Below, piece by piece: positions 1 to 64,000 of a stretch of 64,000 nucleotides of DNA. The notes beneath the pieces are model-generated. The model had not been told where the DNA came from, did not search any database, and worked only from the letters and a program-made list of their open reading frames with translations. Every line of letters begins with the position of its first letter. Positions within the stretch are counted from its first letter, which is position 1. Source of the DNA: Polaromonas sp. AET17H-212 (lineage in GTDB: Bacteria; Pseudomonadota; Gammaproteobacteria; Burkholderiales; Burkholderiaceae_C); the NCBI RefSeq assembly GCF_002379085.1, contig NZ_NBZW01000001.1, positions 310,001 to 374,000 of the forward strand. Reading direction: 5' to 3'. Both the position numbers and the translations under genes were made by a program.

Positions 1-69
1 GGCCGTCTTGGCGACCAACACGTTGTCGTTGGCATGCAGGCGAATCAGGGGGCTGGGGTGCTTGGTCAT
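1..69 (-). CDS. UxaA/altronate dehydratase-family protein, N-terminal fragment
   Basis: Only the first 23 codons are inside the window; the gene runs off the left edge. The visible N-terminus reads MTKHPSPLIRLHANDNVLVA. This resembles the start of the small SAF domain of UxaA/GarD-type sugar-acid dehydratases, which typically open with a 'LxxxDNVxVA' pattern. It lies 26 bp downstream of the Bug-type binding protein gene on the same strand, so the two probably share a transcript. That placement suggests uptake and dehydration of a sugar acid such as altronate or galactarate. The identification is from a very short stretch and is only moderately sure. Confidence 0.55.
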   Translation of the reverse strand, partial: MTKHPSPLIRLHANDNVLVAKTA

Positions 70-95
70 CGTGGTTCAGGCGGCGCGTGATCGCA

Positions 96-1100
96 TCAGC
101 TCTTCATCAGTTCCCTGAGCTTGAGTTTGTCGATCAACAAGGTCTCCTGCTGGTAGACCGTGCCCACATATTTTTCGTAGTCCGGGCCGTCGAGGTAGAG
201 CACGGGTGCGTCGATCTTGTCGGCGACCTGCTTGAACTCCGGGCTGTTGACAGCCTGGCGGAAGGCATCGCGCAGCTTCTGCGTGACAACCGGGTCCAGA
301 CCTTTCGGGGCGCCAATGCCATTGGGGGCATCGACCACCACGTTGTAGCCCAGCTCCTTGAGTGTCGGCGTGTCCTTGAAACGCGGCGTGCGGCGCTCAC
401 CCCAGGTGGCAAACAGCTTGAGCTTGCCGGCTTCGACGTGCGGCGCCCATGAGCTGGAGTCGGCCAACAGGTCAACATGGCCGCCAAGCACGGCCTGCAA
501 TGCGTCTGCCCCGCCCTTGTACGGGACATGGTTGAAGCGGATTCCGGCAGCCAGCGCGAACTGTTCCATTCCCACATGCGTGGCACCACCGACCCCGGCG
601 TGGGCATAGGTGACCACGCCCGGATTGGCTTTGGCAAAAGCCACCACCTCCTGCAGCGACTTGAAGCGGGAGGCGGCGGGTGCCGCGACACCAAAGGTCT
701 GGCCCGAAGTGCGCGCGAGGTAGGTGAAGTCCTTCAGGGGGTCCAGTTGCACCGTGCCGAGTTGGGAAAAACGTGCGACGGAAATGGGAATCTGTCCAAT
801 GGTGTAGCCGTCGGGCTTGGCACCGGCCATGGCCTTGGTGCCGATCATGCCGGAGGCGCCTGCCCGGTTTTCCACGGCGATGGCCTGGCCCAACACACGC
901 GACGCCACCTGGCACAGGGCGCGCATCGATTGGTCGGCGGTCCCGCCCGCCGGCCAGGGGCAGATGAAGGTGATGGGACGTTCGGGGTAGGAGGAGGACG
1001 CCAGCGCGCGCAGGGGCGACAGAAGGCCGGCAACACCGCTGGCGGCAGCGCCTGCCAGCAGGGTACGGCGACGAAGGGACGGGGGGAGCGATGAATTCAT
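96..1100 (-). CDS. Bug-family tripartite tricarboxylate transporter substrate-binding protein
   Basis: Periplasmic solute-binding protein of the Bug/TctC family, 334 residues, the usual family length. The N-terminus has a twin-arginine-like stretch (RRRTLLAG, residues 9-16) and a hydrophobic segment ending in ALA-S, so it is exported. The mature part opens with YPERPITFICPWPAGG, the classic Bug signature; the P-x-G-G loop contacts the carboxylate of the ligand. The start was set at 1100 because the open frame upstream has no signal peptide and enters the promoter region. Bug proteins bind small carboxylic acids, and many in Burkholderiales work without a linked transporter, as seems true here. 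The divergent LysR gene and the downstream UxaA-like gene suggest a sugar-acid or dicarboxylate ligand; this is inference. Confidence 0.9.
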   Translation of the reverse strand: MNSSLPPSLRRRTLLAGAAASGVAGLLSPLRALASSSYPERPITFICPWPAGGTADQSMRALCQVASRVLGQAIAVENRAGASGMIGTKAMAGAKPDGYTIGQIPISVARFSQLGTVQLDPLKDFTYLARTSGQTFGVAAPAASRFKSLQEVVAFAKANPGVVTYAHAGVGGATHVGMEQFALAAGIRFNHVPYKGGADALQAVLGGHVDLLADSSSWAPHVEAGKLKLFATWGERRTPRFKDTPTLKELGYNVVVDAPNGIGAPKGLDPVVTQKLRDAFRQAVNSPEFKQVADKIDAPVLYLDGPDYEKYVGTVYQQETLLIDKLKLRELMKS

Positions 1101-1215
1101 GGGTTTGTCTCGGTCGTTGTAGGCATGTGGGGGAAGCCCAGATTGTTCAGGTGAAGAACATAACAATCCAATCATTTTTCGTAATCTCTTCATAGCCTCT
1201 GGGTTAACATGAACC
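1101..1215. promoter_or_regulatory. divergent promoter region between bug gene and lysR
   Basis: This 115-bp gap separates two divergently transcribed genes and is clearly more AT-rich than its surroundings (the stretch around 1155-1195). LysR regulators usually bind such a gap to control themselves and the divergent operon. No single T-N11-A box can be picked with confidence by eye. Confidence 0.5.
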
Positions 1216-2148
1216 ATGGCCCAGATCGATCGCGTTCTTCGCTCCAACATCAAACTCCGGCATCTGCAGCTGATTGTGGCGCTCGACCAGTTCCGCCACA
1301 TCGGGCGTACGGCCGAATTCCTGGCCGTCAGTCAACCTGCGGTGTCCAAAATGCTCGCCGAAGTGGAAAACCTGCTTGGCGTGACGCTGTTCGACCGCTC
1401 TTCGCGCGGCACCGACCCCACCCCCGGAGGCCAGTTGGTCATCCGCTTTGCCCGCTCGGTCCTGGCCGAGTACGAACGCACCCGCGACGAGATCACGGCC
1501 CAGGCCAGCGGCGCCGCCGGACGCACCCGCGTCGGTGCCATGGTGGTGGCCATGCCCCTGCTGCTGGCCCAAGCCGTCAAGGCCCTGAAAGACCGGTCCC
1601 GCCAGGCCACCGTGCTGGTGGAGGAAGGCGATCTGACCCACCTCTTGCCCAAGCTGCGGCTGGGGGAGCTGGACCTGTTTGTCGGCCGGCTCGAGCCCGG
1701 TTATGCCTCTCCGGACCTGATTGCCGAAGCGCTCTACAACGAGCCGATGGTCGTGGTGGTCAAGCCCGGCCACACGCTGACCAGCAAGAGAAAGCCCGCC
1801 TGGAGCGACCTGGCCAGCGTCCCCTGCGTGATGCCGCCACCCTGGGCATCGCTGCGGGTGAAGCTGGAGCAGATGTTTTTTCGCCATGGCCTGCAGCCGC
1901 CCGGGGACATCATCGAAACCTCGTCCTTTCTCGCACTGTCCACTTTTCTGCGCGAGCGGGGCGCTGCCGGCTTCATGGCACGCTCTGTCGCCGCACAGTA
2001 CGAGCGCGAAGGACTGGTGAAGGTCCTGAAGATGACGGTACCCATCGACTTGCCGCCCATCGGCATCATGACCCTGCGCGGCAGGTTGCTGACACCCGTC
2101 AGCCAGCAATTGATGGAGTGCCTGCGCAGCGCTGCGCCAGGCGGCTGA
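1216..2148 (+). CDS. LysR-type transcriptional regulator
   Basis: A 310-residue LysR-type regulator of typical length. The winged helix-turn-helix lies at about residues 12-75 (LRHLQLIVALDQFRHIGRTA followed by SQPAVSKMLAEVENLLGVTL), with the family-typical 'SQPAVSK' recognition helix. The remainder (about 95-300) is a periplasmic-binding-protein-like effector domain. It is divergent from the Bug-type binding protein across a 115-bp gap, the standard arrangement for a regulator of the adjacent catabolic/uptake operon. The overlapping ATG at 1209 is in a different frame, so 1216 is the natural start. The effector is unknown, probably the ligand of the neighbouring pathway. Confidence 0.93.
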   Translation: MAQIDRVLRSNIKLRHLQLIVALDQFRHIGRTAEFLAVSQPAVSKMLAEVENLLGVTLFDRSSRGTDPTPGGQLVIRFARSVLAEYERTRDEITAQASGAAGRTRVGAMVVAMPLLLAQAVKALKDRSRQATVLVEEGDLTHLLPKLRLGELDLFVGRLEPGYASPDLIAEALYNEPMVVVVKPGHTLTSKRKPAWSDLASVPCVMPPPWASLRVKLEQMFFRHGLQPPGDIIETSSFLALSTFLRERGAAGFMARSVAAQYEREGLVKVLKMTVPIDLPPIGIMTLRGRLLTPVSQQLMECLRSAAPGG

Positions 2149-2319
2149 TGCGCCTGACGTCCCTGACAGGTCCTGAAAATTACCCCCGGTTGCATTTTTC
2201 GAGGCCTTGACATGTTTTTCCCCTGACTTGCCTCTTTAACTTTCTCCTTGGCGCCCAAACCATGTAGGACAGAAGAGCAAGCCGCCAAACACCGGCTTTC
2301 GGGAAGGCAAACTGTCACG

Positions 2320-3228
2320 ATGACCCAAGCAAGCAGAAAATCCATTTCCCGACAAGCCGCCGCCGGCCTGATGGCCGCCACGTTCTGTGTCGGAAGCGCC
2401 CTGGCTGCGCCGAATGACGCGGGCGCAACGGCGCTGCAGGCCAAATACACCGCCCTCGCCCCCCAGCTGGCGCGCAACGAGTTTCAAAGGCCGCTGGTCA
2501 TTGAGTCCTCCGAAGCCGCCAATGCCGTGAGCGGCAACGCCTACGCGGTCATCAATTACCCGTTTTCAGCCGTGACCACGGCTTTCAAGACCCCTGACAA
2601 CTGGTGCGATGTGCTGATGTTGCACCTCAATACCAAGTTCTGCCGCACCACCGGCGGCACCGGCAGCCCCACGGGACTGGAAGTCAGCATTGGCAAAAAG
2701 GGGCCGCAGGAAGTCAAGGACGCCTACACCCTGGCCTTTGACTTCAAGCTGGCCAGTGCCACGCCGGACCACATGGCGGTGCAGCTCAATGCGGACAAAG
2801 GCCCGCTGGGGACCAACAACTACCGCATCAACCTGCGGGTGGTGCCGCTTGCCGGCGGCAAGACCTTCATGCACCTGCAGTACTCCTACGGCTATGGCAT
2901 GGCCGGACGCGTGGCCATGCAGGGCTATCTGTCGACGGTCGGCAGCGGCAAAACCGGGTTCACGCTGGTGGACACCCCGGCCGGTGGCGAAAAAACCTAC
3001 GTGGACGGCATGCGCGGTGCGGTCGAGCGCAACACCATGCGCTATTACCTGGCGATCGATGCCTACATGGCCTCGCTGGCGGCGCCGCCTGCCGAGCAGC
3101 TGGAAAAACGCCTGCAGCAATGGTTTGACGCGACCGAACGGTATCCGCGCCAGCTGCATGAAATCGAGCGTACGGCTTACCTCACCATGAAACGCAGCGA
3201 ACACCGGCGCCAGCAGGCGGCCGAATAA
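2320..3228 (+). CDS. exported protein of unknown function
   Basis: 302 residues with a clear signal peptide (positively charged start, hydrophobic core around residues 14-28, cleavage likely after ALA). The start at 2320 is preceded by a GGAAGG ribosome-binding sequence; the longer upstream frame would bury the signal peptide. The mature part contains a cysteine pair (WCDVLMLHLNTKFC) and a soluble mixed alpha/beta sequence, ending in a charged tail (KRSEHRRQQ). I do not recognise the family. The gene stands alone between the LysR gene and a convergent small gene, and an octamer TGTAGGAC sits 50 bp upstream (see findings). A periplasmic location is the only safe statement. Confidence 0.75.
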   Translation: MTQASRKSISRQAAAGLMAATFCVGSALAAPNDAGATALQAKYTALAPQLARNEFQRPLVIESSEAANAVSGNAYAVINYPFSAVTTAFKTPDNWCDVLMLHLNTKFCRTTGGTGSPTGLEVSIGKKGPQEVKDAYTLAFDFKLASATPDHMAVQLNADKGPLGTNNYRINLRVVPLAGGKTFMHLQYSYGYGMAGRVAMQGYLSTVGSGKTGFTLVDTPAGGEKTYVDGMRGAVERNTMRYYLAIDAYMASLAAPPAEQLEKRLQQWFDATERYPRQLHEIERTAYLTMKRSEHRRQQAAE

Positions 3229-3361
3229 GTCCGGTCCCGCCGGCCGCCTTTCGAGGCGCAGGCTTCGGGCCAGGCCGCTGCAGCGCAGGTGGCTGGTCGA
3301 TGCGGATGCGCCAGCCCGTGAGTCGGCACACCGTTACGGCGCCCCACCCTTCCCTTGCTTC

Positions 3362-3655
3362 TTACTTGCGCAGCAGCTGGCGCGCAGCAGCCATGTCGCG
3401 GTCGTAAACCGCCTTGGCCTCGCGCCGGCAGGCGGTGCGTTCGGCGGCAGCCATCTTCGCGCATTCCTCGAGGTACAGCTTGTAGCCACCGCCAGCTTCA
3501 TTGATGGCGGTGCGGTATTTCTGCTGCGGCGTGCTGTCGGCGACGGCGCCGCGTTCGAGCAGTTTTTCCTCCATCGCCGCAGGCTGGGCCAGGACGGCGG
3601 AGCCGCTGGCAAGCAGCAGGGCTGAAACAACAAAAGTGGAGAGTTTTCTGGTCAT
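3362..3655 (-). CDS. small exported protein of unknown function
   Basis: 97 residues starting MTRKLSTFVVSALLLASG, a good signal peptide with likely cleavage after VLAQ. The mature part is helical and charged, with two cysteines (EECAKM and ERTACRREA) about 13 residues apart, spaced to form a disulfide between two helices. The start at 3655 was chosen over an in-frame ATG at 3673 because the signal peptide begins there. It resembles the many short Burkholderiales periplasmic proteins of unknown role. Its neighbours are also small unknowns, so context gives no function. Confidence 0.65.
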   Translation of the reverse strand: MTRKLSTFVVSALLLASGSAVLAQPAAMEEKLLERGAVADSTPQQKYRTAINEAGGGYKLYLEECAKMAAAERTACRREAKAVYDRDMAAARQLLRK

Positions 3656-3712
3656 GGTGCGTCCTTGAATCAAGTGGTGACAGGGGTCATGGGGAATGGC
3701 AGGGCTGGCGTT

Positions 3713-3919
3713 TTATTTCCGGCCCGAACTGTTGGGCGTGTGCTGGTGATCCAGCGGCGGCTTGTCGGGCATGTTGGTCGAGTCAATGCGGGCTTTCACG
3801 CTGGCGGGGCTGTTGGCCGCTTTTTCGGCCAGGGCCTGCTGACTGCCACTGGCGGGCTGGGGCCCCTTGGGCGTGTTTTGCGCCGGTTTGTGACCGGACA
3901 GGACGGGATGATGGGTCAT
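3713..3919 (-). CDS. small hydrophilic protein of unknown function
   Basis: 68 residues, rich in proline, serine, lysine and asparagine, with no hydrophobic segment; probably disordered and cytoplasmic. The case for a real gene is a strong ribosome-binding site (AGGAGAGCAGCC directly before the ATG) and codon use like its neighbours. It precedes the 97-residue exported protein on the same strand with a 57-bp gap, so they may be co-transcribed. No family is recognised. Confidence 0.5.
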   Translation of the reverse strand: MTHHPVLSGHKPAQNTPKGPQPASGSQQALAEKAANSPASVKARIDSTNMPDKPPLDHQHTPNSSGRK

Positions 3920-4118
3920 GGCTGCTCTCCTGGGTTGCCCGCTGGCTGGCAGCGGCGTTGACGTTTCCTGACCAGCCTACCGCCGGGCGACACGCGCGCC
4001 CGTCAGCGCGATGGTCCCCTGCCTGTAGGACAGATGGAACCCTCTGCCGGGCTGGACGGCATGAAGAAAATACTGGCCACCTTGCCCGCCGGGGTCAAGG
4101 TGAGGTGCCGCCCAGAAA

Positions 4119-4574
4119 TCAGGGGCGGGCGGTCATTTGCCCGCGAATTTCACCACCCGGAAATTTGGCGGTGTGAATGTTGGCATACCACTTGCCAGCC
4201 ATCAGGTCGGCCGCCTGAGCCGGTGTCAGCGTGGCCTGGCCGCTCATCGGACTGGTGATGGGGCCGGTGAAAGGCAGGGCCACACCCGCGTTGGCGCCCA
4301 CCGGGGCCGGGCCGTGAAAGTGGCCTGCGGTCGCCGGGCCGCTCAAGCCTTCGTAGCTCAGTTGCCAGCGCAACAGGTTGGTGTCCTTGTTCAACACGGC
4401 ATCCACCTTGCCGCTGCCGCTGGAGGCCACTGCCGGCACCTCGTTGGCGCCGCGCAGTTGCGTCGTGAATGCCAGCAGGTTGGACTGCGACGGCAGCATG
4501 CTGCAACCGGAAACCAGAATCACCGCGGCGGCGGCGAGGGTCGAACGAAACGCGTGGCGGCGGGAAATCATCAT
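4119..4574 (-). CDS. CHRD domain-containing lipoprotein
   Basis: 151 residues. The N-terminus is a lipoprotein signal with the lipobox VSGC (cysteine near residue 24). The mature part is a CHRD domain, named after chordin: it has LRGANEVPAVASSGSGKVDA, the GPATAGHFHGPAPVG core and the C-terminal WYANIHTAKFPGGEIRGQM motif typical of bacterial CHRD proteins. These are envelope or surface proteins of unknown biochemical role, often with predicted beta-sandwich folds. The ATG at 4574 is preceded by GGAG at proper spacing. It is divergent from ku across a 418-bp gap. Domain assignment is firm; function is not known. Confidence 0.88.
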   Translation of the reverse strand: MMISRRHAFRSTLAAAAVILVSGCSMLPSQSNLLAFTTQLRGANEVPAVASSGSGKVDAVLNKDTNLLRWQLSYEGLSGPATAGHFHGPAPVGANAGVALPFTGPITSPMSGQATLTPAQAADLMAGKWYANIHTAKFPGGEIRGQMTARP

Positions 4575-4676
4575 GCTTGTCTCCAGTGGAAGGACGAAAT
4601 TCCAATCTTAGGACTGCGCGGCAGAGGGCGCTGTAGGACGCCGGCTTGACCCCCACCGGCAGGCCGGATGTCGTCC

Positions 4677-4707
4677 TTGTTCATTCGTTTTCCGTAACGA
4701 TGAACAA
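4677..4707. promoter_or_regulatory. inverted repeat, candidate operator or hairpin upstream of ku
   Basis: Perfect 8-bp arms TTGTTCAT (4677-4684) and ATGAACAA (4700-4707) separated by 15 bp; the arms can be extended by CG pairing with one bulge. It is followed by an A-run on the plus strand. It could be a regulator site for ku or the CHRD gene, or a hairpin in the CHRD leader. The symmetry is seen directly; the role is inference. Confidence 0.35.
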
Positions 4708-4760
4708 AAAAGACCACCCGCTCAACAGGTACGCGCGCAGCTAGCTATTTATTTCATAGC
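4707..4760 (-). repeat. dispersed 17-bp-core element, copy 1 (intergenic)
   Basis: Core at 4744-4760, read on the minus strand as GCTATGAAATAAATAGC (5-bp arms GCTAT/ATAGC). It continues on that strand into a TAGCTGCGCG arm and a GGGTGG...TTTTTT end like the other copies. It lies in the ku/CHRD intergenic region. Confidence 0.6.
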
Positions 4761-4992
4761 AAATCAGGCACGCCGACCGACCGCAGGGGGCCTGCGCCGT
4801 CGTCCTACGGCAGCAACGGACGGCTGCCGACAGCACCCTGCCGCCGCCCCGGATTAAGGTCACACACGGGGTTACCTACGTACTGGAGCGTTCAAACATG
4901 GCAAACAGGCATCAACACCTTCTGGGCCAGCCAGGCGGAGGCAGGGCTGGCAATTTGCAGACAACAGCCCGCAGCCACCGGAGGCGATAGGC

Positions 4993-5910
4993 ATGGCCTC
5001 GCGCGCCTTGTGGAAAGGAGCCATCAGTTTTGGGCTGGTGCACATCCCGGTGTCGTTGCATTCAGCGACCACCGACAGCGGGGTCGACTTCGACTGGCTG
5101 GACAAACGCAGCATGGACCCGGTGGGGTACAAACGCATCAACAAGAAGACCGGCAAGGAAATCACGAAGGAAAACATCGTCCGGGGCGTGCAGTACGAGG
5201 ACGGCCAGTACGTGGTGCTGAGCGACGAAGAAATCGCGGCGGCCTTTCCCCGGACCACCCAGACGATAGAGATCGAGAGTTTTGTCGCCAACACCGACAT
5301 TCCTTTTGTCTACCTCGAACGCCCTTACTACATTGCGCCCATCAACCAGGGCAAAAAGGTCTACGCGCTGCTGCGCGACACCCTGCTCAAGACCGGACGG
5401 GTCGGCATTGCCCGCGTGGTGATACAGACCAAGCAGCACCTGGCCGTGCTGGTGCCGTCCGGCCCCGGGCTGATTTTGGACCTGCTGCGCTGGGGCACCG
5501 AGATCCGCAACTGGGACGACCTGGACCTGCCGCCCGAAGGCGCCAAGGCGGCCGGCCTGTCCGAGAAGGAGTTGTCCATGGCCCGACAACTGGTCAACGA
5601 CATGACCGACACCTGGAAGCCGGAGCAGTTCAAGGATTCGTTCACGGATGCCATCATGGCCCTGGTTCAGCAGAAGGTGAAGCAAGGCAAGGTCGAAACC
5701 GTCGAGCAGCCGGAAGTGCCTGATGAATCCTCCGGCGGTGCGGGCGCAAAAATCATCGACCTGACCGAGCTGCTGCAGCGCAGCCTGCGCCACCAGGGTG
5801 GCACGGCCGGCAAGACCGCGCCCAAAACGCCGGCCAAAGCCGCAAGCACCACGCCGGCCCGCAAGCCGGCCGCCAAAACCGGCGCCGCGAGCCGGCGCCG
5901 CGCCGCCTGA
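4993..5910 (+). CDS. ku: Ku protein, non-homologous end joining
   Basis: 305 residues. Bacterial Ku binds broken double-strand DNA ends as a ring homodimer and recruits LigD. The N-terminus MASRALWKGAISFGLVHIPV is the signature of the family, and the core (about 1-260) is the DNA-encircling Ku domain. The C-terminal 45 residues form a Lys/Ala/Pro-rich tail (KTAPKTPAKAA...), which in bacterial Ku proteins modulates DNA binding and threading. The ATG is preceded by GGAGG at 8-9 bp. ligD follows after 22 bp, so the two form an NHEJ operon. Regulation may involve the inverted repeat at 4677-4707; this is inference. Confidence 0.97.
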   Translation: MASRALWKGAISFGLVHIPVSLHSATTDSGVDFDWLDKRSMDPVGYKRINKKTGKEITKENIVRGVQYEDGQYVVLSDEEIAAAFPRTTQTIEIESFVANTDIPFVYLERPYYIAPINQGKKVYALLRDTLLKTGRVGIARVVIQTKQHLAVLVPSGPGLILDLLRWGTEIRNWDDLDLPPEGAKAAGLSEKELSMARQLVNDMTDTWKPEQFKDSFTDAIMALVQQKVKQGKVETVEQPEVPDESSGGAGAKIIDLTELLQRSLRHQGGTAGKTAPKTPAKAASTTPARKPAAKTGAASRRRAA

Positions 5911-5932
5911 ACAAAGCCGGCCACACCCACCC

Positions 5933-8599
5933 ATGGCAGCCGACGACCCGCTCCAGGCCTACCGCGCCAAGCGCGACTTCCAACACACGCCGGAGCCGGC
6001 CGCCGGGGGCAAGCGCTCCCAGGCGCGCAGCTTCGTTATCCAGAAACATGACGCCAGCCACCTGCATTACGACTTCCGGCTTGAGCTCGAAGGCACGCTG
6101 AAAAGCTGGGCCGTCCCCAAAGGGCCCAGCCTGGACCCCGGCGTCAAACGCATGGCGGTGCAGGTGGAAGACCATCCGATCTCCTACGCCAGCTTCGAAG
6201 GCACCATTCCCGCCAACCAGTACGGCGCTGGCAATGTCATCGTCTGGGACCGCGGCACCTGGCTGCCAGTTGGCGACCCGGTGGCGGGACTGCAGAATGG
6301 CAAACTGAAGTTCGAGTTGCAGGGCGAAAAACTCAAAGGCCACTGGTCGCTGGTGCGCATGCATGGCAAAGGCGGGGAGCGCCAGCCGCCCTGGCTGCTG
6401 ATCAAGGACAGGGATGACGCGGCCCGGCCCGCCGCCGACTACGACGTGCTGCAGGCCCTGCCCGACAGCGTGATCACCGGCGTGCCCTTGACACCCCGCA
6501 AAACCACCGCGGCCAAAAAGGCGCCAGCCAAAGCCGCGTCCACCAGCAACGCCGCCGCGGGCAAAAAACCCGCCGCCACACGCCGCCAGCCACCGGGTGC
6601 CCTCAAGGACGACCTGCCGCAAACGCTCGCCCCTGAACTGGCGACGCTGGTCACGCACATGCCGGCCGACAGCCAGGACTGGGAGTACGAGATCAAGTTC
6701 GACGGTTACCGCCTGCTGACACGCGTGGAGGGCACGTCGATCCGCTGCCTCACGCGCAACGGCCACGACTGGAGCGACAGGCTGCCGGTGCTGGTGCAAG
6801 CCTTGTCGCGGCTGGGCCTGCGCTCCGGCTGGCTGGACGGTGAAATCGTGGTGCATGACAGCAAGGGCCTGCCTGACTTCGGCGCGCTGCAAAACGCTTT
6901 CGACAGTGGCAGCACCGCGCAGATCGTCTATTACGTGTTCGACCTGCCGTTTTATGACGGCTACGACCTGCGCCCGCTGCCGCTGGTGGAGCGGCGCAAC
7001 CTGCTGCGGGCGCTGGTGCAGGCGGCGCCGCCGGGCCCGGTCCGTTTCAGCGAAACCCTGGAGGCCGGCACGCAGGACCTGCTGGCTGCCGCACGCCGCC
7101 TGGGGCTGGAGGGCGTGATCGGCAAACGTGTGTCGTCACCCTATGTGTCGCGCCGCTCGCCGAGCTGGATCAAGCTCAAGACGCAGCTGCGCCAGGAGTT
7201 TGTGATTGGCGGCTACACCGAGCCCAAGGGCTCCCGTGCCGGCCTGGGCGCCTTGCTGCTGGGGGTGTATGACGACCGGGGCGCCCTGCGTTATGCAGGC
7301 AACGTGGGCACCGGGTTTGACGACAACACCTTGCAACAGCTGCAGGGCAAGCTGGCCGCGCTGGCAACACCCCGCCCTGCTTTTGCCGGCCTGCCCGCCT
7401 CGGTCAAGGGCCACTGGGTTAAACCGGTGCTGCTGGCCGAGGTCAGTTTTGCACAATGGACCCACACCGGGCGTATCCGCCACGCCGTGTTCCGGGGCCT
7501 GCGCACTGACAAGGACGCGCGCAAGGTCACCCGCGAATCGGCGCAGCCCATCGAGGACCTCATGCCAGCGACCAAAAAATCCGCAGCCTCGCCGCGCACC
7601 CCGGCCGCCGACAAACGCGGCACCCGCCGCCCTGCCCCGGACAGCGGCACGCTGCGCGTCACGCATCCCGAACGCGTGGTGGACCCGGACACCGGCCTGA
7701 CCAAACTCGACCTGGTGCATTACTACGCGCTGGTGGCACCGCTGATGCTGCCGCATCTGCGCGCCAGGCCGGTGGCGCTGGTACGGGCGCCGGACGGTGT
7801 CCAGGGTGAGCTGTTTTTCCAGAAACACGCCGAGGCGACGGCCATCCCCGGCCTCAAGCTGCTGGACCCGGCGCTGGACCCCGGCCATGCGCCCTTGCTG
7901 GAAATCACCACGGCGGAGGTGCTACTGGCCGCCACCCAGCTCAATGTCATGGAGTTCCACACCTGGAACGCCACGACCCGGTCCATCGCCAAACCCGACC
8001 GCATGACCTTTGACCTGGACCCGGGTGAAGGCGTGTCGTGGGCGCAGATCCTGGAAGCCGCCCAACTGGTCCAGGCGCTGCTGAAGGAACTTGGCCTGCC
8101 GGCGTTTCTCAAGACCAGTGGCGGCAAGGGCCTGCATGTGGTGGTGCCACTGAAACCGGCCTTCGGCTGGGACACGGTGAAGGATTTCTCGCAGGCCATC
8201 GTGCAGCATTTGTCCGCCGTGATCCCCGACCGCTTCGTGGCCAAAAGCGGGCCGCGCAACCGGGTTGGAAAAATTTTCCCCGACTACCTGCGCAACGGTT
8301 TTGGTGCCACGACGGTCTGTGCCTGGTCCCTGCGGGCCCGGCCCGGGCTGGGCGTGTCGGTGCCGGTCAGTTGGGACGAGCTGAACGGCCTGAGCGGTCC
8401 GGCGCACTGGACGGTGGCCAACATCGCCGATCGCATCGCCATCGGCAACTCGCCCTGGGATGGCTACGAGCAGGCCCGCTGCACCCTCCCCGCCGCCATG
8501 AAAGCGCTCGGCTTCAAGGCGGAACAACCTGTCGCAGCAGCGAAGCCGTCCCGGCCCCGGTCAACGGCCAAGGCCGGCAAGATCAAGGCCGCGGTGTAG
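5933..8599 (+). CDS. ligD: multifunctional ATP-dependent DNA ligase LigD
   Basis: 888 residues, the Ku-partner end-processing and joining enzyme. Domain order is that of Pseudomonas LigD. The 3'-phosphoesterase is at about 15-175 (HDASHLHYDFRLELEG, with catalytic His/Asp). The ATP-dependent ligase is at about 225-540, with the adenylated lysine in KFDG at 255-258, LDGEIVV near 301-307 and the SWIKLK motif. The primase-polymerase domain is at about 580-870 (MTFDLDPGEG with the metal-binding acid pair, and KTSGGKGLHVVVPL). Two Lys/Ala-rich linkers (about 185-220 and 555-580) separate the domains. The start at 5933 gives the normal N-terminus; the longer open frame overlaps ku. The gene ends in TAG, which is part of a TGTAGGAC octamer. 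Confidence 0.97.
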   Translation: MAADDPLQAYRAKRDFQHTPEPAAGGKRSQARSFVIQKHDASHLHYDFRLELEGTLKSWAVPKGPSLDPGVKRMAVQVEDHPISYASFEGTIPANQYGAGNVIVWDRGTWLPVGDPVAGLQNGKLKFELQGEKLKGHWSLVRMHGKGGERQPPWLLIKDRDDAARPAADYDVLQALPDSVITGVPLTPRKTTAAKKAPAKAASTSNAAAGKKPAATRRQPPGALKDDLPQTLAPELATLVTHMPADSQDWEYEIKFDGYRLLTRVEGTSIRCLTRNGHDWSDRLPVLVQALSRLGLRSGWLDGEIVVHDSKGLPDFGALQNAFDSGSTAQIVYYVFDLPFYDGYDLRPLPLVERRNLLRALVQAAPPGPVRFSETLEAGTQDLLAAARRLGLEGVIGKRVSSPYVSRRSPSWIKLKTQLRQEFVIGGYTEPKGSRAGLGALLLGVYDDRGALRYAGNVGTGFDDNTLQQLQGKLAALATPRPAFAGLPASVKGHWVKPVLLAEVSFAQWTHTGRIRHAVFRGLRTDKDARKVTRESAQPIEDLMPATKKSAASPRTPAADKRGTRRPAPDSGTLRVTHPERVVDPDTGLTKLDLVHYYALVAPLMLPHLRARPVALVRAPDGVQGELFFQKHAEATAIPGLKLLDPALDPGHAPLLEITTAEVLLAATQLNVMEFHTWNATTRSIAKPDRMTFDLDPGEGVSWAQILEAAQLVQALLKELGLPAFLKTSGGKGLHVVVPLKPAFGWDTVKDFSQAIVQHLSAVIPDRFVAKSGPRNRVGKIFPDYLRNGFGATTVCAWSLRARPGLGVSVPVSWDELNGLSGPAHWTVANIADRIAIGNSPWDGYEQARCTLPAAMKALGFKAEQPVAAAKPSRPRSTAKAGKIKAAV

Positions 8600-8768
8600 G
8601 ACCGCCTTGACAGATTCACGCGCGCCTTCCTGACAGACGCTCGGGTGGCCGCCGGCTTCGCGCGAGGCCAGTACCGGCGTATCTTCATGCCAGGTACCAG
8701 CGGCTTGCAGCCGTGCGCCCTGCACGGCCGGGAGTTGGGACACTTGATGATTCTTTCGGGAACACGCC

Positions 8769-8927
8769 ATGAAGCATTTTTTGACGGCACTGCCGGTATT
8801 TTTTGCACTGACCCTGCTCACCGGTTGCCCGCAGTCGAAGGTGCCCGACAAACCTTTGTTGGTACCCGAGCCGAAAGCGGCCCTCAACATCCTGAACAAC
8901 CACCAGAGCTACTCCTTTGAAATCTGA
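8769..8927 (+). CDS. small lipoprotein of unknown function (52 aa)
   Basis: A short open frame that a length cut-off would miss. It begins MKHFLTALPVFFALTLLTGC: two basic residues near the start, a hydrophobic run and a perfect lipobox LTGC with the lipidated cysteine at residue 20. The mature peptide is only 32 residues (PQSKVPDKPLLVPEP...SYSFEI). Its stop overlaps the start of the next lipoprotein gene by 11 bp in another frame, implying translational coupling. The lipobox and the overlap argue that it is real; no family is recognised. Membrane anchoring of a short peptide is reminiscent of entericidin-like or scaffold lipoproteins, but I cannot assign a role. Confidence 0.6.
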   Translation: MKHFLTALPVFFALTLLTGCPQSKVPDKPLLVPEPKAALNILNNHQSYSFEI

Positions 8928-9261
8928 ATCTTCCTTTGATCCCTGGCGCCGGCCTGCAGCCGGTCTGGCCCTGGCCTGCCTGGCCGCCTTGTTGTCCGCA
9001 TGTGTGACGCCGGCGTCCCAGCTGGAGTCGCCGCCGCAAACCGTGCTGCTCGACGGCGACGCCTACCGGGTCGAGCAGATCACGGCCGGCACCTGGTCAG
9101 CGCAGGCGCCGCGCCACCTGCCGGACGGTCCACAGAAAACGGCCAGCTTGGTCCGGGCCATTGAAAAGGCATCGAACTGCAAGGTGACCGACAGCAGCTA
9201 CGGTGCCCAGGGCGCCGCATTCAACGCCCAGGTGGACTGCGCCAGCAGGCTGAAGAACTAG
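8917..9261 (+). CDS. putative lipoprotein of unknown function
   Basis: 114 residues beginning with TTG. The N-terminal 29 residues form a lipoprotein signal (RRPAAGLALACLAALLSAC) with the lipobox LSAC. The mature part contains LLDGDAYRVEQITAGTWSA and a C-terminal half with two cysteines (SNCKVTDSSYG...AQVDCASR) spaced for a disulfide. The pattern 'DGxxYRVxQITAGTWSA' looks like a small conserved Burkholderiales family without known function. Start choice rests on the overlap with the upstream 52-aa lipoprotein gene (8917-8927); no ATG precedes the signal peptide. Confidence 0.65.
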   Translation: MKSESSFDPWRRPAAGLALACLAALLSACVTPASQLESPPQTVLLDGDAYRVEQITAGTWSAQAPRHLPDGPQKTASLVRAIEKASNCKVTDSSYGAQGAAFNAQVDCASRLKN

Positions 9262-9263
9262 AC

Positions 9264-9317
9264 AAATCACGCTCCGGCCCTGATGCCGCCTACGTAAACA
9301 GCTATTGAATCAATAGC
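9264..9317 (-). repeat. dispersed 17-bp-core element, copy 2 (intergenic)
   Basis: Core at 9301-9317 is a near-perfect hairpin GCTATTG-aat-CAATAGC. On the minus strand it is followed by TGTTTACG, a short spacer and GGGCCGGAGCGTGATTT, closely matching the copy at 34043. It starts just after the stop codon of the upstream lipoprotein gene. Confidence 0.7.
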
Positions 9318-9440
9318 AACCCAGGCCGCACACATAGTTTTACACCTTCGCATCCGCAGCAGACGCAACTTTACGCGTCGTGCCGTATGACCTTGCAAGC
9401 TCCCCGCCACACTCGCATCAACAACACCAAGGAGATCTTC

Positions 9441-9869
9441 ATGATCATCACCCCTCCGCTCAAAAAAATCATGCTGGCCCTGTTGCTGGCCGGCGCTGCT
9501 GCAGCACCTGCCGTCGCACAGGTCAGCATCAACATCAACCTGGCACCACCCCAGCCGCAGTACGAGGCCGTCCCCGTGCTCGCACCCGCCCAAGTCTGGG
9601 CGCCGGGCTACTGGGCCTGGACCGGCGAGCGCCATGTCTGGGTGCGCGGCCACGCCATCCAGAAGCGCGAAGGCTACCGCTGGGCGCCGGACCGCTGGGA
9701 GCAACGGGGCAACGCTTATTACCGCCAGCCGGGCGCCTGGGTGCGTGATGCCAACTATGTGTACGTCAAGGATAAAAAAGATAAAAAAGACAAGTACGAG
9801 AAACACGACAAGCACAACGACAAACGGCACGGCAACGGGCATGGCAAAGGCCACGGCGATCGTGACTGA
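9441..9869 (+). CDS. YXWGXW-repeat exported protein
   Basis: 142 residues with a signal peptide (cleavage likely after AVAQ). The mature part carries the tryptophan/tyrosine-rich motifs of the YXWGXW (BcpO-related) family: WAPGYWAW, HVWVRGHAIQKREGYRWAPDRW, and NAYYRQPGAW. These proteins are small periplasmic or surface proteins whose function is not established. The last 35 residues are a low-complexity tail of Lys, Asp, His and Gly (KDKKDKKDKYEKHDKHND), which could bind metal or be disordered. The start at 9441 has an AAGGAG site 6-7 bp upstream; the upstream in-frame ATG at 9387 lacks one. A strong terminator follows immediately. Confidence 0.85.
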   Translation: MIITPPLKKIMLALLLAGAAAAPAVAQVSININLAPPQPQYEAVPVLAPAQVWAPGYWAWTGERHVWVRGHAIQKREGYRWAPDRWEQRGNAYYRQPGAWVRDANYVYVKDKKDKKDKYEKHDKHNDKRHGNGHGKGHGDRD

Positions 9870-9894
9870 GCTCTGACCCGGCTGTCACAGGCAT

Positions 9895-9925
9895 GAAAAA
9901 AGCTGGCACAAGTGCCAGCTTTTTT
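9895..9925. terminator. bidirectional intrinsic terminator
   Basis: A perfect stem AGCTGGCAC (9901-9909) / GTGCCAGCT (9912-9920), preceded by an A-run (9895-9900) and followed by a T-run (9920-9925). It sits between two convergent genes and can stop transcription from both strands. Confidence 0.9.
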
Positions 9926-9948
9926 CATGGGTGAAACGAAACGCCCGT

Positions 9949-10902
9949 TCAGGGGGCCGTCTTCAGCGCATCGCGCAGGGCCTTGACCTGGTCGTGGTTG
10001 CGCTGCACCCCCTGGGCCTGGCGCTCCACCAAGGTCCTGATCGCCGGCGGCAGATTTTCCTTGAGGGCGTTGCGATAGCGGGCTTTCGCGGCATCCTCGC
10101 CACGCTCGCACTCGTCCAGCATGGCCAGGTCGGTATAGCCGCTGAGCGTGCCGCGCACCGACACCCAGCCACGATGCATGGCACCGCTGGCCGTGCCGCC
10201 TTCTTCGGGCTTGCCACCCAGCTGGCGGATCTGCGCGGACAGCTCGGCAGCCGCACCGCGGCATTCGTCGGCATGGCGCAGCAGCAGGGTCTTGAGGTCC
10301 TGCGCCTTGACGTGTTCGGCGCATTCGGTGAAGCCGTACTCACCGTCGCGGCAGGACTCCAGCAACTCGTTGAGCGTGTCGATCACGTCGTCGTTGTCGG
10401 CAATTTCGCGGGACAGGGTGCGCGGCGAGAGCTGCTCGTCCACGCGCGCCCAAGCCGCGCGGCTGGCCGCTTCGGCTTCGGGCCAGCTCAGGGTCGAGCG
10501 TTCCTTGCGGCTGTCCCAATGGACGGCGAGGTCGCTTTGCGCATCGTCAAACGTGCCGGTGTAGGTGCTGCGTCCGTACAGGCCGAGCCGGTAGGCCGGT
10601 GCATAGTCGTCGTAGCTGCGGTTCGCATCGTAGTAAGGCTCTCGGGTGTACTGTTCGCGCCAGTAGGCTTCTTCCGCGGTGGGATTGATGGCTTCGGCCA
10701 CCGCCTTGCCGCCCAAGCCGCCGGCAACCGCGCCAACCACCGCGCCGGCCGCGGCGCCCAGCGGTCCACCCAATGCGCCGGCGGCCGCTCCGGCCGCAGC
10801 GCCGCCCAGAGCCGCACCAACGCCGGTACCGACCGGGTGAGCGCCCGGGGCGTCCGTGATGGGGTCCAGATTCAGGTTCTTGTCGTGTTCGTCAAGTGAC
10901 AT
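9949..10902 (-). CDS. glycine-zipper and PA2169-type four-helix-bundle protein
   Basis: 317 residues in two parts. Residues about 20-75 form a glycine-zipper segment (repeated [23 protein letters not shown] pattern, here broken into GxxxG steps), typical of membrane- or surface-associated oligomers. Residues about 165-315 match the PA2169/DUF2383 family: a ferritin-like four-helix bundle beginning DVIDTLNELLESCRDGEYGF and containing the repeated acidic/Cys helices (DECRGAAAEL, DECERGEDAAKARY). These proteins are often stress-induced. The start has a strong GGAAGGAG site. No enzymatic role is known. The fusion of both parts in one chain is the noteworthy feature. Confidence 0.8.
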   Translation of the reverse strand: MSLDEHDKNLNLDPITDAPGAHPVGTGVGAALGGAAAGAAAGALGGPLGAAAGAVVGAVAGGLGGKAVAEAINPTAEEAYWREQYTREPYYDANRSYDDYAPAYRLGLYGRSTYTGTFDDAQSDLAVHWDSRKERSTLSWPEAEAASRAAWARVDEQLSPRTLSREIADNDDVIDTLNELLESCRDGEYGFTECAEHVKAQDLKTLLLRHADECRGAAAELSAQIRQLGGKPEEGGTASGAMHRGWVSVRGTLSGYTDLAMLDECERGEDAAKARYRNALKENLPPAIRTLVERQAQGVQRNHDQVKALRDALKTAP

Positions 10903-11074
10903 GGTGAAGCTCCTTCCAGGGGGTAATGGGATGGTCAGGTTGAGGACTGGACAACTGCGCCGGTGATGCCGGGTGTCTTGCGATTGCAGCTTTTCAGTTC
11001 AGGAGGCCATCGTGGTACGCGCTCCGGGGGTTCGCGGTCAGGCGAGGACAACCCGGCCTGTAGGAGAGGACGCC

Positions 11075-11093
11075 GTGCAGGGCGGCCCTGCAC
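11075..11093. terminator. hairpin downstream of glutathione transferase gene
   Basis: Perfect 9-bp arms GTGCAGGGC / GCCCTGCAC around one central base. It lies 46 bp past the stop of the minus-strand transferase gene, in a 236-bp gap that contains no gene. There is no T-run, so it may be a weak or factor-assisted terminator. Confidence 0.35.
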
Positions 11094-11138
11094 AACAGGC
11101 CGGGCCGCATGCGCCGGCGCCAGGCTCAGGCACCAGGC

Positions 11139-11867
11139 TCAGCCGTCGAGCTCGGGGTAGCGCCGGAAAATGCCTTCTTCGTTGAAGGGGATGCGTCGCT
11201 CGCTGGCGAGGTAGGCGGCCACGCGCCGGTGCTGCGCCACCCGGTCGTGCAGGCCGGCCACCCGCGGGGCCTGCTGCAATGCGCGCCCGGTGGCTCGCGG
11301 AAAAGCGTACAGCAGCCCTGCCACGAGCTGGAACAGCGACAGATCGGCATAACTCAGGCGTGCGCCCACCAGGCAGGCACTGCCCCTGGGGTTGCGCGCC
11401 AGCACGCTGTCGAACCAGTCCAGAAATTTCGGAATGCGCTCTTCACGAAAGGCCATGGCCCGCCGCACGGCCTCTTTTTTCTGGTCTTCGTAATACAGGC
11501 CGGTGGCAATCGGGTGATGGGTGTCGTGGGCTTCCATCACCACGTCGGCAATGGTCAGCTGCAGCTGGTGCGTCCACAGGCGCTGCAATTCGTTTTTGGC
11601 CACCAGACCCAGGCGCGGGCCAAGGTAAAGCAGGATCGCCGCGGTCTGGCCGATGACGGCCTTGCCGTCCACCAGGAAGGGCGGTGCAAACGGCGGGTGC
11701 AGCACCTTCGGGCTGTCGAGGTAATGCATCATGGCAGCGACGCCCTGCCCCCGGCTGGCGGGACCGCGTGCCACGTCCACATAGTCAGCGCCGGCCGCCT
11801 CCAGCGCCAGCCGGACAAACTCGCCGCGGCCCTGGATGGTGGGCCAGTAGTGCAACTCATAAGGCAT
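11139..11867 (-). CDS. glutathione S-transferase family protein
   Basis: 242 residues. The N-terminal thioredoxin-like domain (1-85) begins MPYELHYWPTIQGRGEFVRL, with the tyrosine/glycine pattern and the PFLVDGK...IGQTAAILLYLG segment that binds the glutathione gamma-glutamyl moiety. The C-terminal helical domain (95-235) includes ARLSYADLSLFQLV, the N-capping/hydrophobic staple motif of the superfamily. The likely role is conjugation or isomerisation with glutathione in the cytoplasm; the substrate is unknown. The start at 11867 has AAGGAG upstream. The gene is separate from the methyltransferase gene by 73 bp that hold one dispersed element. Confidence 0.88.
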   Translation of the reverse strand: MPYELHYWPTIQGRGEFVRLALEAAGADYVDVARGPASRGQGVAAMMHYLDSPKVLHPPFAPPFLVDGKAVIGQTAAILLYLGPRLGLVAKNELQRLWTHQLQLTIADVVMEAHDTHHPIATGLYYEDQKKEAVRRAMAFREERIPKFLDWFDSVLARNPRGSACLVGARLSYADLSLFQLVAGLLYAFPRATGRALQQAPRVAGLHDRVAQHRRVAAYLASERRIPFNEEGIFRRYPELDG

Positions 11868-11898
11868 GGATCTCTCCTTGCGCAACCCGAACATCATG

Positions 11899-11952
11899 AA
11901 AAATGGCTGTAGCCCTTTATTCACGGTAGCAGGCAGCTATTCAATTCATAGC
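11899..11952 (-). repeat. dispersed 17-bp-core element, copy 3 (over a stop codon)
   Basis: Core at 11936-11952, minus strand GCTATGAATTGAATAGC, followed by TGCCTGCTACC and AGGGCTACAGCCATTTTT. The core supplies the last codons and the TGA stop of the upstream methyltransferase gene. Confidence 0.7.
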
Positions 11953-13140
11953 AACTGACGTTTCCTCCGCCCTGGCAGCCAGCCGCCAGAGCGAGGTGAC
12001 CTCCGCTGCCCTGGCGGCATGCAGGGCATCGCTGGCATCGACGGCCTTCGGATGCTGCGGCTTCACGTCCACCCGGGACAGGAGCTGCAGCCCCGCCGCG
12101 GCGATCCAGTCCAGCAGCTCGCTGCGCGAGCGCAGACCCAGGTGTTCGGCCAGATCCGACAGGATCAGCCAGCCTTCCCCGCCCGGCGCCAGGTGCGCGG
12201 CCAGCCCTTGCAGGAAACCGCGCAGCATGCGGCTCTCGGGGTCGTATACCGCGTGTTCGACCGGCGAGCTGGGACGCGCCGGCACCCAGGGCGGGTTGCA
12301 GACGATCAGCGGCGCGCGGCCGTCGGGAAACAGGTTGGCTTCCTGCAGCGTGATATGCCCGGCCAGGTCGAGCCGTGCCAGGTTTTCCCGGGCGCATATC
12401 AGCGCGCGCGGGTCCTGATCGGTCGCGATCACCTGCTGCACACCGCGGCGCGCCAGGATCGCCGCCAGCACGCCGGTGCCGGTCCCGACGTCAAAGGCCA
12501 GGCTGTTGGCAAGTGCGGCCGCCGGCAAGGGCGTCTCGGCCACCAAACCCAGGTACTCGCCGCGTACCGGCGCAAACACGCCGTAGTGCGGGTGAATGCG
12601 CGCGCCGCCCAGCGCGGCGATCTCCACCCCTTTCTTGCGCCATTCGTGCGCGCCGATCAGGCCCAGCAGCTCGCGCAGCGAGCTGACGTAGCTGCCCTGC
12701 GCCGCGTCGCCCGGGCCATACGCTTCGCTGCAGGCCTGTGCGACATCCGGCGCGCGCCGCAGGCTGATGTGATGCGCCCCATCGAACTCGAGCACCAGCA
12801 TGGCCAGCGTGCGTGCACGCTGCGACTGGGCCTGGCGGTGCTGGTTGAAGGCATCAAGCGGCGACACCGCGGCCGCGTCCGCCCTGGCCTTGGCTTTCTT
12901 GATCTTCTTGGGCTTGTCGATGCGCCTGGCCAGGGCCTGCAGCAACTGCCGCGCATTCTGGAAGTCCCCGCGCCACAGCATGGCCGTGCCTTCGCTGGCC
13001 AGCCGAAATGCCGCGTCGGCCGTCAGGGTGTCGTCGGCCACCTGCACCCGTTTGGGCGGCGGCGCCCCGCTTTCGGAACGCCAGCGGGCAGAACGGGCTT
13101 GCCCCTCCTCGACCCAATGGATGCGGGCCGGCTCGCTCAT
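11941..13140 (-). CDS. class I SAM-dependent methyltransferase
   Basis: 399 residues. The C-terminal half is a Rossmann-fold methyltransferase: motif I AFDVGTGTGVLAAIL (about 235-248), the acidic motif II ATDQDPRAL, and the catalytic NPPW near residue 295, which is typical of enzymes methylating exocyclic amino groups or glutamine amides (RsmC/PrmC/TrmN6-like). The N-terminal 200 residues are less conserved and include a lysine-rich patch (KPKKIKKAKAR) and an 'RDFQNARQLLQAL' helix. The target (rRNA, protein or small molecule) cannot be told. Start at 13140 (MSEPARIHW) rather than the longer frame. The last three codons and stop lie inside a dispersed repeat. Confidence 0.85.
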   Translation of the reverse strand: MSEPARIHWVEEGQARSARWRSESGAPPPKRVQVADDTLTADAAFRLASEGTAMLWRGDFQNARQLLQALARRIDKPKKIKKAKARADAAAVSPLDAFNQHRQAQSQRARTLAMLVLEFDGAHHISLRRAPDVAQACSEAYGPGDAAQGSYVSSLRELLGLIGAHEWRKKGVEIAALGGARIHPHYGVFAPVRGEYLGLVAETPLPAAALANSLAFDVGTGTGVLAAILARRGVQQVIATDQDPRALICARENLARLDLAGHITLQEANLFPDGRAPLIVCNPPWVPARPSSPVEHAVYDPESRMLRGFLQGLAAHLAPGGEGWLILSDLAEHLGLRSRSELLDWIAAAGLQLLSRVDVKPQHPKAVDASDALHAARAAEVTSLWRLAARAEETSVAMN

Positions 13141-13273
13141 GCCAGGGCTTTCAATGCAGGGACGAAGGTCAGGGCAATTGCCTGGGCGGGCAAATGCAGA
13201 AAGAAAAAAGGCATCGGACAAACCCGGTCGGTGAACAGAGCGCCATTATCCGCGCCGTGCAACAACCACGTCC

Positions 13274-13870
13274 CTAGCGGCGGTCCTTGCCGTCGCCGGC
13301 GGTCAGCGGCGCGAGGTCGGACGAGTAGGTCCGGTCGCCGATGGTCATCTCGCTGCTGTTTTGCCAGGCAGACTCAAATGCCGCGAGCTCCTGTGCCGTT
13401 GCCCGTTCGTAGCGACGCAGATTCGAGGCCCGCATCGCCTCGGCGCTGATGTTGTCCGACGTGGCGGTGGCTTCGGCGCGCTGGGGATCGAGGCCCTTGA
13501 GTTCCTCGTTGACCCGCCAGTACACCGCCGGCACGCCCAACCCATAACGGGCCAGCGCATTTTTCCTGATGAGGGCGCCCAGCGCGGCCAGGGACTTTTG
13601 CTGCCCCTGCTCGCTCTCCATGAAATCGGTGGACAAGTCCACCATCACGACGAAGCTGTGACTGCGCTTGTCAGCGCGTACGACCTTGAACCGGTAGCTT
13701 GCACTCAGGATGCCCCGGCTTTCCATGGTGGCCTTGACCGAATCAAAAAGCATCTCGCGGCGAAACGCCATGCGTTCGTCGAGATTCATTTTGACGGGGC
13801 CGGTCTCCGGGCCCGAACCGCTGTCCTTCTGGCCTTGCGAGGAAGAGAATAAGTTGTGGAAAAAGGACAT
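13274..13870 (-). CDS. conserved protein of unknown function
   Basis: 198 residues, soluble, no signal peptide. The N-terminus MSFFHNLFSSSQGQKDS is followed by a charged region and a central beta-rich part (SYRFKVVRADKRSHSFVVMVDLS). A mid-to-C-terminal helical part contains ALGALIRKNALARYGLGVPAVYWRVNEEL. I recognise it only as a Burkholderiales conserved hypothetical. It stands alone, divergent from a small membrane protein gene over a 350-bp gap. Confidence 0.65.
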   Translation of the reverse strand: MSFFHNLFSSSQGQKDSGSGPETGPVKMNLDERMAFRREMLFDSVKATMESRGILSASYRFKVVRADKRSHSFVVMVDLSTDFMESEQGQQKSLAALGALIRKNALARYGLGVPAVYWRVNEELKGLDPQRAEATATSDNISAEAMRASNLRRYERATAQELAAFESAWQNSSEMTIGDRTYSSDLAPLTAGDGKDRR

Positions 13871-14220
13871 GACGTGCTGACTATTAGATGACGTGTGCCT
13901 ACCCTGCGGCCAACTTCCTTCTTGTTATGGTGTTGAGAAAGACGGTGTTCCGGGGAAGCCCGCCTTCGACAACTTAGCCATCGTATGCTTTTAGTTACAG
14001 TATGTCATCTTCTGATACATGGCAATCTGATCGCAGACGGTTGTGACAAATGTCAGAAAACAGGTCAAAAGGCATCCAAACCGCCCCCTGCACAGAAATT
14101 GTCGATGGCGGACGGATTTGTTACATCCGTCGGTCTTATCCGACACGTCAAGAAGCCTGCGCCCGATAGGTGCGGCGAACTTCGTTGCAGATACTTGCCC
14201 ATCAACTTCTGGAGGAAGCC
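13871..14220. promoter_or_regulatory. 350-bp divergent intergenic region with inverted repeats
   Basis: No gene is seen. The stretch is AT-richer than its flanks and lies between two divergent genes. Two perfect inverted repeats stand out: TGACA-aa-TGTCA at 14044-14055 and GACGGAT-N7-ATCCGTC at 14111-14131. The second lies about 90 bp upstream of the plus-strand gene and could be a regulator site or leader hairpin. Confidence 0.45.
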
Positions 14221-14391
14221 ATGTCTTTTGCACTTTATATGGTCGGTTTCGCAATTTTTCTGGGTGGCCTGGTCTGGGGTGCGTTCGAAGCCGGCATTCC
14301 CCATGTCTACATCGGCATTGGCGCGCTCGTGATTCTGGGTATAGGCATCTTCAGTGCCGTGGGCCGTACCCGCAGCAAGGATCCCTCATAA
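14221..14391 (+). CDS. small membrane protein of unknown function (56 aa)
   Basis: Two predicted membrane helices (about residues 3-20 and 28-46: ALYMVGFAIFLGGLVWGAF and VYIGIGALVILGIGIFSAV) and a short basic tail (GRTRSKDPS). The ATG is preceded by GGAGGAAGCC, a very good ribosome-binding site. Short two-helix proteins of this kind are common in Comamonadaceae but have no known role. A strong terminator lies 140 bp downstream. Confidence 0.75.
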   Translation: MSFALYMVGFAIFLGGLVWGAFEAGIPHVYIGIGALVILGIGIFSAVGRTRSKDPS

Positions 14392-14529
14392 AGGAAAAAG
14401 CATGTGGTGGACCGCGCTGGCATGCTGGCAATCCTTTCGCCACACCGCCCTCACGGGCGCCCAGGGTGACTGCATCGAAGTCGAGGAAATCGTCATCGAG
14501 CGCCGCGTCAACCAAGCGGGCTTGACTCC

Positions 14530-14568
14530 AAAAAAAAGGTTCCGGGATTGTCCCGGAACCTTTTTTTT
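14530..14568. terminator. bidirectional intrinsic terminator
   Basis: A long perfect stem: GGTTCCGGGA (14538-14547) and TCCCGGAACC (14551-14560) around loop TTG. It is flanked by eight A on the left and eight T on the right, so it works in both directions. It ends the small-protein transcript and the minus-strand acyl-CoA dehydrogenase transcript. Confidence 0.95.
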
Positions 14569-14583
14569 GTCCGGGCGGTGTCG

Positions 14584-15753
14584 TCAGGACGGCTTGGCAC
14601 CCAGGCCCATGGCCCGGGTGATCACTTCCTTCATGATCTCGTTGGTGCCGCCGTAGATGCGCTGCACACGTGCGTCGGCATAGGCCCGGGTGATCGGGTA
14701 CTCCCACATGTAGCCGTAGCCGCCGAAAAGCTGCACACACTCGTCCATCACCTTGCACTGCAGGTCCGAGCACCAGTACTTGGCCATGCTGGCCGTCGCG
14801 GTGTCGAGCTTGTCATCGGCAAGCAATTCGGTGCATTTGTCGACAAACACGCGTGCCACCTGCACTTCGGTCTGCAGTTCGGCCAGGGTGTAACGTGTGT
14901 TCTGGTAGCTGGCCACCGGCTGGCCGAAAACCTTGCGTTCCTTCACGTAGTCGACCGTCCAGCCGATCGCCGCCTGGGCCGCAGCGACCGCCCCGATCGC
15001 GATCTGCAGCCGTTCCCAGGGCAGTTGTTCCATCAGGCAGACAAAGCCGCGGTTTTCCTGGACCGCACCACCCAGCAGGTTCTCCGCGGGAACACGCACA
15101 TTGTCAAAAAACAACTCCGAGGTGTCCTGCGCCTTCAGGCCCAGCTTCTTCAGGCGTTTGCCGACCGCAAAGCCGGGCATGCCGCGTTCGACCAGCAGCA
15201 AGCTGGTGCCCTTGGCGCCGGCTGCCGGGTTGGTCTTGGCCACCACAATCACCAGGTCGGCATGCCAGCCGTTGGTGATGAAGGTCTTGCTGCCATTGAG
15301 CAGGTAGCTGCCGTCGGCCTGCTGAATCGCCGTGGACTTGACGCCCTGCAAATCGGAGCCGGCCGCCGGCTCGCTCATGGCAATCGCGCCCACCATCTCG
15401 CCGCTGGCGAGTTTGGGCAGGTATTTTTTCTTCTGCGCCTCGGTGCCGTAATGCAGCAGGTAAGGCGCCACGATCTCGCTATGCAGTCCGTAACCGATGC
15501 CGGAGAAGCCCGCGGTGCTGAGCTCTTCCATCTGCACCACGGAATACAGCTTGTCGGCGCCGGCACCGCCGTATTCCTCGGGCATGGTCATGCACAGGAA
15601 GCCGTTTTCCCCGGCCTTGTTCCAGACCGCGCGATCCACATAACCCTGGTCCTCCCACTGCGCGTGGAAAGGGGCAATTTCCTTGTCCATGAAGCGGCGA
15701 AAGCTGTCGCGAAAGGCCTCGTGGTCACTGCTGAAAAGTGTGCGTTCGATCAT
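14584..15753 (-). CDS. acyl-CoA dehydrogenase
   Basis: 389 residues, the usual length. It oxidises acyl-CoA to trans-2-enoyl-CoA with FAD and passes electrons to ETF. Seen: AMSEPAAGSDLQGV (about 125-138), the FAD/substrate loop, and the C-terminal YGYMWEYPITRAYADARVQRIYGGTNEIMKEVI. The catalytic glutamate of short/medium-chain enzymes (IYEGT) is a glycine here (IYGGT). The base is therefore expected in helix G, probably Glu247 in LPWERL, as in isovaleryl-CoA and long-chain dehydrogenases. It is divergent from the thiolase/FadB-like pair and most likely serves the same fatty acid or branched acyl-CoA pathway. Confidence 0.94.
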   Translation of the reverse strand: MIERTLFSSDHEAFRDSFRRFMDKEIAPFHAQWEDQGYVDRAVWNKAGENGFLCMTMPEEYGGAGADKLYSVVQMEELSTAGFSGIGYGLHSEIVAPYLLHYGTEAQKKKYLPKLASGEMVGAIAMSEPAAGSDLQGVKSTAIQQADGSYLLNGSKTFITNGWHADLVIVVAKTNPAAGAKGTSLLLVERGMPGFAVGKRLKKLGLKAQDTSELFFDNVRVPAENLLGGAVQENRGFVCLMEQLPWERLQIAIGAVAAAQAAIGWTVDYVKERKVFGQPVASYQNTRYTLAELQTEVQVARVFVDKCTELLADDKLDTATASMAKYWCSDLQCKVMDECVQLFGGYGYMWEYPITRAYADARVQRIYGGTNEIMKEVITRAMGLGAKPS

Positions 15754-15917
15754 CGGGTCACCTGTTGGAGGAAATAAAAGAAAAGGCAGCGGGATGCTGA
15801 TTTATGCAAAGCGTTTGCTTGGTGAAATGAATATACTCGTTCCTGCGGCTTTTCGGCGCAGAAACCGGCACCTCCTATTGCCGGCACTGCCCTCCCCCCA
15901 TCCAGCAGGAGCACCCC
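15754..15917. promoter_or_regulatory. divergent promoter region of acyl-CoA genes with palindrome
   Basis: This 164-bp gap lies between the acyl-CoA dehydrogenase gene and the thiolase gene. It contains GCAAA-gcg-TTTGC at 15806-15818, a symmetrical site followed by an AT-rich stretch (AATGAATATACT). It is a candidate operator for a fatty-acid regulator controlling both sides; the role is inference. Confidence 0.4.
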
Positions 15918-17123
15918 ATGACCGAAGCATTCATTTACGACGCCATCCGCACACCGCGCGGCAAAGGCAAAAAGGACGGCAGCCTGTACGAGGTCAAGCC
16001 GGTCAACCTGCTGGCCGGCGTGCTGACCGAGCTGCAGCGCCGCAATGGCTTCGACACGGCGCATGTCGATGATGTGGTGATGGGCGTGGTCTCGCCCATC
16101 GGCGAGCAGGGCTCCGTCATCGCCAAGGTCGCCGCACTGAAAGCCGGCTGGGACTTCCGCGCCTCGGGTGTGCAGATCAACCGTTTTTGCGCCTCCGGCC
16201 TGGAAGCCGTGAACCTGGCCGCGCAGAAGGTGCGTTCGGGCTGGGAAGACCTGGTGGTGGCCGGCGGCGTCGAAAGCATGAGCCGCGTACCCATCGGTTC
16301 GGACGGTGGTGCCTGGGCCCAGGACCCGGAAACCAACAGCGCCACCGCCTTCGTGCCGCAAGGCATAGGCGCCGACCTGATTGCCACGATTGAAGGTTTC
16401 AGCCGCGCCGATGTCGACGCCTTTGCGCTGGAAAGCCAGAAGCGCGCCACCCAGGCCCGCGCGGCCGGTTACTTCGACCGCTCGGTCGTGCCGGTGAAAG
16501 ACTTCCTTGACCAAACCATCCTGGCGCAGGACGAGTTCATCAAGCCGCACACCACGCTGGAAGGCCTGGCCTCGCTGCGGCCGGCGTTTGAACAGATGGG
16601 CAGCATGGGTTTCGACCAGGTGGCGCTGACCCGTTACCCGCAGGTCGAGCGCATCCACCATGTGCACCACGCCGGCAATTCGTCGGGCATCGTGGATGGT
16701 GCGGCGGCGGTGCTGGTCGGCTCGGAAGCTGCCGGAAAAATCCATGGCCTCACGCCGCGCGCCCGCATTGTTGCGGCAGCGCTCAGCGGCGCCGACCCGA
16801 CCATCATGCTGACCGGCCCCATGCCGGCGGCGCGCAAGGCGCTGGCCAAGGCCGGCTTGGGCGTAGACCAGATCGACCTGTTCGAGGTCAACGAAGCCTT
16901 TGCCGCGGTGGTGATGCGTTTCATGAAAGAGATGAAGGTGCCGCACGACAAGGTCAACGTCAATGGCGGCGCGATTGCCATGGGCCACCCGCTGGGCGCC
17001 ACCGGCGCCATGATCCTCGGCACCCTGATCGACGAGCTGCACCGGCGCAAGCTGCGTTACGGCCTGGCCACCCTGTGTGTCGGCGGCGGCATGGGCATTG
17101 CAACGATTGTGGAAAGAATCTGA
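15918..17123 (+). CDS. acetyl-CoA C-acyltransferase (thiolase)
   Basis: 401 residues, thiolase family, catalysing thiolytic cleavage of 3-ketoacyl-CoA to acetyl-CoA and a shortened acyl-CoA. The nucleophilic cysteine is Cys91 in [11 protein letters not shown]. The other catalytic motifs are present: NEAFA (about 331-335), [15 protein letters not shown] with the active histidine, and CVGGGMG with the second cysteine near the C-terminus. Its stop codon overlaps the next start by one base, so it is translationally coupled to the FadB-like gene, forming the last steps of beta-oxidation. Confidence 0.95.
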
Positions 17124-19282
17124 TGAAAACCATCCAATACGAACTGGCCGACGGCATTGCCACCCTCACCTTCGACGAGGAAGGCTCACCGGTCAACACC
17201 ATGTGCGCCCAGTGGCAAAAAGACCTGACCGAAGCCACCGCACAGGTCGTGAAAGACAAGGAAGTGATTCGCGGCATCGTGCTGGCATCGAACAAAAGCA
17301 CTTTTTTTGCCGGCGCCGACCTCAAGGCCACGATGCGGCTGCAGGCCGCGGACGCGCCCCAGGTCTTCAAGGAGATCGAGCAGACCAAGAAGAACTTCCG
17401 CACGCTGGAAACCCTGGGCAAACCGGTGGTCAGCTGCCTCAATGGCACGGCACTCGGCGGTGGCTGGGAAGTCGCTCTGGTCGGCCATTACCGCATCGCG
17501 GTGGACGACAAGAAGATCCAGTTCGGCCTGCCCGAAATCACGCTGGGACTGATCCCCGGCGCCAGCGGCATCACCAAGATGACGCGGCTGCTGGGCCTGA
17601 TGGGCGCGCAGCCCTATATTCTGGAAAGCAAGCTGTTCAACCCGCATGAAGCGCTGGAACTCGGCCTGGTGCACGAGCTGGTGCCGGATGCCGCCGCGCT
17701 GCGCCCTGCGGCCCTGGCCTGGATCGCGACGCATGATGGCGCCGCCGCCCCGGCGCACCACCCCTGGGACGACAAGAACTACAAGATGCCTGGCGGCACA
17801 CCGGCCAACCCCAAGATCGCCGGCATGCTGGCCGTGGCGCCGGCCGTGCTCAAGCAGAAAACACGCGGCCTGTACCCGGCCCCCGAATACGCGCTGGCCG
17901 CCATGGTCGAGGGCGCACAGGTCGATTTCGACACCGCGCTGCGCATCGAATCGCGTTACTTGGCCAGGCTGATCGTCAGCCCGGTGGCCAAGAACATGAT
18001 CAACACCTTCTTCTTCAACATGAACGCGATCAAGTCGGGTCGCTCGCGTCCGAAAGATGCCCCGCGTTACAAGCCGCAGAAAGTCGGCCTGCTCGGCGCA
18101 GGCATGATGGGCGCGGGCATTGCCTACGTCCAGGCCAGCCGCGGCATCAGCACCGTGCTCAGGGATGTGAGCCAGGACAAGGCCGATGCGGGCAAGGCCT
18201 ACAGCGCCAAACTCACGCAGTCACGCGTGGACAAGGGCCGCATGAGTGCGGCCGAGCAGGCCGCCCTGCTTGCACGCATTGAGGCCACCGACAAGGTGGC
18301 CGACCTCGCCGGCTGCGACCTGATCATTGAAGCGGTGTTCGAACGCCGCGACCTCAAAGCCCAGGTCACGCAGGAAGCCGAGCCTTTGCTGGCGCCCGGC
18401 GGCTTTTTTGCGTCCAACACCTCGACCCTGCCGATCAGCGGGCTGGCCACGGCCAGCGCACATCCGGACAAGTTCATTGGCATCCACTTTTTCAGCCCGG
18501 TCGACAAGATGAAGCTGGTCGAGATCATCCGCGGCAAGCAGACCAACGATGACACCGTGGCGCGTGCCTTTGACTACGTCCAGGCCCTCGGCAAGATCCC
18601 GATTGTGGTCAACGACTCGCGCGGCTTTTACACCAGCCGGACCTTCGGCACCTTTGTGATGGAAGGCGCAGCCATGCTCGGCGAAGGCATTCCTGCGGCG
18701 GCGATTGAAAACGCCGGCATCCAGTGCGGCATGCCGGTGGGCCCGCTCGCCGTGCTCGACGAAACCGCACTGTCACTGAGCGTGCACGTGCTGGACCAGA
18801 CGCGCGCCGACTATGTGGCCGAGGGCAAGACCTACATCGCCACGCCGGGCGAGTTGATCGTCGAGCGCATGGTCAAGGAGTTCGACCGCAACGGCCGCGC
18901 CGCGGGCGCCGGCTTTTACGACTACCCCGAGGAAAAAGGCGCGAAGAAAACCCTGTGGCCCGAACTCAAGCCCCTGTTCGAAAAGCCCGGCGTGGCCTGG
19001 GCCATCACCGACCTCAAGGACCGGCTGCTGTACCGCCAGGCCGTGGAGACCGCGCGCTGCCTCAGTGAAAACGTGCTGACCAGCGTGCATGACGCCAACA
19101 TCGGCTCCATCTTCGGCATCGGCTTTCCCGCCTGGACAGGCGGCGCGATGCAGTTCATCTACAGCATGGGCGTGGACGCCTTTGTGCAGCGCGCCGGCGA
19201 ACTGGCGGCCCAGTACGGTGCGGGCTTTGCGCTGAGCGATGAGGTCAAAGCCACGATCAAAAAGCACCAGCCGGTTTATTGA
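17123..19282 (+). CDS. bifunctional enoyl-CoA hydratase / 3-hydroxyacyl-CoA dehydrogenase
   Basis: 719 residues, FadB/FadJ-type multifunctional enzyme. The N-terminal crotonase domain (1-190) shows FFAGADLKA and the two acid motifs TALGGGWEVAL and FGLPEITLGLIPG. The NAD-binding domain starts at about residue 318 with GLLGAGMMGAGIAYV. The hydroxyacyl-CoA dehydrogenase catalytic histidine is in IGIHFFSPVDKMKLVEII, and the C-terminal helical domain follows (about 505-715). It hydrates 2-enoyl-CoA and oxidises the 3-hydroxyacyl-CoA. The ATG overlaps the thiolase stop (TGATG), giving the usual alpha/beta complex gene pair in reverse order. Confidence 0.95.
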   Translation: MKTIQYELADGIATLTFDEEGSPVNTMCAQWQKDLTEATAQVVKDKEVIRGIVLASNKSTFFAGADLKATMRLQAADAPQVFKEIEQTKKNFRTLETLGKPVVSCLNGTALGGGWEVALVGHYRIAVDDKKIQFGLPEITLGLIPGASGITKMTRLLGLMGAQPYILESKLFNPHEALELGLVHELVPDAAALRPAALAWIATHDGAAAPAHHPWDDKNYKMPGGTPANPKIAGMLAVAPAVLKQKTRGLYPAPEYALAAMVEGAQVDFDTALRIESRYLARLIVSPVAKNMINTFFFNMNAIKSGRSRPKDAPRYKPQKVGLLGAGMMGAGIAYVQASRGISTVLRDVSQDKADAGKAYSAKLTQSRVDKGRMSAAEQAALLARIEATDKVADLAGCDLIIEAVFERRDLKAQVTQEAEPLLAPGGFFASNTSTLPISGLATASAHPDKFIGIHFFSPVDKMKLVEIIRGKQTNDDTVARAFDYVQALGKIPIVVNDSRGFYTSRTFGTFVMEGAAMLGEGIPAAAIENAGIQCGMPVGPLAVLDETALSLSVHVLDQTRADYVAEGKTYIATPGELIVERMVKEFDRNGRAAGAGFYDYPEEKGAKKTLWPELKPLFEKPGVAWAITDLKDRLLYRQAVETARCLSENVLTSVHDANIGSIFGIGFPAWTGGAMQFIYSMGVDAFVQRAGELAAQYGAGFALSDEVKATIKKHQPVY

Positions 19283-19286
19283 AGGT

Positions 19287-20765
19287 TTATGGCGCCGGGA
19301 AGCCGGCCAGCAGGCCGGCTTTCTGCACCTTGCCCAGCGCAGTTTTGGGCAAGGCCTCGCAGAACACGATGCGCTTGGGGTGTTTGAACCGTGCGAGCCG
19401 GCCCTCGAACAATTGCTGGACCCCGGCCGCATCAAGCCCGCTACCGGACTTGCGTACAACCACGGCAACCACCACCTCGCCCCAGCGCGCATCGGGCTGG
19501 CCGACCACCGCTGCTTCCAGGATGTCCGGGCAGTCGGCCAGCAGGTTTTCAATCTCGGCCGGGTAGACGTTTTCGCCGCCCGAGATGATCATGTCTTTCG
19601 AGCGTCCGACCACTTCGTAAAATCCGGCTTCATCACAGCGCGCCAGGTCACCGGTATGAAACCAGCCCTCGGCAAAGGCCGGGTTGTCGGCGTCGGCCCA
19701 GTAGGCAGCCATCACATTGGGCGCGCGCACCCAGATTTCACCGACCTCGCCCGGGGCCACGGTTTCACCCAATGTGTTGACGAGTTTCACCTCCACGTGC
19801 AGACCGGCCTTGCCCGCTGCCCCGACGTGCTGCATCGCATCGGCACGGCGCAGGTAGATGGAGACCGGGCCGGTTTCGGTCGCGCCATACACCTGGCCAA
19901 GCGGCACACCGCGTGCATGGATGGCCGTGATCATCGACGCGGGAATCGTGGAAGAACCCGCGGCCAGAAAACGCAGGGACGACAAATCGGCAGCGGAAAA
20001 ATCGGCGTGGTCCAGCACCGCGCGCAAGGTGGCCGGCACCATCAGCGACAGCGTGGGCCGCCGCCTGGCGACGTCGGCCAGCCAGGCTGCCGCGTCAAAA
20101 CGCGCATGCAGGGTCACCGTTGCACCGGCATGCAGGGCCGGCAGGGTCTGGATGCACAGGCCACCGACGTGAAATAGGGGCAGCACACTCAGCACATGGT
20201 CAGCCTGGCTGAGTTCGTGGGCATGGGCGGAAATCACGCAGTTCCAGATCAGGCCGGACTGCGTGTGCAAGGCGCCCTTGGGCCGGCCGGTGGTGCCCGA
20301 GGTGTAGACCAGCAGCACCGGCGAGGCGTACGCCCCTGCGAGGACGCCGGTGCCGGCACCGCCGACAGCATCCGCGGCCAGGCTGGCGGCAGGCAGCAAG
20401 CGGCAGCCCTGGGCCGCCGCCAACGCGGCAGCCGCGCCGGCGTGGGCGCTGTCGCAGACCAGCAGGCTGACCCCAGCGTGACCAAGAATCGCCGCGTGTT
20501 CGGGCGCGGCCAGCCGGTGGTTGAGCGGCAGCAGAATCGCACCCACGCGCGCCAGCGCAAACAGCAGCACCAGCACGGCCGGATCATTGAAGCCCAGCCA
20601 GGCCACCCGGTCGCCCGGCTGCACGCCGGCCGCCAGCAGCACGCGCGTTGCAGACTCGATGCGCTGCCACAAGGCGGGATAACTGATGTCTTCCCCGGCC
20701 GCGTGGATGGCCACCTGCTGCGGCGAGAACTGCGCGTGGCGCTCGATGATCTGCGCGAGATTCAT
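19287..20765 (-). CDS. AMP-forming acyl-CoA/aryl-CoA ligase
   Basis: 492 residues of the ANL superfamily. It activates a carboxylic acid via an acyl-adenylate to its CoA thioester. Motifs: the P-loop-like VYTSGTTGRPKGALH (about 153-167), YGATETG (about 294-300), WFHTGDLARCDEAGFYEVVGRSKDMI with the ATP-ribose Asp, and the C-terminal LPKTALGKVQK with the catalytic lysine. It is the last gene of a five-gene minus-strand operon, 12 bp after the acyl-CoA-dehydrogenase-like gene. The operon also encodes a NicX-like dioxygenase and flavin reductase, so an aromatic or ring-derived acid is a plausible substrate. The chain is somewhat short, as in small benzoate/4-chlorobenzoate-type ligases. Confidence 0.9.
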   Translation of the reverse strand: MNLAQIIERHAQFSPQQVAIHAAGEDISYPALWQRIESATRVLLAAGVQPGDRVAWLGFNDPAVLVLLFALARVGAILLPLNHRLAAPEHAAILGHAGVSLLVCDSAHAGAAAALAAAQGCRLLPAASLAADAVGGAGTGVLAGAYASPVLLVYTSGTTGRPKGALHTQSGLIWNCVISAHAHELSQADHVLSVLPLFHVGGLCIQTLPALHAGATVTLHARFDAAAWLADVARRRPTLSLMVPATLRAVLDHADFSAADLSSLRFLAAGSSTIPASMITAIHARGVPLGQVYGATETGPVSIYLRRADAMQHVGAAGKAGLHVEVKLVNTLGETVAPGEVGEIWVRAPNVMAAYWADADNPAFAEGWFHTGDLARCDEAGFYEVVGRSKDMIISGGENVYPAEIENLLADCPDILEAAVVGQPDARWGEVVVAVVVRKSGSGLDAAGVQQLFEGRLARFKHPKRIVFCEALPKTALGKVQKAGLLAGFPAP

Positions 20766-20777
20766 TCCGATCCCGGC

Positions 20778-22064
20778 TTACAGCACAGCCTGTTCGTCCT
20801 GTTCACCGGCCTCGTACAGGCACTCGCGCCCAAGCCGGTCGATACAGAGTTCAGCGGTCCACGGCAGCATCAGCGAGCCGCAACGCGAGTCGCGGTACAT
20901 GCGCTCGAGCGGCAGGCTCTTGAGCATGGACTGGCCGCCGCAGGTACGCACCGCCAGGCGACAGATCTCGTTGGCGTTTTCCATGATGGTGTAGTGCGCC
21001 GCGTACAGCCCGAGCCGGATTTCCTTGGACGGATCGACGCGGGCCGCGCGCGCATTCTGCAGAAAGATGGCGCGCGTCTGCTCCAGCCGGACTTTCATTT
21101 CCGCGACCGCGATCTGTTTGGTCGGGTACATGCGGCGCTTGACCGGTGGTGTGCCGGGCACCTCACCGCGCAAATACTGCACCGTGAAGTCGTAGGCCGC
21201 CTGGCAAATGCCCATGTAGGTCGGCGACAGGGTCGCAAACATGTGCGGCCAGCGCAGCGCGGCCTGGGCATACAGGCCTTCGGGAATCAGGCGCTCAACC
21301 TCGGGCACAAACACGTCCTGGAACACCAGCGTGCGCGACACTGTGCCGCGCATGCCCAGCGGGTCCCAGTCGCCGGTGACGCTGACGCCGTCCGAATTTT
21401 TGTCAACCGCCAGGTACAGCGAATCACGCTGGGTGGCACCGGGCTTGTCCAGCGTGCACAAAATGCCGTAGTAGTCGGCCGCGCCGGCCAGCGAGGCAAA
21501 AATTTTCTTGCCATTGACGATGTAGCCGCCCTCGACCTTTCGGGCCAGCGTGCCGAAAGGCGCCTTGCCGGCGGCGGCGGCACCGCCTTCGGAAAACGGC
21601 TGTGAGTAGACCTTGCCCTGCTTCACCACACGTTCGTAATGGATCTTGCGGTGGGCTTCGTGGTTGGCGCGCTGCTCGGGCGTCATGTCGAGGTCATCGG
21701 CAATGAAGCCGGTCCACATGGTGGAGCTCACATGCATGTTCAGTGTCAGCGCGGTGGCGCCGCAATGCCGGCCGATTTCTGCCGCGGTCATCACATAGGT
21801 GGCGAAGTCGGCGCCCCAGCCACCGTATTCTTCAGGCACGCAGATGCCGAGCAGGCCGGCTTCGCGCAGGTCGGCGTAGTTCTCGAAGGGGAACACCGCA
21901 TCGCGGTCAATCTGCTGCGCACGCGGCGCGAATTTTTCGCGCCCGAGGCGGGCAGCAATCGCCAGCAGCTCGGTCTGCTTGGGCGTGAGTTCGGTGTAGT
22001 CGCCGGCAATCGACGGCGGCAGGTAGCGGGCGGCAGGCGGTGGGGAGACAGGCAGTGCAGACAT
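20778..22064 (-). CDS. acyl-CoA dehydrogenase-fold flavoprotein (dehydrogenase or monooxygenase)
   Basis: 428 residues with the acyl-CoA dehydrogenase fold: N-terminal helices with VPEEYGGWGADF (about 76-87), the middle beta domain (VNGKKIFASLAG, LVFQDVFVP), and the C-terminal helices (CGGQSMLKSLPLERMYRDSR). The usual catalytic 'YEGT' segment is absent; the chain instead reads GSLMLPWTAELCIDRLGRE. The normal 'SEPxxGSD' flavin loop is altered to FSEGGAAAAGKAPFG. These changes, plus a flavin reductase gene in the same operon, allow the alternative that it is the oxygenase part of a two-component flavin monooxygenase (HpaB/DszC-like) rather than a dehydrogenase. Which is right cannot be settled from sequence alone. 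Confidence 0.8.
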   Translation of the reverse strand: MSALPVSPPPAARYLPPSIAGDYTELTPKQTELLAIAARLGREKFAPRAQQIDRDAVFPFENYADLREAGLLGICVPEEYGGWGADFATYVMTAAEIGRHCGATALTLNMHVSSTMWTGFIADDLDMTPEQRANHEAHRKIHYERVVKQGKVYSQPFSEGGAAAAGKAPFGTLARKVEGGYIVNGKKIFASLAGAADYYGILCTLDKPGATQRDSLYLAVDKNSDGVSVTGDWDPLGMRGTVSRTLVFQDVFVPEVERLIPEGLYAQAALRWPHMFATLSPTYMGICQAAYDFTVQYLRGEVPGTPPVKRRMYPTKQIAVAEMKVRLEQTRAIFLQNARAARVDPSKEIRLGLYAAHYTIMENANEICRLAVRTCGGQSMLKSLPLERMYRDSRCGSLMLPWTAELCIDRLGRECLYEAGEQDEQAVL

Positions 22065-22084
22065 GGGCGGTTCCTCGGGTCAGG

Positions 22085-22867
22085 TCAGGGCAGAAAATGT
22101 TGTTTCAGGAATGTCAGGACAGCGTGGTTGAACAGCGCGGGCTGCTCGAGGTTGGCGATGTGGCCCACCTGCGGCAGGCAGACATAGGCGGCGCCGGGGA
22201 TGCGGCCGGCCATTTTTTCCACCACGGCGGGCGGCGCATTGAGGTCCAGCTCACCGGCCAGGCACAGGGTGGGCACGGCAATGTTGCCCAATGCGGCCAG
22301 CCGGTTGAAAGACACGATGGCCGACAGCGCGGCGCGGTAACTTTCCGCGGGAACGCCGGCCATCAGCACGGCGGCTTCGGCGATACGCGCCGGCTCGGCG
22401 TCGGGCGCGAACATGGTCGGCACCAGTTGGTGGGCGAGGCCTGCCATGCCCAGCCCCCGGTCCAGCGGCGCAAAGCGGCTCTGTAAAAACTGCTGCTGCC
22501 AGGCACCATCGGCCTTGCCGAAAGCCGGCGAGGTGCTGTAGAGAACCAAGCCATGCACCAGCGCGGGATGCAGGGCCACCAGTTCCTGCGCAACCATGCC
22601 GCCCATGCTGTGGCCCAGCAGCACGTTGCGCCTGGCGCCCACATGGGCTATCAGGGTTTTCAAGGCATCAGCCAGCCGCGCGTTGGTGCATGGCGACAGG
22701 GGCGCTGATGCGCCATAACCCGGCATGTCCCAGGCCACCGTCCGGAAGCCCTGGCCGGCCAATACCGGCTGGTTGCGGGCCCAGGCCTCCTTGCCGCCAC
22801 CCACGCCGTGCAGCAGGAACACGGCGGTGTCGCCCTCACCCTGCTCAAGATAGGCCGGCATCACCAT
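22085..22867 (-). CDS. alpha/beta hydrolase
   Basis: 260 residues, alpha/beta hydrolase fold. The oxyanion-hole motif is LLHGVGGG (18-25). The nucleophile is Ser87 in LGHSMGG, the acid lies in LAGELDLNAP and the histidine in PQVGHIANLEQP near the C-terminus, so the triad is complete. Its place next to a NicX-like dioxygenase parallels NicD, the N-formylmaleamate deformylase of nicotinate degradation, which is also an alpha/beta hydrolase. It could equally be an enol-lactonase-type or C-C bond hydrolase. It starts 3 bp after the stop of the dioxygenase gene, so the two are tightly coupled. Confidence 0.88.
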   Translation of the reverse strand: MVMPAYLEQGEGDTAVFLLHGVGGGKEAWARNQPVLAGQGFRTVAWDMPGYGASAPLSPCTNARLADALKTLIAHVGARRNVLLGHSMGGMVAQELVALHPALVHGLVLYSTSPAFGKADGAWQQQFLQSRFAPLDRGLGMAGLAHQLVPTMFAPDAEPARIAEAAVLMAGVPAESYRAALSAIVSFNRLAALGNIAVPTLCLAGELDLNAPPAVVEKMAGRIPGAAYVCLPQVGHIANLEQPALFNHAVLTFLKQHFLP

Positions 22868-22870
22868 GGC

Positions 22871-23917
22871 TCAGGCCAGCTCGCCGGTCAGTTGCCCGGC
22901 GTCGACGATCACCTGACCGTCCAGCGCCACGGTGCAGCCCCGCAGCGGCAGATCGAAGTGCCCCAGCGTGTGGCGCCCCGCGACCTCGTTGGCGCCTGTC
23001 GAATACAGGAAGTTGCCGGCGAAGGCCCGCAGCTCGGTGCCGTTGAAGTCCTTCTTGTCGTACAGGGCCATCGCATCCCAGCGCGCCTTCGGGTTCATGC
23101 CCCAGCCCACATGCGAGACGGCGTAGGCTTCGCGGTCGCCCCAGGCCGCCCAGTAGCTGCGCATCAGGTCGGCGTCGACATGCTGGCCGGCGATGTCGGT
23201 CACGAAGTCGTTTTCAATCGTCAGCACCACGGCTTGTTCGAGATACCGCTTGAAGGTCAGGTTGACATCACCGGGGGCCAGCACCAGCCGCCCGTTAACG
23301 CTGCCCCGGGCCGGAAAGGCCAGGCACAAGCCGCCCGGCCAGTGCGAGATGGTGCCGGGCCGGGCCGTGTAACCCCAGCCGCCACCGGCCTGCGCGCCGA
23401 CCAGCGAAATGGCCAGGTCGGTGCCCGCCTGCGAAGTCACATGCATGGCCCTGGCACTGCGCAGCCGCTTGATGCCGGCCTTGACCCTGGGCTCCAGCGC
23501 GGGATCGGGAAGGCAGCGCTCGAGGATTTCGGGGTGTTCGTTGGACACCATCAGCACACGCGCGCCGCCCTTCAGAATATCGGGCAGCTCGGCCGCATGC
23601 AGCAGGCCTTCCACCGTCAGGTCGGCTACGAAGGTACAGGCGGCCAGGGCCTGCACCACCGGTGCGAGCTGGCCGATGGCGTCCGAGGCGCCGGTGGAGC
23701 GCACCGGCACCGGTGCGGCCAGCCGGGGCGTGGCCAGCACCAGGTGAAAGGCCCGCGCACCGAGGCGCGCCAGCGCAAGTTCGGCGAGCTGCACATTGAC
23801 CGGCCGCGACTGCGTCTCGGACAGGATGGCCGCCGTGTCGCCGGCCTTCACGCCACACAGCGCAAAGGTCTCGGCGAAGCAGTCAATCCATTTGGCTTCA
23901 ATTCGTTCCTGCAGCAT
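22871..23917 (-). CDS. NicX-like (2,5-dihydroxypyridine 5,6-dioxygenase / M29-fold) protein
   Basis: 348 residues. The sequence resembles the family of 2,5-dihydroxypyridine 5,6-dioxygenase (NicX), a mononuclear Fe(II) extradiol-type enzyme with an aminopeptidase-M29-like fold. The Fe ligands known for Pseudomonas NicX (two His and one Asp, the last two in an H-x-D pair) have counterparts here: His269 in SHVGWGMN, and His320 and Asp322 in GHFDLPLRG. Spacing is within two residues of NicX. The start at 23917 (MLQERIEAKW) is preferred over the longer frame, which begins in the neighbouring gene. Operon partners (hydrolase, flavin reductase, CoA ligase) support ring catabolism. The exact substrate is not known. 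Confidence 0.8.
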   Translation of the reverse strand: MLQERIEAKWIDCFAETFALCGVKAGDTAAILSETQSRPVNVQLAELALARLGARAFHLVLATPRLAAPVPVRSTGASDAIGQLAPVVQALAACTFVADLTVEGLLHAAELPDILKGGARVLMVSNEHPEILERCLPDPALEPRVKAGIKRLRSARAMHVTSQAGTDLAISLVGAQAGGGWGYTARPGTISHWPGGLCLAFPARGSVNGRLVLAPGDVNLTFKRYLEQAVVLTIENDFVTDIAGQHVDADLMRSYWAAWGDREAYAVSHVGWGMNPKARWDAMALYDKKDFNGTELRAFAGNFLYSTGANEVAGRHTLGHFDLPLRGCTVALDGQVIVDAGQLTGELA

Positions 23918-23937
23918 GAAAAACTCTTTCTTAAAGG

Positions 23938-24471
23938 CTAAAGGCGTGAACCGAGCGCGAAATAACCGCCGGCATGAAACAGCAACGGCGCGGCCTCGGA
24001 CAGCGTGAAGCGCTCGACCTCGGCAATGAACAGACAATGGTCGCCGGCGATTTGCCGCGAGACCGTGCGGCATTCAAACCAGGCACTGGCGCCATGCAGC
24101 AGCGGCAGGCCCCAGGCGTTTTCCGCATGCGCCACCCCCTCGAACTTGTCGGCCTGGGGCGAGGCAAAACGGCGCGACACCTCCACCTGGGCTTCGGCCA
24201 GCACGTTGACCACAAAACGATCAACCGCCTCGAAGACCGGCAGGCTGGGCGAACTGCAGCGCAGCGACCAGAGGATCAGCGGCGGCTCCAGCGACAGCGC
24301 CGAAAACGAATTGACCGTGAGCCCGACAAACGCCCCGCCCGGGGCGCGCGTCGTGACCACCGTGACGCCGGTGGCGAACTGGCCCAGCGCACTGCGCAGG
24401 ACCCGGCTGTCCGGCGCCGCGGCGGGAACAAGGCCTTCGGGATTCAGGGAAGCTTGCAAGGCGACATTCAT
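23938..24471 (-). CDS. flavin reductase-like domain protein
   Basis: 177 residues with the FMN-binding split-barrel of the HpaC/DIM6-NTAB family: LGQFATGVTVVTT (about 29-41), GLTVNSFSALSLEPPLILWSL (split here as GLTVNSFS and LEPPLILWSL) and the C-terminal GDHCLFIAEVERF. Such enzymes use NAD(P)H to make reduced FMN or FAD for a partner monooxygenase. It is the first gene of the operon, directly behind the divergent promoter shared with marR, and 20 bp before the NicX-like gene. A likely partner is the acyl-CoA-dehydrogenase-fold protein encoded in the same operon. Confidence 0.9.
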   Translation of the reverse strand: MNVALQASLNPEGLVPAAAPDSRVLRSALGQFATGVTVVTTRAPGGAFVGLTVNSFSALSLEPPLILWSLRCSSPSLPVFEAVDRFVVNVLAEAQVEVSRRFASPQADKFEGVAHAENAWGLPLLHGASAWFECRTVSRQIAGDHCLFIAEVERFTLSEAAPLLFHAGGYFALGSRL

Positions 24472-24544
24472 CTGCGCATAATATATGAATATTCATGCAA
24501 TACGCAAGCGCACCCACCCGGCCTCCTGATTCGCGAGGCCCCCC
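24472..24544. promoter_or_regulatory. divergent promoter with palindrome, candidate MarR operator
   Basis: This 73-bp gap carries the perfect 12-bp palindrome ATGAATATTCAT at 24485-24496 inside an AT-rich patch (ATAATATATGAATATTCATG). The position, between a marR gene and its divergent catabolic operon and overlapping likely -10 elements, is what is expected for a MarR-controlled repression site. Symmetry is seen; binding is inference. Confidence 0.6.
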
Positions 24545-25015
24545 ATGAGCCGCTCCCGCCAACCGGCCGGTGCGCCAGCGGCTGAGGGCCGTTTCATTGA
24601 CGGTTACCTGTCCTACCTGCTCGCGCGGGCCAGCCACACCGTGTACAGCGAATTCCACGCCCAGGTCCAGGCTGCCGGCTTGAGCCAGCTGGAATGGCGG
24701 CTGCTGGCCACCTTGTCGGACGGTGACGGCCTGACGATCGGCGAGCTCGCGCGCGAGATCCTGACCCAGCAACCGACGCTGACCAAACTCGTGCAGCGCA
24801 TGGAGAAAGCCGGCTGGGTGCGGCGCGGCGAAGACCCGGCCGACGCACGCCGCACGCTGGTGTTCGAGACCGAACAGGGCCGCGCCACCGTGGCCGCGCT
24901 GCTGGCCCAGGCCAAGGCGCATGAAACCTCGCTGCTGCAGGACTTCAGCGAACGAGACGTCACGACCCTGAAGAAAATCCTGCGCACCCTGATCAGCCGC
25001 AGCGACGCGGGCTGA
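24545..25015 (+). CDS. MarR-family transcriptional regulator
   Basis: 156 residues with a MarR winged-helix domain: LSQLEWRLLATLSDGDGLTI, then ELAREILTQQPTLTKLVQRM as helix-turn-helix and GWVRRGEDPADARRTLVFET with the wing Asp-x-Arg signature. MarR proteins repress aromatic catabolic operons and release DNA on binding a phenolic or CoA-thioester ligand. It is divergent from the five-gene NicX-like operon, which it probably controls together with itself. NicR, the repressor of nicotinate catabolism, belongs to the same family. Confidence 0.92.
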   Translation: MSRSRQPAGAPAAEGRFIDGYLSYLLARASHTVYSEFHAQVQAAGLSQLEWRLLATLSDGDGLTIGELAREILTQQPTLTKLVQRMEKAGWVRRGEDPADARRTLVFETEQGRATVAALLAQAKAHETSLLQDFSERDVTTLKKILRTLISRSDAG

Positions 25016-25045
25016 GCGGCCGTCCCCGGCGATCCGCCCGCCATT

Positions 25046-25068
25046 TTTACTTGACTCAGTCAAGTAAA
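25046..25068. promoter_or_regulatory. perfect 23-bp palindromic operator before MarR-GNAT gene
   Basis: Arms TTTACTTGACT (25046-25056) and AGTCAAGTAAA (25058-25068) are perfect complements around a single C. It ends 9 bp before the ATG at 25078, overlapping the ribosome-binding region. This is typical of an autoregulatory MarR-type site. Confidence 0.75.
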
Positions 25069-25077
25069 TCAGGAATC

Positions 25078-26037
25078 ATGGCGACCATGCCACCGCGCAC
25101 CGCTTCCACCTCCACTTCCGTTTCCGCCGCCCACGTCAAGGCGGTTCGCCGCTTCAATCGTTTCTACACCCAGCGCATCGGCGTGCTCGCCCCCTACCTG
25201 GGCAGCGAGTTTTCACTGACCGAGGTGCGCGTGTTGTACGAACTGGCGCATCGCGACCAGCCCACGGCCACCGAACTGGGCCGTGAGCTGTCCCTTGATG
25301 CCGGTTACCTCAGCCGCATCCTGCGCCGCTTTGAACGCGAGGGCTGGATGGCCCGCACGCCCTCGCCCGCCGATGCCCGCCAAAGCCTGCTGCAGCTCAC
25401 CGAGGCCGGCCACCAGGTGTTTGCCCCGCTGCAACAACGTTCGCGCGACGAGGCTGCCGCGCTGCTGGCGCCGCTGGGCAGGCCGGCGCAGCAGCAACTG
25501 ACCCAGGCGCTCGCCACCGTGGAGCGTCTGCTGGCGCCGGACGCGCGCCCCGCCGCGCAGAACGTGGTGCTGCGCGACCCGCAAGCCGGCGACATGGGCT
25601 GGGTGGTGCAGCAGCATGGCGAGGTCTATGCGCGCGAGTACGGCTGGGACAACACTTTCGAGGCGCTGGTGGCGGAGATCGTCGCCGGCTATGTGCGCCA
25701 GCACCAGCCTGACTGGGAGCGCTGCTGGATCGCCGAGGTTGATGGCGAACGTGTCGGTTCGGCCTTTGTCGTGCGCAAGTCCAAAACCGTGGCGCAACTG
25801 CGCCTGCTGATCCTGGCGCCGCAGGCCCGCGGGCTGGGGCTGGGCGCACGCCTGACCGATGAATGCCTGGCCTTTGCGCGCAGCAAGGGTTACAAAAAAA
25901 TGGTGCTCTGGACCAACAGCTGCCTGGACAGCGCGCGCGCCCTGTACGCCAGGCGCGGCTTCCAGCTGGTCAACAGCGAGCCCTACACCGGCTTCGGCAA
26001 AAACCTGGTCGGCGAGACCTGGGAACTGCGGCTGTGA
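25078..26037 (+). CDS. MarR-GNAT fusion: HTH regulator with acetyltransferase domain
   Basis: 319 residues. Residues about 20-145 form a MarR winged helix (FSLTEVRVLYELAHRDQPTA, ELSLDAGYLSRILRRFEREG, RTPSPADARQS). Residues about 160-315 form a GNAT N-acetyltransferase, with LRLLILAPQARGLGLGARLTD holding the acetyl-CoA pyrophosphate-binding R/Q-x-x-G-x-G/A loop, and LYARRGFQLV near the end. The start at 25078 was chosen for the AGGA site at 6-7 bp; the earlier in-frame ATG at 25051 lies inside the palindrome. The fusion is a known bacterial architecture whose ligand and acetylation target are mostly unknown. The EamA exporter gene follows after 16 bp. Confidence 0.92.
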   Translation: MATMPPRTASTSTSVSAAHVKAVRRFNRFYTQRIGVLAPYLGSEFSLTEVRVLYELAHRDQPTATELGRELSLDAGYLSRILRRFEREGWMARTPSPADARQSLLQLTEAGHQVFAPLQQRSRDEAAALLAPLGRPAQQQLTQALATVERLLAPDARPAAQNVVLRDPQAGDMGWVVQQHGEVYAREYGWDNTFEALVAEIVAGYVRQHQPDWERCWIAEVDGERVGSAFVVRKSKTVAQLRLLILAPQARGLGLGARLTDECLAFARSKGYKKMVLWTNSCLDSARALYARRGFQLVNSEPYTGFGKNLVGETWELRL

Positions 26038-26053
26038 ACCGCCCGCCGCCCCG

Positions 26054-26971
26054 GTGAAGCTCAACCTGGCCCTGCTGGCCGCGGCCGCCACCGGCGTGCA
26101 GGTCGGTGCCGCCATCGTGGCCTCGCGGTTTGTCGTGGCCGAGGTGCCGCCGCTGACCCTGGCCCTGCTGCGCTACGCGATTGGTTTTGCCTGCCTGCTG
26201 CCCTTCTTCTTGAAGTCTTTCATGGCTCCAGCCCTTGAGGGACAAGCGCGAGCAGCTCTTAAAAATATAGCAACCGCTGACTGGCTGGCCATGGCCGCGC
26301 TCGGCACCGGCCAGTTCGCGGTGTTGATCGCGCTGCTCAATTTCGGCCTGCAGCACATCGGTGCCGGCCAGGCGGCACTGATCTTCAGCCTGTTCCCGCT
26401 GCTGACCCTGCTGCTGTCCAGCGCGCTCGGGCGCGAACGCATTTCGGCCGCGCTGCTGGCCGGTGTGCTGCTGTCCATCACCGGCGTGGCGCTGTCGCTG
26501 TGGCCCAAACTCCAGGCACCGCACCCGGGCCACTGGTGGGGTGAGGCGGCGGTGCTGGCCAGTGCCGGCGTCGGCGCGCTGTGCAGCGTGTTGTACCGCC
26601 CTTACCTGCAGCGCTACCCGACGCTGGCGGTGTCCAGTTTTGCGATGCTGGTGTCGGTGCTGTTTCTCGGCCTGCTGGCCCTGGCCGAGAACTGGCCGGC
26701 GCGGGTCATGGCGCTCGGCCTGCAGAGCTGGACCGTGGTCGCACTGATCGGCATCTCCAGCGGCATCGGCTACTTCTGGTGGCTCTACGCCCTCAAGCAC
26801 GAATCGCCGACGCGGGTCACCGTGTTTCTCGCGCTCAATCCACTGACGGCAGCCCTGCTCGGTGTGCTTTTTCTCGGCGAAGCCCTTTCCCCATGGTCGG
26901 CAGCAGCTATCTTTTTAATAGCATCCGGTTTGTGGCTGGCAACCCGCGGCGCGGCGCCGGCCCGGCGATAA
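26054..26971 (+). CDS. EamA/DMT-family transporter
   Basis: 305 residues with ten predicted membrane helices in two EamA repeats (about 1-135 and 160-300), typical of the drug/metabolite transporter superfamily (RhaT/YdcZ-like). A GTG start at 26054 is used; no ATG is available between the preceding stop and the first helix. Substrate is unknown; such exporters handle amino acids, nucleosides or toxic metabolites. Two copies of the dispersed 17-bp-core element lie in frame. One encodes AALKNIAT in the second-to-third-helix loop (about 68-75) and the other AAAIFLIASG in the last helix (about 283-292). This is unusual and suggests the element contributed protein sequence. Confidence 0.88.
   Translation: MKLNLALLAAAATGVQVGAAIVASRFVVAEVPPLTLALLRYAIGFACLLPFFLKSFMAPALEGQARAALKNIATADWLAMAALGTGQFAVLIALLNFGLQHIGAGQAALIFSLFPLLTLLLSSALGRERISAALLAGVLLSITGVALSLWPKLQAPHPGHWWGEAAVLASAGVGALCSVLYRPYLQRYPTLAVSSFAMLVSVLFLGLLALAENWPARVMALGLQSWTVVALIGISSGIGYFWWLYALKHESPTRVTVFLALNPLTAALLGVLFLGEALSPWSAAAIFLIASGLWLATRGAAPARR
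26218..26271 (-). repeat. dispersed 17-bp-core element, copy 4 (inside EamA gene)
   Basis: Core at 26255-26271, minus strand GCTATATTTTTAAGAGC, followed by TGCTCGCGC and AAGGGCTGGAGCC, an excellent match to the shared arm. It is read in frame by the EamA gene on the opposite strand. Confidence 0.75.
26869..26922 (-). repeat. dispersed 17-bp-core element, copy 5 (inside EamA gene)
   Basis: Core at 26906-26922, minus strand GCTATTAAAAAGATAGC, followed by TGCTGCCG and AAAGGGCT. On the plus strand it encodes AAIFLIAS in the last membrane helix of the EamA protein. Confidence 0.65.
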
Positions 26972-26978
26972 TCGGGCC

Positions 26979-27563
26979 ATGAATGCATCGCCCGGCCCAG
27001 AAGAAGTCCCCCGCCCGCAGCCCCAGTCCCTGAGCGACCTGTTTGTCTCCTTCACCCTGCTGGCGCTGCAGGGTTTCGGCGGTGTACTGGCCGTCGTGCA
27101 GCGTGAACTGGTCGAGAAAAAACGCTGGATGACGCGCGAGGAGTTTGTCGAGGAATGGGCCGTCGCGCAAATCATGCCCGGCCCCAACGTCGTCAACCTC
27201 TCGCTGATGATCGGTCACCGCTACTTCGGTCTGCGCGGCGCCATGGTGGCGCTGGCCGGCATGCTGGCGGTGCCGCTGCTGGTGGTGTTGCTGCTGGCGC
27301 TGGTGTATGCGCAGTTCGCCGGCCACCCCGGCGTGGCCGGCGCCCTGCGCGGCATGGGGGCGGTGGCCGCGGGCCTGATTGCCGCCACCGGCCTCAAGTT
27401 GATGGGCGCGCTGAAAACCCATCCGCTGGGGCTGCCGCTGTGTATTGCCTTGGCCGTGGCGTGTTTTGCCGCCATCGCCTTGCTGCGCCTGCCGCTGGCT
27501 TATGTGCTGCTCGGCCTCGGCGGGCTGGCCTGCACCCTGACCTACCGCAAGCTCGCAGCATGA
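26979..27563 (+). CDS. chrA: chromate transporter, N-terminal-type half
   Basis: 194 residues, one CHR (chromate ion transporter) domain. It has the conserved FTLLALQGFGGVLAVVQREL near the start, the EEWAVAQIMPGPNVVNLSLM motif (PGPN) and about five hydrophobic segments. In short-chain CHR systems two such half-proteins, encoded by paired genes, form the transporter. The next gene overlaps this one by 4 bp (ATGA) and encodes the second half. The role is export of chromate or another oxyanion; the true substrate of many short CHR pairs is not established. Confidence 0.9.
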   Translation: MNASPGPEEVPRPQPQSLSDLFVSFTLLALQGFGGVLAVVQRELVEKKRWMTREEFVEEWAVAQIMPGPNVVNLSLMIGHRYFGLRGAMVALAGMLAVPLLVVLLLALVYAQFAGHPGVAGALRGMGAVAAGLIAATGLKLMGALKTHPLGLPLCIALAVACFAAIALLRLPLAYVLLGLGGLACTLTYRKLAA

Positions 27564-28132
27564 GCCTGAACCTGCAATGGACCGACTGGCTCGGCATGTT
27601 TGTGCATTTCCTGTCACTGTCGCTGCTGTCGATAGGCGGCGCCATCACCACCGCGCCCGACATGCACCGCTACCTGGTGGACCGGCAGCACTGGCTGACC
27701 GATCCGCAGTTCAACGCTTCGGTGGCGATTGCGCAGGCCGCGCCCGGCCCCAACGTGCTGTTTGTCGCGCTGATGGGCTGGCAGGTGGGCCTGAACGCGG
27801 GCGGCCCGCTGCTGGGCCTGTTCGGCGTGCTGGTCACCATGCTGGGCATCATGCTGCCCAGCACCACGCTGACCTACCTGGCCGCCAGCTGGGGCCACCG
27901 CAACCGCAACCTGCGCTGGGTGCGCGCCTTCAAGCAGGGCATGGCGCCCATCGTGATTGCGCTGCTGATCGCCACCGGCTGGATCCTCGCCAGCGCCAAC
28001 GTCGCCAGCCTGAGAGACTGGCCGGTGGCGCTGCTGACCGTGGTGACGGCGCTGATTGTCTGGCGCACCCGCATGCATTTGCTGTGGCTGCTGGGGGCGG
28101 GCGCGCTGCTGGGCTGGTTCGGCTGGATCTGA
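27560..28132 (+). CDS. chromate transporter, C-terminal-type half
   Basis: 190 residues, the second CHR domain of a split chromate transporter. It shows FLSLSLLSIGGAITTAPDMH, the PGPN motif in IAQAAPGPNVLFVALMGW, and five to six membrane helices. The ATG at 27560 overlaps the stop of the first half (ATGA), so the two are translated together and presumably assemble in opposite orientations in the inner membrane. The longer open frame upstream in this phase is antisense-like noise over the first gene. Confidence 0.9.
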   Translation: MSLNLQWTDWLGMFVHFLSLSLLSIGGAITTAPDMHRYLVDRQHWLTDPQFNASVAIAQAAPGPNVLFVALMGWQVGLNAGGPLLGLFGVLVTMLGIMLPSTTLTYLAASWGHRNRNLRWVRAFKQGMAPIVIALLIATGWILASANVASLRDWPVALLTVVTALIVWRTRMHLLWLLGAGALLGWFGWI

Positions 28133-28135
28133 ATG

Positions 28136-28189
28136 AAAACGGGCTTTTTCCTATAAGGAACGGGCGCCAGCAGCTATCAAAAAAAGAGC
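28136..28189 (-). repeat. dispersed 17-bp-core element, copy 6 (intergenic)
   Basis: Core at 28173-28189, minus strand GCTCTTTTTTTGATAGC, followed by TGCTGGCGCCCG. It also forms a larger hairpin GGCGCCA/TGGCGCC (28163-28199) between the convergent chrA-like and rlmB genes, where it may act as a terminator. Confidence 0.7.
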
Positions 28190-28203
28190 AGTTGGCGCCG
28201 CAC

Positions 28204-28953
28204 TCAGCTGCGCTGGCGCAGCGCCTCGTAAAGGCAGACGCCGCTGGCCACCGAGACGTTGAGGCTTTCGACGGCGCCGCGCATCGGGATGCGGACCAGC
28301 TCGTCGCAGGTCTTGCGTGTCAGCTGGCGCATGCCCTCGCCTTCGGCACCCAGCACCAGCGCCACCGGGCCCTTCAGGTCCACGTCGTAAATGGTTTTTT
28401 CGGCATCGTCGCTGGTGCCTATGCACCAGATGTTGCGTTCCTTGAGCTCACCCAGGGTGCGCGCCAGGTTGGTCACCATGAAATACGGCATGGTTTCGGC
28501 GGCGCCGCTGGCCACCTTGGCGACCGTCGCGCTGATACCGGCCGCATGGTCCTTGGGCGCAATCACCGCGTGCGCGCCGGCGCCGTCGGCCACACGCAGG
28601 CAGGCGCCGAGGTTGTGCGGGTCGGTCACGCCGTCGAGCACCAGCAGCAGCGGCGACTCTTCCCCGGCGGCCTCGAGCTGCTCCAGCAGTTCGTCCAGCG
28701 ACTTGACCTGCGGCACGGCGTCGACCCGCGCCACCACGCCCTGGTGGCCGTGGCTGCCGCACATCTTGGCCAGCCGCAGCCCGTCCGACTCGATCAGCCG
28801 GATGCCGGCCTCCCGGGCGCGGTCGACAAACTGGCGCATGCGCGCGTCGCGCCGCGACACGTCAAAAAACACCTCGAAAACGGATTGCGGCGCGGTTTTG
28901 ATGCGCACGCCGACGGCGTGGAAGCCGAACAGGACTTTGGGGGAAGAAGACAT
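28204..28953 (-). CDS. rlmB: 23S rRNA (guanosine-2'-O-)-methyltransferase RlmB
   Basis: 249 residues, SpoU/TrmH (SPOUT) family, methylating the 2'-OH of G2251 (E. coli numbering) in the peptidyl-transferase P loop. The N-terminal L30e-like substrate domain (about 1-85) begins VLFGFHAVGVRIK. The catalytic trefoil-knot domain shows the family motifs LVLDGVTDPHNLGACLRVAD (motif 1), LVLGAEGEGM (motif 2) and IPMRGAVESLNVSVASGVCLYE (motif 3). Start at 28953 (MSSSPKVLFG); the longer frame upstream has no homology. No operon partner on this side. Confidence 0.95.
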   Translation of the reverse strand: MSSSPKVLFGFHAVGVRIKTAPQSVFEVFFDVSRRDARMRQFVDRAREAGIRLIESDGLRLAKMCGSHGHQGVVARVDAVPQVKSLDELLEQLEAAGEESPLLLVLDGVTDPHNLGACLRVADGAGAHAVIAPKDHAAGISATVAKVASGAAETMPYFMVTNLARTLGELKERNIWCIGTSDDAEKTIYDVDLKGPVALVLGAEGEGMRQLTRKTCDELVRIPMRGAVESLNVSVASGVCLYEALRQRS

Positions 28954-29024
28954 CCTTTGATTATCGCTGCACCACCTCGCCTCCTGACAGCAGGGCGCGC
29001 CAGGGGGATGGGCAGCAAGAGGGG

Positions 29025-29354
29025 ATGCCCAAAATAATAACAAAATGTTTTTGCTTCAGCGACGCGCAGCTTGAGCAGGCCCTGAGCCAGTTCATCGGCC
29101 CGCTGGTGAAAATGATCGTGAAGAAGGAAGTGGCCCGGCATACCGCGCGGGAGACGCTGCCGCAGTCCCTGGCGGCCGAAATCGACCGACCCGCCAACCG
29201 TGCCGGCGTTCTGGCGGCGATGCAAACACTCCAGCGCCAGGGTCTGCGCCCTGCCCCGATCGCTATTCTATTGATAGCTTCCTGCGCATATACATCGGGC
29301 GCTACAGGCCCATTTGACCCTAAGCCGCGACGACCTGTCCCGCCTCGATGGTGA
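29025..29354 (+). pseudogene. short ORF, possible C-terminal remnant interrupted by a repeat
   Basis: 109 codons. The first 65 residues look like real protein (FSDAQLEQALSQFIGPLVKMIVKKEVARHT...LAAEIDRPANRAGVLAAM). They resemble the C-terminal helical segment that follows the kinase or sensor domain in some proteobacterial Ser/Thr kinases and regulators ('LxxxxGPxAxxLVxRxA'). The rest is encoded by a dispersed 17-bp-core element (AILLIAS) and by the antisense of the next gene, so the natural end seems lost. The ATG has a GA-rich sequence only 3 bp before it. I read this as a remnant or a marginal small gene, not a certain CDS. Confidence 0.35.
29262..29315 (+). repeat. dispersed 17-bp-core element, copy 7
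   Basis: Core at 29262-29278, GCTATTCTATTGATAGC, followed by TTCCTGCGC and CGGGCGCTACAGGCCCATTT. It ends 5 bp before the stop codon of the minus-strand ABC ATPase gene. Confidence 0.65.
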
Positions 29355-30057
29355 TGCGCCGCTCGCAGCGCGCAGCGATGGCAGGGTCGTGCGTCACCAG
29401 CACCAGCGTGGTGCCCAGTTCCTGGTTGAGTTCGAACATCAGCGCCATGACTTTTTCGCCGGTGGCAAAGTCCAGGCTGCCGGTGGGCTCGTCGGCCAGC
29501 AGCACCGCCGGTTGCACCACAAAGGCCCGGGCCAGCGCCACTCGCTGCTGCTCGCCGCCCGACAACACCTTGGGGTAGTGGCCCAGGCGTTCACCGAGGC
29601 CGACACGTTTGAGCATCTCGCTGGCCTGCGCCCGCGCATTCTTCGCGCCCGACAGTTCCAGCGGCAGCATCACGTTTTCCAGCGCGTTGAGGTTGCCCAT
29701 GAGCTGGAAGCTCTGGAACACAAAACCGACCTTCTGGGCCCGCAGCGCCGCGCGGTCGTCTTCGCTGAGCGCAAACAGGTCCTGGCCGGCCAGCCTCACC
29801 GTGCCCTGGGTGGGTGTGTCCAGCCCGGCGATGATGGACAGCAGCGTGCTTTTGCCCGAACCGGAAGCCCCGACAATGGCGGCAGTCTCCCTGGCCGCAA
29901 GTGCGAAGTCAATATCGCGCAAAATGGTCAGCGTACCCGTCGAGTCGCTCACGCTCTTGAAAACATGCTCGACGGAAATAATTGAAGATGAACGGTTTCC
30001 CGCCCCTGCCGCCAAGGTGGACGGCGCTGCAGAAACAGGAACAACGGGTTCAAACAT
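29320..30057 (-). CDS. ABC transporter ATP-binding protein, YbbA/LolD type
   Basis: 245 residues, a single nucleotide-binding domain: Walker A GASGSGKST, Q-loop in FVFQSFQLM, signature LSGGEQQRVALARA, Walker B LLADEPTGSLD and the switch histidine in VTHDP. It groups with MacB/LolD/YbbA ATPases, which pair with FtsX-like permeases. The adjacent divergent arylesterase matches the E. coli ybbA-tesA arrangement, so YbbA-like is the best name. No permease gene is next to it here. The start at 30057 (MFEPVVPV) overlaps the divergent arylesterase start by two bases. About 30 variable residues precede the first beta strand. Confidence 0.9.
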   Translation of the reverse strand: MFEPVVPVSAAPSTLAAGAGNRSSSIISVEHVFKSVSDSTGTLTILRDIDFALAARETAAIVGASGSGKSTLLSIIAGLDTPTQGTVRLAGQDLFALSEDDRAALRAQKVGFVFQSFQLMGNLNALENVMLPLELSGAKNARAQASEMLKRVGLGERLGHYPKVLSGGEQQRVALARAFVVQPAVLLADEPTGSLDFATGEKVMALMFELNQELGTTLVLVTHDPAIAARCERRITIEAGQVVAA

Positions 30058-30769
30058 GCCAGCCTTGTCGGATATTTTGGGAATGATTCGCCCTGACTTT
30101 ACCAAGCCCGGGCGGCGCGCGGGTCTGCTCGGCCTGATGCTCTGCACTTTCATGCTGGTATTGCCGCAGAACGGGCAGGCCCAGGCGGTTGCCCAAGCGG
30201 CGGCCGGCGCCGGCCCGACGATTCTGGTGGTCGGCGATTCGCTGAGCGCCGAATACGGCCTCAAACGCGGCAGCGGCTGGGTCAGGTTGCTGGAGCAGCG
30301 CCTGGCCAGCGAAAAAATTCCGGCCCGGGTGGTCAACGCCAGCATCAGTGGCGACACCACCTCGGGCGGGCGCTCGCGCCTGCCGGCCCTGCTGAGCCAG
30401 CACAAGCCCGGCGTGGTCATCATCGAGCTGGGCGGCAACGACGCCCTGCGCGGCTTGCCGCTGGACATGACCGAAGGCAACCTGCGCGCCATGACGCAGG
30501 CGGCGCAGAAGGCCGGCGCCAGGGTGCTGCTGGTGGGCATGCAGGTGCCGCCCAACTACGGCAGCGACTATGCGGCCAAATTTTCCGGCCTGTTTGCCAA
30601 GGTCGCGAAAGACCGCAAGGCCGCGCTCGTGCCTTTCCTGCTCAAGGGCGTGGGCGACACCGACGATGCCACCCGGCTGTTCCAGGCCGACCGCATCCAT
30701 CCCAATGAGCAGGCGCATCCGCTGATGCTGGCCAATGTCTGGCCTGAACTGAGAAAACTTCTCAAGTGA
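30056..30769 (+). CDS. tesA: arylesterase / lysophospholipase, SGNH (TesA-like)
   Basis: 237 residues. SGNH hydrolase with block I VVGDSLSAEYGL (nucleophile Ser62), block III GGNDALRGL and block V DRIHPNEQAH with the Asp/His pair. An N-terminal signal peptide (GRRAGLLGLMLCTFMLVLP...AQA) sends it to the periplasm, where TesA-type enzymes act as thioesterase, arylesterase and lysophospholipase. The start at 30056 is the first ATG; 30083 is an alternative that also keeps the signal. Its stop overlaps the GTG start of mnmH (GTGA). It is divergent from the YbbA-like ATPase, the conserved tesA-ybbA neighbourhood. Confidence 0.93.
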   Translation: MPALSDILGMIRPDFTKPGRRAGLLGLMLCTFMLVLPQNGQAQAVAQAAAGAGPTILVVGDSLSAEYGLKRGSGWVRLLEQRLASEKIPARVVNASISGDTTSGGRSRLPALLSQHKPGVVIIELGGNDALRGLPLDMTEGNLRAMTQAAQKAGARVLLVGMQVPPNYGSDYAAKFSGLFAKVAKDRKAALVPFLLKGVGDTDDATRLFQADRIHPNEQAHPLMLANVWPELRKLLK

Positions 30770-31821
30770 GCATCGACCGCATCACGGCCCAGGAGGCGCT
30801 GGTCCGCCTTGCCGATTTCTCGACCGTCATCGACGCCCGCAGCGAAGGAGAATACGCCGAGGACCACCTGCCCGGCGCCGTCAACTGGCCCAGCCTGAAC
30901 GACGAGGAACGCAGGATTGTCGGCACGCGTTACAAGCAGATCAACCAGTTCGAGGCGAAAAAGCTGGGCGCCGCGCTGGTTGCCAAAAACATTGCGGCCC
31001 ACATCCAGCGCGAGGTGCTGGACAAGCCGCGCGAATGGCAACCGCTGGTGTACTGCTGGCGCGGCGGCAAACGCAGCGGTTCGCTGGCGCTGATCCTGGA
31101 CCAGATCGGCTTCAAGGTGACCCTGGTGGACGGCGGCTACAAGGCCTTCCGGGCCGCCCTGGTCGCCGACCTGCCGCAACTCGCCGCCCGCCACAGCTAC
31201 CAGGTGGTGTGCGGCACCACCGGCAGCGGCAAAACCCGGCTGCTGCAGGCCCTGCAGGCCCAGGGCGCGCAGGTGCTGGACCTGGAGGCGCTGGCCAACC
31301 ACCGCAGTTCGGTGCTGGGCCTGATCCCCGGCGTGCCGCAGCCCAGCCAGAAGGCTTTTGACAGCCTGATCTGGGCCGCGCTGCGCAGCTTCGATCCGGC
31401 CCGGCCGGTCTACATCGAGAGCGAAAGCAAGAAGGTCGGCAACGTGGCCGTGCCCGAAGGCCTGATCGCCGCCATGCGCGCCGCCCCCTGCCTGCAGCTG
31501 GAGCTGGCCGAAGACGAACGTGTCGCGCTGCTGCTCGAGGACTATGATTTTTTTGTCAAGGACATCGCCTTCTTTTGCGAGCGCCTGGGCGCGCTGACCG
31601 AGGCCCGCGGCAAGGACACCGTGCAGGACTGGCAGGCGCGTGCACGCAGCGGCGACGTGGCCTCCGTGGTGCGCGAGTTGCTGGTCAGGCACTACGACCC
31701 GGTGTACCTGCAGTCGATGCGGCGCAACTTCAGCCACTACGAAACCGCCCGGGTCCTCGCGCCACGCGACCACACGGCCGCGGCGATGGCCGAGCTCGCC
31801 GCCCGCATGCTGGCCGGCTGA
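30766..31821 (+). CDS. mnmH: tRNA 2-selenouridine synthase
   Basis: 351 residues (GTG start). The N-terminal rhodanese domain (1-125) has the DAR loop and the catalytic Cys97 in VYCWRGGKRSG. The C-terminal part (about 140-350) has a P-loop GTTGSGKT and follows the SelU/MnmH family. The enzyme replaces sulfur by selenium at the wobble 2-thiouridine of Lys, Glu and Gln tRNAs via a geranylated intermediate, using selenophosphate. SelD is not in this window. Translation is coupled to the arylesterase by a 4-bp GTGA overlap. Confidence 0.93.
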   Translation: MSIDRITAQEALVRLADFSTVIDARSEGEYAEDHLPGAVNWPSLNDEERRIVGTRYKQINQFEAKKLGAALVAKNIAAHIQREVLDKPREWQPLVYCWRGGKRSGSLALILDQIGFKVTLVDGGYKAFRAALVADLPQLAARHSYQVVCGTTGSGKTRLLQALQAQGAQVLDLEALANHRSSVLGLIPGVPQPSQKAFDSLIWAALRSFDPARPVYIESESKKVGNVAVPEGLIAAMRAAPCLQLELAEDERVALLLEDYDFFVKDIAFFCERLGALTEARGKDTVQDWQARARSGDVASVVRELLVRHYDPVYLQSMRRNFSHYETARVLAPRDHTAAAMAELAARMLAG

Positions 31822-31839
31822 AACGCAGACCCCAACAAA

Positions 31840-31879
31840 CAGGCCCCGGAGGAACAGCTGCCTGTCCCTGCGGGGCCTG
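31840..31879 (+). terminator. stem-loop downstream of mnmH
   Basis: Perfect 9-bp arms CAGGCCCCG (31840-31848) and CGGGGCCTG (31871-31879) around a 22-nt loop, 18 bp after the mnmH stop. There is no T-run; it may be a factor-assisted terminator or a 3'-end protecting hairpin. Confidence 0.5.
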
Positions 31880-31891
31880 GTGGCCGCATCA

Positions 31892-31945
31892 GCTCTCAAA
31901 AAGAGAGCTATTTGCGATGGTAGATCAAGGGCTGGAGCCCGATTT
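31892..31945 (+). repeat. dispersed 17-bp-core element, copy 8 (intergenic)
   Basis: Core at 31892-31908, GCTCTCAAAAAGAGAGC, a perfect 6-bp hairpin with loop AAAAA, followed by TATTTGCG, AAGGGCTGGAGCC and CGATTT. This is one of the cleanest copies and defines the consensus. Confidence 0.8.
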
Positions 31946-31974
31946 GATTCAGATGACCGAAGGTCTCCGGCACC

Positions 31975-32148
31975 TCAGGGTGCAGGATCGGCCGGTGGCG
32001 GCGTGCCGCCTGCGTCTTCACCATCGGGCGTATCGTCATCGGGCAGGTCCGGCTTGCCTTCGGCCTTGCGCTTGAGCTTTTCTTCTTTCTTCTTCTTTTT
32101 GGCCAGCTCTTTCTGACGTTTTTCGTAGGAATAATTGGGAGTTGCCAC
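31975..32148 (-). CDS. small lysine-rich protein of unknown function (57 aa)
   Basis: A short open frame, GTG start at 32148, TGA at 31975. The protein starts VATPNYSYEKRQKELAKKKK, continues with a Lys/Glu helix (KEEKLKRKAEG) and ends in an acidic, proline-rich tail (DLPDDDTPDGEDAGGTPPPA). I recognise this pattern, 'MATPNYSYEKRQKELAKKKKKEEK', as a short conserved Burkholderiales protein without known function. The charged helix plus acidic tail suggests a nucleic-acid- or ribosome-associated peptide. It lies 25 bp downstream of the metC-like gene stop, on the opposite side of its transcript end from purA, but both are on the minus strand. Confidence 0.7.
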   Translation of the reverse strand: MATPNYSYEKRQKELAKKKKKEEKLKRKAEGKPDLPDDDTPDGEDAGGTPPPADPAP

Positions 32149-32173
32149 AGCGTGCTTTCTTCAGGAATATGTC

Positions 32174-33361
32174 CTAACTGTACTGCATCGCCGCCAGCGC
32201 GTTCGCCAGGTCGGCCTGCAGGTCGGCCACCGCCTCCAGCCCGATCGAAAACCGCACCAGGCCGCCCTGGAAGGGCCAGGGCGTGGTCCGTATCGCCGGC
32301 ACGTCATAAGGCACGCACAGGCTCATGGGGCCGGCCCAGCTGTAGCCGAGCCTGAACAGCTGCAGGCTGTCGCAGAAGCGGTCCACCTGGGCTTGCGGGT
32401 AGCCGGCCTTGAACACGATGCTCAGCAGGCAGGCTGCGGCTGTGCAGTCGCGTTGCCAGGTTGCATGGCCGGGCGAGCCGGCCAGCGCCGGGTGCAGCAC
32501 GGCTTCGATCTGCGGCTGTTGCTGCAGCCAGGCCGCCAGCGTGCGCGTGGCGCTGTCCTGCGCGGCGTAACGCAGGGTCATGCTGCCCAGCCCGCGCAGC
32601 ACCAGTTCGGCGTCGTTGCCGGCCACGCCGTAACCGACACGCATATGGCAGAAATGCACCAGGTGATGCAGCGCCTCGTCGCGCGTGACGACCGAGCCCA
32701 TCAGCACGTCGGCGCCGCCGCTCGGGTATTTGGTCAGGGCCTGTACGGAAATGTCGGCACCCAGCGCAAAGGCGTTGAAGGCAATGCCCGCGCCCCAAGT
32801 GTTGTCCAGCGCGGTCACGATGCCTTGCGGATGCACGTCGCGGTGCGCCTGGACAACCGCCACCAGCGCCGGCAGGTCGGGAAACTCCAGCGTGATCGAG
32901 CCCGGTGCCTCGAGCCAGACCAGGCGCGTTTTGCCGCTCAGTTTGGCGGCCAGGTCGGCGGGCTGCATGGGATCGTAATAACGGAAGCTGACCCCCCAGC
33001 CGGCAAGCTCATGCTGCGCAAAGGTTTTGTTGGGTCCGTAGGCGTTGTCGGGAATCAGCACCTCGTCACCGGCCCTGAGCAGCGCCATGTCGACCAGCGC
33101 CAGCGCCGCCAGGCCGCTGGGCACCAGCGTGCAGAACTGCCCGCCTTCCAGCGTGGCGATGCGTTCCTCGAGCGTGAAGGTGGTCGGCGTGCCGTGCAGG
33201 CCGTAGGTGTAGCCGGTCTTGTGTTTCCAGTCGCGCTGGCGCAAGGCCGCCACAGTTGGAAAGATGACCGTCGAGGACTTCTGGACGGCCGGATTGACAG
33301 CGTCAAAGCCGGCGGGCGGCTTGTAGGGGTGGTGGATCAGCTGGGTGGAAATATCGCTCAT
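32174..33361 (-). CDS. metC: cystathionine beta-lyase (PLP-dependent Cys/Met metabolism enzyme)
   Basis: 395 residues, Cys/Met-metabolism PLP enzyme (gamma family). The Schiff-base lysine is Lys211 in SVQALTKYPSGGADVLMG. Other motifs are YTYGLHGTPTTFTLEERIATLEGG (in pieces: YTYGLHGTPTT and LEERIATLEGG) and VTALDNTWGAG, where the Asp contacts the PLP nitrogen. The N-terminus STQLIHHPYKPPAGFDAVNP and STVIFPT are typical of the MetC subgroup, so cleavage of cystathionine to homocysteine, pyruvate and ammonia is the likely reaction. Other lyases of the family cannot be excluded. A 91-bp structured repeat lies 17 bp upstream. Confidence 0.88.
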   Translation of the reverse strand: MSDISTQLIHHPYKPPAGFDAVNPAVQKSSTVIFPTVAALRQRDWKHKTGYTYGLHGTPTTFTLEERIATLEGGQFCTLVPSGLAALALVDMALLRAGDEVLIPDNAYGPNKTFAQHELAGWGVSFRYYDPMQPADLAAKLSGKTRLVWLEAPGSITLEFPDLPALVAVVQAHRDVHPQGIVTALDNTWGAGIAFNAFALGADISVQALTKYPSGGADVLMGSVVTRDEALHHLVHFCHMRVGYGVAGNDAELVLRGLGSMTLRYAAQDSATRTLAAWLQQQPQIEAVLHPALAGSPGHATWQRDCTAAACLLSIVFKAGYPQAQVDRFCDSLQLFRLGYSWAGPMSLCVPYDVPAIRTTPWPFQGGLVRFSIGLEAVADLQADLANALAAMQYS

Positions 33362-33378
33362 GCGCCGATGTTAGCTGA

Positions 33379-33469
33379 GCCCCCACGGTCGCTCACTGCG
33401 TGTAGCTCCCTGCCCCCAAGGGGGCCGCTGCGCCTGCGGTCCGGCAAAGCCGGTCCCGCGGCCCCTGCT
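33379..33469 (+). repeat. about 90-bp structured intergenic repeat, copy A
   Basis: Begins GCCCCCACG and ends GCGGCCCCTGCT. It contains the hairpins CCCCC-aa-GGGGG and CCGGC-aaa-GCCGG and the invariant GCTGCGCCTGCGG. A second copy lies at 42326-42415 in the opposite orientation. It occupies most of the gap between metC and the phosphoribosyltransferase gene. Confidence 0.75.
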
Positions 33470-33511
33470 TGAAGGGAAAGGCCGCGATTCAGGCGTCAAT
33501 CCCCGGTGAGG

Positions 33512-34036
33512 CTATATCTTCCACTTTTCCATCAGTTGCGCGGGTCGCAACGCATCGTAGCCCTCGAAGGGCTGGTGAATCCACGGGTTGGTCGGCAGGA
33601 ACTCGACCGAGTAGTCCGGCTGGAAGGCGGACACGCCCTTGGTCCAGATCACCGCGCTGCGCAGCTCGCTGATCGGCTTGTAGTTGTTGCGCAGCTGGTG
33701 AATCACGGCGTTGAGGGTGTGGCCGGTGTCGGCCAGGTCGTCGACCAGCAGCACCTTGCCGGCGATCTCGCCCTTGGGTGTGGTGATGAAACGCGCGATG
33801 TCGAGGTTGCCCTGCACTGTGCCGGAGTCGGCGCGGTAGGAGCTGGTGGACATGATGGCCAGCGGCTTGTCGAAAATGCGCGAGAGGATGTCGCCGGGCC
33901 GCATGCCACCGCGCGCCAGGCACAGGATGGTGTCGAATTGCCAGTCGGACTGGTGGATCTTGATCGCCAGTTTTTCAATCAGGTTGTGGTACTCGTCATA
34001 ACTGACATAAAGGTGCTTGCCGTCTTCGGTCAACAT
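33512..34036 (-). CDS. phosphoribosyltransferase
   Basis: 174 residues, type I phosphoribosyltransferase. The PRPP-binding motif is KVLLVDDLADTGHTL (about 93-107). An early loop ILCLARGGMRPGDILS and a C-terminal hydrophobic tail WIHQPFEG follow the xanthine/guanine-hypoxanthine PRT pattern. It salvages a purine base to its nucleotide with PRPP. It lies 85 bp downstream of purA on the same strand, at the end of the long ndk-to-purA gene run, consistent with purine metabolism. Its Shine-Dalgarno AGGAG lies inside a dispersed 17-bp-core element. Confidence 0.9.
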   Translation of the reverse strand: MLTEDGKHLYVSYDEYHNLIEKLAIKIHQSDWQFDTILCLARGGMRPGDILSRIFDKPLAIMSTSSYRADSGTVQGNLDIARFITTPKGEIAGKVLLVDDLADTGHTLNAVIHQLRNNYKPISELRSAVIWTKGVSAFQPDYSVEFLPTNPWIHQPFEGYDALRPAQLMEKWKI

Positions 34037-34042
34037 GAAAAT

Positions 34043-34096
34043 GCTCCTGATTCAATAGCTGTTTGCGCCCGCCCCGACCGGGCTGGAGCACGATTT
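34043..34096 (+). repeat. dispersed 17-bp-core element, copy 12 (contains a Shine-Dalgarno site)
   Basis: Core at 34043-34059, GCTCCTGATTCAATAGC, followed by TGTTTGCGC, then CGGGCTGGAGCACGATTT. On the minus strand the core contains CAGGAGC, which is the ribosome-binding site of the phosphoribosyltransferase gene starting at 34036. Confidence 0.8.
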
Positions 34097-34121
34097 AACT
34101 GAAAACACTGCAGAAAAGCAA

Positions 34122-35507
<1,386 letters not shown>

Positions 35508-36722
35508 TCAGGCCGGCTTGTTGCCCAGCGGCTGGACCTGCCACTGGCCGGCCACGCTGGCCAGTTCGCGGTCACAGTCAAATTCATCAACTTCGTGTTC
35601 ATGGCCGGGCAACACGCAGGCCACGGTTTCACCACCGGCGCGCAGCGCGGCAATTGCGCCGCGCAGCCCGGCTTCTTCGCCCCAGGGGGCGCGGATGGCG
35701 GGACGCAAGGGTTTGGGTGTCAGCACGCTGACCAGTTCTTTCAGGTCCAGGCTGAAGCCGGCCGCCGGACGGTTGCGCCCGAACACGGCACCGACCTCGT
35801 CATAGCGGCCACCGCGCACCAGCTCGGCGCCCTGGGCGCCGTCGCGCTGGCCACGGCCATAAATCGCAAAACGGGTGCCGCTGTAGTAGGCATAACCACG
35901 CAGGTCCGCCAGGTCAAAACCGATGCTGACACCGTTCGCCAGGCTGCTGACATGGGTGGCCAGCCACTTCAGGTTCTGCAGCGCCTTGAGCGCTTCGGGC
36001 AAGGCCTTGAACGCTTTTTCGGCCTCCAGCAGTACCTTCTCGTCGCCATAGAACTGCAGCAGGGCGAGCAGTCCCTGGCGTGCCGCGGCAGGCAACTCGC
36101 CGTTGAGGCTGGCCGTCAGGCTGGCCAGCTCACTGGCGTCCTTGCTCGCCAGGGCGGCATGAATCCGGGCCAGCATGGTTGCACTCACCTTCGCACCTGC
36201 CAGCAGGCTGCTGACGATGCGCACATCGGCCATGTCCACCGACAGCTGCGTGACGCCGGCGGCGCTCAAGCCTTCCAGCGCCAGCAACTGGGCTTCGAGG
36301 TCGGCTTCCAGGCCGGCGTGACCGTAAATTTCAGCGCCGAACTGCAGCGGCTCGCGCGTGGCATGCGGGCGGTCGGCCCGGGTGTGCAGCACCGGGCCGC
36401 AGTAACACAGGCGGGCCACGCCCTGCCGGTTGAGCAGGTGGGCGTCGATGCGGGCCACCTGCGGTGTGGTGTCGGCGCGCAGGCCCAGGGTGCGGCCCGA
36501 GAGCTGGTCCACCAGCTTGAAGGTCTGCAGGTCCAGCGCCTCACCGGTGCCGGTCAGCAGGGATTCGAGGTGCTCGAGCAGCGGCGGCATGACCAGCTCG
36601 TAGCCGTAGCTGCGCGCCGTGTCGAGAAACAGGCGACGCAGCTCTTCGATGTGACGCGCCTCGGAGGGCAGGACATCGGCAATTTGATCCGGCAATTGCC
36701 ATGATGACGACCAGGCGGGCAT
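35508..36722 (-). CDS. hisZ: ATP phosphoribosyltransferase regulatory subunit HisZ
   Basis: 404 residues. HisZ is a catalytically inactive histidyl-tRNA-synthetase-like protein that pairs with the short form HisG to make the first enzyme of histidine synthesis and to sense histidine. Seen: [20 protein letters not shown], the class II motif-2-like [17 protein letters not shown] and the C-terminal [20 protein letters not shown]. The anticodon-binding domain of HisS is absent, as expected. Start at 36722 ([12 protein letters not shown]). A stem-loop with T-run lies just upstream. hisG is not in this window. Confidence 0.94.
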
Positions 36723-36742
36723 GTATTTTTCGTGGGCTGTTA

Positions 36743-36776
36743 AAAACAGGATTTTACCGGGCTTGCGGCCTGTTTT
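36743..36776 (-). terminator. stem-loop between DUF2065 gene and hisZ
   Basis: Arms AAAACAGG (36743-36750) and CCTGTTTT (36769-36776) with an 18-nt loop. On the minus strand the second arm ends in a T-run (CCTGTTTTTA), as in a partial terminator that could reduce read-through from hflKC into hisZ-purA. Confidence 0.45.
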
Positions 36777-36849
36777 CGGCCCGCGCCGGCACACAGATGC
36801 CCGGCGGACGCAAATACAGGCGCCAGACCGCCGCGTCAGCGGCTGGCGA

Positions 36850-37038
36850 TCAGAGCAGAAAGGCCATCCACACCAGGCCGGCAACGATGCTGCCCAGCCC
36901 GAAAAAGCGGATCTGGCCGTCCGTGAGCTTGAGGATCTTCTCGAACATGCCGCGCCAGCCGCGCGGCGAGAAAAACGGCAGCAGCCCCTCGATCACCAGC
37001 ATCAAGGCCAGTGCCTGCCAGATCGTGCTGCCGTCCAA
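36850..37038 (-). CDS. DUF2065 small membrane protein
   Basis: 62 residues with two membrane helices ([17 protein letters not shown] and [17 protein letters not shown]). It has the DUF2065 hallmark '[21 protein letters not shown]' (shown in part: [15 protein letters not shown]). A TTG start at 37038 is the only candidate after the hflC stop, which is in the same frame 9 bp earlier. DUF2065 genes follow hflC in most Betaproteobacteria, so the protein may work with the HflKC-FtsH complex; this is inference from neighbourhood. Confidence 0.85.
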
Positions 37039-37047
37039 GAGGGGCCG

Positions 37048-37950
37048 TTACTTTTTGCCGGCCGGAGCCGTACCGCTGCCTGAGCTGCGCATGGCCTTGA
37101 AGAAGTCGGACGAAGGATCGATCACCATCACGTCGCCCTTTTTGTCGAAGCTGGCCTTGTAGGCGTCCAGGCTGCGGTAGAACTGGGCAAACTGCGGGTC
37201 CCGGCCAAAGGCATCGCTGTAGGCGGCGGCGGCCTGCGCATCGCCCTCCCCCTTGATTTTCTGCGCTTCGCGGTAGGCATTGGCGATGGTGACCTCGCGC
37301 TGGCGGTCGGCATCGGCGCGGATTTTTTCGCCCTCCGCAGCACCGGTGGAGCGCAACTCGTTGGCGACCCGCTTGCGCTCGGCCTCCATGCGGCGGTAAA
37401 CCGACTCGGTGATGGCCTCCACGTAGTCGACACGCGTGATGCGCACGTCGATCACGTCAATACCCCAGGGCTTGGCGCCGCGCACGACTTCCAGCACCTC
37501 GGTCTTCACGTCGGCCATCAGGGCTTCACGCTTGAGCGACAGCAGGTCCTTGACGGTGCGCTTGTTGATGGCTTCCTGGAAGGCATTGCGCACCACCCGG
37601 TTCAGCTGGTTGGCACCGGCACGCTCGTCCAGCCCCACATTGCGGATGTATTCCGAGGGCTGGGTGATGCGCCATTTGACATACCAGTCGATCACCACGC
37701 GCTGCTTCTCGGCAGTCAGCATCGGTTCGGCATCGGTGCTGTCCAGGGTCAGCAGCCGCCGGTCGATGTACGAGACGTTCTGGAAAGGCGGCGGCAATTT
37801 GAAATTCAGGCCGGGCTCGAGGATGACTTCCTTGATCTGGCCCAGTGCGTACACCACGCCGAACTGCCGCTGGTCAACCACAAACAACATGGAACTGAGC
37901 AATGCCAGCGCCACCAGCATCGAAGAAGCAATAAATCCAACTCTATTCAC
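37048..37950 (-). CDS. hflC: FtsH protease modulator HflC
   Basis: 300 residues (GTG start). SPFH/prohibitin-domain protein with one N-terminal membrane anchor (FIASSMLVALALLSSMLFVV) and the motif VDQRQFGVVYALGQI. HflC forms with HflK a large cage around hexameric FtsH in the inner membrane and tunes its proteolysis. The helical coiled-coil stretch (about 185-255: ERKRVANELRSTGAAEGEKI) is typical. A 10-bp gap separates it from hflK, so they are co-translated. Confidence 0.96.
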   Translation of the reverse strand: MNRVGFIASSMLVALALLSSMLFVVDQRQFGVVYALGQIKEVILEPGLNFKLPPPFQNVSYIDRRLLTLDSTDAEPMLTAEKQRVVIDWYVKWRITQPSEYIRNVGLDERAGANQLNRVVRNAFQEAINKRTVKDLLSLKREALMADVKTEVLEVVRGAKPWGIDVIDVRITRVDYVEAITESVYRRMEAERKRVANELRSTGAAEGEKIRADADRQREVTIANAYREAQKIKGEGDAQAAAAYSDAFGRDPQFAQFYRSLDAYKASFDKKGDVMVIDPSSDFFKAMRSSGSGTAPAGKK

Positions 37951-37959
37951 GGCAGTTCC

Positions 37960-39375
37960 TTAGCGTGTTTCGCGGTCGCGGGTGCGTGAGGTGTCACGGG
38001 CCCGCGTATCAAGGGTCGAGGTGGGCGGCGCGACCGGTGGCAAGGCCGCCGATCCGGCTGGCTCGGCGGTGCTGGTCTTGGCGGCCGTGGTGGCCTGCAT
38101 CAGCTTGTCGAGCGGCAGGTACAGCAGGTTGGATCCCTGGCGCGACTCCACCAGCACCTTGGTCACGTTGCTGTAAACCTGTTGCATGGCGTCGGTGTAC
38201 ATGCGGTCGCGCGTCACCTGGGGCGCCTTCTGGTACTCCGCCAGCACGGAGCGGAAGCGCTGCGCATCACCCTGGGCCTGTGCCACCACCCTGGCCTTGT
38301 AGGCTTCCGACTCTTCCTTGAGGCGCGATGCCGAACCGACCGCGCGCGGAATCACGTCGTTGGCGTAGGCCTGGGCTTCGTTCTTCGCGCGTTCGCGCTC
38401 CTGCCCGGCCTTGAGCACGTCGTCAAACGAGGCCTGCACCTGCTCGGGCGGACGTACACCGCTTTGCTGCAAATTGATGCCGACCACTTCCACGCCGACC
38501 TTGTAGCGGTCCAGGATGGTCTGCATCAGGGTGCGCACGCGCGGAGCGATCTGGTCGCGCTCCTCGGCCAGCGCCGAGTCCATTTTCATCTTGCCGACCA
38601 CCTCGCGCACCGCGGTTTCAGCCGCCTGCACCACGGTGGCGGCCGGATCCCGCGTCTCGAAAAGGTAGGCGCGCGCGTCGTTCAGGCGGTACTGGACCGC
38701 AAACTTGATCTCGACGATGTTCTCGTCTTCCGTGAGCATGGCCGACTCACGCAGGCCGGTGGCCTTGATGATGGTGTCGCGGCCCACGTCGACGGAGCGG
38801 ATCTGGGACGCCACGACGATTTCATGGCGCTGCACCGGGTAAGGCAGGCGCCAGTTGAAACCGGCACCCACGGTCGAGTTGTACTTGCCGAACTGGGTGA
38901 TGACGGCCTGCTGGCCCTCCTGCACGATGAAGAAGCCGGTACCCAGCCAGATCAGCACGGCCACGCCGGCAATCAGGCCGACACCGATGCCCGCACTTTT
39001 CATATCGGGCTGGAACCCGCCGGGGCCGCCACTGCCGCCCCCGCCCAGCCCGCCGGGCCCGCGGCCCCGCTGCCCGGCATTTTTGGCGCCGCCAAAAAGA
39101 CCGCCCAGCTTGCGGTTGAAGTCACGCCACAACTCGTCGAGGTCGGGTGGTCCCTGGTTGGGTCCCTGACCCTGACCCTGCGGCCGGTTCGGCGCTGGTG
39201 GCCGCACCGGCGGCACCTCATCGCGGCCGGACTCGGGTTTGGACTCGTCGGGCGGGGTCTTGTTGTCGTCGTCGCGGCCCCAGCGCGGATCGTTCAAATT
39301 GAACATTCCTCGGGCGCGATGCCTCAGCCTTCCCGGCAGGGTCGTCAGCGTCTGTAACACAGGGTTCAGGTTCAT
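37960..39375 (-). CDS. hflK: FtsH protease modulator HflK
   Basis: 471 residues, longer than E. coli HflK (419). A proline/glycine-rich cytoplasmic N-terminus (about 25-120, including GRGPGGLGGGGSGGPGG) is followed by a single membrane helix (GVGLIAGVAVLIWLGTGFFI) and the SPFH domain (VQEGQQAVITQFGKYNST). A coiled-coil helix (ERERAKNEAQAYANDVIP) and a disordered C-terminus follow. It partners HflC around FtsH. The start is preceded by the hflX stop 43 bp away. Confidence 0.96.
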   Translation of the reverse strand: MNLNPVLQTLTTLPGRLRHRARGMFNLNDPRWGRDDDNKTPPDESKPESGRDEVPPVRPPAPNRPQGQGQGPNQGPPDLDELWRDFNRKLGGLFGGAKNAGQRGRGPGGLGGGGSGGPGGFQPDMKSAGIGVGLIAGVAVLIWLGTGFFIVQEGQQAVITQFGKYNSTVGAGFNWRLPYPVQRHEIVVASQIRSVDVGRDTIIKATGLRESAMLTEDENIVEIKFAVQYRLNDARAYLFETRDPAATVVQAAETAVREVVGKMKMDSALAEERDQIAPRVRTLMQTILDRYKVGVEVVGINLQQSGVRPPEQVQASFDDVLKAGQERERAKNEAQAYANDVIPRAVGSASRLKEESEAYKARVVAQAQGDAQRFRSVLAEYQKAPQVTRDRMYTDAMQQVYSNVTKVLVESRQGSNLLYLPLDKLMQATTAAKTSTAEPAGSAALPPVAPPTSTLDTRARDTSRTRDRETR

Positions 39376-39418
39376 GAAATCGAGCTCACTTTTTTTATGA
39401 TTCCCACATTGTGCCTAA

Positions 39419-40600
39419 TCAGGCCACGGCCTCATCGATTGGGGGGCTATCTTCGACGGGCGCCTGCGAGGCATGGCGGGCCAGCAGCTCGCGCAACAGG
39501 GGCAGGCCCTCGCCGGTCTGTGCGCTGACAAAAACCCGGTCCACACGCCGGCCCGTGTCCGAAAAGGCATCCTTGACCTCGAAACTGTCACTTAGCTGCA
39601 GCGGCCGGCGCGCTTTTTCAAGGGCGTCGAGCTTGTTGAAGACCAGAATCTGCGGCACGTCGGCCGCGCCGATCTCGGCCAGCACGCGTTGCACCTGCTC
39701 GATCTGCTCGAGATGGTCCGGGTTCGCGCCATCGACCACATGCAGCAGCAAATCGGCATCCGCCGCCTCCTGCAGGGTGGCGGCAAACGCATCCACCAGG
39801 CCATGCGGCAGGTCGCGGATGAAGCCGACCGTGTCCGACAGCGACACGGAGCGCGCAGCGTCGCCAAGGTACAGCTGCCGGGTCGTGGTGTCCAGCGTCG
39901 CAAACAGCTGATTGGCCGCGTAGGCGCGCGCCTTGACCAGGGCGTTGAACAGCGTCGTCTTGCCGGCATTGGTGTAGCCGACCAGGGAAATCGTGAAGGA
40001 GTTGCGCCGCTCACGCTGGCGCCGCTGGGTCTGGCGCTGCTTCTTGACCTTGGTCAGGCGTTCCTTGGTGCGCTTGATGGACTCGCCGATCATGCGTTTG
40101 TCGAGTTCGATCTGTTTCTCGCCTGGACCGCCGCGAACACCGGCGCCGCCAGTCTGCCGCTCCAGATGGGACCAACGCCTGACCAGACGCGTCGACAGGT
40201 ACTGCAGGCGCGCCAGTTCGACCTGCAGCTTGCCTTCATGGCTGCGCGCGCGCTGGGCAAAAATCTCGAGAATCAGCAGGGTGCGGTCGTTGACCGGCAG
40301 GCCGAGCACCCGCTCCAGATTGCGTTGCTGGGCCGGGCTCAGGGACTGGTCAAACAGGATTTCGCTGGCGCCGGTCTCCAGCGCAAGCATCTTGATCTCG
40401 TCGGCCTTGCCGCTGCCAATGAACAGCGCGGCATCCGGCGCCCTGCGCTTGCAGACCACACGGGCAACCGGCTGCAGGCCGGCCGTCTGGGCCAGCAGGC
40501 CCAGCTCTTCCAGGCCGGCATCAAAATTGGGGAGGCCCAGATCGACCCCGACCAGAATGGCCAGCGGCGCCGACGCCGGGGTGAGGTCCTGGGAACTCAG
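39419..40600 (-). CDS. hflX: ribosome-associated GTPase HflX
   Basis: HflX splits stalled ribosomes, mainly under heat stress. The GTPase domain has G1 GYTNAGKTT (about 208-216), G3 [10 protein letters not shown] and G4 FNKLD. The N-terminal HflX domain starts AILVGVDLG and includes the GSGKADEI and PGEKQIELD motifs. The usual N-terminus extends in frame to codon 40600, where the only available initiator is CTG, overlapping the hfq stop (CTGA). The first ATG/GTG/TTG-type start would be GTG at 40459, which loses about 47 conserved residues. I annotate the CTG start (393 residues), with the GTG as alternative. Confidence 0.85.
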
Positions 40601-40848
40601 CTGGCTGGGCTTTCTTGGGATTCCGATGCAGCGAAGGTGACTGCACGGCCAGGAACAATGGTCGAAATGGCGTGTTTGTAGACCATCTGGGTGACGGTGT
40701 TGCGCAGCAGGACCACATACTGATCGAAAGATTCGATCTGACCCTGAAGCTTGATGCCGTTGACGAGGTAAATCGACACCGGCACATGCTCACGGCGCAA
40801 AGTATTGAGGAAAGGGTCCTGCAAAAGCTGACCTTTGTTATTGCTCAC
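40597..40848 (-). CDS. hfq: RNA chaperone Hfq
   Basis: 83 residues with a GTG start at 40848. Sm-like hexameric RNA chaperone pairing small RNAs with mRNAs. The Sm1 motif is [20 protein letters not shown] and Sm2 is [10 protein letters not shown], the near-universal Hfq signature; the N-terminal [15 protein letters not shown] is also standard. The C-terminal tail is short ([11 protein letters not shown]). It sits between der and hflX, a conserved order. Its stop overlaps the presumed CTG start of hflX. Confidence 0.97.
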
Positions 40849-40916
40849 GATATTTTCCGTGTTCAAGAGTTGATAGGACTTCACCTTACCACAGCCGCCT
40901 GGCCATGCATGTAGTC

Positions 40917-42260
40917 CTAGGCGGAATCTTTGTCCGCATAGGGGTTGCTGGACGATTTCATCTGGATGCGCAGCGGCGTGCCCACCAGATCGAACTCCTT
41001 GCGGAAGCGCCCTTCCAGAAAGCGCTTGTAGGCGTCGGTGACGTGTTCCAGCGAATTGCCGTGAACAATGATGATGGGCGGGTTCATGCCGCCCTGGTGC
41101 GCATAACGCAGCTTGGGACGGAACATGCCGGCCCGCTGCGGGCTCTGGAACTGAACCGCCTCGAGCAGCAGGCGGGTCAGCACCGGGGTCGACATCTTGC
41201 GGTTGGCCGAGGCATGGGCCTGGACAATCGATTTCCAGACCGGGCCCAGGCCCTGGCGCTTGATCGCCGAAATATTGTGGATGGTGGCAAACTTCAGGAA
41301 GGACAGCCGCGTTTCGATGGACCGCTGCAGGATTTCCTTCTGGTAGGCGTCCACCGCATCCCATTTGTTGACGGCCAGCACCACCGCGCGCCCGCTCTCC
41401 AGGATGTAGCCGGCAATGTGGGCGTCCTGGTCGGTCACGCCCTGGGTCGCGTCCAGCAGCAGCAGCACCACATTGGCGCTTTCGATGGCCTGCAGGGTCT
41501 TGACCACCGAGAACTTTTCAATCGCCTCGAACACCTTGCCCTTGCGGCGCAAACCGGCGGTGTCGATCAGCTCGAATTTCTGCCCACCGCGCTCGAAGGG
41601 CACGGAAATGGCATCGCGCGTGGTGCCGGGCTGGTCAAACGCCACCAGGCGCTCCTCGCCCAGCCAGGTATTGATCAGCGTCGATTTACCCACATTGGGT
41701 CGGCCCGCCACCGCCAGCTTGATCACCGTCGGGTCGCTGGGCTCGCCCTCCTCGTCCGGATCCGGCAGGTTCAGCGGCTGCAGCGCCATCTCGACCAGCG
41801 TGCGCATGCCCTGCCCGTGCGAGGCAGACACCGGCAGGACCTCGCCCAGACCGAGCTCGAAAAACTCGGACAGCTGCACGCCCTCGGTCATGCCCTCGGC
41901 CTTGTTGGCGGTCAACACCGTCGGCTTGCCCAGCTTGCGCAGGTATTTGGCGATCTCGTGGTCCTGGGCATTGACCCCGGCACGCGCATCGACCACAAAC
42001 ACCACAACGTCGGCCTCAGCCACCGCCTGCCGGGTCTGTTTGGCCATTTCCTTGTAGATGCCATCGACGGCTTTGGGCTCGAAGCCGCCGGTGTCGATGA
42101 CGATGAACTCCTGTGCGCCCAAATGGCCGTTGCCGTAGTGGCGGTCCCGCGTCAGGCCGGCATAGTCGGCCACGATCGCGTCACGCGACTTGGTCAGGCG
42201 GTTGAAGATCGTCGATTTGCCCACATTGGGGCGACCGACCAGGGCGATAACAGGTTTCAC
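40917..42260 (-). CDS. der: ribosome biogenesis GTPase Der (EngA)
   Basis: 447 residues (GTG start). It has the unique tandem GTPase arrangement. The first domain has [12 protein letters not shown] (about 10-21), DTGGFE and NKAE; the second has [12 protein letters not shown] (about 187-198), DTAGLRR and NKWD. The C-terminal KH-like domain (about 360-447) follows. Der is essential for 50S subunit maturation. It lies between bamB and hfq; the bamB-der order is conserved in proteobacteria. The gap to bamB is 161 bp and holds a structured repeat. Confidence 0.98.
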
Positions 42261-42325
42261 GAGATGACGATCAAAAGGGGCAGCGAACGAAGCGATGCGA
42301 GGAGCGTGGGGGCGCCCTCTTTACC

Positions 42326-42415
42326 AGCAGGGGCCGCGGATCTGGCTCTGCCAGTCCGCAGGCGCAGCGCCCCCCCGGGGGGCAGCGCAGTACACGAAGT
42401 GACAAGCGTGGGGGC
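42326..42415 (-). repeat. about 90-bp structured intergenic repeat, copy B
   Basis: On the minus strand it begins GCCCCCACG 6 bp after the bamB stop and ends GCGGCCCCTGCT. Compared with copy A, one hairpin reads CTGGC-aga-GCCAG instead of CCGGC-aaa-GCCGG, a compensatory change that keeps pairing. The invariant GCTGCGCCTGCGG is present. Confidence 0.75.
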
Positions 42416-42421
42416 CAACAT

Positions 42422-43576
42422 CTACTCGGGCGCGAAGCCGAAAACAGCACCTGAACGCGTCACCGCGATCAGGATATTGCCGGCCAGCACCGGGGAAGCC
42501 GCCACCGGCGAGCCGTCGGTCACGAGGCGGTTCAGCGAAGAACCGTCCGCACGGGACAACAGGTGCACAAAACCGGCCGAGTCGCCGATGGCGACGGAGC
42601 GGCCCACGACCAGCGGCGCGCTCAGGCTGCGGTAACGCAGGCTGTCCGAGCTCCAGGCGCTCTCGCCGTCGCTGCGGCGCCAGGCCAGCACCTTGCCGTC
42701 GGCTTCGGTGCCAAACACCAGGCTGTCGTCGCCATCGATGCCTTGCGCGCCATTGGCGGGCTTGGTCCACAGCAGGGCGCCGCGCTGGGCATCGACACAG
42801 CCGACGCTGGCCTGGAAAGCCCGGGCGCAGACCGTGTTACCGGTACGGCTCACGGTGCCGACCAGGTCCACCAGGCGCTCCACATCATTGATGCCGCGTG
42901 GCGAGGCAATCGGGGCCTCCCAGCGGATGCTGCCATTAAGCGGATTGAGGCCGGTCAGGCGGCCGGCCAAACCCACCACCAGCGTGTCGCCGACGGCGAG
43001 CATGACACCCGACTGGCGCAGCACCAGAGGCTCGCTGGGGCGCTGCTGGGACCAGAGCTTGCGCCCGGTCTGACCGTCAAAGGCATTGACCGACCGGTCG
43101 GCCGCGAGCACAAACACCCGGCCACCGGCCACAAACGGTGCGGTGAAGGCCTGGGCCGCCAGTTTCTGGCGCCAGATTTCCTTGCCGCCCGACAGGGCCA
43201 CGACTTCGTTGGCCCGCGTGACCACAGCGGCGACCTTGCCGTCACTGCCGACGCCGGCCGCGATCGGTGCGCCGATGCTGGTGCGCCAGAAGTCGCGGCC
43301 ACTGCGCGCGTCCAGCGCCACCACGGTGCCATCGCTGCTTGCGGCCACCACGGTGTCGCCCGAGACGTTCACCTGAAGCGGGAAAGAAATCTCGCCGATA
43401 CGGGCGGTCCAGACCTGTTTGGCCGGTACCAGCGCCACCACCGGCTGCAATTCGGCCGGCTGCGGCTTTTTGACGGAGCTGCTGAACATCGAACACCCCG
43501 CCAGGGATGCTATCAAAAAGATAGCTGCAGGCGCTTTTAACGTGTGGGCCAGAGGCCGAAAAGACTTGAAAATCAC
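42422..43576 (-). CDS. bamB: outer membrane protein assembly factor BamB
   Basis: 384 residues. Lipoprotein (lipobox LAGC, cysteine at residue 28) and eight-bladed PQQ-type beta-propeller with repeated 'VVALDARSGRDFW / VNAFDGQTGRKLW / LTGLNPLNGSIRW' blades. BamB is the scaffold of the BAM complex that inserts outer-membrane beta-barrels. Its ATG overlaps the yfgM stop (ATGA). Remarkably, codons 5-23, nearly the entire signal peptide including AAIFLIAS, coincide with a dispersed 17-bp-core element on the opposite strand. Confidence 0.95.
   Translation of the reverse strand: MIFKSFRPLAHTLKAPAAIFLIASLAGCSMFSSSVKKPQPAELQPVVALVPAKQVWTARIGEISFPLQVNVSGDTVVAASSDGTVVALDARSGRDFWRTSIGAPIAAGVGSDGKVAAVVTRANEVVALSGGKEIWRQKLAAQAFTAPFVAGGRVFVLAADRSVNAFDGQTGRKLWSQQRPSEPLVLRQSGVMLAVGDTLVVGLAGRLTGLNPLNGSIRWEAPIASPRGINDVERLVDLVGTVSRTGNTVCARAFQASVGCVDAQRGALLWTKPANGAQGIDGDDSLVFGTEADGKVLAWRRSDGESAWSSDSLRYRSLSAPLVVGRSVAIGDSAGFVHLLSRADGSSLNRLVTDGSPVAASPVLAGNILIAVTRSGAVFGFAPE
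43509..43562 (+). repeat. dispersed 17-bp-core element, copy 9 (inside bamB signal peptide)
   Basis: Core at 43509-43525, GCTATCAAAAAGATAGC, a 6-bp hairpin, followed by TGCAGGCGC and GTGGGCCAGAGGCC. It lies antisense within the signal-peptide coding part of bamB. Confidence 0.75.
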
Positions 43577-44283
43577 GGCTTGACCTCCGGGGCGGGCGCG
43601 GGAGAAACTGCAGCGGCGGCTGCAGCAGGGGCCAATGCCGCCGACGGGTTCAACCCGAGCGCATTGAGTTTGACTTCGACCAGGCGCCGGTACTCGGTGC
43701 GCTCATCCAGGCCTTTGTAGGCTTTTTCGTATTCGGCGCGGGCTTCGCTTTTCTTGCCTTGTGCGGCGAGGATGTCGCCGCGGCGATCTGCCGCCAGCGC
43801 AACAAAGTCCTTGGGAAAACTGCCGGAAAGCTGCTGCAGGGCCTCGTCGTAGGCTTTGGCTTCCAGCAACAAACCCGCCAGACGCAGCTTGGCAATCGCC
43901 TGGTAACCCTCATCGGCGCTTTTGCCGGCCACCCAGCTCAAGGAGCCCTTGGCGGCATCAATGTTGCCCTTGTCGTAGTAGGTCCTGGCCGCCAGCAGGC
44001 CGGCCTGCTGGGCGAAGGCCGTCCCGGCAAAACGCTCCTTCATGTCGGCCATCGCGCGGTCCAGCCGGCTGGTGTCTCCCGACTGGGCGGCACGCTCGAC
44101 CTCGTCGTACATCATGGCCGCCTTGGCGGCCTGATCACGCTGCCAGTAGTGGTAGCCGTTCCAGGCTGCAAAAGCGCCAAAAATGACAATCAAGCCCCAG
44201 GTGATCAGGTCGCCGTACTGCTTCCAGAAGTGTTTCAGCTCGTCGAGCTGCTCCTGTTCTTCCAAATCGAGATGTTTTGCCAT
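43573..44283 (-). CDS. yfgM: YfgM-family periplasmic tetratricopeptide protein
   Basis: 236 residues. A short cytoplasmic N-terminus (EEQEQLDELKHFWKQYG) precedes one membrane helix (LITWGLIVIFGAFAAWNGYHYW) and a periplasmic TPR-like region (about 45-210). The C-terminus is Ala/Pro-rich. E. coli YfgM associates with the SecYEG translocon and the chaperone PpiD. Location between hisS and bamB is the standard proteobacterial order. The stop overlaps the bamB start. Confidence 0.93.
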   Translation of the reverse strand: MAKHLDLEEQEQLDELKHFWKQYGDLITWGLIVIFGAFAAWNGYHYWQRDQAAKAAMMYDEVERAAQSGDTSRLDRAMADMKERFAGTAFAQQAGLLAARTYYDKGNIDAAKGSLSWVAGKSADEGYQAIAKLRLAGLLLEAKAYDEALQQLSGSFPKDFVALAADRRGDILAAQGKKSEARAEYEKAYKGLDERTEYRRLVEVKLNALGLNPSAALAPAAAAAAVSPAPAPEVKP

Positions 44284-44334
44284 AGAGCTCTGCTGGTTCC
44301 GCCAAATGAATTGTGTTGATTGTAGGGGTCGCTG

Positions 44335-45645
44335 TCAGACGCCGGCCCGCAGGCTGTGCGCCCACAGGGCCACGGTCGCCAGCGGCTGCAGGGTTTGCAC
44401 TTGGGCAGCCTCGACTTTTTCGCCGCGCAGGGGCTTGACGGCCACGCTGCCCTGCGCCAGTTCGACCTCGCCAAAGATCAGGGCGAAGCGGGCGCCGCTG
44501 GCGTCGGCCTTCTTGAACTGGGATTTCATGCTGCCCATGCCGTCTGCGACCGCACCGGCGGCCGCATGCATCTGCACGCTGACACCCAGGGCGCGCAAGG
44601 CCTGCAGGGTTTTCAGCACCACGGGCAAAGCCGAGGTTTCAGGAACTATCGCATAGGCGTCCGGCACCGGCAGGTCCGCGGCCCCGCCCTGCTCCCTGAT
44701 CAGCTCGAGCACCCGCTCCACGCCGAGCGCCCAGCCCACGGCCGGCGCGGCCTTGCCACCGATCTGCTCGATCAGGTAGTCGTAACGGCCACCGCCGCAA
44801 ATCGTGCCCTGCGCGCCCAGGCTGTCGGTGATGAACTCGAACACCGTGAGGTTGTAGTAGTCCATGCCACGCACCAGCCGCGGGTTGATGCTGTAGGCGA
44901 TGCCGTTGGCCTCGAGAATGGCCTTGACGCTGCTGAAATGCGCCAGTGATGCCTCGCCCAGGAAATCAATCAGCCGCGGCGCGCCCTCCACCAGGGCCTG
45001 CATTTTCGGATTTTTGGTGTCCAGGATGCGCAGCGGATTGCTGTGCAGCCGGCGTTTGGCCTCTTCGTCGAGCTGGTCGGCATTGGTTTCGAAATAGCCG
45101 ATCAGCGCCGCGCGGTGCTGCCTGCGTTCGTCGGGCTGTCCCAGGCTGTTGAGCTCCAGCCGCACGTCCTTCAAGCCCAGTTCTTTCCACAAGGCATCGG
45201 CCAGCAGGATCAGCTCGGCGTCGACTTCGGCGCCGGGAAAGCCCAGCGCTTCGGCACCGATCTGGTGAAACTGCCGGTAACGGCCGCGTTGCGGGCGCTC
45301 GTGCCGGAACATCGGGCCCATGTAATACAGGCGCTTGCCACCGTCGTAAAGCATGCTGTGCTCGGCCACGGCCCGGACCACACCGGCGGTGTTTTCGGGC
45401 CGCAGGGTCAGGGCTTCGCCGTTGAGCCTGTCCTCGAACGAGTACATCTCTTTTTCGACAATATCGGTCACCTCGCCGAGGCCGCGCACAAACAGCGCCG
45501 TCGGCTCGACGATGGGCGTGCGGATGTTGCGGTAGGCATAACGCGCCATCAGCGCACGCACCTTGTCCTCCAGCCATTCCCAGCGCGCCGAATCAGGCGG
45601 CAATATGTCGTTCATGCCTTTGACGGCAGTCAGTTTTTCAGCCAT
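44335..45645 (-). CDS. hisS: histidyl-tRNA synthetase
   Basis: 436 residues, class II aminoacyl-tRNA synthetase. Motifs: [20 protein letters not shown] near the N-terminus, motif 2 [23 protein letters not shown] (in part [14 protein letters not shown]), the histidine-specific [15 protein letters not shown] and [13 protein letters not shown]. Motif 3 is [15 protein letters not shown]. The C-terminal anticodon-binding domain runs from about 340 to 435. A 51-bp gap separates it from yfgM and 11 bp from ispG. Confidence 0.97.
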
Positions 45646-45656
45646 GGAATCTTTGT

Positions 45657-46931
45657 TTAAGCGACCTGGGCGACGGCTGGCGTGCCAAAGCGCTTTTCAA
45701 TGTAGTTTTCGACAATGACCCGGAATTCCTGCGCGATCTGGTCGCCGCGCAGCGTCACCGCTTTTTCGCCGTCAATATAGACCGGTGCGGCCGGTGCTTC
45801 GCCCGAGCCCGGCAGGCTGATGCCGATGTCGGCATGTTTGCTCTCGCCCGGTCCGTTGACGATGCAGCCCATCACCGCGACCTTGAGTTTCTCCACGCCG
45901 GGATAGCGGGCTCGCCATACCGGCATCTGGGCGCGCAGGAAATCGTCGATTTCCTTGGTCAGTTCCTGGAAAGTGGTGCTGGTCGTGCGGCCGCAGCCGG
46001 GACAGGCCGTGACGCTAGGCACAAAGCTGCGCAGGCCCAGCGCCTGCAGGATTTCGGAGGCGATCAGCACCTCTTGCGTGCGCGCTTCACCGGGCTGCGG
46101 CGTCAGCGAGACACGGATGGTGTCGCCGATGCCTTCCTGCAGCAGGATCGACAGCGCGGCGGCGGACGCCACCGTGCCCTTGGTACCCATGCCGGCTTCG
46201 GTCAGGCCGAGGTGCAGCGCGTAACGCGAGCGGTTTGACAGTTCACGGTAGACCGAGATCAGGTCCTGCACGCCGCTGACCTTGCAGGACAGGATGATCT
46301 GATTTCGGTCCATGCCCATCTGTTCGGCCAGTTCGGCCGAGCCGATGGCCGAGGTGATCAGCGCCTCGTACATCACCTGTTTCGCGTCCCAAGGCTGGTC
46401 GCGCCGGCTGTTCTCGTCCATCAGGGCGGCCAGCAGTTCCTGGTCCAGGCTGCCCCAGTTGACACCAATGCGCACCGGCTTGTTCCAGCGGACCGCCGCT
46501 TCTATCATCTGCCCGAACTGCCGGTCGTGTTTGTCGCCCTTGCCCACGTTGCCGGGGTTGATGCGGTACTTGGACAGCGCCTCGGCACAAGCCGGGTAGT
46601 CGGTCAGCAGCCGGTGGCCGTTGTAATGGAAGTCGCCGATCAGCGGCACGTCGATGCCCATGCGGTCGAGCTGCTCGCGGATATAGGGCACCTGCGCCGC
46701 AGCTTCCGGCGTATTGACGGTGATGCGGACCATTTCCGAGCCGGCAATGGCCAGTTCCTTGACCTGGATGGCTGTGCCGATCGCGTCCACCGTGTCGGTG
46801 TTGGTCATGGACTGCACACGCACGGGCGCATCGCCACCCACGGTGACCACACGCGAACCCCAGACCACACGCGCCTGGGACGACAGGCGCGCCTTGGGCG
46901 CGGCCGACTCCACGGGAAAACATGCTGCCAC
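45657..46931 (-). CDS. ispG: 4-hydroxy-3-methylbut-2-enyl diphosphate synthase
   Basis: 424 residues (GTG start at 46931 overlapping the rodZ stop by one base). Penultimate enzyme of the MEP isoprenoid pathway, a [4Fe-4S] reductase. The TIM-barrel N-terminal part includes [13 protein letters not shown]. The cluster cysteines are in [10 protein letters not shown] (two) and [18 protein letters not shown] (one), near the C-terminus. Its position between rodZ and hisS is conserved across Gammaproteobacteria and Betaproteobacteria. Confidence 0.96.
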
Positions 46932-47953
46932 TACTTCACCTCGAAACGTGCAACGTTGTCTTTGCTCACGGAAACCAGGTCAAAGGCCTTGCCCCGCACT
47001 TCGACTTGCGTCGCATCGACCCGACCCACCACGGCCGCCAGCGGCAGCACGCCTGATGCCCCGGCTTCCTCGCCGGCAGCCAGGGTACGGCGCAAAACCA
47101 CCGTGCCTTTGGCATCGGTGACTTCGACCCAGGACGCCCCTTTGGCCTTGAACACGATGATGCCGGCCGCTGCGGACGGCACGGTCACCGCCGCCGGCGT
47201 GGCGGGTACCGCCATGGCCACCGACACAGCGACGGGCATGGGCAGCGGCGCGACCGTGGACAGCTGCGGTGCCAGCGCCGGGGCGGCTGCAGCCACCCCC
47301 GCAGAGGCAGACGGCTGGGCCGCGCTGTCGGCCACGGCGGGTTTGTCCATTTCCAGCAATTCGGTCTTGGCCATGGCCACCCCGGACAGCGCGCCCAACG
47401 GGACCGCAGGTGTGTCGCCAACGGCAGGTGAAGGCGACGCCGATTGGCTGGCGATGCCGGACTGCTGGACGGCTGGCAGGAAGATCAGGACCAGGGCACC
47501 CAGCACCAGCAGCAAGCCCGCCAGAACGGCTGGCCGGGAGATCTGCGCCAGCAGGGAGGGACCAGGTCCGTCACCAGGGGAGCGGAACGGGGCGTTGATG
47601 GGCGCACTCTGCTGCCCGAGAGTGGGCTTGCCGGTTTGCGGCAACAGCGCCAGCACCTGAGCCGTATCGATCTTGAGGGTGCGGCAGACGCTTGCCGCCA
47701 GCGCCCGGACAAAGACGGCGTCCGGCAACAGGTCCAGCCTGTCGGCCTCCAGCGCTTCGAGCTTTTTGACCGGTACCTTCAAGGCCACCGCCAATGCCGC
47801 GATGTGCAGGCTTGCGGCCTCGCGCGCCTGCCGGATCAGGGAACCGGCACTGACCGCAGGCCCGGCATCTGCCTGGTCTTGCAGGGCGTGGGGCGGCAAG
47901 TCTTGCTGCGCCAGTGCAGCGCTGCCTGGCAGCCGGCCGTCAGCGTCAGTCAT
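46931..47953 (-). CDS. rodZ: cytoskeletal protein RodZ
   Basis: 340 residues. N-terminal helix-turn-helix domain (about 38-105: [20 protein letters not shown], then [17 protein letters not shown]) that in RodZ binds MreB. One membrane helix follows ([20 protein letters not shown]), then an Ala/Pro/Ser-rich periplasmic linker and a C-terminal DUF4115 beta domain ([19 protein letters not shown]). RodZ helps maintain rod shape. It overlaps pilW by 8 bp and ispG by 1 bp, so the three are tightly coupled. Confidence 0.92.
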
Positions 47954-48758
47954 TGAAGGCTCCTCTTTCGTAAGCTGCGGCCTCGCGTGACTGGCCGAAG
48001 CGTTTTTTCAGCTGATCGGCCAGCTGCAGCATCGCTTCGCGGCTGCCCAGCCTGCGCTCCACCTTCACCCCCAGCCACAACGTTTCGGCATTGGCCAGAT
48101 CGCTGTTGTTCAAGCGGCGGATGTAAAACTGCGCGCGTACCAGGTCCCCGCGCTCGAAAAGCAGGCCCGCCAGGTTGTAGCCGGTGACCGGGTTGCCGGC
48201 GTCCAGCTCATAGGACTGCAGCAGGCTGCGCTCGCCCTCCGCTTTCTGCCCTGCCCGCACCTGACACAGCCCCTGCGTCATCAGTGTTTTGGCCTGGCCG
48301 CTGTACTGGGGCGTGGCGATGGCCCGCGCGAACAGTGCGGCCGATTCGCTGTGGCGGTTTTGCTGGCAGAGCAGCCAGCCATAGTTGTGCAGCACGTCGC
48401 CGTCCCGTGGATTGAGCGCCATGGCCCGGCGAAAACTGTCCTCGGCGAGCGCATTGTCATTCATGCGCATGTAGACCAGGCCGCGCAGGTTGTGGGCATC
48501 GGCATAGGTCGGGTCGGTCACCAGCGCCTGCTTGAGTTCGTCGAGGGCGACGTTGGTCTGCCCCTGCTGAAAATAGTTGGCAGCCAGCTCCAGGCGGATG
48601 CGCGCGCGTTTGCGCACGTCCGGCTCGTCCGACTCCGTCATGATTTCCCCGCGCCCGCTCGTGGCGCCCGGGGCGGAACCCGGTTTGCCGGCACAGCCGG
48701 CGAGCAGCACAGCCGCCCAGCAGACAGACATCAACAGGACATTGCGGACACGCTTCAT
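47946..48758 (-). CDS. pilW: type IV pilus biogenesis/stability protein PilW (PilF)
   Basis: 270 residues. Lipoprotein with lipobox LAGC (cysteine at residue 22) and a TPR superhelix of about six repeats ([40 protein letters not shown]). PilF/PilW is the pilotin that brings the secretin PilQ to the outer membrane. No other pilus genes are in the window, but the rlmN-pilW-rodZ-ispG order is conserved. Its start overlaps the rlmN stop (ATGA). Confidence 0.93.
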
Positions 48759-49900
48759 ACACCGACCTCTCTGGAGACTATCTTGATGCCCTTGAGCATA
48801 CCTTGCCGCTGCGTGGCCATGCGCTGCTGGACACCGGTGCGGTCCTGCACATCGCCGGCGAGCTGGCCGCAGGCGGCATCGATGTCGTCGCCCCGGGTTT
48901 TTCGCACGGTGGTCACGATGCCGGCATCCATCAGGATTTTGGCGAAAGCCAGCACCTGCGGCATGTCGGAGCGCTTCAAGCCGGAGGCCGGAAACGGATT
49001 GAAGGGGATCAGGTTGAACTTGCAGGCCAGGCCTTGCAGCGAATGCCGGCGCATCAATTCCACCAGCATGCGCGCATGTTCGGGCTGGTCATTGACGCCG
49101 TCGAGCATGCAGTATTCAAAGGTGATGAAGTCCCGGGGTGCCGCGGCCTGGTAACGCGTGCAGGCCTCGAGCAGCTCAGCGATCGGGTATTTTTTGTTCA
49201 GCGGCACCAGGTTGCTGCGCAGCTCGTCTTCCGGCGCATGCAGCGACACCGCCAGCGCGACCGGGCAATCCTGCGCCAGGCGGTCCATCATGGGAACGAC
49301 GCCCGAGGTCGAGACGGTCACGCGCCGGCGCGAAAGGCCATAGGCATGGTCGTCCAGCATCACGCGCAGGGCCGGCAGCAGTTGCGCGAAATTTTGCAGC
49401 GGCTCGCCCATGCCCATCATCACCACATTGGAAATGACACGCTCGGTTTTACCAAGGTGCTTGCGCAGAAAGTGTTCGGCATACCAGAGCTGGCCGATGA
49501 TCTCGGCCGTTGTCAGGTTGCGGCTGAAGCCCTGATGTCCGGTGGAACAAAAACGACAGCCGACGGCGCAGCCAGCCTGCGAAGAAATGCAAAGCGTGCC
49601 GCGGTCGGTCTCGGGAATAAAAACGGTTTCAATGACATCGCCGGCACCGACGTCGAACAGCCACTTGATGGTGCCGTCGGCAGAATCGTGGCGCGAAACC
49701 ACCTTCAGGCTCTGGATGTGAGCGGAAGCGGGAAGTTTTTCCCGCAGCGACTTCGCCAGATCGGTCATCTGGCCAAAATCGGTCGCGCCCTTCTGGTGGA
49801 TCCAGCGAAAAAGCTGGGTGGCCCGGAAACGTTTTTCTCCGAGCCCTTCGCAAAAGGCCGCCAGCCCTTCCAGATCGTAATCAAGCAGGTTGGCGGTCAT
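48755..49900 (-). CDS. rlmN: dual-specificity RNA methyltransferase RlmN
   Basis: 381 residues, radical-SAM enzyme that methylates C2 of adenosine 2503 in 23S rRNA and A37 of some tRNAs. The Fe-S cluster motif is CAVGCRFC in [16 protein letters not shown], with the conserved SQAGC before it. The second catalytic cysteine lies near the C-terminus in [10 protein letters not shown]. The N-terminal accessory domain has [18 protein letters not shown]. It follows ndk by 18 bp. Confidence 0.97.
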
Positions 49901-49918
49901 TGCGGGAAGCTTGCGCTT

Positions 49919-50344
49919 TTAGCGCGAATAGATGTTCATGCCCGCGAAGAAGAAGCTGATCTCCACCTGGGCAGTTTCGACGGCGTCGGAGCCATGCACG
50001 GCATTGGCATCGATGCTGTCGGCGAAATCGGCGCGAATGGTACCGGCGGCGGCTTTCTTCGGATCCGTCGCACCCATCAGGTCGCGGTGTTTCAGGATCG
50101 CGTTTTCGCCTTCCAGGGCGGAAATCATGACCGGGCCGGAAATCATGAACTCAACCAGATCCTTGAAGAAAGGACGCTCTTTATGCACGGCATAAAAGGC
50201 TTCGGCTTCGCCGCGCGACAGATGCGCCATCCGCGCAGCAACCACCTTCAGGCCGGCAGCCTCAAAGCGCGCATAAATTTGACCAATGACATTTTTTGCC
50301 ACGGCATCGGGTTTGATGATGGAGAGGGTGCGTTCGATCGCCAT
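49919..50344 (-). CDS. ndk: nucleoside diphosphate kinase
   Basis: 141 residues. It transfers the gamma-phosphate of ATP to other NDPs via phospho-His117 in [20 protein letters not shown], the family signature. The N-terminus [18 protein letters not shown] is also diagnostic. It is the first gene of the long run toward purA, so the promoter for much of that run may lie just upstream, where an AT-rich inverted repeat is seen. Confidence 0.98.
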
Positions 50345-50373
50345 GAGATTTCCTTAACCTTGATTTTCTGGGA

Positions 50374-50392
50374 TTTATTCAAATCGAATAAA
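50374..50392. promoter_or_regulatory. AT-rich inverted repeat upstream of ndk
   Basis: Arms TTTATTC (50374-50380) and GAATAAA (50386-50392) separated by 5 bp, in the 112-bp gap between rluB and ndk, 30 bp before the ndk start. It may include the promoter or be a regulator site. Confidence 0.4.
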
Positions 50393-50456
50393 GCCTCTGA
50401 TTTTAACCCGCGGACAATGGCCCTTGGGCAAAAGAGCGTCTGGACGCGCCGGGGAG

Positions 50457-52157
50457 TCAGCGATTTCCGCCGCGGTTGCCGCCCCCGCTGCGATTTCCGC
50501 CGCGGTTTCCACCGCCACCGCCACCGCCACCTCCGCCGCTGCGCCGTGGGCCCGAAGCACCGCCGCCGCCCGTACCGCTCCCCGCACGACGTTGGCCCTG
50601 GCCCGGCGCCTGCCGCTGGCGGGTAAAGGTTTCCGCACCGATATAACCAAACGAGGTCTTCATCGGGTCGGGCTGCGCTCCGCCAGGGCCCTTGTCACCG
50701 CGGTTGTCACGGTCGCCGCCCCGGTCGTCGCGGCGTTTCGGGCCCTGCCCGCCGGTGTTGCCGCCAAACTTGCCAGGCGGGCCGGAGCGGGGACCGGCGC
50801 CGGGGTTGCCCCCGTTGCCGCGCCCGCCCTTGGCGCCACGGCGACGGTTGGCGTCGCGTGGCGCTTCGTTGCGATTCAGGGGTGGCTGAAGGTCCAGCGG
50901 ATCATGGCCGGCCTCATCGCCATGATCGCCTTGCTCGGTCGTCCGGCTTTTTTCCGGCATGACCTGCGCATCCGGTGCCCGGTTGGCGCCGTTGTCGGGC
51001 CGTCCCCGTCCGCCGCGTGGGCGGTCGTTGCGGCGCGGCCCGCGCCCTGGCCGGCCCTCGCCGGAGCCGGCTTCCCCGCCCGCCCCGGCTTCCCCGGTGC
51101 TCCTGTTGGCGCCACGCGGATCGGCACGGGCCTCTGAGCGTCCGACAGCGTTGGTCAGCGCATCGATATCGCGTTCGTCGAGTTCGACAAAGGCGCCGCG
51201 CTTGAGACCGCGCGGCAGCACCACCGCACCGTAACGGATGCGGATCAGGCGGCTGACAGCGTGACCCACGGCTTCGAACATGCGGCGCACCTCGCGGTTG
51301 CGACCTTCTGAAATCGTCACGCGGTACCAACAGTTGGCGCCCTCGCCGCCGCCGGCTTCAATCGTGCTGAACTGGGCCAGGCCGTCGTCGAGCTGCACGC
51401 CGTCGAGCAAGCGCTTTTTCTCCTCGTTGTTCAGCGCGCCCAGCACACGCACCGCGTACTCTCGCTCCAGACCAAAACGGGGATGCATGAGTTTGTTGGC
51501 GAGTTCACCGGAACTGGTCAGCAGCAAAAGTCCCTCGGTGTTCAGGTCGAGCCGGCCCACCGATTGCCACTTGCCCTGGAACAGCTTGGGCAGACGGCGA
51601 AACACCGTCGGCCGGTTTTGCGGATCGTCATGCGATACCACCTCACCGGCAGGCTTGTGGTAGGCGATGACCCGCGGCGGCGGCGGGTCGATGCGCACGC
51701 GGATCGGCTTGCCGTTGACCTTGACGGTGTCGCCAAACTGGATGCGCTGGCCAATGTGAGCCGGTTCACCATTGACGGAAATCCGGCCTTCCAAAATCAG
51801 CTGCTCCATTTCCAGCCGGGAACCAAGTCCCGCCTGCGCCAGCACCTTGTGCAGTTTGGGCGTTTCCGGCTGGGGCAGCAGCACGCGCTTGGGAAGCTCA
51901 AGCGCCACGTCTTCTTCTTCATCGGCATCGAACTGGCCGGTCACCACGTCTTCAAAACGGGCCAGCGCCGGCGTCACCGGCGCCGCGCGCTCGGGCCTGC
52001 CCGGCACCACATTGGCCGCATCGCCAGCAGGCGGCACCCCGATTGCTATCAAATCAGGAGCTGGCTGCGCAGCTGAATCGGGGGCTGGCGGCACAATGGG
52101 CTCATCAACCTGGGAGGTGGGAGCGGTGGCCGGAGGCGGATTGTCTTTTTGATTCAT
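50457..52157 (-). CDS. rluB: 23S rRNA pseudouridine synthase RluB with long disordered tail
   Basis: 566 residues; the enzyme makes pseudouridine 2605 in 23S rRNA. After about 80 variable residues an S4 RNA-binding domain (about 85-145: [20 protein letters not shown]) precedes the RsuA-type catalytic domain (about 155-325) with the active Asp in [14 protein letters not shown]. The last 240 residues are Arg/Gly/Asp-rich and presumably disordered, ending in [11 protein letters not shown], with one conserved-looking island [17 protein letters not shown] near residue 500. A dispersed element encodes APDLIAI in the N-terminal extension (residues 33-39). scpB lies 10 bp upstream. Confidence 0.95.
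52045..52098 (+). repeat. dispersed 17-bp-core element, copy 10 (inside rluB)
   Basis: Core at 52045-52061, GCTATCAAATCAGGAGC, followed by TGGCTGCGC and CGGGGGCTGGCGG. It is read antisense in frame by rluB as APDLIAI. Confidence 0.7.
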
Positions 52158-52167
52158 GCGTTTGCGT

Positions 52168-52857
52168 TCAGGCGTTGGGATCGGTGGCCGTGAGGCTGGT
52201 TAACGGAGCGTCCTGCGAATGGCCGGCATCCGCCGCATCGGAAAGTTCTGCGACCGGCAAGCCGGCCGGCCCGGGCGTCGCCTCGTCGCCGGCCACAGCC
52301 GCGGACATGCCAAACTCGATCTGATCGAGCATGGACGCCTGCGCCGCCGTGGCGTCCATGACCGGCAACTGGTCCAGCGACTCCAGTCCCAGATCGTCGA
52401 GAAACTGCCGCGTCGTGGCATACAGCCCCGGCCGCCCGACAGTTTCGCGGTGGCCGATGACCTCGACCCAACCGCGGTCCTCGAGCTGCTTCAGAAGCAT
52501 GCTGTTGATGGTCACGCCCCGGATGTCTTCCATGTCGCCGCGTGTCACCGGCTGGCGGTAGGCAATGATGGCCAGCGTCTCCAGCGTGGCACGGGTGTAG
52601 CGCGGCGGTTTTTCAGGGTGCAGGCGATCGAGGTACTCGCGCATCTGCGGCCGGCTCTGGAAACGCCAGCCGGTCGCGACATGCACCAGCTCCACCCCCC
52701 GCCCGGACCAGTCGTTTTGCAGATCCTCCAGCAGGAGCTTGAGGGTGTCGGCGGTCAGTGCCCCGTTGAACAAAACACCCATCTCACGCAAAGGCAGCGG
52801 CTGCTGCGCGCAAATAAGTGCCGTTTCGAGGACGCGCTTGGCATCCGTCGTATTCAT
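52168..52857 (-). CDS. scpB: segregation and condensation protein ScpB
   Basis: 229 residues, two winged-helix domains. The N-terminus is [21 protein letters not shown] and the second domain contains [27 protein letters not shown], the diagnostic ScpB stretch. ScpB dimers join ScpA and SMC in chromosome condensation. scpA is not in this window. The C-terminal 55 residues are low-complexity. The scpB-rluB order is common to many bacteria. Confidence 0.95.
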
Positions 52858-52961
52858 GGTCTTGGTTCCGAAATGATTCGAGATAAAGGCGCCTGGCGGC
52901 GCAGTTCACATTCATGCGCAACCACAACATCTGGGCGCGCCATGCGGCGGGTAGCAGAAAA

Positions 52962-53996
52962 CTACTGGATTTGATTGTATCCCAGCCCCAGCTGGGCCAG
53001 CGCCGCGGCCAGATCCGCCGGCAGCGGCGCCCTGAACTCGAGGGCTGCGCCGGTGACGGGGTGGGTGAAAGCCAGTCGGCAGGCATGCAGGGCCTGCCGC
53101 GCCATGCCCGCGGCAGGCTTGCCGCCATACACCTCGTCGGCCACCAGCGGATGGCCGATGGAGGCCATGTGCACCCTGATCTGATGCGTCCGGCCGGTCT
53201 GCAGCCGGCAGCGTACCAGGCAAAACGGCCCTTCGTTTTGCAGCAGGTAAAAGCCGGTCGAGGCGGTCTTGCCGGCCGTTTTCTCCAGGTCCACCACCGC
53301 CATGCGCAGGCGATTGCGCGGGTCGCGGCCTATCGGCGCCTCGACCTGGCGCGACTTTGGCCCTTCCCAGGCGCCGTGGGCCAGCGCGATGTATTCGCGG
53401 CTGACACTTCGCTCGGCAATCATGGCCACCAGCTGGTCCATGACCTGGCGCCTGCGCGCCACCACCATGAGGCCGCTGGTGTCCTTGTCCAGCCGGTGCA
53501 CAATGCCCGCGCGCGGCAGCAGGCTGGCCTGGGGATCGCGCGCCAGCAGCCCGTTGAGCAGCGTGCCGCTCCAGTTGCCGGGCGCCGGATGCACCACCAG
53601 GCCGGCCGGTTTGTTGATAACCAGCAGATGCTCGTCCTCAAAAAGAACCTCCAGCGCCATCACCTCCGGCTTGAAGGCCTGGCTTTGCGGCGTGGGCTTG
53701 AGTTCGATCTTGAGGTCGTCGCCGGCCTTGACCTTGGCGGAGACCTTGGTCACCGTGACGCCATTGAGCTGCACCGCGGCCGCCTCGATCAGTTGCTGCA
53801 GATAGCTGCGGGAGAACTCGGGCACAATGCCAGCCAGTGCCCGGTCCAGGCGCGCACCGTGACTCTCCACGGGAACACTGACCTCGCGCAACTCGGCATC
53901 GGCGGCCGTCTCGCCCTCCCCCAGAATGTCATCGGTCAGAGTGCCCGCCGCAGTGGCGCTCGATATAATCAGTTTGCTTTGTACAGAATCAGTCAT
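52962..53996 (-). CDS. rluD: 23S rRNA pseudouridine synthase RluD
   Basis: 344 residues. It forms pseudouridines 1911, 1915 and 1917 in helix 69 of 23S rRNA. The N-terminal S4 domain is at about 45-100 (RLDRALAGIVPEFSRSYLQQ). The catalytic domain has IVHRLDKDTSGLMVVA with the active Asp, and QTGRTHQIRVHMASIGHPL. The start at 53996 gives the normal N-terminus. It is divergent from bamD with only 17 bp between start codons, so the two promoters must overlap the coding 5' ends. This pairing is conserved in proteobacteria. Confidence 0.96.
   Translation of the reverse strand: MTDSVQSKLIISSATAAGTLTDDILGEGETAADAELREVSVPVESHGARLDRALAGIVPEFSRSYLQQLIEAAAVQLNGVTVTKVSAKVKAGDDLKIELKPTPQSQAFKPEVMALEVLFEDEHLLVINKPAGLVVHPAPGNWSGTLLNGLLARDPQASLLPRAGIVHRLDKDTSGLMVVARRRQVMDQLVAMIAERSVSREYIALAHGAWEGPKSRQVEAPIGRDPRNRLRMAVVDLEKTAGKTASTGFYLLQNEGPFCLVRCRLQTGRTHQIRVHMASIGHPLVADEVYGGKPAAGMARQALHACRLAFTHPVTGAALEFRAPLPADLAAALAQLGLGYNQIQ
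53964..53969 (+). promoter_or_regulatory. candidate -10 box for bamD
   Basis: TATAAT lies on the plus strand 45 bp before the bamD ATG, inside the first codons of the divergent rluD gene. No good -35 box is seen 17 bp upstream, so this is tentative. Confidence 0.3.
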
Positions 53997-54013
53997 CAAT
54001 AGGATCAATTGCG

Positions 54014-54835
54014 ATGTTTTCCACCAAATTATCGGTTGTTCCAGCCACACGCCCCGTGGCAGCGGCCATGCTTGTCTGTGCATTCGTCCTTTCGGCATGT
54101 TCTTCCACCGTGAAGGACCCCACGGCCAACTGGAGCCCCAACAAGATTTACACGGAAGCCAGGGACGAAGTGAATTCCGGCGCCTACGACAAGGCTGTCC
54201 CGCTGTTTGAAAAGCTCGAAGGCCGCGCGGCCGGTACACCGCTGGCGCAACAAGCCCAGCTGGAAAAAGCCTATGCCCAGTTCAAGAGCGGCGAGCAGGC
54301 ACAGGCCCTGGCCACGCTGGACCGCTTCATCAAGCTGCACCCGGCCAGCCCGGCAATCGACTATGCCCTGTACCTCAAGGGCCTGGTCAACTTCAATGAA
54401 AACCTGGGCCTGTTCAGCTTCCTGTACAAGCAGGACCTGTCCGAGCGGGACCAGAAGGCCGCCAAGGAATCTTTCGAGTCCTTCAAGGAGCTGGTCAACC
54501 GTTTTCCCGAGTCCAAGTATTCGGCCGACGCACGCCTGCGCATGAACTACATCGTCAACTCCCTGGCCCAGTATGAAGTCCATGTGGCCCGCTACTACTA
54601 CACCCGTGGCGCCTACATCTCGGCCATCAACCGTGCGCAAACCGCGATTGCAGACTACCGCGATGTGCCGGTGCTCGAAGAAGCCTTGTTCATTCTGTAC
54701 AAGTCCTATGACGCCCTCAACATGACCCAGCTGCGTGACGACACCAAACGCGTGATGGAAAGAAGCTTCCCGCAGAGCGAATACCTGTCCAAGGGCTTCA
54801 AGTCGGTGGATGGGCCCTGGTACAAGTTCTGGTAA
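54014..54835 (+). CDS. bamD: outer membrane protein assembly factor BamD
   Basis: 273 residues. Essential lipoprotein of the BAM complex (lipobox LSAC, cysteine at residue 29). Five TPR-like repeats follow: NKIYTEARDEVNSGAYDKAV, LEKAYAQFKSGEQAQALATL, and the conserved ARYYYTRGAYISAINRAQTA. The C-terminus FPQSEYLSKGF is typical. It works with BamB, also in this window. The 3' end overlaps the convergent helicase gene by 38 bp. Confidence 0.96.
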   Translation: MFSTKLSVVPATRPVAAAMLVCAFVLSACSSTVKDPTANWSPNKIYTEARDEVNSGAYDKAVPLFEKLEGRAAGTPLAQQAQLEKAYAQFKSGEQAQALATLDRFIKLHPASPAIDYALYLKGLVNFNENLGLFSFLYKQDLSERDQKAAKESFESFKELVNRFPESKYSADARLRMNYIVNSLAQYEVHVARYYYTRGAYISAINRAQTAIADYRDVPVLEEALFILYKSYDALNMTQLRDDTKRVMERSFPQSEYLSKGFKSVDGPWYKFW

Positions 54836-56804
54836 GCAGATCCAGCCGCTCGTTCAACTCCTCTTCCGACGCGAGGCGCTGCATGGGCGGCAGCGCACGC
54901 AGCAGCCGCTTGCCGTAACCCATGGATGCCAGGCGGCTGTCGCAGACCACCAGCACGCCCTGATCGGTCTCGCGGCGAATCAACCGTCCGGCACCCTGCT
55001 TCAGCGCCACGGCAGCTTCCGGCAGGAAATAGTCGTTGAAAGCACTTTTGCCTTCTGACTCCAGCAGCCGCGACCTGGCCTCCACCATCGGGTCGTTGGG
55101 TGGCGGAAACGGCAGCTTGTCGATGATCACCAGCTGCAGCGCCTCACCCGGCACATCGATGCCTTCCCAGAAGGAGGCGGACGCCACCAGCACACAGCCG
55201 CGTCCGCCATGGCTGTCGGCCTGGCGAAAACGCTCAATCAGGGTCCGCTTGGGCATCGCCCCCTGCACCAGCACCTCGATCTCAGCCGAACTTTCAAAGC
55301 TCGCCTGCAGGGCCTCGCCGATGGCGCGCAAGGCGCGCAAGGTCGTTGTCAGCACCATGGTGCGGCCGCCCAGCCGGCGTGCCCAGTCCGCAGCGGAGGC
55401 CGCCACCGCAGCCGTGTGCGTCGGGTCGCCCGGCTTGGGGAAGTTTCGAGGAACGTAAAACGCCGCCTGGCGCGCATAGTCGAACGGGCTGCCCACCTGC
55501 AACACCGTGGCGCCGGTCAAGCCGCAGGGCTGCGTGAACCAGCTCAGTTGCGCATCGTCGCCCAAGGTGGCCGAGGTGAAGACCCAGGTTTTCGCCGCCG
55601 CTTTGTCGTCGCTGAACACCCTGGCCTGAATGGCCTGGGCGATGTCCAGCGGGGACTCCACCAGCCGCAGCTGGGTGCCCACATCCAGCCAGCGGACACC
55701 GCCGGGCTCGGGGTCAAGGGCAAACGCACGGGCCCGCGCCTCCAGTTCGGCCGCGCGCTCGTGCAGGCGCACGAAATCCGGGGCCATCTCACTGACGGTG
55801 TTCAGGGCCTCACAGGCGCCGGCCAGCGCGGTGCTGACGGCCGCCAGCGCCTGCGCCCATTCGACGGGGGCCAGGCCTTCGGGCGCGGCATCGGTCCAGC
55901 GCAGCTTGCTGCCCGGATAGGCCTTGCCCACACACAGGCGCAGGTCACGCGCGGCATGTTCGGTCGCCCCGGCCAGCGCCTGCCAGTCCAGCAGGCCGCG
56001 CGCCAGCTGCAGCCCGGTGCCCAGCATGTCGCGCGCAAAATCGAGGAGTTGTCCGGTCGACAGGTTTTTCCCGAGAAACTGCACCCCGGTTTCATTGAGC
56101 TGGTGCGCCTCGTCAAAAATCGCAATGCGCACGGTCGGCAGCAGTTCGGCCACGCCAGACTCGCGCACCGCCAGATCCGCAAAAAACAGGTGGTGGTTGA
56201 TCACCACCACGTCGGCCGCCAGCGCTTCACGGCGTGCATGGTTGACGTGGCAGGCGCGAAAGCGTGGGCACTGGGCGCCGAGGCAGTTTTCCCGGGTGGA
56301 GGTCACCCAGGGGATCACTGGTGAACGTTCGTCCAGCCCGGGCAGTTCAGCCAGATCGCCGGTGTCCGTTCCGCGCGCCCACTCCTCCACCTTGGCCAGC
56401 GTGCGAAGCGAGCTACGCTCCGGAAAGTTCGCGTCATGGCGGGCCATCTCCATGCGGTGCAGACAGAGGTAACTGCCGCGCCCCTTGAGCAAGGCGGTGC
56501 TGACCGGCACGCCCAGGGCCTTGACCAGGGCCGGCAGGTCGCGTCCGAACAACTGGTCCTGCAGGGCCTTGGTGGCGGTGGACAGCAGCACCCGCTCGCC
56601 GCTGAGCAGGGCCGGCACCAGGTAAGAGAAGGTTTTTCCGACACCGGTGCTGGCCTCCACCACCAGCGGATACGCGCCTTCGATGGCGCGCGCCACGGCC
56701 AGGGCCATCTCGGTCTGTCCGCTGCGCGGGACAAAATGCTCGGCTGCGCGCGCCAGCACACCTTCGGGGGCAAAAGCCTCCAGAACTTGCGATTCCAGGT
56801 TCAT
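54798..56804 (-). CDS. DinG/YoaA-type ATP-dependent DNA helicase
   Basis: 668 residues, superfamily 2 XPD-like helicase with an Fe-S cluster. Walker A is EASTGVGKTFSY (about 50-61), the DEAH box is FDEAHQLNE, and the C-terminal motif VI is QGAGRLIRRETDQGVL. The cluster cysteines Cys114, Cys174, Cys179 and Cys185 have the 5- and 6-residue spacing of DinG. It probably unwinds R-loops, D-loops or forked DNA in repair. YoaA- and DinG-type proteins are hard to separate here. It overlaps bamD tail-to-tail by 38 bp, and its start overlaps the DUF465 gene stop. Confidence 0.92.
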   Translation of the reverse strand: MNLESQVLEAFAPEGVLARAAEHFVPRSGQTEMALAVARAIEGAYPLVVEASTGVGKTFSYLVPALLSGERVLLSTATKALQDQLFGRDLPALVKALGVPVSTALLKGRGSYLCLHRMEMARHDANFPERSSLRTLAKVEEWARGTDTGDLAELPGLDERSPVIPWVTSTRENCLGAQCPRFRACHVNHARREALAADVVVINHHLFFADLAVRESGVAELLPTVRIAIFDEAHQLNETGVQFLGKNLSTGQLLDFARDMLGTGLQLARGLLDWQALAGATEHAARDLRLCVGKAYPGSKLRWTDAAPEGLAPVEWAQALAAVSTALAGACEALNTVSEMAPDFVRLHERAAELEARARAFALDPEPGGVRWLDVGTQLRLVESPLDIAQAIQARVFSDDKAAAKTWVFTSATLGDDAQLSWFTQPCGLTGATVLQVGSPFDYARQAAFYVPRNFPKPGDPTHTAAVAASAADWARRLGGRTMVLTTTLRALRAIGEALQASFESSAEIEVLVQGAMPKRTLIERFRQADSHGGRGCVLVASASFWEGIDVPGEALQLVIIDKLPFPPPNDPMVEARSRLLESEGKSAFNDYFLPEAAVALKQGAGRLIRRETDQGVLVVCDSRLASMGYGKRLLRALPPMQRLASEEELNERLDLLTRTCTRAHPPT

Positions 56805-57007
56805 CAGGCGGGTTCGGGCGGGTCGAGGGCCAGCTCGAGCTGGGAGATCAGGTCACGCAGCAACAGGCGGCGTTTTTTCAGGCGCCTGAGCATCAACTCG
56901 TCGATCGGTACGGCATGTGCGGTGAGGTCCACCAGGGCATTGAGATCCGCATGTTCGATCTTGAGGTCTATGAGGTGACGCTCCGGGGAGTGCAGGTTGA
57001 AGTCCAA
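56804..57007 (-). CDS. DUF465 (YdcH-like) small protein
   Basis: 67 residues forming two helices. The family hallmark HADLNALVDL and LKKRRLLLRDLISQLE ('LKKxKLxLKDxI') are present. DUF465/YdcH proteins are short coiled-coil proteins without known function. The stop overlaps the helicase start by one base, so the two are co-translated, and both are divergent from the phosphatase gene. Confidence 0.85.
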   Translation of the reverse strand: MDFNLHSPERHLIDLKIEHADLNALVDLTAHAVPIDELMLRRLKKRRLLLRDLISQLELALDPPEPA

Positions 57008-57064
57008 GTTTTTTTATCCGGGCGGGCAGCTTCATCTGATAATACGTCGATTACGGAGATAAAT

Positions 57065-57081
57065 CGAGTCCACATGACTCG
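57065..57081. promoter_or_regulatory. inverted repeat upstream of the PP2C gene
   Basis: CGAGTC-cacat-GACTCG, 6-bp perfect arms, in the 85-bp divergent gap between the DUF465 and phosphatase genes, 12 bp before the phosphatase ATG. Possible operator or leader hairpin. Confidence 0.4.
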
Positions 57082-57092
57082 GCCATTTCAAT

Positions 57093-57851
57093 ATGTCCAA
57101 AGGTTATCGAATTACGGCGTCAACCGGTATCCACAAGGGAGACCGCGACTACCAGCAGGACCAGGTGGCCCTGCTCAGCCACCCGCGCATCGCCGGCTGC
57201 ATGCTCGGCATCGTGGCCGACGGCATGGGCGGCCGAAGCGGTGGGCGCAAGGCGTCCGACCAGGTCATGATGACCGCCAAACAGCTGTTCGAGCGTTATG
57301 CCCCCGACACCGACGATGCGGTGGCCATGCTCAAACAGCTGCTGGAAGAAGCCCACACCGTGATCAAGCTCACGGCCATTTCCGCCGAACAGGAGCCGCA
57401 CAGCACGCTGGCTGCGTTTCTGATCAACCCGGGCGGCGACTGCCACTGGGTCCACGCCGGCGACTCGCGTATTTACCATTTTCGGGGCGCCAAACTGGTC
57501 ACGCGGACCATCGACCACTCGTATGTCCAGACATTGGTGGACAAAGGCGAACTCACCGAGGAAGAAGCCAACGTGCATCCGCAGTCCAACATCTTGATGG
57601 GCTGTCTGGGCACCGAGGAGGCGCCACCGGTGAGCCAGCACTACATTCCCCACCTGGGTCCGGGCGACTCACTGATCGCCTGCAGCGACGGTGTCTGGCA
57701 CTATTTCAGTCCCAGTGAGATGGGCTCCGCCCTGTCGATGTTGTCGCCACGCGAGGCCACCGAATTCCTGATCCAGAAAGCACGGTCGCGGGCTCACGGC
57801 AGCGGCGACAACCTGTCGCTGGTGATCGTCAAGCTTGAGGCACTGGCCTGA
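57093..57851 (+). CDS. PP2C-family Ser/Thr protein phosphatase
   Basis: 252 residues, metal-dependent PP2C/SpoIIE-type phosphatase. All key acid motifs are present: RDYQQDQ near the N-terminus, VADGMGG (Asp43) for metal binding, HAGDSRIYHFRG, CSDGVWHYF and the last GSGDNLSLVIV. It removes phosphate from Ser/Thr, presumably opposing a Hanks-type kinase not present in the window. It is a single soluble domain without sensor or membrane region. It is alone on the plus strand, and its stop is 2 bp from the convergent coiled-coil protein gene. Confidence 0.94.
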   Translation: MSKGYRITASTGIHKGDRDYQQDQVALLSHPRIAGCMLGIVADGMGGRSGGRKASDQVMMTAKQLFERYAPDTDDAVAMLKQLLEEAHTVIKLTAISAEQEPHSTLAAFLINPGGDCHWVHAGDSRIYHFRGAKLVTRTIDHSYVQTLVDKGELTEEEANVHPQSNILMGCLGTEEAPPVSQHYIPHLGPGDSLIACSDGVWHYFSPSEMGSALSMLSPREATEFLIQKARSRAHGSGDNLSLVIVKLEALA

Positions 57852-57853
57852 CC

Positions 57854-58498
57854 TCAGCCAGGGGCGGGCAAGGGCTTGGCCGCCGGTTTCGTCTGCTCGC
57901 GCAGCCTCTGCTCGCGGGTGGCTTTTCTCTCCTGCGCTTCCTGCTGCTTGTCCTTGTAAATCTGGGCCTCTTTGGCACTGGCGGCCTGCTTGTCTGCACG
58001 CGCCTGGGCCCTCTGCTTCGCGCCTTGGTCCTTACCGGCCGCCGCGGCCGCATTGGATGCTTCGTTCTGCTGCAAATCGCTGCGGTCGCTGGCCTTCTGG
58101 CGCGTCCGCTCTTCGCGGGCTTTGGTGGCTTCCAGCGCCGTCGCGCGGCGCTCGGCCGCCTGCCGCTCAGCCTCGGGTGACGATTTTTCCTCGATCTTGC
58201 GAACCTGCTCGGCCGCCTTTTGCCGGCGCTCCTGCTCATTGAGGGCAACTTCCCGTAACTTCAGGTCGGCCATCGCCTCGCGCCGTCTGGGTTTGATGGC
58301 ATTGAGGCAGCTGTTGACAAAAAACTTCTTGTAACAGGCGTCTTCTTCCGCAGCAAACGCCGCCTCCAGGCTGGCGCGCTCGGCGCTGATGCGCTGCCGT
58401 TCGCGTTCGGCGGCGGCCGACACCAACTCATCCTGGGTCTGAGCGCTTGACGCGAAACCCAGGGTGGACAGCAGCAGGAAAAGAAACAGTTTTTTCAT
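57854..58498 (-). CDS. exported coiled-coil protein of unknown function
   Basis: 214 residues. Signal peptide MKKLFLFLLLSTLGFASSAQ, then an almost continuous charged helix rich in Glu, Arg, Ala, Gln (AAAERERQRISAERASLEAA, EQVRKIEEKSSPEAERQAAE). It carries an early DACYKKFFVNSCLNAIKPRRREAM segment whose two cysteines may form a disulfide hairpin. The 'CYxxFxVNxCxxxxRxRRR' segment is a recurring motif in Burkholderiales periplasmic proteins of unknown role. The ATG overlaps the zapE stop by 4 bp. Confidence 0.8.
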   Translation of the reverse strand: MKKLFLFLLLSTLGFASSAQTQDELVSAAAERERQRISAERASLEAAFAAEEDACYKKFFVNSCLNAIKPRRREAMADLKLREVALNEQERRQKAAEQVRKIEEKSSPEAERQAAERRATALEATKAREERTRQKASDRSDLQQNEASNAAAAAGKDQGAKQRAQARADKQAASAKEAQIYKDKQQEAQERKATREQRLREQTKPAAKPLPAPG

Positions 58499-59592
58499 GT
58501 CAGGGTGGTATCCACATTTCTGCGCTCCAGCGCCAAAAACTCGGCAGACTGCATTTCATTGAGCCTGGAAACCGTCCGGGGAAACTCGTGTGCCAGGGGA
58601 CCTTCGGTATATAACGCCTCCGGGGGGACTTCGGCCGACATGATGAGTTTGACACGCCGGTCGTACAACACATCAACCAGCCAGGTAAAGCGCCGCGCCT
58701 CGGATGCCATGCGCACAGGCATGTGCGGCACATTGCTGAGAAGCACCGTGTGAAACTGGGTGGCGATTTCCAGGTAGTCATTTTGCGAACGCGGTCCGCC
58801 GCACAGGGTCTTGAAATCGAACCAGACGACGCCGCCCGCCTTGCGCCTGGCATAGATTTTTCGCGACTCGATGTGCAGCACCGGCGATTCGTCATGGGAC
58901 TCCGCCAGCCGCTGAAAAGTTTCCTCCATCTCCGCGTCGGCCTGCGGCCCCAGCGGCGTGTGGTAGAGCCTGACCTGCTCGAGCGTGCGCCGGCGGTAGT
59001 CGGTCCCGTTGTCCACGCTGATGACTTCAAGGTTCTGCTTGAGCAGCGCTATCGCCGGAAAAATGCGGTCCCGGTGCAGGCCGTTCGGGTAGAGGTCGTC
59101 GGGATGGAAATTGGAGGTGGTGACAAAACCCACGCCATTGTCAAACAGCGCCGCCAGCAGGCGGTGCAGAATCATCGCATCGGTGATGTCGGCGACGTGA
59201 AACTCGTCAAAGCAGATGAGGCGGTAACGTTTGGCAATACGTTTACCCAGCTCGTCGAGCGGGTTGACCGTGCCCTGGAGATCGCGCAGTTCCCGGTGAA
59301 CTTCACGCATGAATTCGTGAAAATGCAGGCGCGTCTTGCGCTTGAGCGGAACCGCGTTGTAAAAGCAGTCCATCAGGAAGCTTTTGCCGCGCCCCACCCC
59401 GCCGTACATGTAAACCCCGCGCGGGATGTCGGGCCGGTTGATCAGCTTCTTGAGCGGATTGGAACGCTTCTCCTTGAACGCCGCCCATTCGGTGGCACAA
59501 CGCTCCAGCGCGTCCACCGCCCGCAACTGGGCGGGGTCACTGGTGTAACCCCGCGTCTTCAGTTCAGACTCGTAATCCGAACGCACCGACAT
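58495..59592 (-). CDS. zapE: cell division ATPase ZapE (AFG1-like)
   Basis: 365 residues. AAA-type ATPase with Walker A GGVGRGKS (64-71), Walker B RLICFDEFHV and the arginine-containing ATSNFHP-like VTTSNFHPDDLYPNGLHRDRFP region (here TTSNFHPDDLYPNGL). ZapE binds FtsZ and modulates the Z-ring late in division or under low oxygen; mitochondrial AFG1 is its homologue. Start at 59592 (MSVRSDYESEL). It follows lpd by 23 bp; the odhA-odhB-lpd-zapE order is common in Betaproteobacteria. Confidence 0.94.
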   Translation of the reverse strand: MSVRSDYESELKTRGYTSDPAQLRAVDALERCATEWAAFKEKRSNPLKKLINRPDIPRGVYMYGGVGRGKSFLMDCFYNAVPLKRKTRLHFHEFMREVHRELRDLQGTVNPLDELGKRIAKRYRLICFDEFHVADITDAMILHRLLAALFDNGVGFVTTSNFHPDDLYPNGLHRDRIFPAIALLKQNLEVISVDNGTDYRRRTLEQVRLYHTPLGPQADAEMEETFQRLAESHDESPVLHIESRKIYARRKAGGVVWFDFKTLCGGPRSQNDYLEIATQFHTVLLSNVPHMPVRMASEARRFTWLVDVLYDRRVKLIMSAEVPPEALYTEGPLAHEFPRTVSRLNEMQSAEFLALERRNVDTTLT

Positions 59593-59615
59593 CGTCAAGG
59601 CTTCGGTGCCGGGAA

Positions 59616-61043
59616 TCAGAAATTCAGCGTCCGCTTGTCGACGGCCAGCGCCGCCTCCTTGGTGGCCTCGCTGAGCGACGGATGGGCATGGCAGATTCTC
59701 GCAATGTCTTCTGCGCTGGCACGGAATTCCATGGCCACAACACATTCGGCGATCAGTTCGCTGGCGAAGGGGCCGACGATGTGCACGCCGAGAATTTCGT
59801 CGGTGGCGGCGTCCGCCAGCATTTTCACCATGCCGGTGGTATCGCCCAGGGCGCGCGCGCGGCCGTTGGCCATGAAGGGGAAGGTGCCGGCCTTGTAGGC
59901 CCGGCCCGCCGCCTTGAGCTGCTCTTCAGTCTGGCCGACCCAGGCAATCTCGGGGTTGGTGTAGATGACCCAGGGAATGGTGTTGAAGTTGACATGGCCG
60001 TGCTGGCCGGCAATGCGCTCGGCCACCGCCACACCCTCTTCTTCCGCCTTGTGCGCCAGCATGGGGCCGCGCACCACATCACCGACGGCCCAGACGTTGG
60101 GCAAGTTGGTTTTGCATTCTTCGTCGACCACGATGGCGCCACGCTCGTCCAGCGCCAGGCCCACGGTTTCCGGCGTCAGGCCGATGGTGTTGGCGGTCCG
60201 GCCGATCGAGACAATCAGCTTGTCGACATCGAGCGTCTGGGCCTCGCCCTTGGCATTGGTCCAGGCGACGGATACGCCTTTTTTGCCGGACTTGATCTCG
60301 CCAACCTTGACGCCGAGCTCGATTTTCAGACCCTGCTTGACAAAGGCCTTGTGCGCTTCCTTGGCGATCTGCTGATCAACAGCCCCCAGGAAGGTGGGCA
60401 GGCCTTCCAGGATGGTCACCTCGGCACCGAGGCGCCGCCAGACCGAGCCCATTTCCAGGCCGATCACGCCGGAGCCGATCAGGCCCAGCTTTTTGGGCAC
60501 GGCACCGATACGCAGGGCGCCATCGTTGGACAGGATATTTTCTTCATCAAAAGGCGCGCCGGGCAAGGCGCGTGCATTCGAACCCGTGGCCACGATGACA
60601 TGTTTGCCGGAGAGGGTTTCCTCGGCGGCTCCCGCCACCTTGATGTCATAAAGACCGTCCTTCGCCGCGACGAAAGAGCCTCGGCCATGGAAGAAGGTGA
60701 CCTTGTTCTTCTTGAACAGGTAGACGATGCCGTCGTTGTTCTGCTTGACGACCGTGTCCTTGCGCGCCAGCATCTTCGCAACGTCCAGGCCCAGGCCCTG
60801 GACCTCGATGCCATGGTCGGCAAAGTGGTGGCTGGCGTGGTCGAAATGTTCCGACGATTGCAGCAAGGCCTTGGACGGAATGCAGCCGATGTTGGTGCAG
60901 GTACCGCCCAGGGCCGGCCCGCCCTTGGCGTTTTTCCACTCGTCGATGCAGGCGACGTTGAAGCCCAGCTGGGCAGCGCGGATGGCGGCAATGTAGCCAC
61001 CGGGACCGCCACCAATGACGATCACGTCGAATTGTTTGGACAT
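59616..61043 (-). CDS. lpdA: dihydrolipoyl dehydrogenase (E3)
   Basis: 475 residues. FAD-dependent enzyme that reoxidises the dihydrolipoyl groups of 2-oxoglutarate dehydrogenase. The FAD-binding [10 protein letters not shown] is at 11-20 and the redox disulfide Cys49/Cys54 in [15 protein letters not shown]. The NAD-binding motif is [15 protein letters not shown] and the catalytic His/Glu pair is in [13 protein letters not shown]. The start at 61043 follows odhB by 10 bp. A second in-frame ATG at 61064 lies inside odhB. Confidence 0.97.
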
Positions 61044-61053
61044 GTACGGCTCC

Positions 61054-62325
61054 TTAGATGTCAAACAACAAACGTGCCGGGTCTTCCAGCGCTTCCTTCA
61101 TCGCCACCAGGCCGAGCACGGCTTCGCGGCCGTCGATGATGCGGTGGTCGTAGCTCATGGCGAGGTAGTTCATCGGGCGGATCACGATCTGACCGTTCTC
61201 TACAACGGCGCGGTCCTTGGTGGCATGCACGCCCAGGATGGCCGACTGGGGCGGGTTGATGATCGGGGTCGACAACATGGAGCCGAAGGTTCCACCGTTG
61301 GAAATCGAGAAGGTGCCGCCGGTCATGTCTTCAATGCCCAGCTTGCCGTCCTGTGCTTTTTTCCCGAACTCGGCAATCTTCTTTTCGATGTCGGCAAAAC
61401 TCATCTGGTCGGCATTGCGCAGAATGGGCACCACCAGGCCGCGCGGCGAACCGACGGCGATGCCGATGTCGAAGTAGCCGTGGTAGACGATGTCATTGCC
61501 GTCGACCGACGCATTGATCACCGGAAATTTCTTCAGTGCATGCACGGCGGCTTTCACAAAGAAACTCATGAAGCCGATCTTCACGCCGTGCTCCTTGGTG
61601 AACTGGTCCTGGAACTTCTTGCGCATTTCCATCACCGGCGCCATGTTGACTTCATTGAAGGTGGTCAGGATGGCGTTGGTCGACTGCGATTGCAGCAGGC
61701 GCTCGGCAATACGGGCACGCAGGCGGCTCATGGGCACGCGCTGCTCGGGACGGTCGCCCAGGTCGCGGGCCCTGGTCGGCGCCGCCACTTGAGGCAAGGA
61801 AGTGGTTGGAGCGCCCGTAGGTATTGCGCTGGCAGCTACTGATTTAGGAGCAGATGGGGCACCGCCGGCCACCGCGACTAGCACGTCGCCCTTGGTGACC
61901 CGGCCATCCTTGCCGGTTCCGGGAACCGAGCCGGAAGCCAACTGGTTGTCGGCCATCAGCTTGGCGGCGGCAGGCATCGGCACACCGGCCATGCTGCCAC
62001 CGGAAGCCGCAGGCGCAGCAGCGGGGGCGGAGGCAGTGGCCACAGCCACCGCTGCTGCGGCAGGTGCAGCAGCAGAGGCCTTGCCTTCGGTATCGATTCT
62101 GGCAATCAGCTGTTCGGCCGTGACCGTGCCACCGTCGGCGACCAGGATCTCGGCCAGGACACCGGCGGCAGGCGCGGGCACTTCCAGCACCACCTTGTCG
62201 GTTTCGATCTCGATCAGGATTTCGTCGATGGCGATGGCGTCGCCGACTTTTTTCTTCCACTGCAGCATGGTGGCTTCCGCCACGGATTCGGACAACTGCG
62301 GGACCTTGACTTCTACGATAGCCAT
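61054..62325 (-). CDS. odhB: dihydrolipoyllysine succinyltransferase (E2o)
   Basis: 423 residues. The lipoyl domain (1-77) has Lys44 in ETDKVVLEV as the lipoylation site. An Ala-rich linker is followed by the E1/E3-binding domain (about 108-145: [20 protein letters not shown]), a second linker, and the catalytic core (about 190-423) with [14 protein letters not shown] near the end. It transfers the succinyl group to CoA in the TCA cycle. The second linker ([11 protein letters not shown], around residue 160) coincides with a degenerate dispersed element. It lies 54 bp downstream of odhA. Confidence 0.97.
61798..61851 (-). repeat. dispersed 17-bp-core element, copy 11 (inside odhB linker)
   Basis: Core at 61835-61851, minus strand GCTCCTAAATCAGTAGC, followed by TGCCAGCGC and CGGGCGCTCC. 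The core is more degenerate than in most copies. It encodes APKSVAA in the interdomain linker of OdhB. Confidence 0.55.
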
Positions 62326-62379
62326 GTGAATTCTTTCGGGTTGTGGGTTCGATGGGGTGCGCCAGCCGGCGCAGCCCTC

Positions 62380-64000
62380 TTATTTGGTCAGGACAAAGCC
62401 CTTGAGCTTGCCGAAGGCGCCGTCGACCAGCGCTTTTTGCTGTTCCTGGTGCAGGTGCGAATAACCCACGGCCGGGGACGCCGAGGCCGCACGGCCCGAG
62501 TAACCCAGCTTCTGGCCTTCGGCCATGTTTTCATGGATGTAGTGCTGCACGAAGAACCAGGCGCCCTGGTTCTGCGGCTCGTCCTGGCACCAGACGATGT
62601 CGGTGACATTCGGGTACTTCTTCAGCTCGGCCGCAAAAGCCTTGTGTGGGAAGGGATAGAGCTGCTCCACACGCAGGATGGCGACGTCGTCGACGCCCTT
62701 TTCCTCGCGCTTCTTGGCCAGGTCGTAGTAGACCTTGCCCGAACAGGCGACGACACGTTTGACCTTGTCGGCCTTGAGCCCGCCGCTGTCGGGGATCACC
62801 GTCTGGAAACCGCCCTTGGTGAACTCGGACAGTGGCGAGGTGGCATCCTTGTTGCGCAGCAGCGACTTGGGCGTCATGATGACCAGCGGCTTGCGCAGGT
62901 TGCGCACCATCTGGCGGCGCAGCACATGGAAGATCTGGCTGGCCGTCGTCGGCTGGACCACCTGCATGTTGGTGTCGGCCGACAGCTGCATGAAACGCTC
63001 CAGGCGCGCCGAGCTGTGCTCCGGCCCCTGGCCTTCATAACCGTGCGGCAGCATCAACGTGATGCCGTTGACACGGCCCCACTTGACCTCGCCCGAGGCG
63101 ATGAACTGGTCGATCACGACCTGTGCACCGTTGGCGAAGTCGCCGAACTGTGCTTCCCAGATCACCAGCGTGTTGGGATCGTTGGAGGCATAACCGTATT
63201 CGAACGCCAGCACCGCCTCTTCCGACAGGATGGAGTCGATCACGACAAACGGAGCCTGGTTGTCGGCCACGTTCTGCAGCGGCACATAGGTGCCGGTATC
63301 CCACTTCTCACGGCTCTGGTCGTGGATCACCGAATGGCGGTGGGTGAATGTGCCGCGTCCACAGTCCTCGCCGGACAGGCGCACCGGGTAGCCGCTGGCC
63401 ACCAGCGAGGCCAGCGCCATGTGTTCGCCCATGCCCCAGTCCACCGGAATGTCGCCGCGGCCCATGGCTGCGCGGTCGTCGTACACCTTCTTGACAAGCT
63501 GGTGGGCCGTGACCGTCGGCGGGATGGTGCTGATTTTTTCAGACAGACGTTTCCACTCGGCCATCGGAATGGCGGTGTCGCCGGCGTCGGTCCATTTCTT
63601 GCCCAGGTAGGGGCTCCAGTCCACCGCGTACTTGCTCTTGAAGTTGGTGATGACCGGGTCAAAGGTGCTTTTGCCGGCATCCAGCGCGGCGCGCACGGCC
63701 TTGACCATGTCGTCACCCAGCGTCTCGCCCATGCCCTGCGCCGCCAGCTTGTCGGCGTACAGTTTGCGGGTACCGGGGTGTTGTGCAATTTTCTTGTACA
63801 TCAGCGGCTGCGTGAGCGCCGGCGTGTCCTGCTCGTTGTGGCCCAACTTGCGGAAACAGATGATGTCCACCACGACGTCCTTCTGGAATTCCATGCGGAA
63901 CTCGAGCGCGAGCTGGGTCGCCAGCACCACGGCTTCCGGGTCGTCGCCATTGACGTGCAACACGGGCGCCTCGATCATCTTGACGACGTCGGTGCAGTAC
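62380..64000 (-). CDS. odhA: 2-oxoglutarate dehydrogenase E1 component, C-terminal part
   Basis: The gene runs off the right edge; the last 539 codons are present and no start is inside the window. The visible part starts YCTDVVKMIEAPVLHVNGDDPEAV, which belongs to the thiamine-diphosphate domain (GDDPEAV). It continues through VDIICFRKLGHNEQDTP, the transketolase-like pyrimidine-binding domain (SGEDCGRGTFTHRHSV) and the C-terminal EQLYPFPHKAF and WCQDEPQNQGAWFFV. It decarboxylates 2-oxoglutarate and passes the succinyl group to OdhB. Operon with odhB, lpdA and zapE. Confidence 0.97.
   Translation of the reverse strand, partial: YCTDVVKMIEAPVLHVNGDDPEAVVLATQLALEFRMEFQKDVVVDIICFRKLGHNEQDTPALTQPLMYKKIAQHPGTRKLYADKLAAQGMGETLGDDMVKAVRAALDAGKSTFDPVITNFKSKYAVDWSPYLGKKWTDAGDTAIPMAEWKRLSEKISTIPPTVTAHQLVKKVYDDRAAMGRGDIPVDWGMGEHMALASLVASGYPVRLSGEDCGRGTFTHRHSVIHDQSREKWDTGTYVPLQNVADNQAPFVVIDSILSEEAVLAFEYGYASNDPNTLVIWEAQFGDFANGAQVVIDQFIASGEVKWGRVNGITLMLPHGYEGQGPEHSSARLERFMQLSADTNMQVVQPTTASQIFHVLRRQMVRNLRKPLVIMTPKSLLRNKDATSPLSEFTKGGFQTVIPDSGGLKADKVKRVVACSGKVYYDLAKKREEKGVDDVAILRVEQLYPFPHKAFAAELKKYPNVTDIVWCQDEPQNQGAWFFVQHYIHENMAEGQKLGYSGRAASASPAVGYSHLHQEQQKALVDGAFGKLKGFVLTK

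Follow-up and report, generated by a model that had tools for sequence, protein, structure and literature searches.

Dispersed 64-bp units with a conserved dyad core in Polaromonas and related genomes are probably double-stranded DNA recognition sites and may mark self DNA

What are the twelve near-palindromic repeats scattered over the 64,000-nucleotide stretch of Polaromonas sp. AET17H-212 DNA analysed here (the window), and what maintains them? The preliminary description had listed twelve positions for a 17-bp core, and we found a GCT-N11-AGC core at all 12 coordinates. It had put the total length at about 54 bp; the shared unit was longer, about 64 bp, up to a ATTTGAYTNAAAA-like end. The unit consisted of a dyad core of 17 bp (GCT-N11-AGC) and an arm of 47 bp in a nearly gap-free layout, with the arm blocks GCG, GGGCT and TTT at a fixed distance from the core. 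The copies were as follows, with other genomes given as G numbers and loci as L numbers.

4697..4760, minus strand: copy 1, core 4744-4760, arm 4697-4743; intergenic.
9254..9317, minus strand: copy 2, core 9301-9317; intergenic; also in G302.
11889..11952, minus strand: copy 3, core 11936-11952; overlapping a predicted gene at its 3' end; also in G302, with weak pairing to a G200 copy (arm 21/47).
26208..26271, minus strand: copy 4, core 26255-26271; in the coding sequence of a predicted membrane protein that we take, by eye, to be EamA-like; also in G302 and G200.
26859..26922, minus strand: copy 5, core 26906-26922; same gene as copy 4; also in G302, no match in G200 or G099.
28126..28189, minus strand: copy 6, core 28173-28189; also in G302; G099 pairing discarded for its poor arm.
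29262..29325, plus strand: copy 7, core 29262-29278; also in G302, G200, G099, G071 and G255.
31892..31955, plus strand: copy 8, core 31892-31908; also in G302, G200 and G099, and weakly in L113.
34043..34106, plus strand: copy 9, core 34043-34059; 6 bp upstream of the start codon of 33512-34036, a minus-strand gene that by eye is presumably hypoxanthine phosphoribosyltransferase; common to L101, G200, G099, G274, G071, G255, L109, L110, L113 and L119, decayed in L102 and L103.
43509..43572, plus strand: copy 10, core 43509-43525, which we take by eye to encode part of a BamB lipoprotein signal peptide (VIFKSFRPLAHTLKAPAAIFLIASLAGCS); the gene finder places the gene start further in; common to L101, G200, G099, G071, G255, L109, L110, L113 and L119, core broken in L102.
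52045..52108, plus strand: copy 11, core 52045-52061; also in G302, L101, G200, G255, G071 and L110.
61788..61851, minus strand: copy 12, core 61835-61851; in an Ala/Pro-rich linker of the minus-strand gene 61054-62325, by eye presumably a predicted dihydrolipoamide acyltransferase; also in G302, G200 and G099.

At copy 9, the half GCTCC reads AGGAGC on the minus strand and is likely the ribosome-binding site of 33512-34036.

The exact pattern GCTAT-Nk-ATAGC occurred 6 times in the window, always with k=7 out of the spacings k=0 to 15 examined, against an expectation of 0.00-0.03 in Markov-shuffled window sequences. A relaxed form was found there 11 times with k=7, where 0.8 were expected, and 0-1 times at other lengths. 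The relaxed core GCT[AC][CT]-Nk-[AG][GT]AGC gave 108 matches at k=7 in 854 kb of the genome and 1-5 for every other k between 3 and 11; 13 of its k=7 matches lay in the window, and the one at 41394 had no arm and looks like a chance match. Exact GCTAT-N7-ATAGC cores numbered 175 in the whole genome and the reversed pattern occurred once, in agreement with the dispersed family of hundreds of copies proposed at the outset. A profile search over the 854 kb returned 122 copies; one shuffled version returned 0. Because the profile seeds had been picked by the core pattern, we ran an arm-only search with the core masked as a control. Its hits carried the exact six core bases in 68 of 77 cases, the remaining 9 of 77 each had one different core base, and shuffled DNA gave 0 hits.

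The contiguous C1 and C2 stretches contained 98 copies in 734 kb. Density was taken from these two only, since loci L050-L055 had been picked where cores were already known, and extrapolation gave a genome total of about 600 copies. With gene calls from a simple in-house gene finder, 57 of the 98 copies were intergenic, often just 3' of stop codons, and 26 of the 33 in tandem intergenic gaps (hand count) were oriented against transcription. Copies within genes ran in the same direction as the gene in 22 cases and opposite in 14 (n=36). Spacing on contig C1 was random (CV 1.05), and no common gene theme among the sites was seen by eye. A consensus search at E 1e-3, too strict for most diverged copies, matched one plasmid record and no phage record.

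Constraint acts on the site itself. Among 23 close orthologous pairs, 0 of 138 cells for the six core bases differed, against 81 of 690 in the left flank; among 32 distant pairs the figures were 2 of 192 and 536 of 960. The core followed the degenerate dyad consensus GCT M Y Y R W W W Y R R K AGC; its centre resembled an A-tract and avoided TpA steps (14 observed vs 33.5 expected). All 14 changes in the W centre between orthologous pairs were A-T swaps, compared with only 37 of 617 changes in the flank. The constant core length and the selection on the core and its spacing, as suggested earlier, were both borne out. The core loop had been described as constant in length and the most variable part of the copies; the length was indeed constant, but the loop did not vary freely, its centre being nearly all A/T.

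Copies lying frequently right after stop codons, together with the orientation bias in tandem gaps, would suit an element acting in RNA as a terminator, a hairpin or a 3' end stabiliser. However, the dyad showed no compensatory change: positions 8-18, 9-17 and 10-16 were independent (z 0.1-0.2), positions 11-15 and 12-14 were dependent, yet pairing there was rarer than expected, and whichever register was taken, the excess of pairing was slight at most, the highest value being 0.21 as a sum over 10 pairs. The strongest covariation was between neighbouring bases. The centre accepts A-T swaps, the gene-internal copies run in both directions (22 and 14), and an Rfam search of the window gave no match, all of which also argue against an RNA element. 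The RNA hairpin was rejected for the absence of compensatory change and the intrinsic terminator on pairing, and we regard any RNA-level reading as very improbable.

The preliminary description had also proposed a REP/MITE-like family, for which presence/absence differences between strains would be support. No such difference was found: between our genome and a relative about 95% identical to it, 19 of 19 sites with alignable flanks were filled in both (7 own sites had no comparable flanks there). Many sites were common to orthologous places in different genera. For window sites between 26 and 62 kb, a partner was present in G200 for 7 of 9 and in G099 for 5 of 9 (hand count), with one further G099 partner among the discarded pairs. 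Seven pairs with arm identity below 20/47 were discarded before this ortholog count, and the ortholog-finding profile includes the core, so that broken sites are under-counted.

Some copies (LigA, UreF, AddA) lay in conserved coding sequence with no added length. We compared seven coding sites with the structures of solved relatives. DNA ligase (LigA) and UreF aligned to theirs without gaps over the element; these two copies scored 24.7 and 23.0 bits, close to the lowest in the family, with arm identities of 19/46 and 25/46 against a random value of 11.9 (sd 3.0). Thymidylate kinase, DapE and PurL were longer than their solved relatives by 20, 21 and 11 residues, and the two other sites differed by +3/-1 and +4 residues. 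Insertion may thus explain part of the family. At the AddA site, 16 of 26 genomes had a relaxed core and 17 of 26 used CTA for Leu; CTA makes up 0.6% of Leu codons in the predicted genes of our own genome.

A RAYT-type transposase had been suggested as something to look for, and one RAYT-like (Y1_Tnp) gene was indeed present in the genome, but the motif did not flank it. Its 3.3-kb locus had no motif copy, and the nearest relaxed core was 4 kb away (12-kb stretch). Twenty Y1_Tnp neighbourhoods showed no enrichment, with 3 cores within 700 bp vs 3.4 expected. Among the family genomes surveyed (84 motif-rich, 215 motif-poor), Y1_Tnp was present in 76 of 84 rich and 146 of 215 poor genomes (hand counts), a mild excess that we read as kinship. 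It was not found in 8 of the 84 rich genomes, two of them incomplete (G040 at 74%, G163 at 70%). RAYT as the driver was rejected on linkage despite this excess.

A once mobile REP/MITE-like element whose copies are now mostly immobile relics would fit the common 64-bp unit with fixed internal spacing, the 11-21 extra residues at some coding copies, the single RAYT-like gene and the somewhat higher frequency of Y1_Tnp in rich genomes. Against it stand the positions common to several genera, the 19 of 19 filled sites, the sites without insertion (LigA, UreF, AddA), and a Y1_Tnp gene that is unlinked to the motif and missing from some rich genomes. Moreover, an intact core with diverging arms is the opposite of what neutral relics would show, and we consider this origin unlikely. 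Each copy is very probably a double-stranded DNA recognition site rather than a mobile element or an RNA hairpin.

The motif was found across many Polaromonas-like and Acidovorax-like genomes. Arms of equal length differed between genera as dialects, sites were decayed or gone in some close relatives, and the lineages that lost sites were G310, G311 and G177. For such recognition sites we favour a self-marking signal similar to DNA uptake sequences, with a chromosomal protein site as the main rival. A lineage-specific DNA-binding system would read the site; once that system was lost the sites would decay, and a shift in its specificity would shift all sites of a genome together, giving genus dialects of the arm. 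Cells would preferentially take up or recombine marked DNA, in which case sites would arise by point mutation and persist without individual benefit. This combination of a recognition site with biased inheritance of marked DNA is our best explanation as a whole, and we hold it with nearly even confidence; uptake or recombination as the force behind the sites, taken by itself, is a plausible but somewhat more tentative proposal.

An invariant core with family-wide dialects and persistence at orthologous positions, both traits of uptake sequences, were observed here; thousands of copies of 10-12 bp were not. For a further such trait, origin by point change, the coding sites gave a mixed picture, with LigA, UreF and AddA on one side and the three lengthened proteins on the other. 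Known uptake sequences are shorter than 64 bp and more numerous than the roughly 600 copies here, the 26 of 33 orientation bias in tandem gaps is not predicted by an uptake signal, and the information in the unit, by hand estimate about 50 bits, also argues against a single uptake receptor. Uptake sequences are known for a bias toward genome-maintenance genes. DNA ligase (named by comparison with solved relatives) and AddA, AddB and DnaX (presumed by eye) host 5 of the 36 coding sites. The addA loci of 25 genomes contained 31 cores in 152 kb (0.204/kb, against 0.097-0.120/kb in other stretches), an enrichment that is only suggestive because addA was picked after the cluster had been seen and many of its sites are orthologous.

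We found no protein that reads the site; the candidates considered were ComEC and AddA. Of the 299 family genomes, 287 had ComEC, whether motif-rich or motif-poor, so it does not discriminate between them and is uninformative as an uptake marker; G042 (rich, 41 copies, listed as 100% complete) had no ComEC match. AddA was present in 25 of 30 motif-rich genomes, and G274, G009, G120, G121 and G141 gave only weak matches, so AddAB cannot be needed and was rejected as a Chi-like reader. A limited literature search turned up no study of competence in these genera.

Alternatively, the sites could bind a chromosomal protein (nucleoid-associated, chromosome-organising or a global regulator) under host selection at each locus, and lineages without the protein would have lost them. 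The A-tract dyad core with covariation mainly between neighbours fits shape readout by a protein, and the intergenic enrichment (57/98), the tandem-gap bias (26/33) and the loss of sites by whole lineages are consistent with it. However, spacing on C1 is random, no gene theme was seen by eye, each of about 600 sites would need a benefit large enough to impose rare codons and to keep up with dialect shifts, and some 50 bits far exceed what marking 600 sites requires. We regard such a protein as a serious possibility that falls well short of an even chance.

Short dispersed repeats are commonly classed as mobile relics. In the present family, hundreds of sites act together like a single recognition code that co-evolves and is kept across genera despite its rare-codon cost; sister species with and without the code offer a natural experiment for finding the reader. 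The family could possibly represent a self-marking DNA language of its own, the third alongside those of Neisseriaceae and Pasteurellaceae and independent of both, a suggestion that we make tentatively. It would be a long composite signal, read double-stranded by a putative receptor, in Burkholderiaceae genomes, with sites written mostly by point mutation, genus dialects and repeated wholesale loss. If an uptake or recombination signal is the true reading, such codes arose in another large environmental group and in a form longer than those known.

REP elements with RAYT transposases are likewise present as hundreds of short dyad repeats, mostly extragenic; unlike them, the present family showed no hairpin covariation, no linked RAYT and positions shared across genera. 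The uptake signal sequence of Haemophilus has an invariant core with AT-tracts at a fixed distance, and its copies lie in and between genes. Our family resembles it in all these respects, although the sequence is unrelated, the bacterial group is another one and density is higher in Haemophilus. BRE is also a dispersed repeat, known from Bordetella (69% GC) and Comamonadaceae, with 29 copies in Polaromonas sp. JS666, some of them in genes (Hot et al. 2011, PMC3110155). On its published description, with which we compared our unit, it differs in being about 90 bp and often tandem. The available text of a paper on palindromic repeats (PMC3733652) contained none of six Burkholderiales names looked for.

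Two motif pairs were reported as separate and unexplained, mostly intergenic and many between convergent genes: ATAGCT(N)22CAAAAG, with 125 copies in Polaromonas naphthalenivorans CJ2, and GCTTAT(N)5AAGCG, with 114 copies in Acidovorax ebreus (Tong et al. 2017, PMC5217627). Both are probably pieces of the 64-bp family, judging from the published motifs, by which alone they were compared: ATAGCT matches the core end and GCTTAT-N5-AAGCG resembles the Acidovorax-type arm, although the window's genome has a longer spacing than N22. The parts of that paper describing the pairs do not give the core dyad, the cross-genus conservation or the dialects. DNA uptake sequences of Neisseriaceae are about 10-12 bp long, with thousands of copies and a CTG core (Frye et al. 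2013, PMC3630211), whereas the present units, estimated at about 600, are each 64 bp long and have a dyad core, and an uptake role is proposed for them by analogy. The two have in common that a few core bases are invariant (CTG in Neisseriaceae, CT...AG in our family) and that dialects differ by genus; both also have copies in permissive intergenic places and within genes, and both persist family-wide.

All 12 window sites named in the preliminary description carried the 17-bp GCT-N11-AGC core. The constancy of core length proposed there held, as GCTAT-N7-ATAGC occurred six times in the window, while all other spacer lengths between 0 and 15 gave no match. The same exact pattern was counted 175 times in the whole genome, against a single match to the reversed-pattern control. 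Profile searching at E < 0.001 gave 122 copies across 854 kb of the genome and no match when one shuffled version was scanned. The density was 98 copies per 734 kb in the contiguous part of the genome, and extrapolation from this part gave a genome total of about 600. The alignment was nearly gap-free from core to arm end, with a consensus of about GCTATTAAATCAATAGC TGCTTGCGCCCGTNCCTCAAGGGCTGGAGGCCGATTTGACTCAAAA, and the core, a dyad with degenerate positions, read GCT M Y Y R W W W Y R R K AGC (W, A or T). The arm was constant in length, with letters that varied by genus.

Arm sequences
Own genome (Polaromonas sp. AET17H-212): GCGCCCG...AAGGGCTGG
A. facilis: GCGCTTG...AAGCGCTGG; several other genera similar
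Genus g32: AGGCAATAAATACGCCGGCTAGAG
Compared genome G099: GCCCA...TGGGC

The sites stay at fixed positions. All 19 sites with alignable flanks were occupied in both the own genome and G302, a relative about 95% identical to it (seven further own sites had no comparable flanks), and some sites were common to more distant congeners and other genera, such as those preceding hpt (window 34043) and at the start of bamB (43509). The REP/MITE-like mobility suggested in the preliminary description was not borne out by these shared positions. The check for a RAYT-type transposase gave, in the own genome, a single RAYT-like Y1_Tnp gene (locus L056, 1462-2160; G000:C86) with no motif copy in its 3.3-kb locus. 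REP/RAYT mobility was unsupported by both the shared positions and the Y1_Tnp neighbourhoods, although Y1_Tnp genes were somewhat commoner in genomes rich in exact cores.

Among 32 distant ortholog pairs, the six core bases changed in 2/192 cells, the A/T centre in 14/96, the arm GCG block in 14/96, the arm TTT block in 16/96, the arm loop (34-41) in 156/256 and the left flank in 536/960, rates that are biased toward intact cores because seven pairs with poor arm identity were left out and the core is part of the profile used for searching. All 14 centre changes were A-T swaps, compared with 37 of 617 flank changes; the profile also favours an A/T centre. The invariance of the core was independently supported by an arm-only profile with the core masked, which found 77 copies (none in shuffled DNA), with the six core bases exact in 68 and different by one base in 9.

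The core is under a constraint whose source is other than base pairing. Dyad positions 8-18, 9-17 and 10-16 showed no covariation (z 0.1-0.2), positions 11-15 and 12-14 were dependent, yet with pairing rarer than expected, and the pairing excess was at most slight in any register (the best reached a sum of 0.21 over 10 pairs). Dependence was strongest between adjacent bases (e.g. AA/GG/TT at 40-41 and TTT/AAA at 56-58); a small number of weaker dependencies spanned greater distances. TpA was avoided in the core centre (14 observed, 33.5 expected); for ApT the avoidance was weaker (62 observed, 82.8 expected). Given the missing pairing covariation, the neighbour dependencies and the TpA avoidance, the pattern looks like DNA shape read by a protein, unlike a conserved hairpin.

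Among 299 genomes from the GTDB family, exact-core counts were bimodal (by hand count), 84 having 20 to 317 and most others 0-7. The 195 genomes sampled from other families of the order had 0-10, similar to the reversed control.

Cores in named genomes (48 genomes searched)
Paracidovorax valerianellae: 255
Acidovorax (four): 10 to 179
Simplicispira metamorpha: 127
Rhodoferax (eight): 4 to 145
Variovorax (four): 22-29
Limnohabitans (four): 0-1
Hydrogenophaga (three): 1 each
Polaromonas (eight): 3 to 228

G310, closely related to the window's genome, had 38 exact cores in 2.7 Mb; in 203 kb, 13 relaxed cores remained with only three arm-only matches, one of them core-broken. Polaromonas CF318 had 22 exact cores in 5.0 Mb and no family match within the 192 kb examined. 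Cores were broken or gone at the bamB and hpt places in both. In genus g72, two species were rich; a third had a single core, and the element was absent from its hpt and bamB loci. A decaying copy at the L102 bamB locus had both halves altered alike (GCT to GCC, AGC to GGC), perhaps by chance or through a shifted specificity. The sole plasmid match was one copy on a Polaromonas naphthalenivorans plasmid (NC_008757.1, 186070-186131; 77% identity), under an ATPase gene.

Predicted genes held 36 of the 98 copies, compared with 86% of random positions. Copies in DNA ligase and UreF, both among the weakest, were gap-free over the element against solved relatives. Those in the ABC transporter and TruB showed a length offset of a few residues, and extra residues coincided with copies in PurL (11), thymidylate kinase (20) and DapE (21). 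Sites may have been made by point change and insertion alike. In AddA the core encodes LLQKEEL-like residues within a conserved segment; besides the own genome, 15 of 25 others carried a relaxed core there, and several core-less genomes aligned gap-free. The Leu codon at this site was CTA in 17 of 26 genomes (14 with loci of at least 66% GC), while across predicted genes of the own genome this codon accounts for 0.6% of Leu codons, so a DNA-level force shapes coding sequence.

Copies at gene features (C1 and C2, contiguous stretches of the own genome)
Window 34043-34059: core half GCTCC (AGGAGC, 6 bp upstream of ATG) is a likely ribosome-binding site for an hpt-like gene; copy present in ten relatives
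Window 43509-43525: core codes hydrophobic signal-peptide residues AAIFLIA (BamB)
C2 52381-52444: core codes hydrophobic signal-peptide residues ATFFIA of another protein
C1 417889-423440 (L034): five copies per 5.5 kb around and inside addA/addB (average, one per ~7 kb); addA loci of 25 other genomes likewise dense
C1 and C2: stop codon of the upstream gene inside the core in 5 of 98 copies

A common reader of double-stranded DNA that itself evolves would account for the core invariance, the dialects and the loss. Biased inheritance through uptake or recombination would best account for the retention of genic and intergenic sites without evident common function, and for the way these sites follow dialect shifts. 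The main rival is a chromosomal protein that binds them; it would better explain why 26 of 33 tandem intergenic copies (hand count) are oriented against transcription.

In the open-licence literature, we found neither the whole element nor its conservation or dialects described. Tong, Schliekelman and Mrazek 2017 (PMC5217627) list two motif pairs of unknown function, one from P. naphthalenivorans and one from A. ebreus; they also report that motif pairs were most numerous in Rhodoferax ferrireducens. Judged from letters and spacing, the two listed pairs appear to be parts of the present element family.
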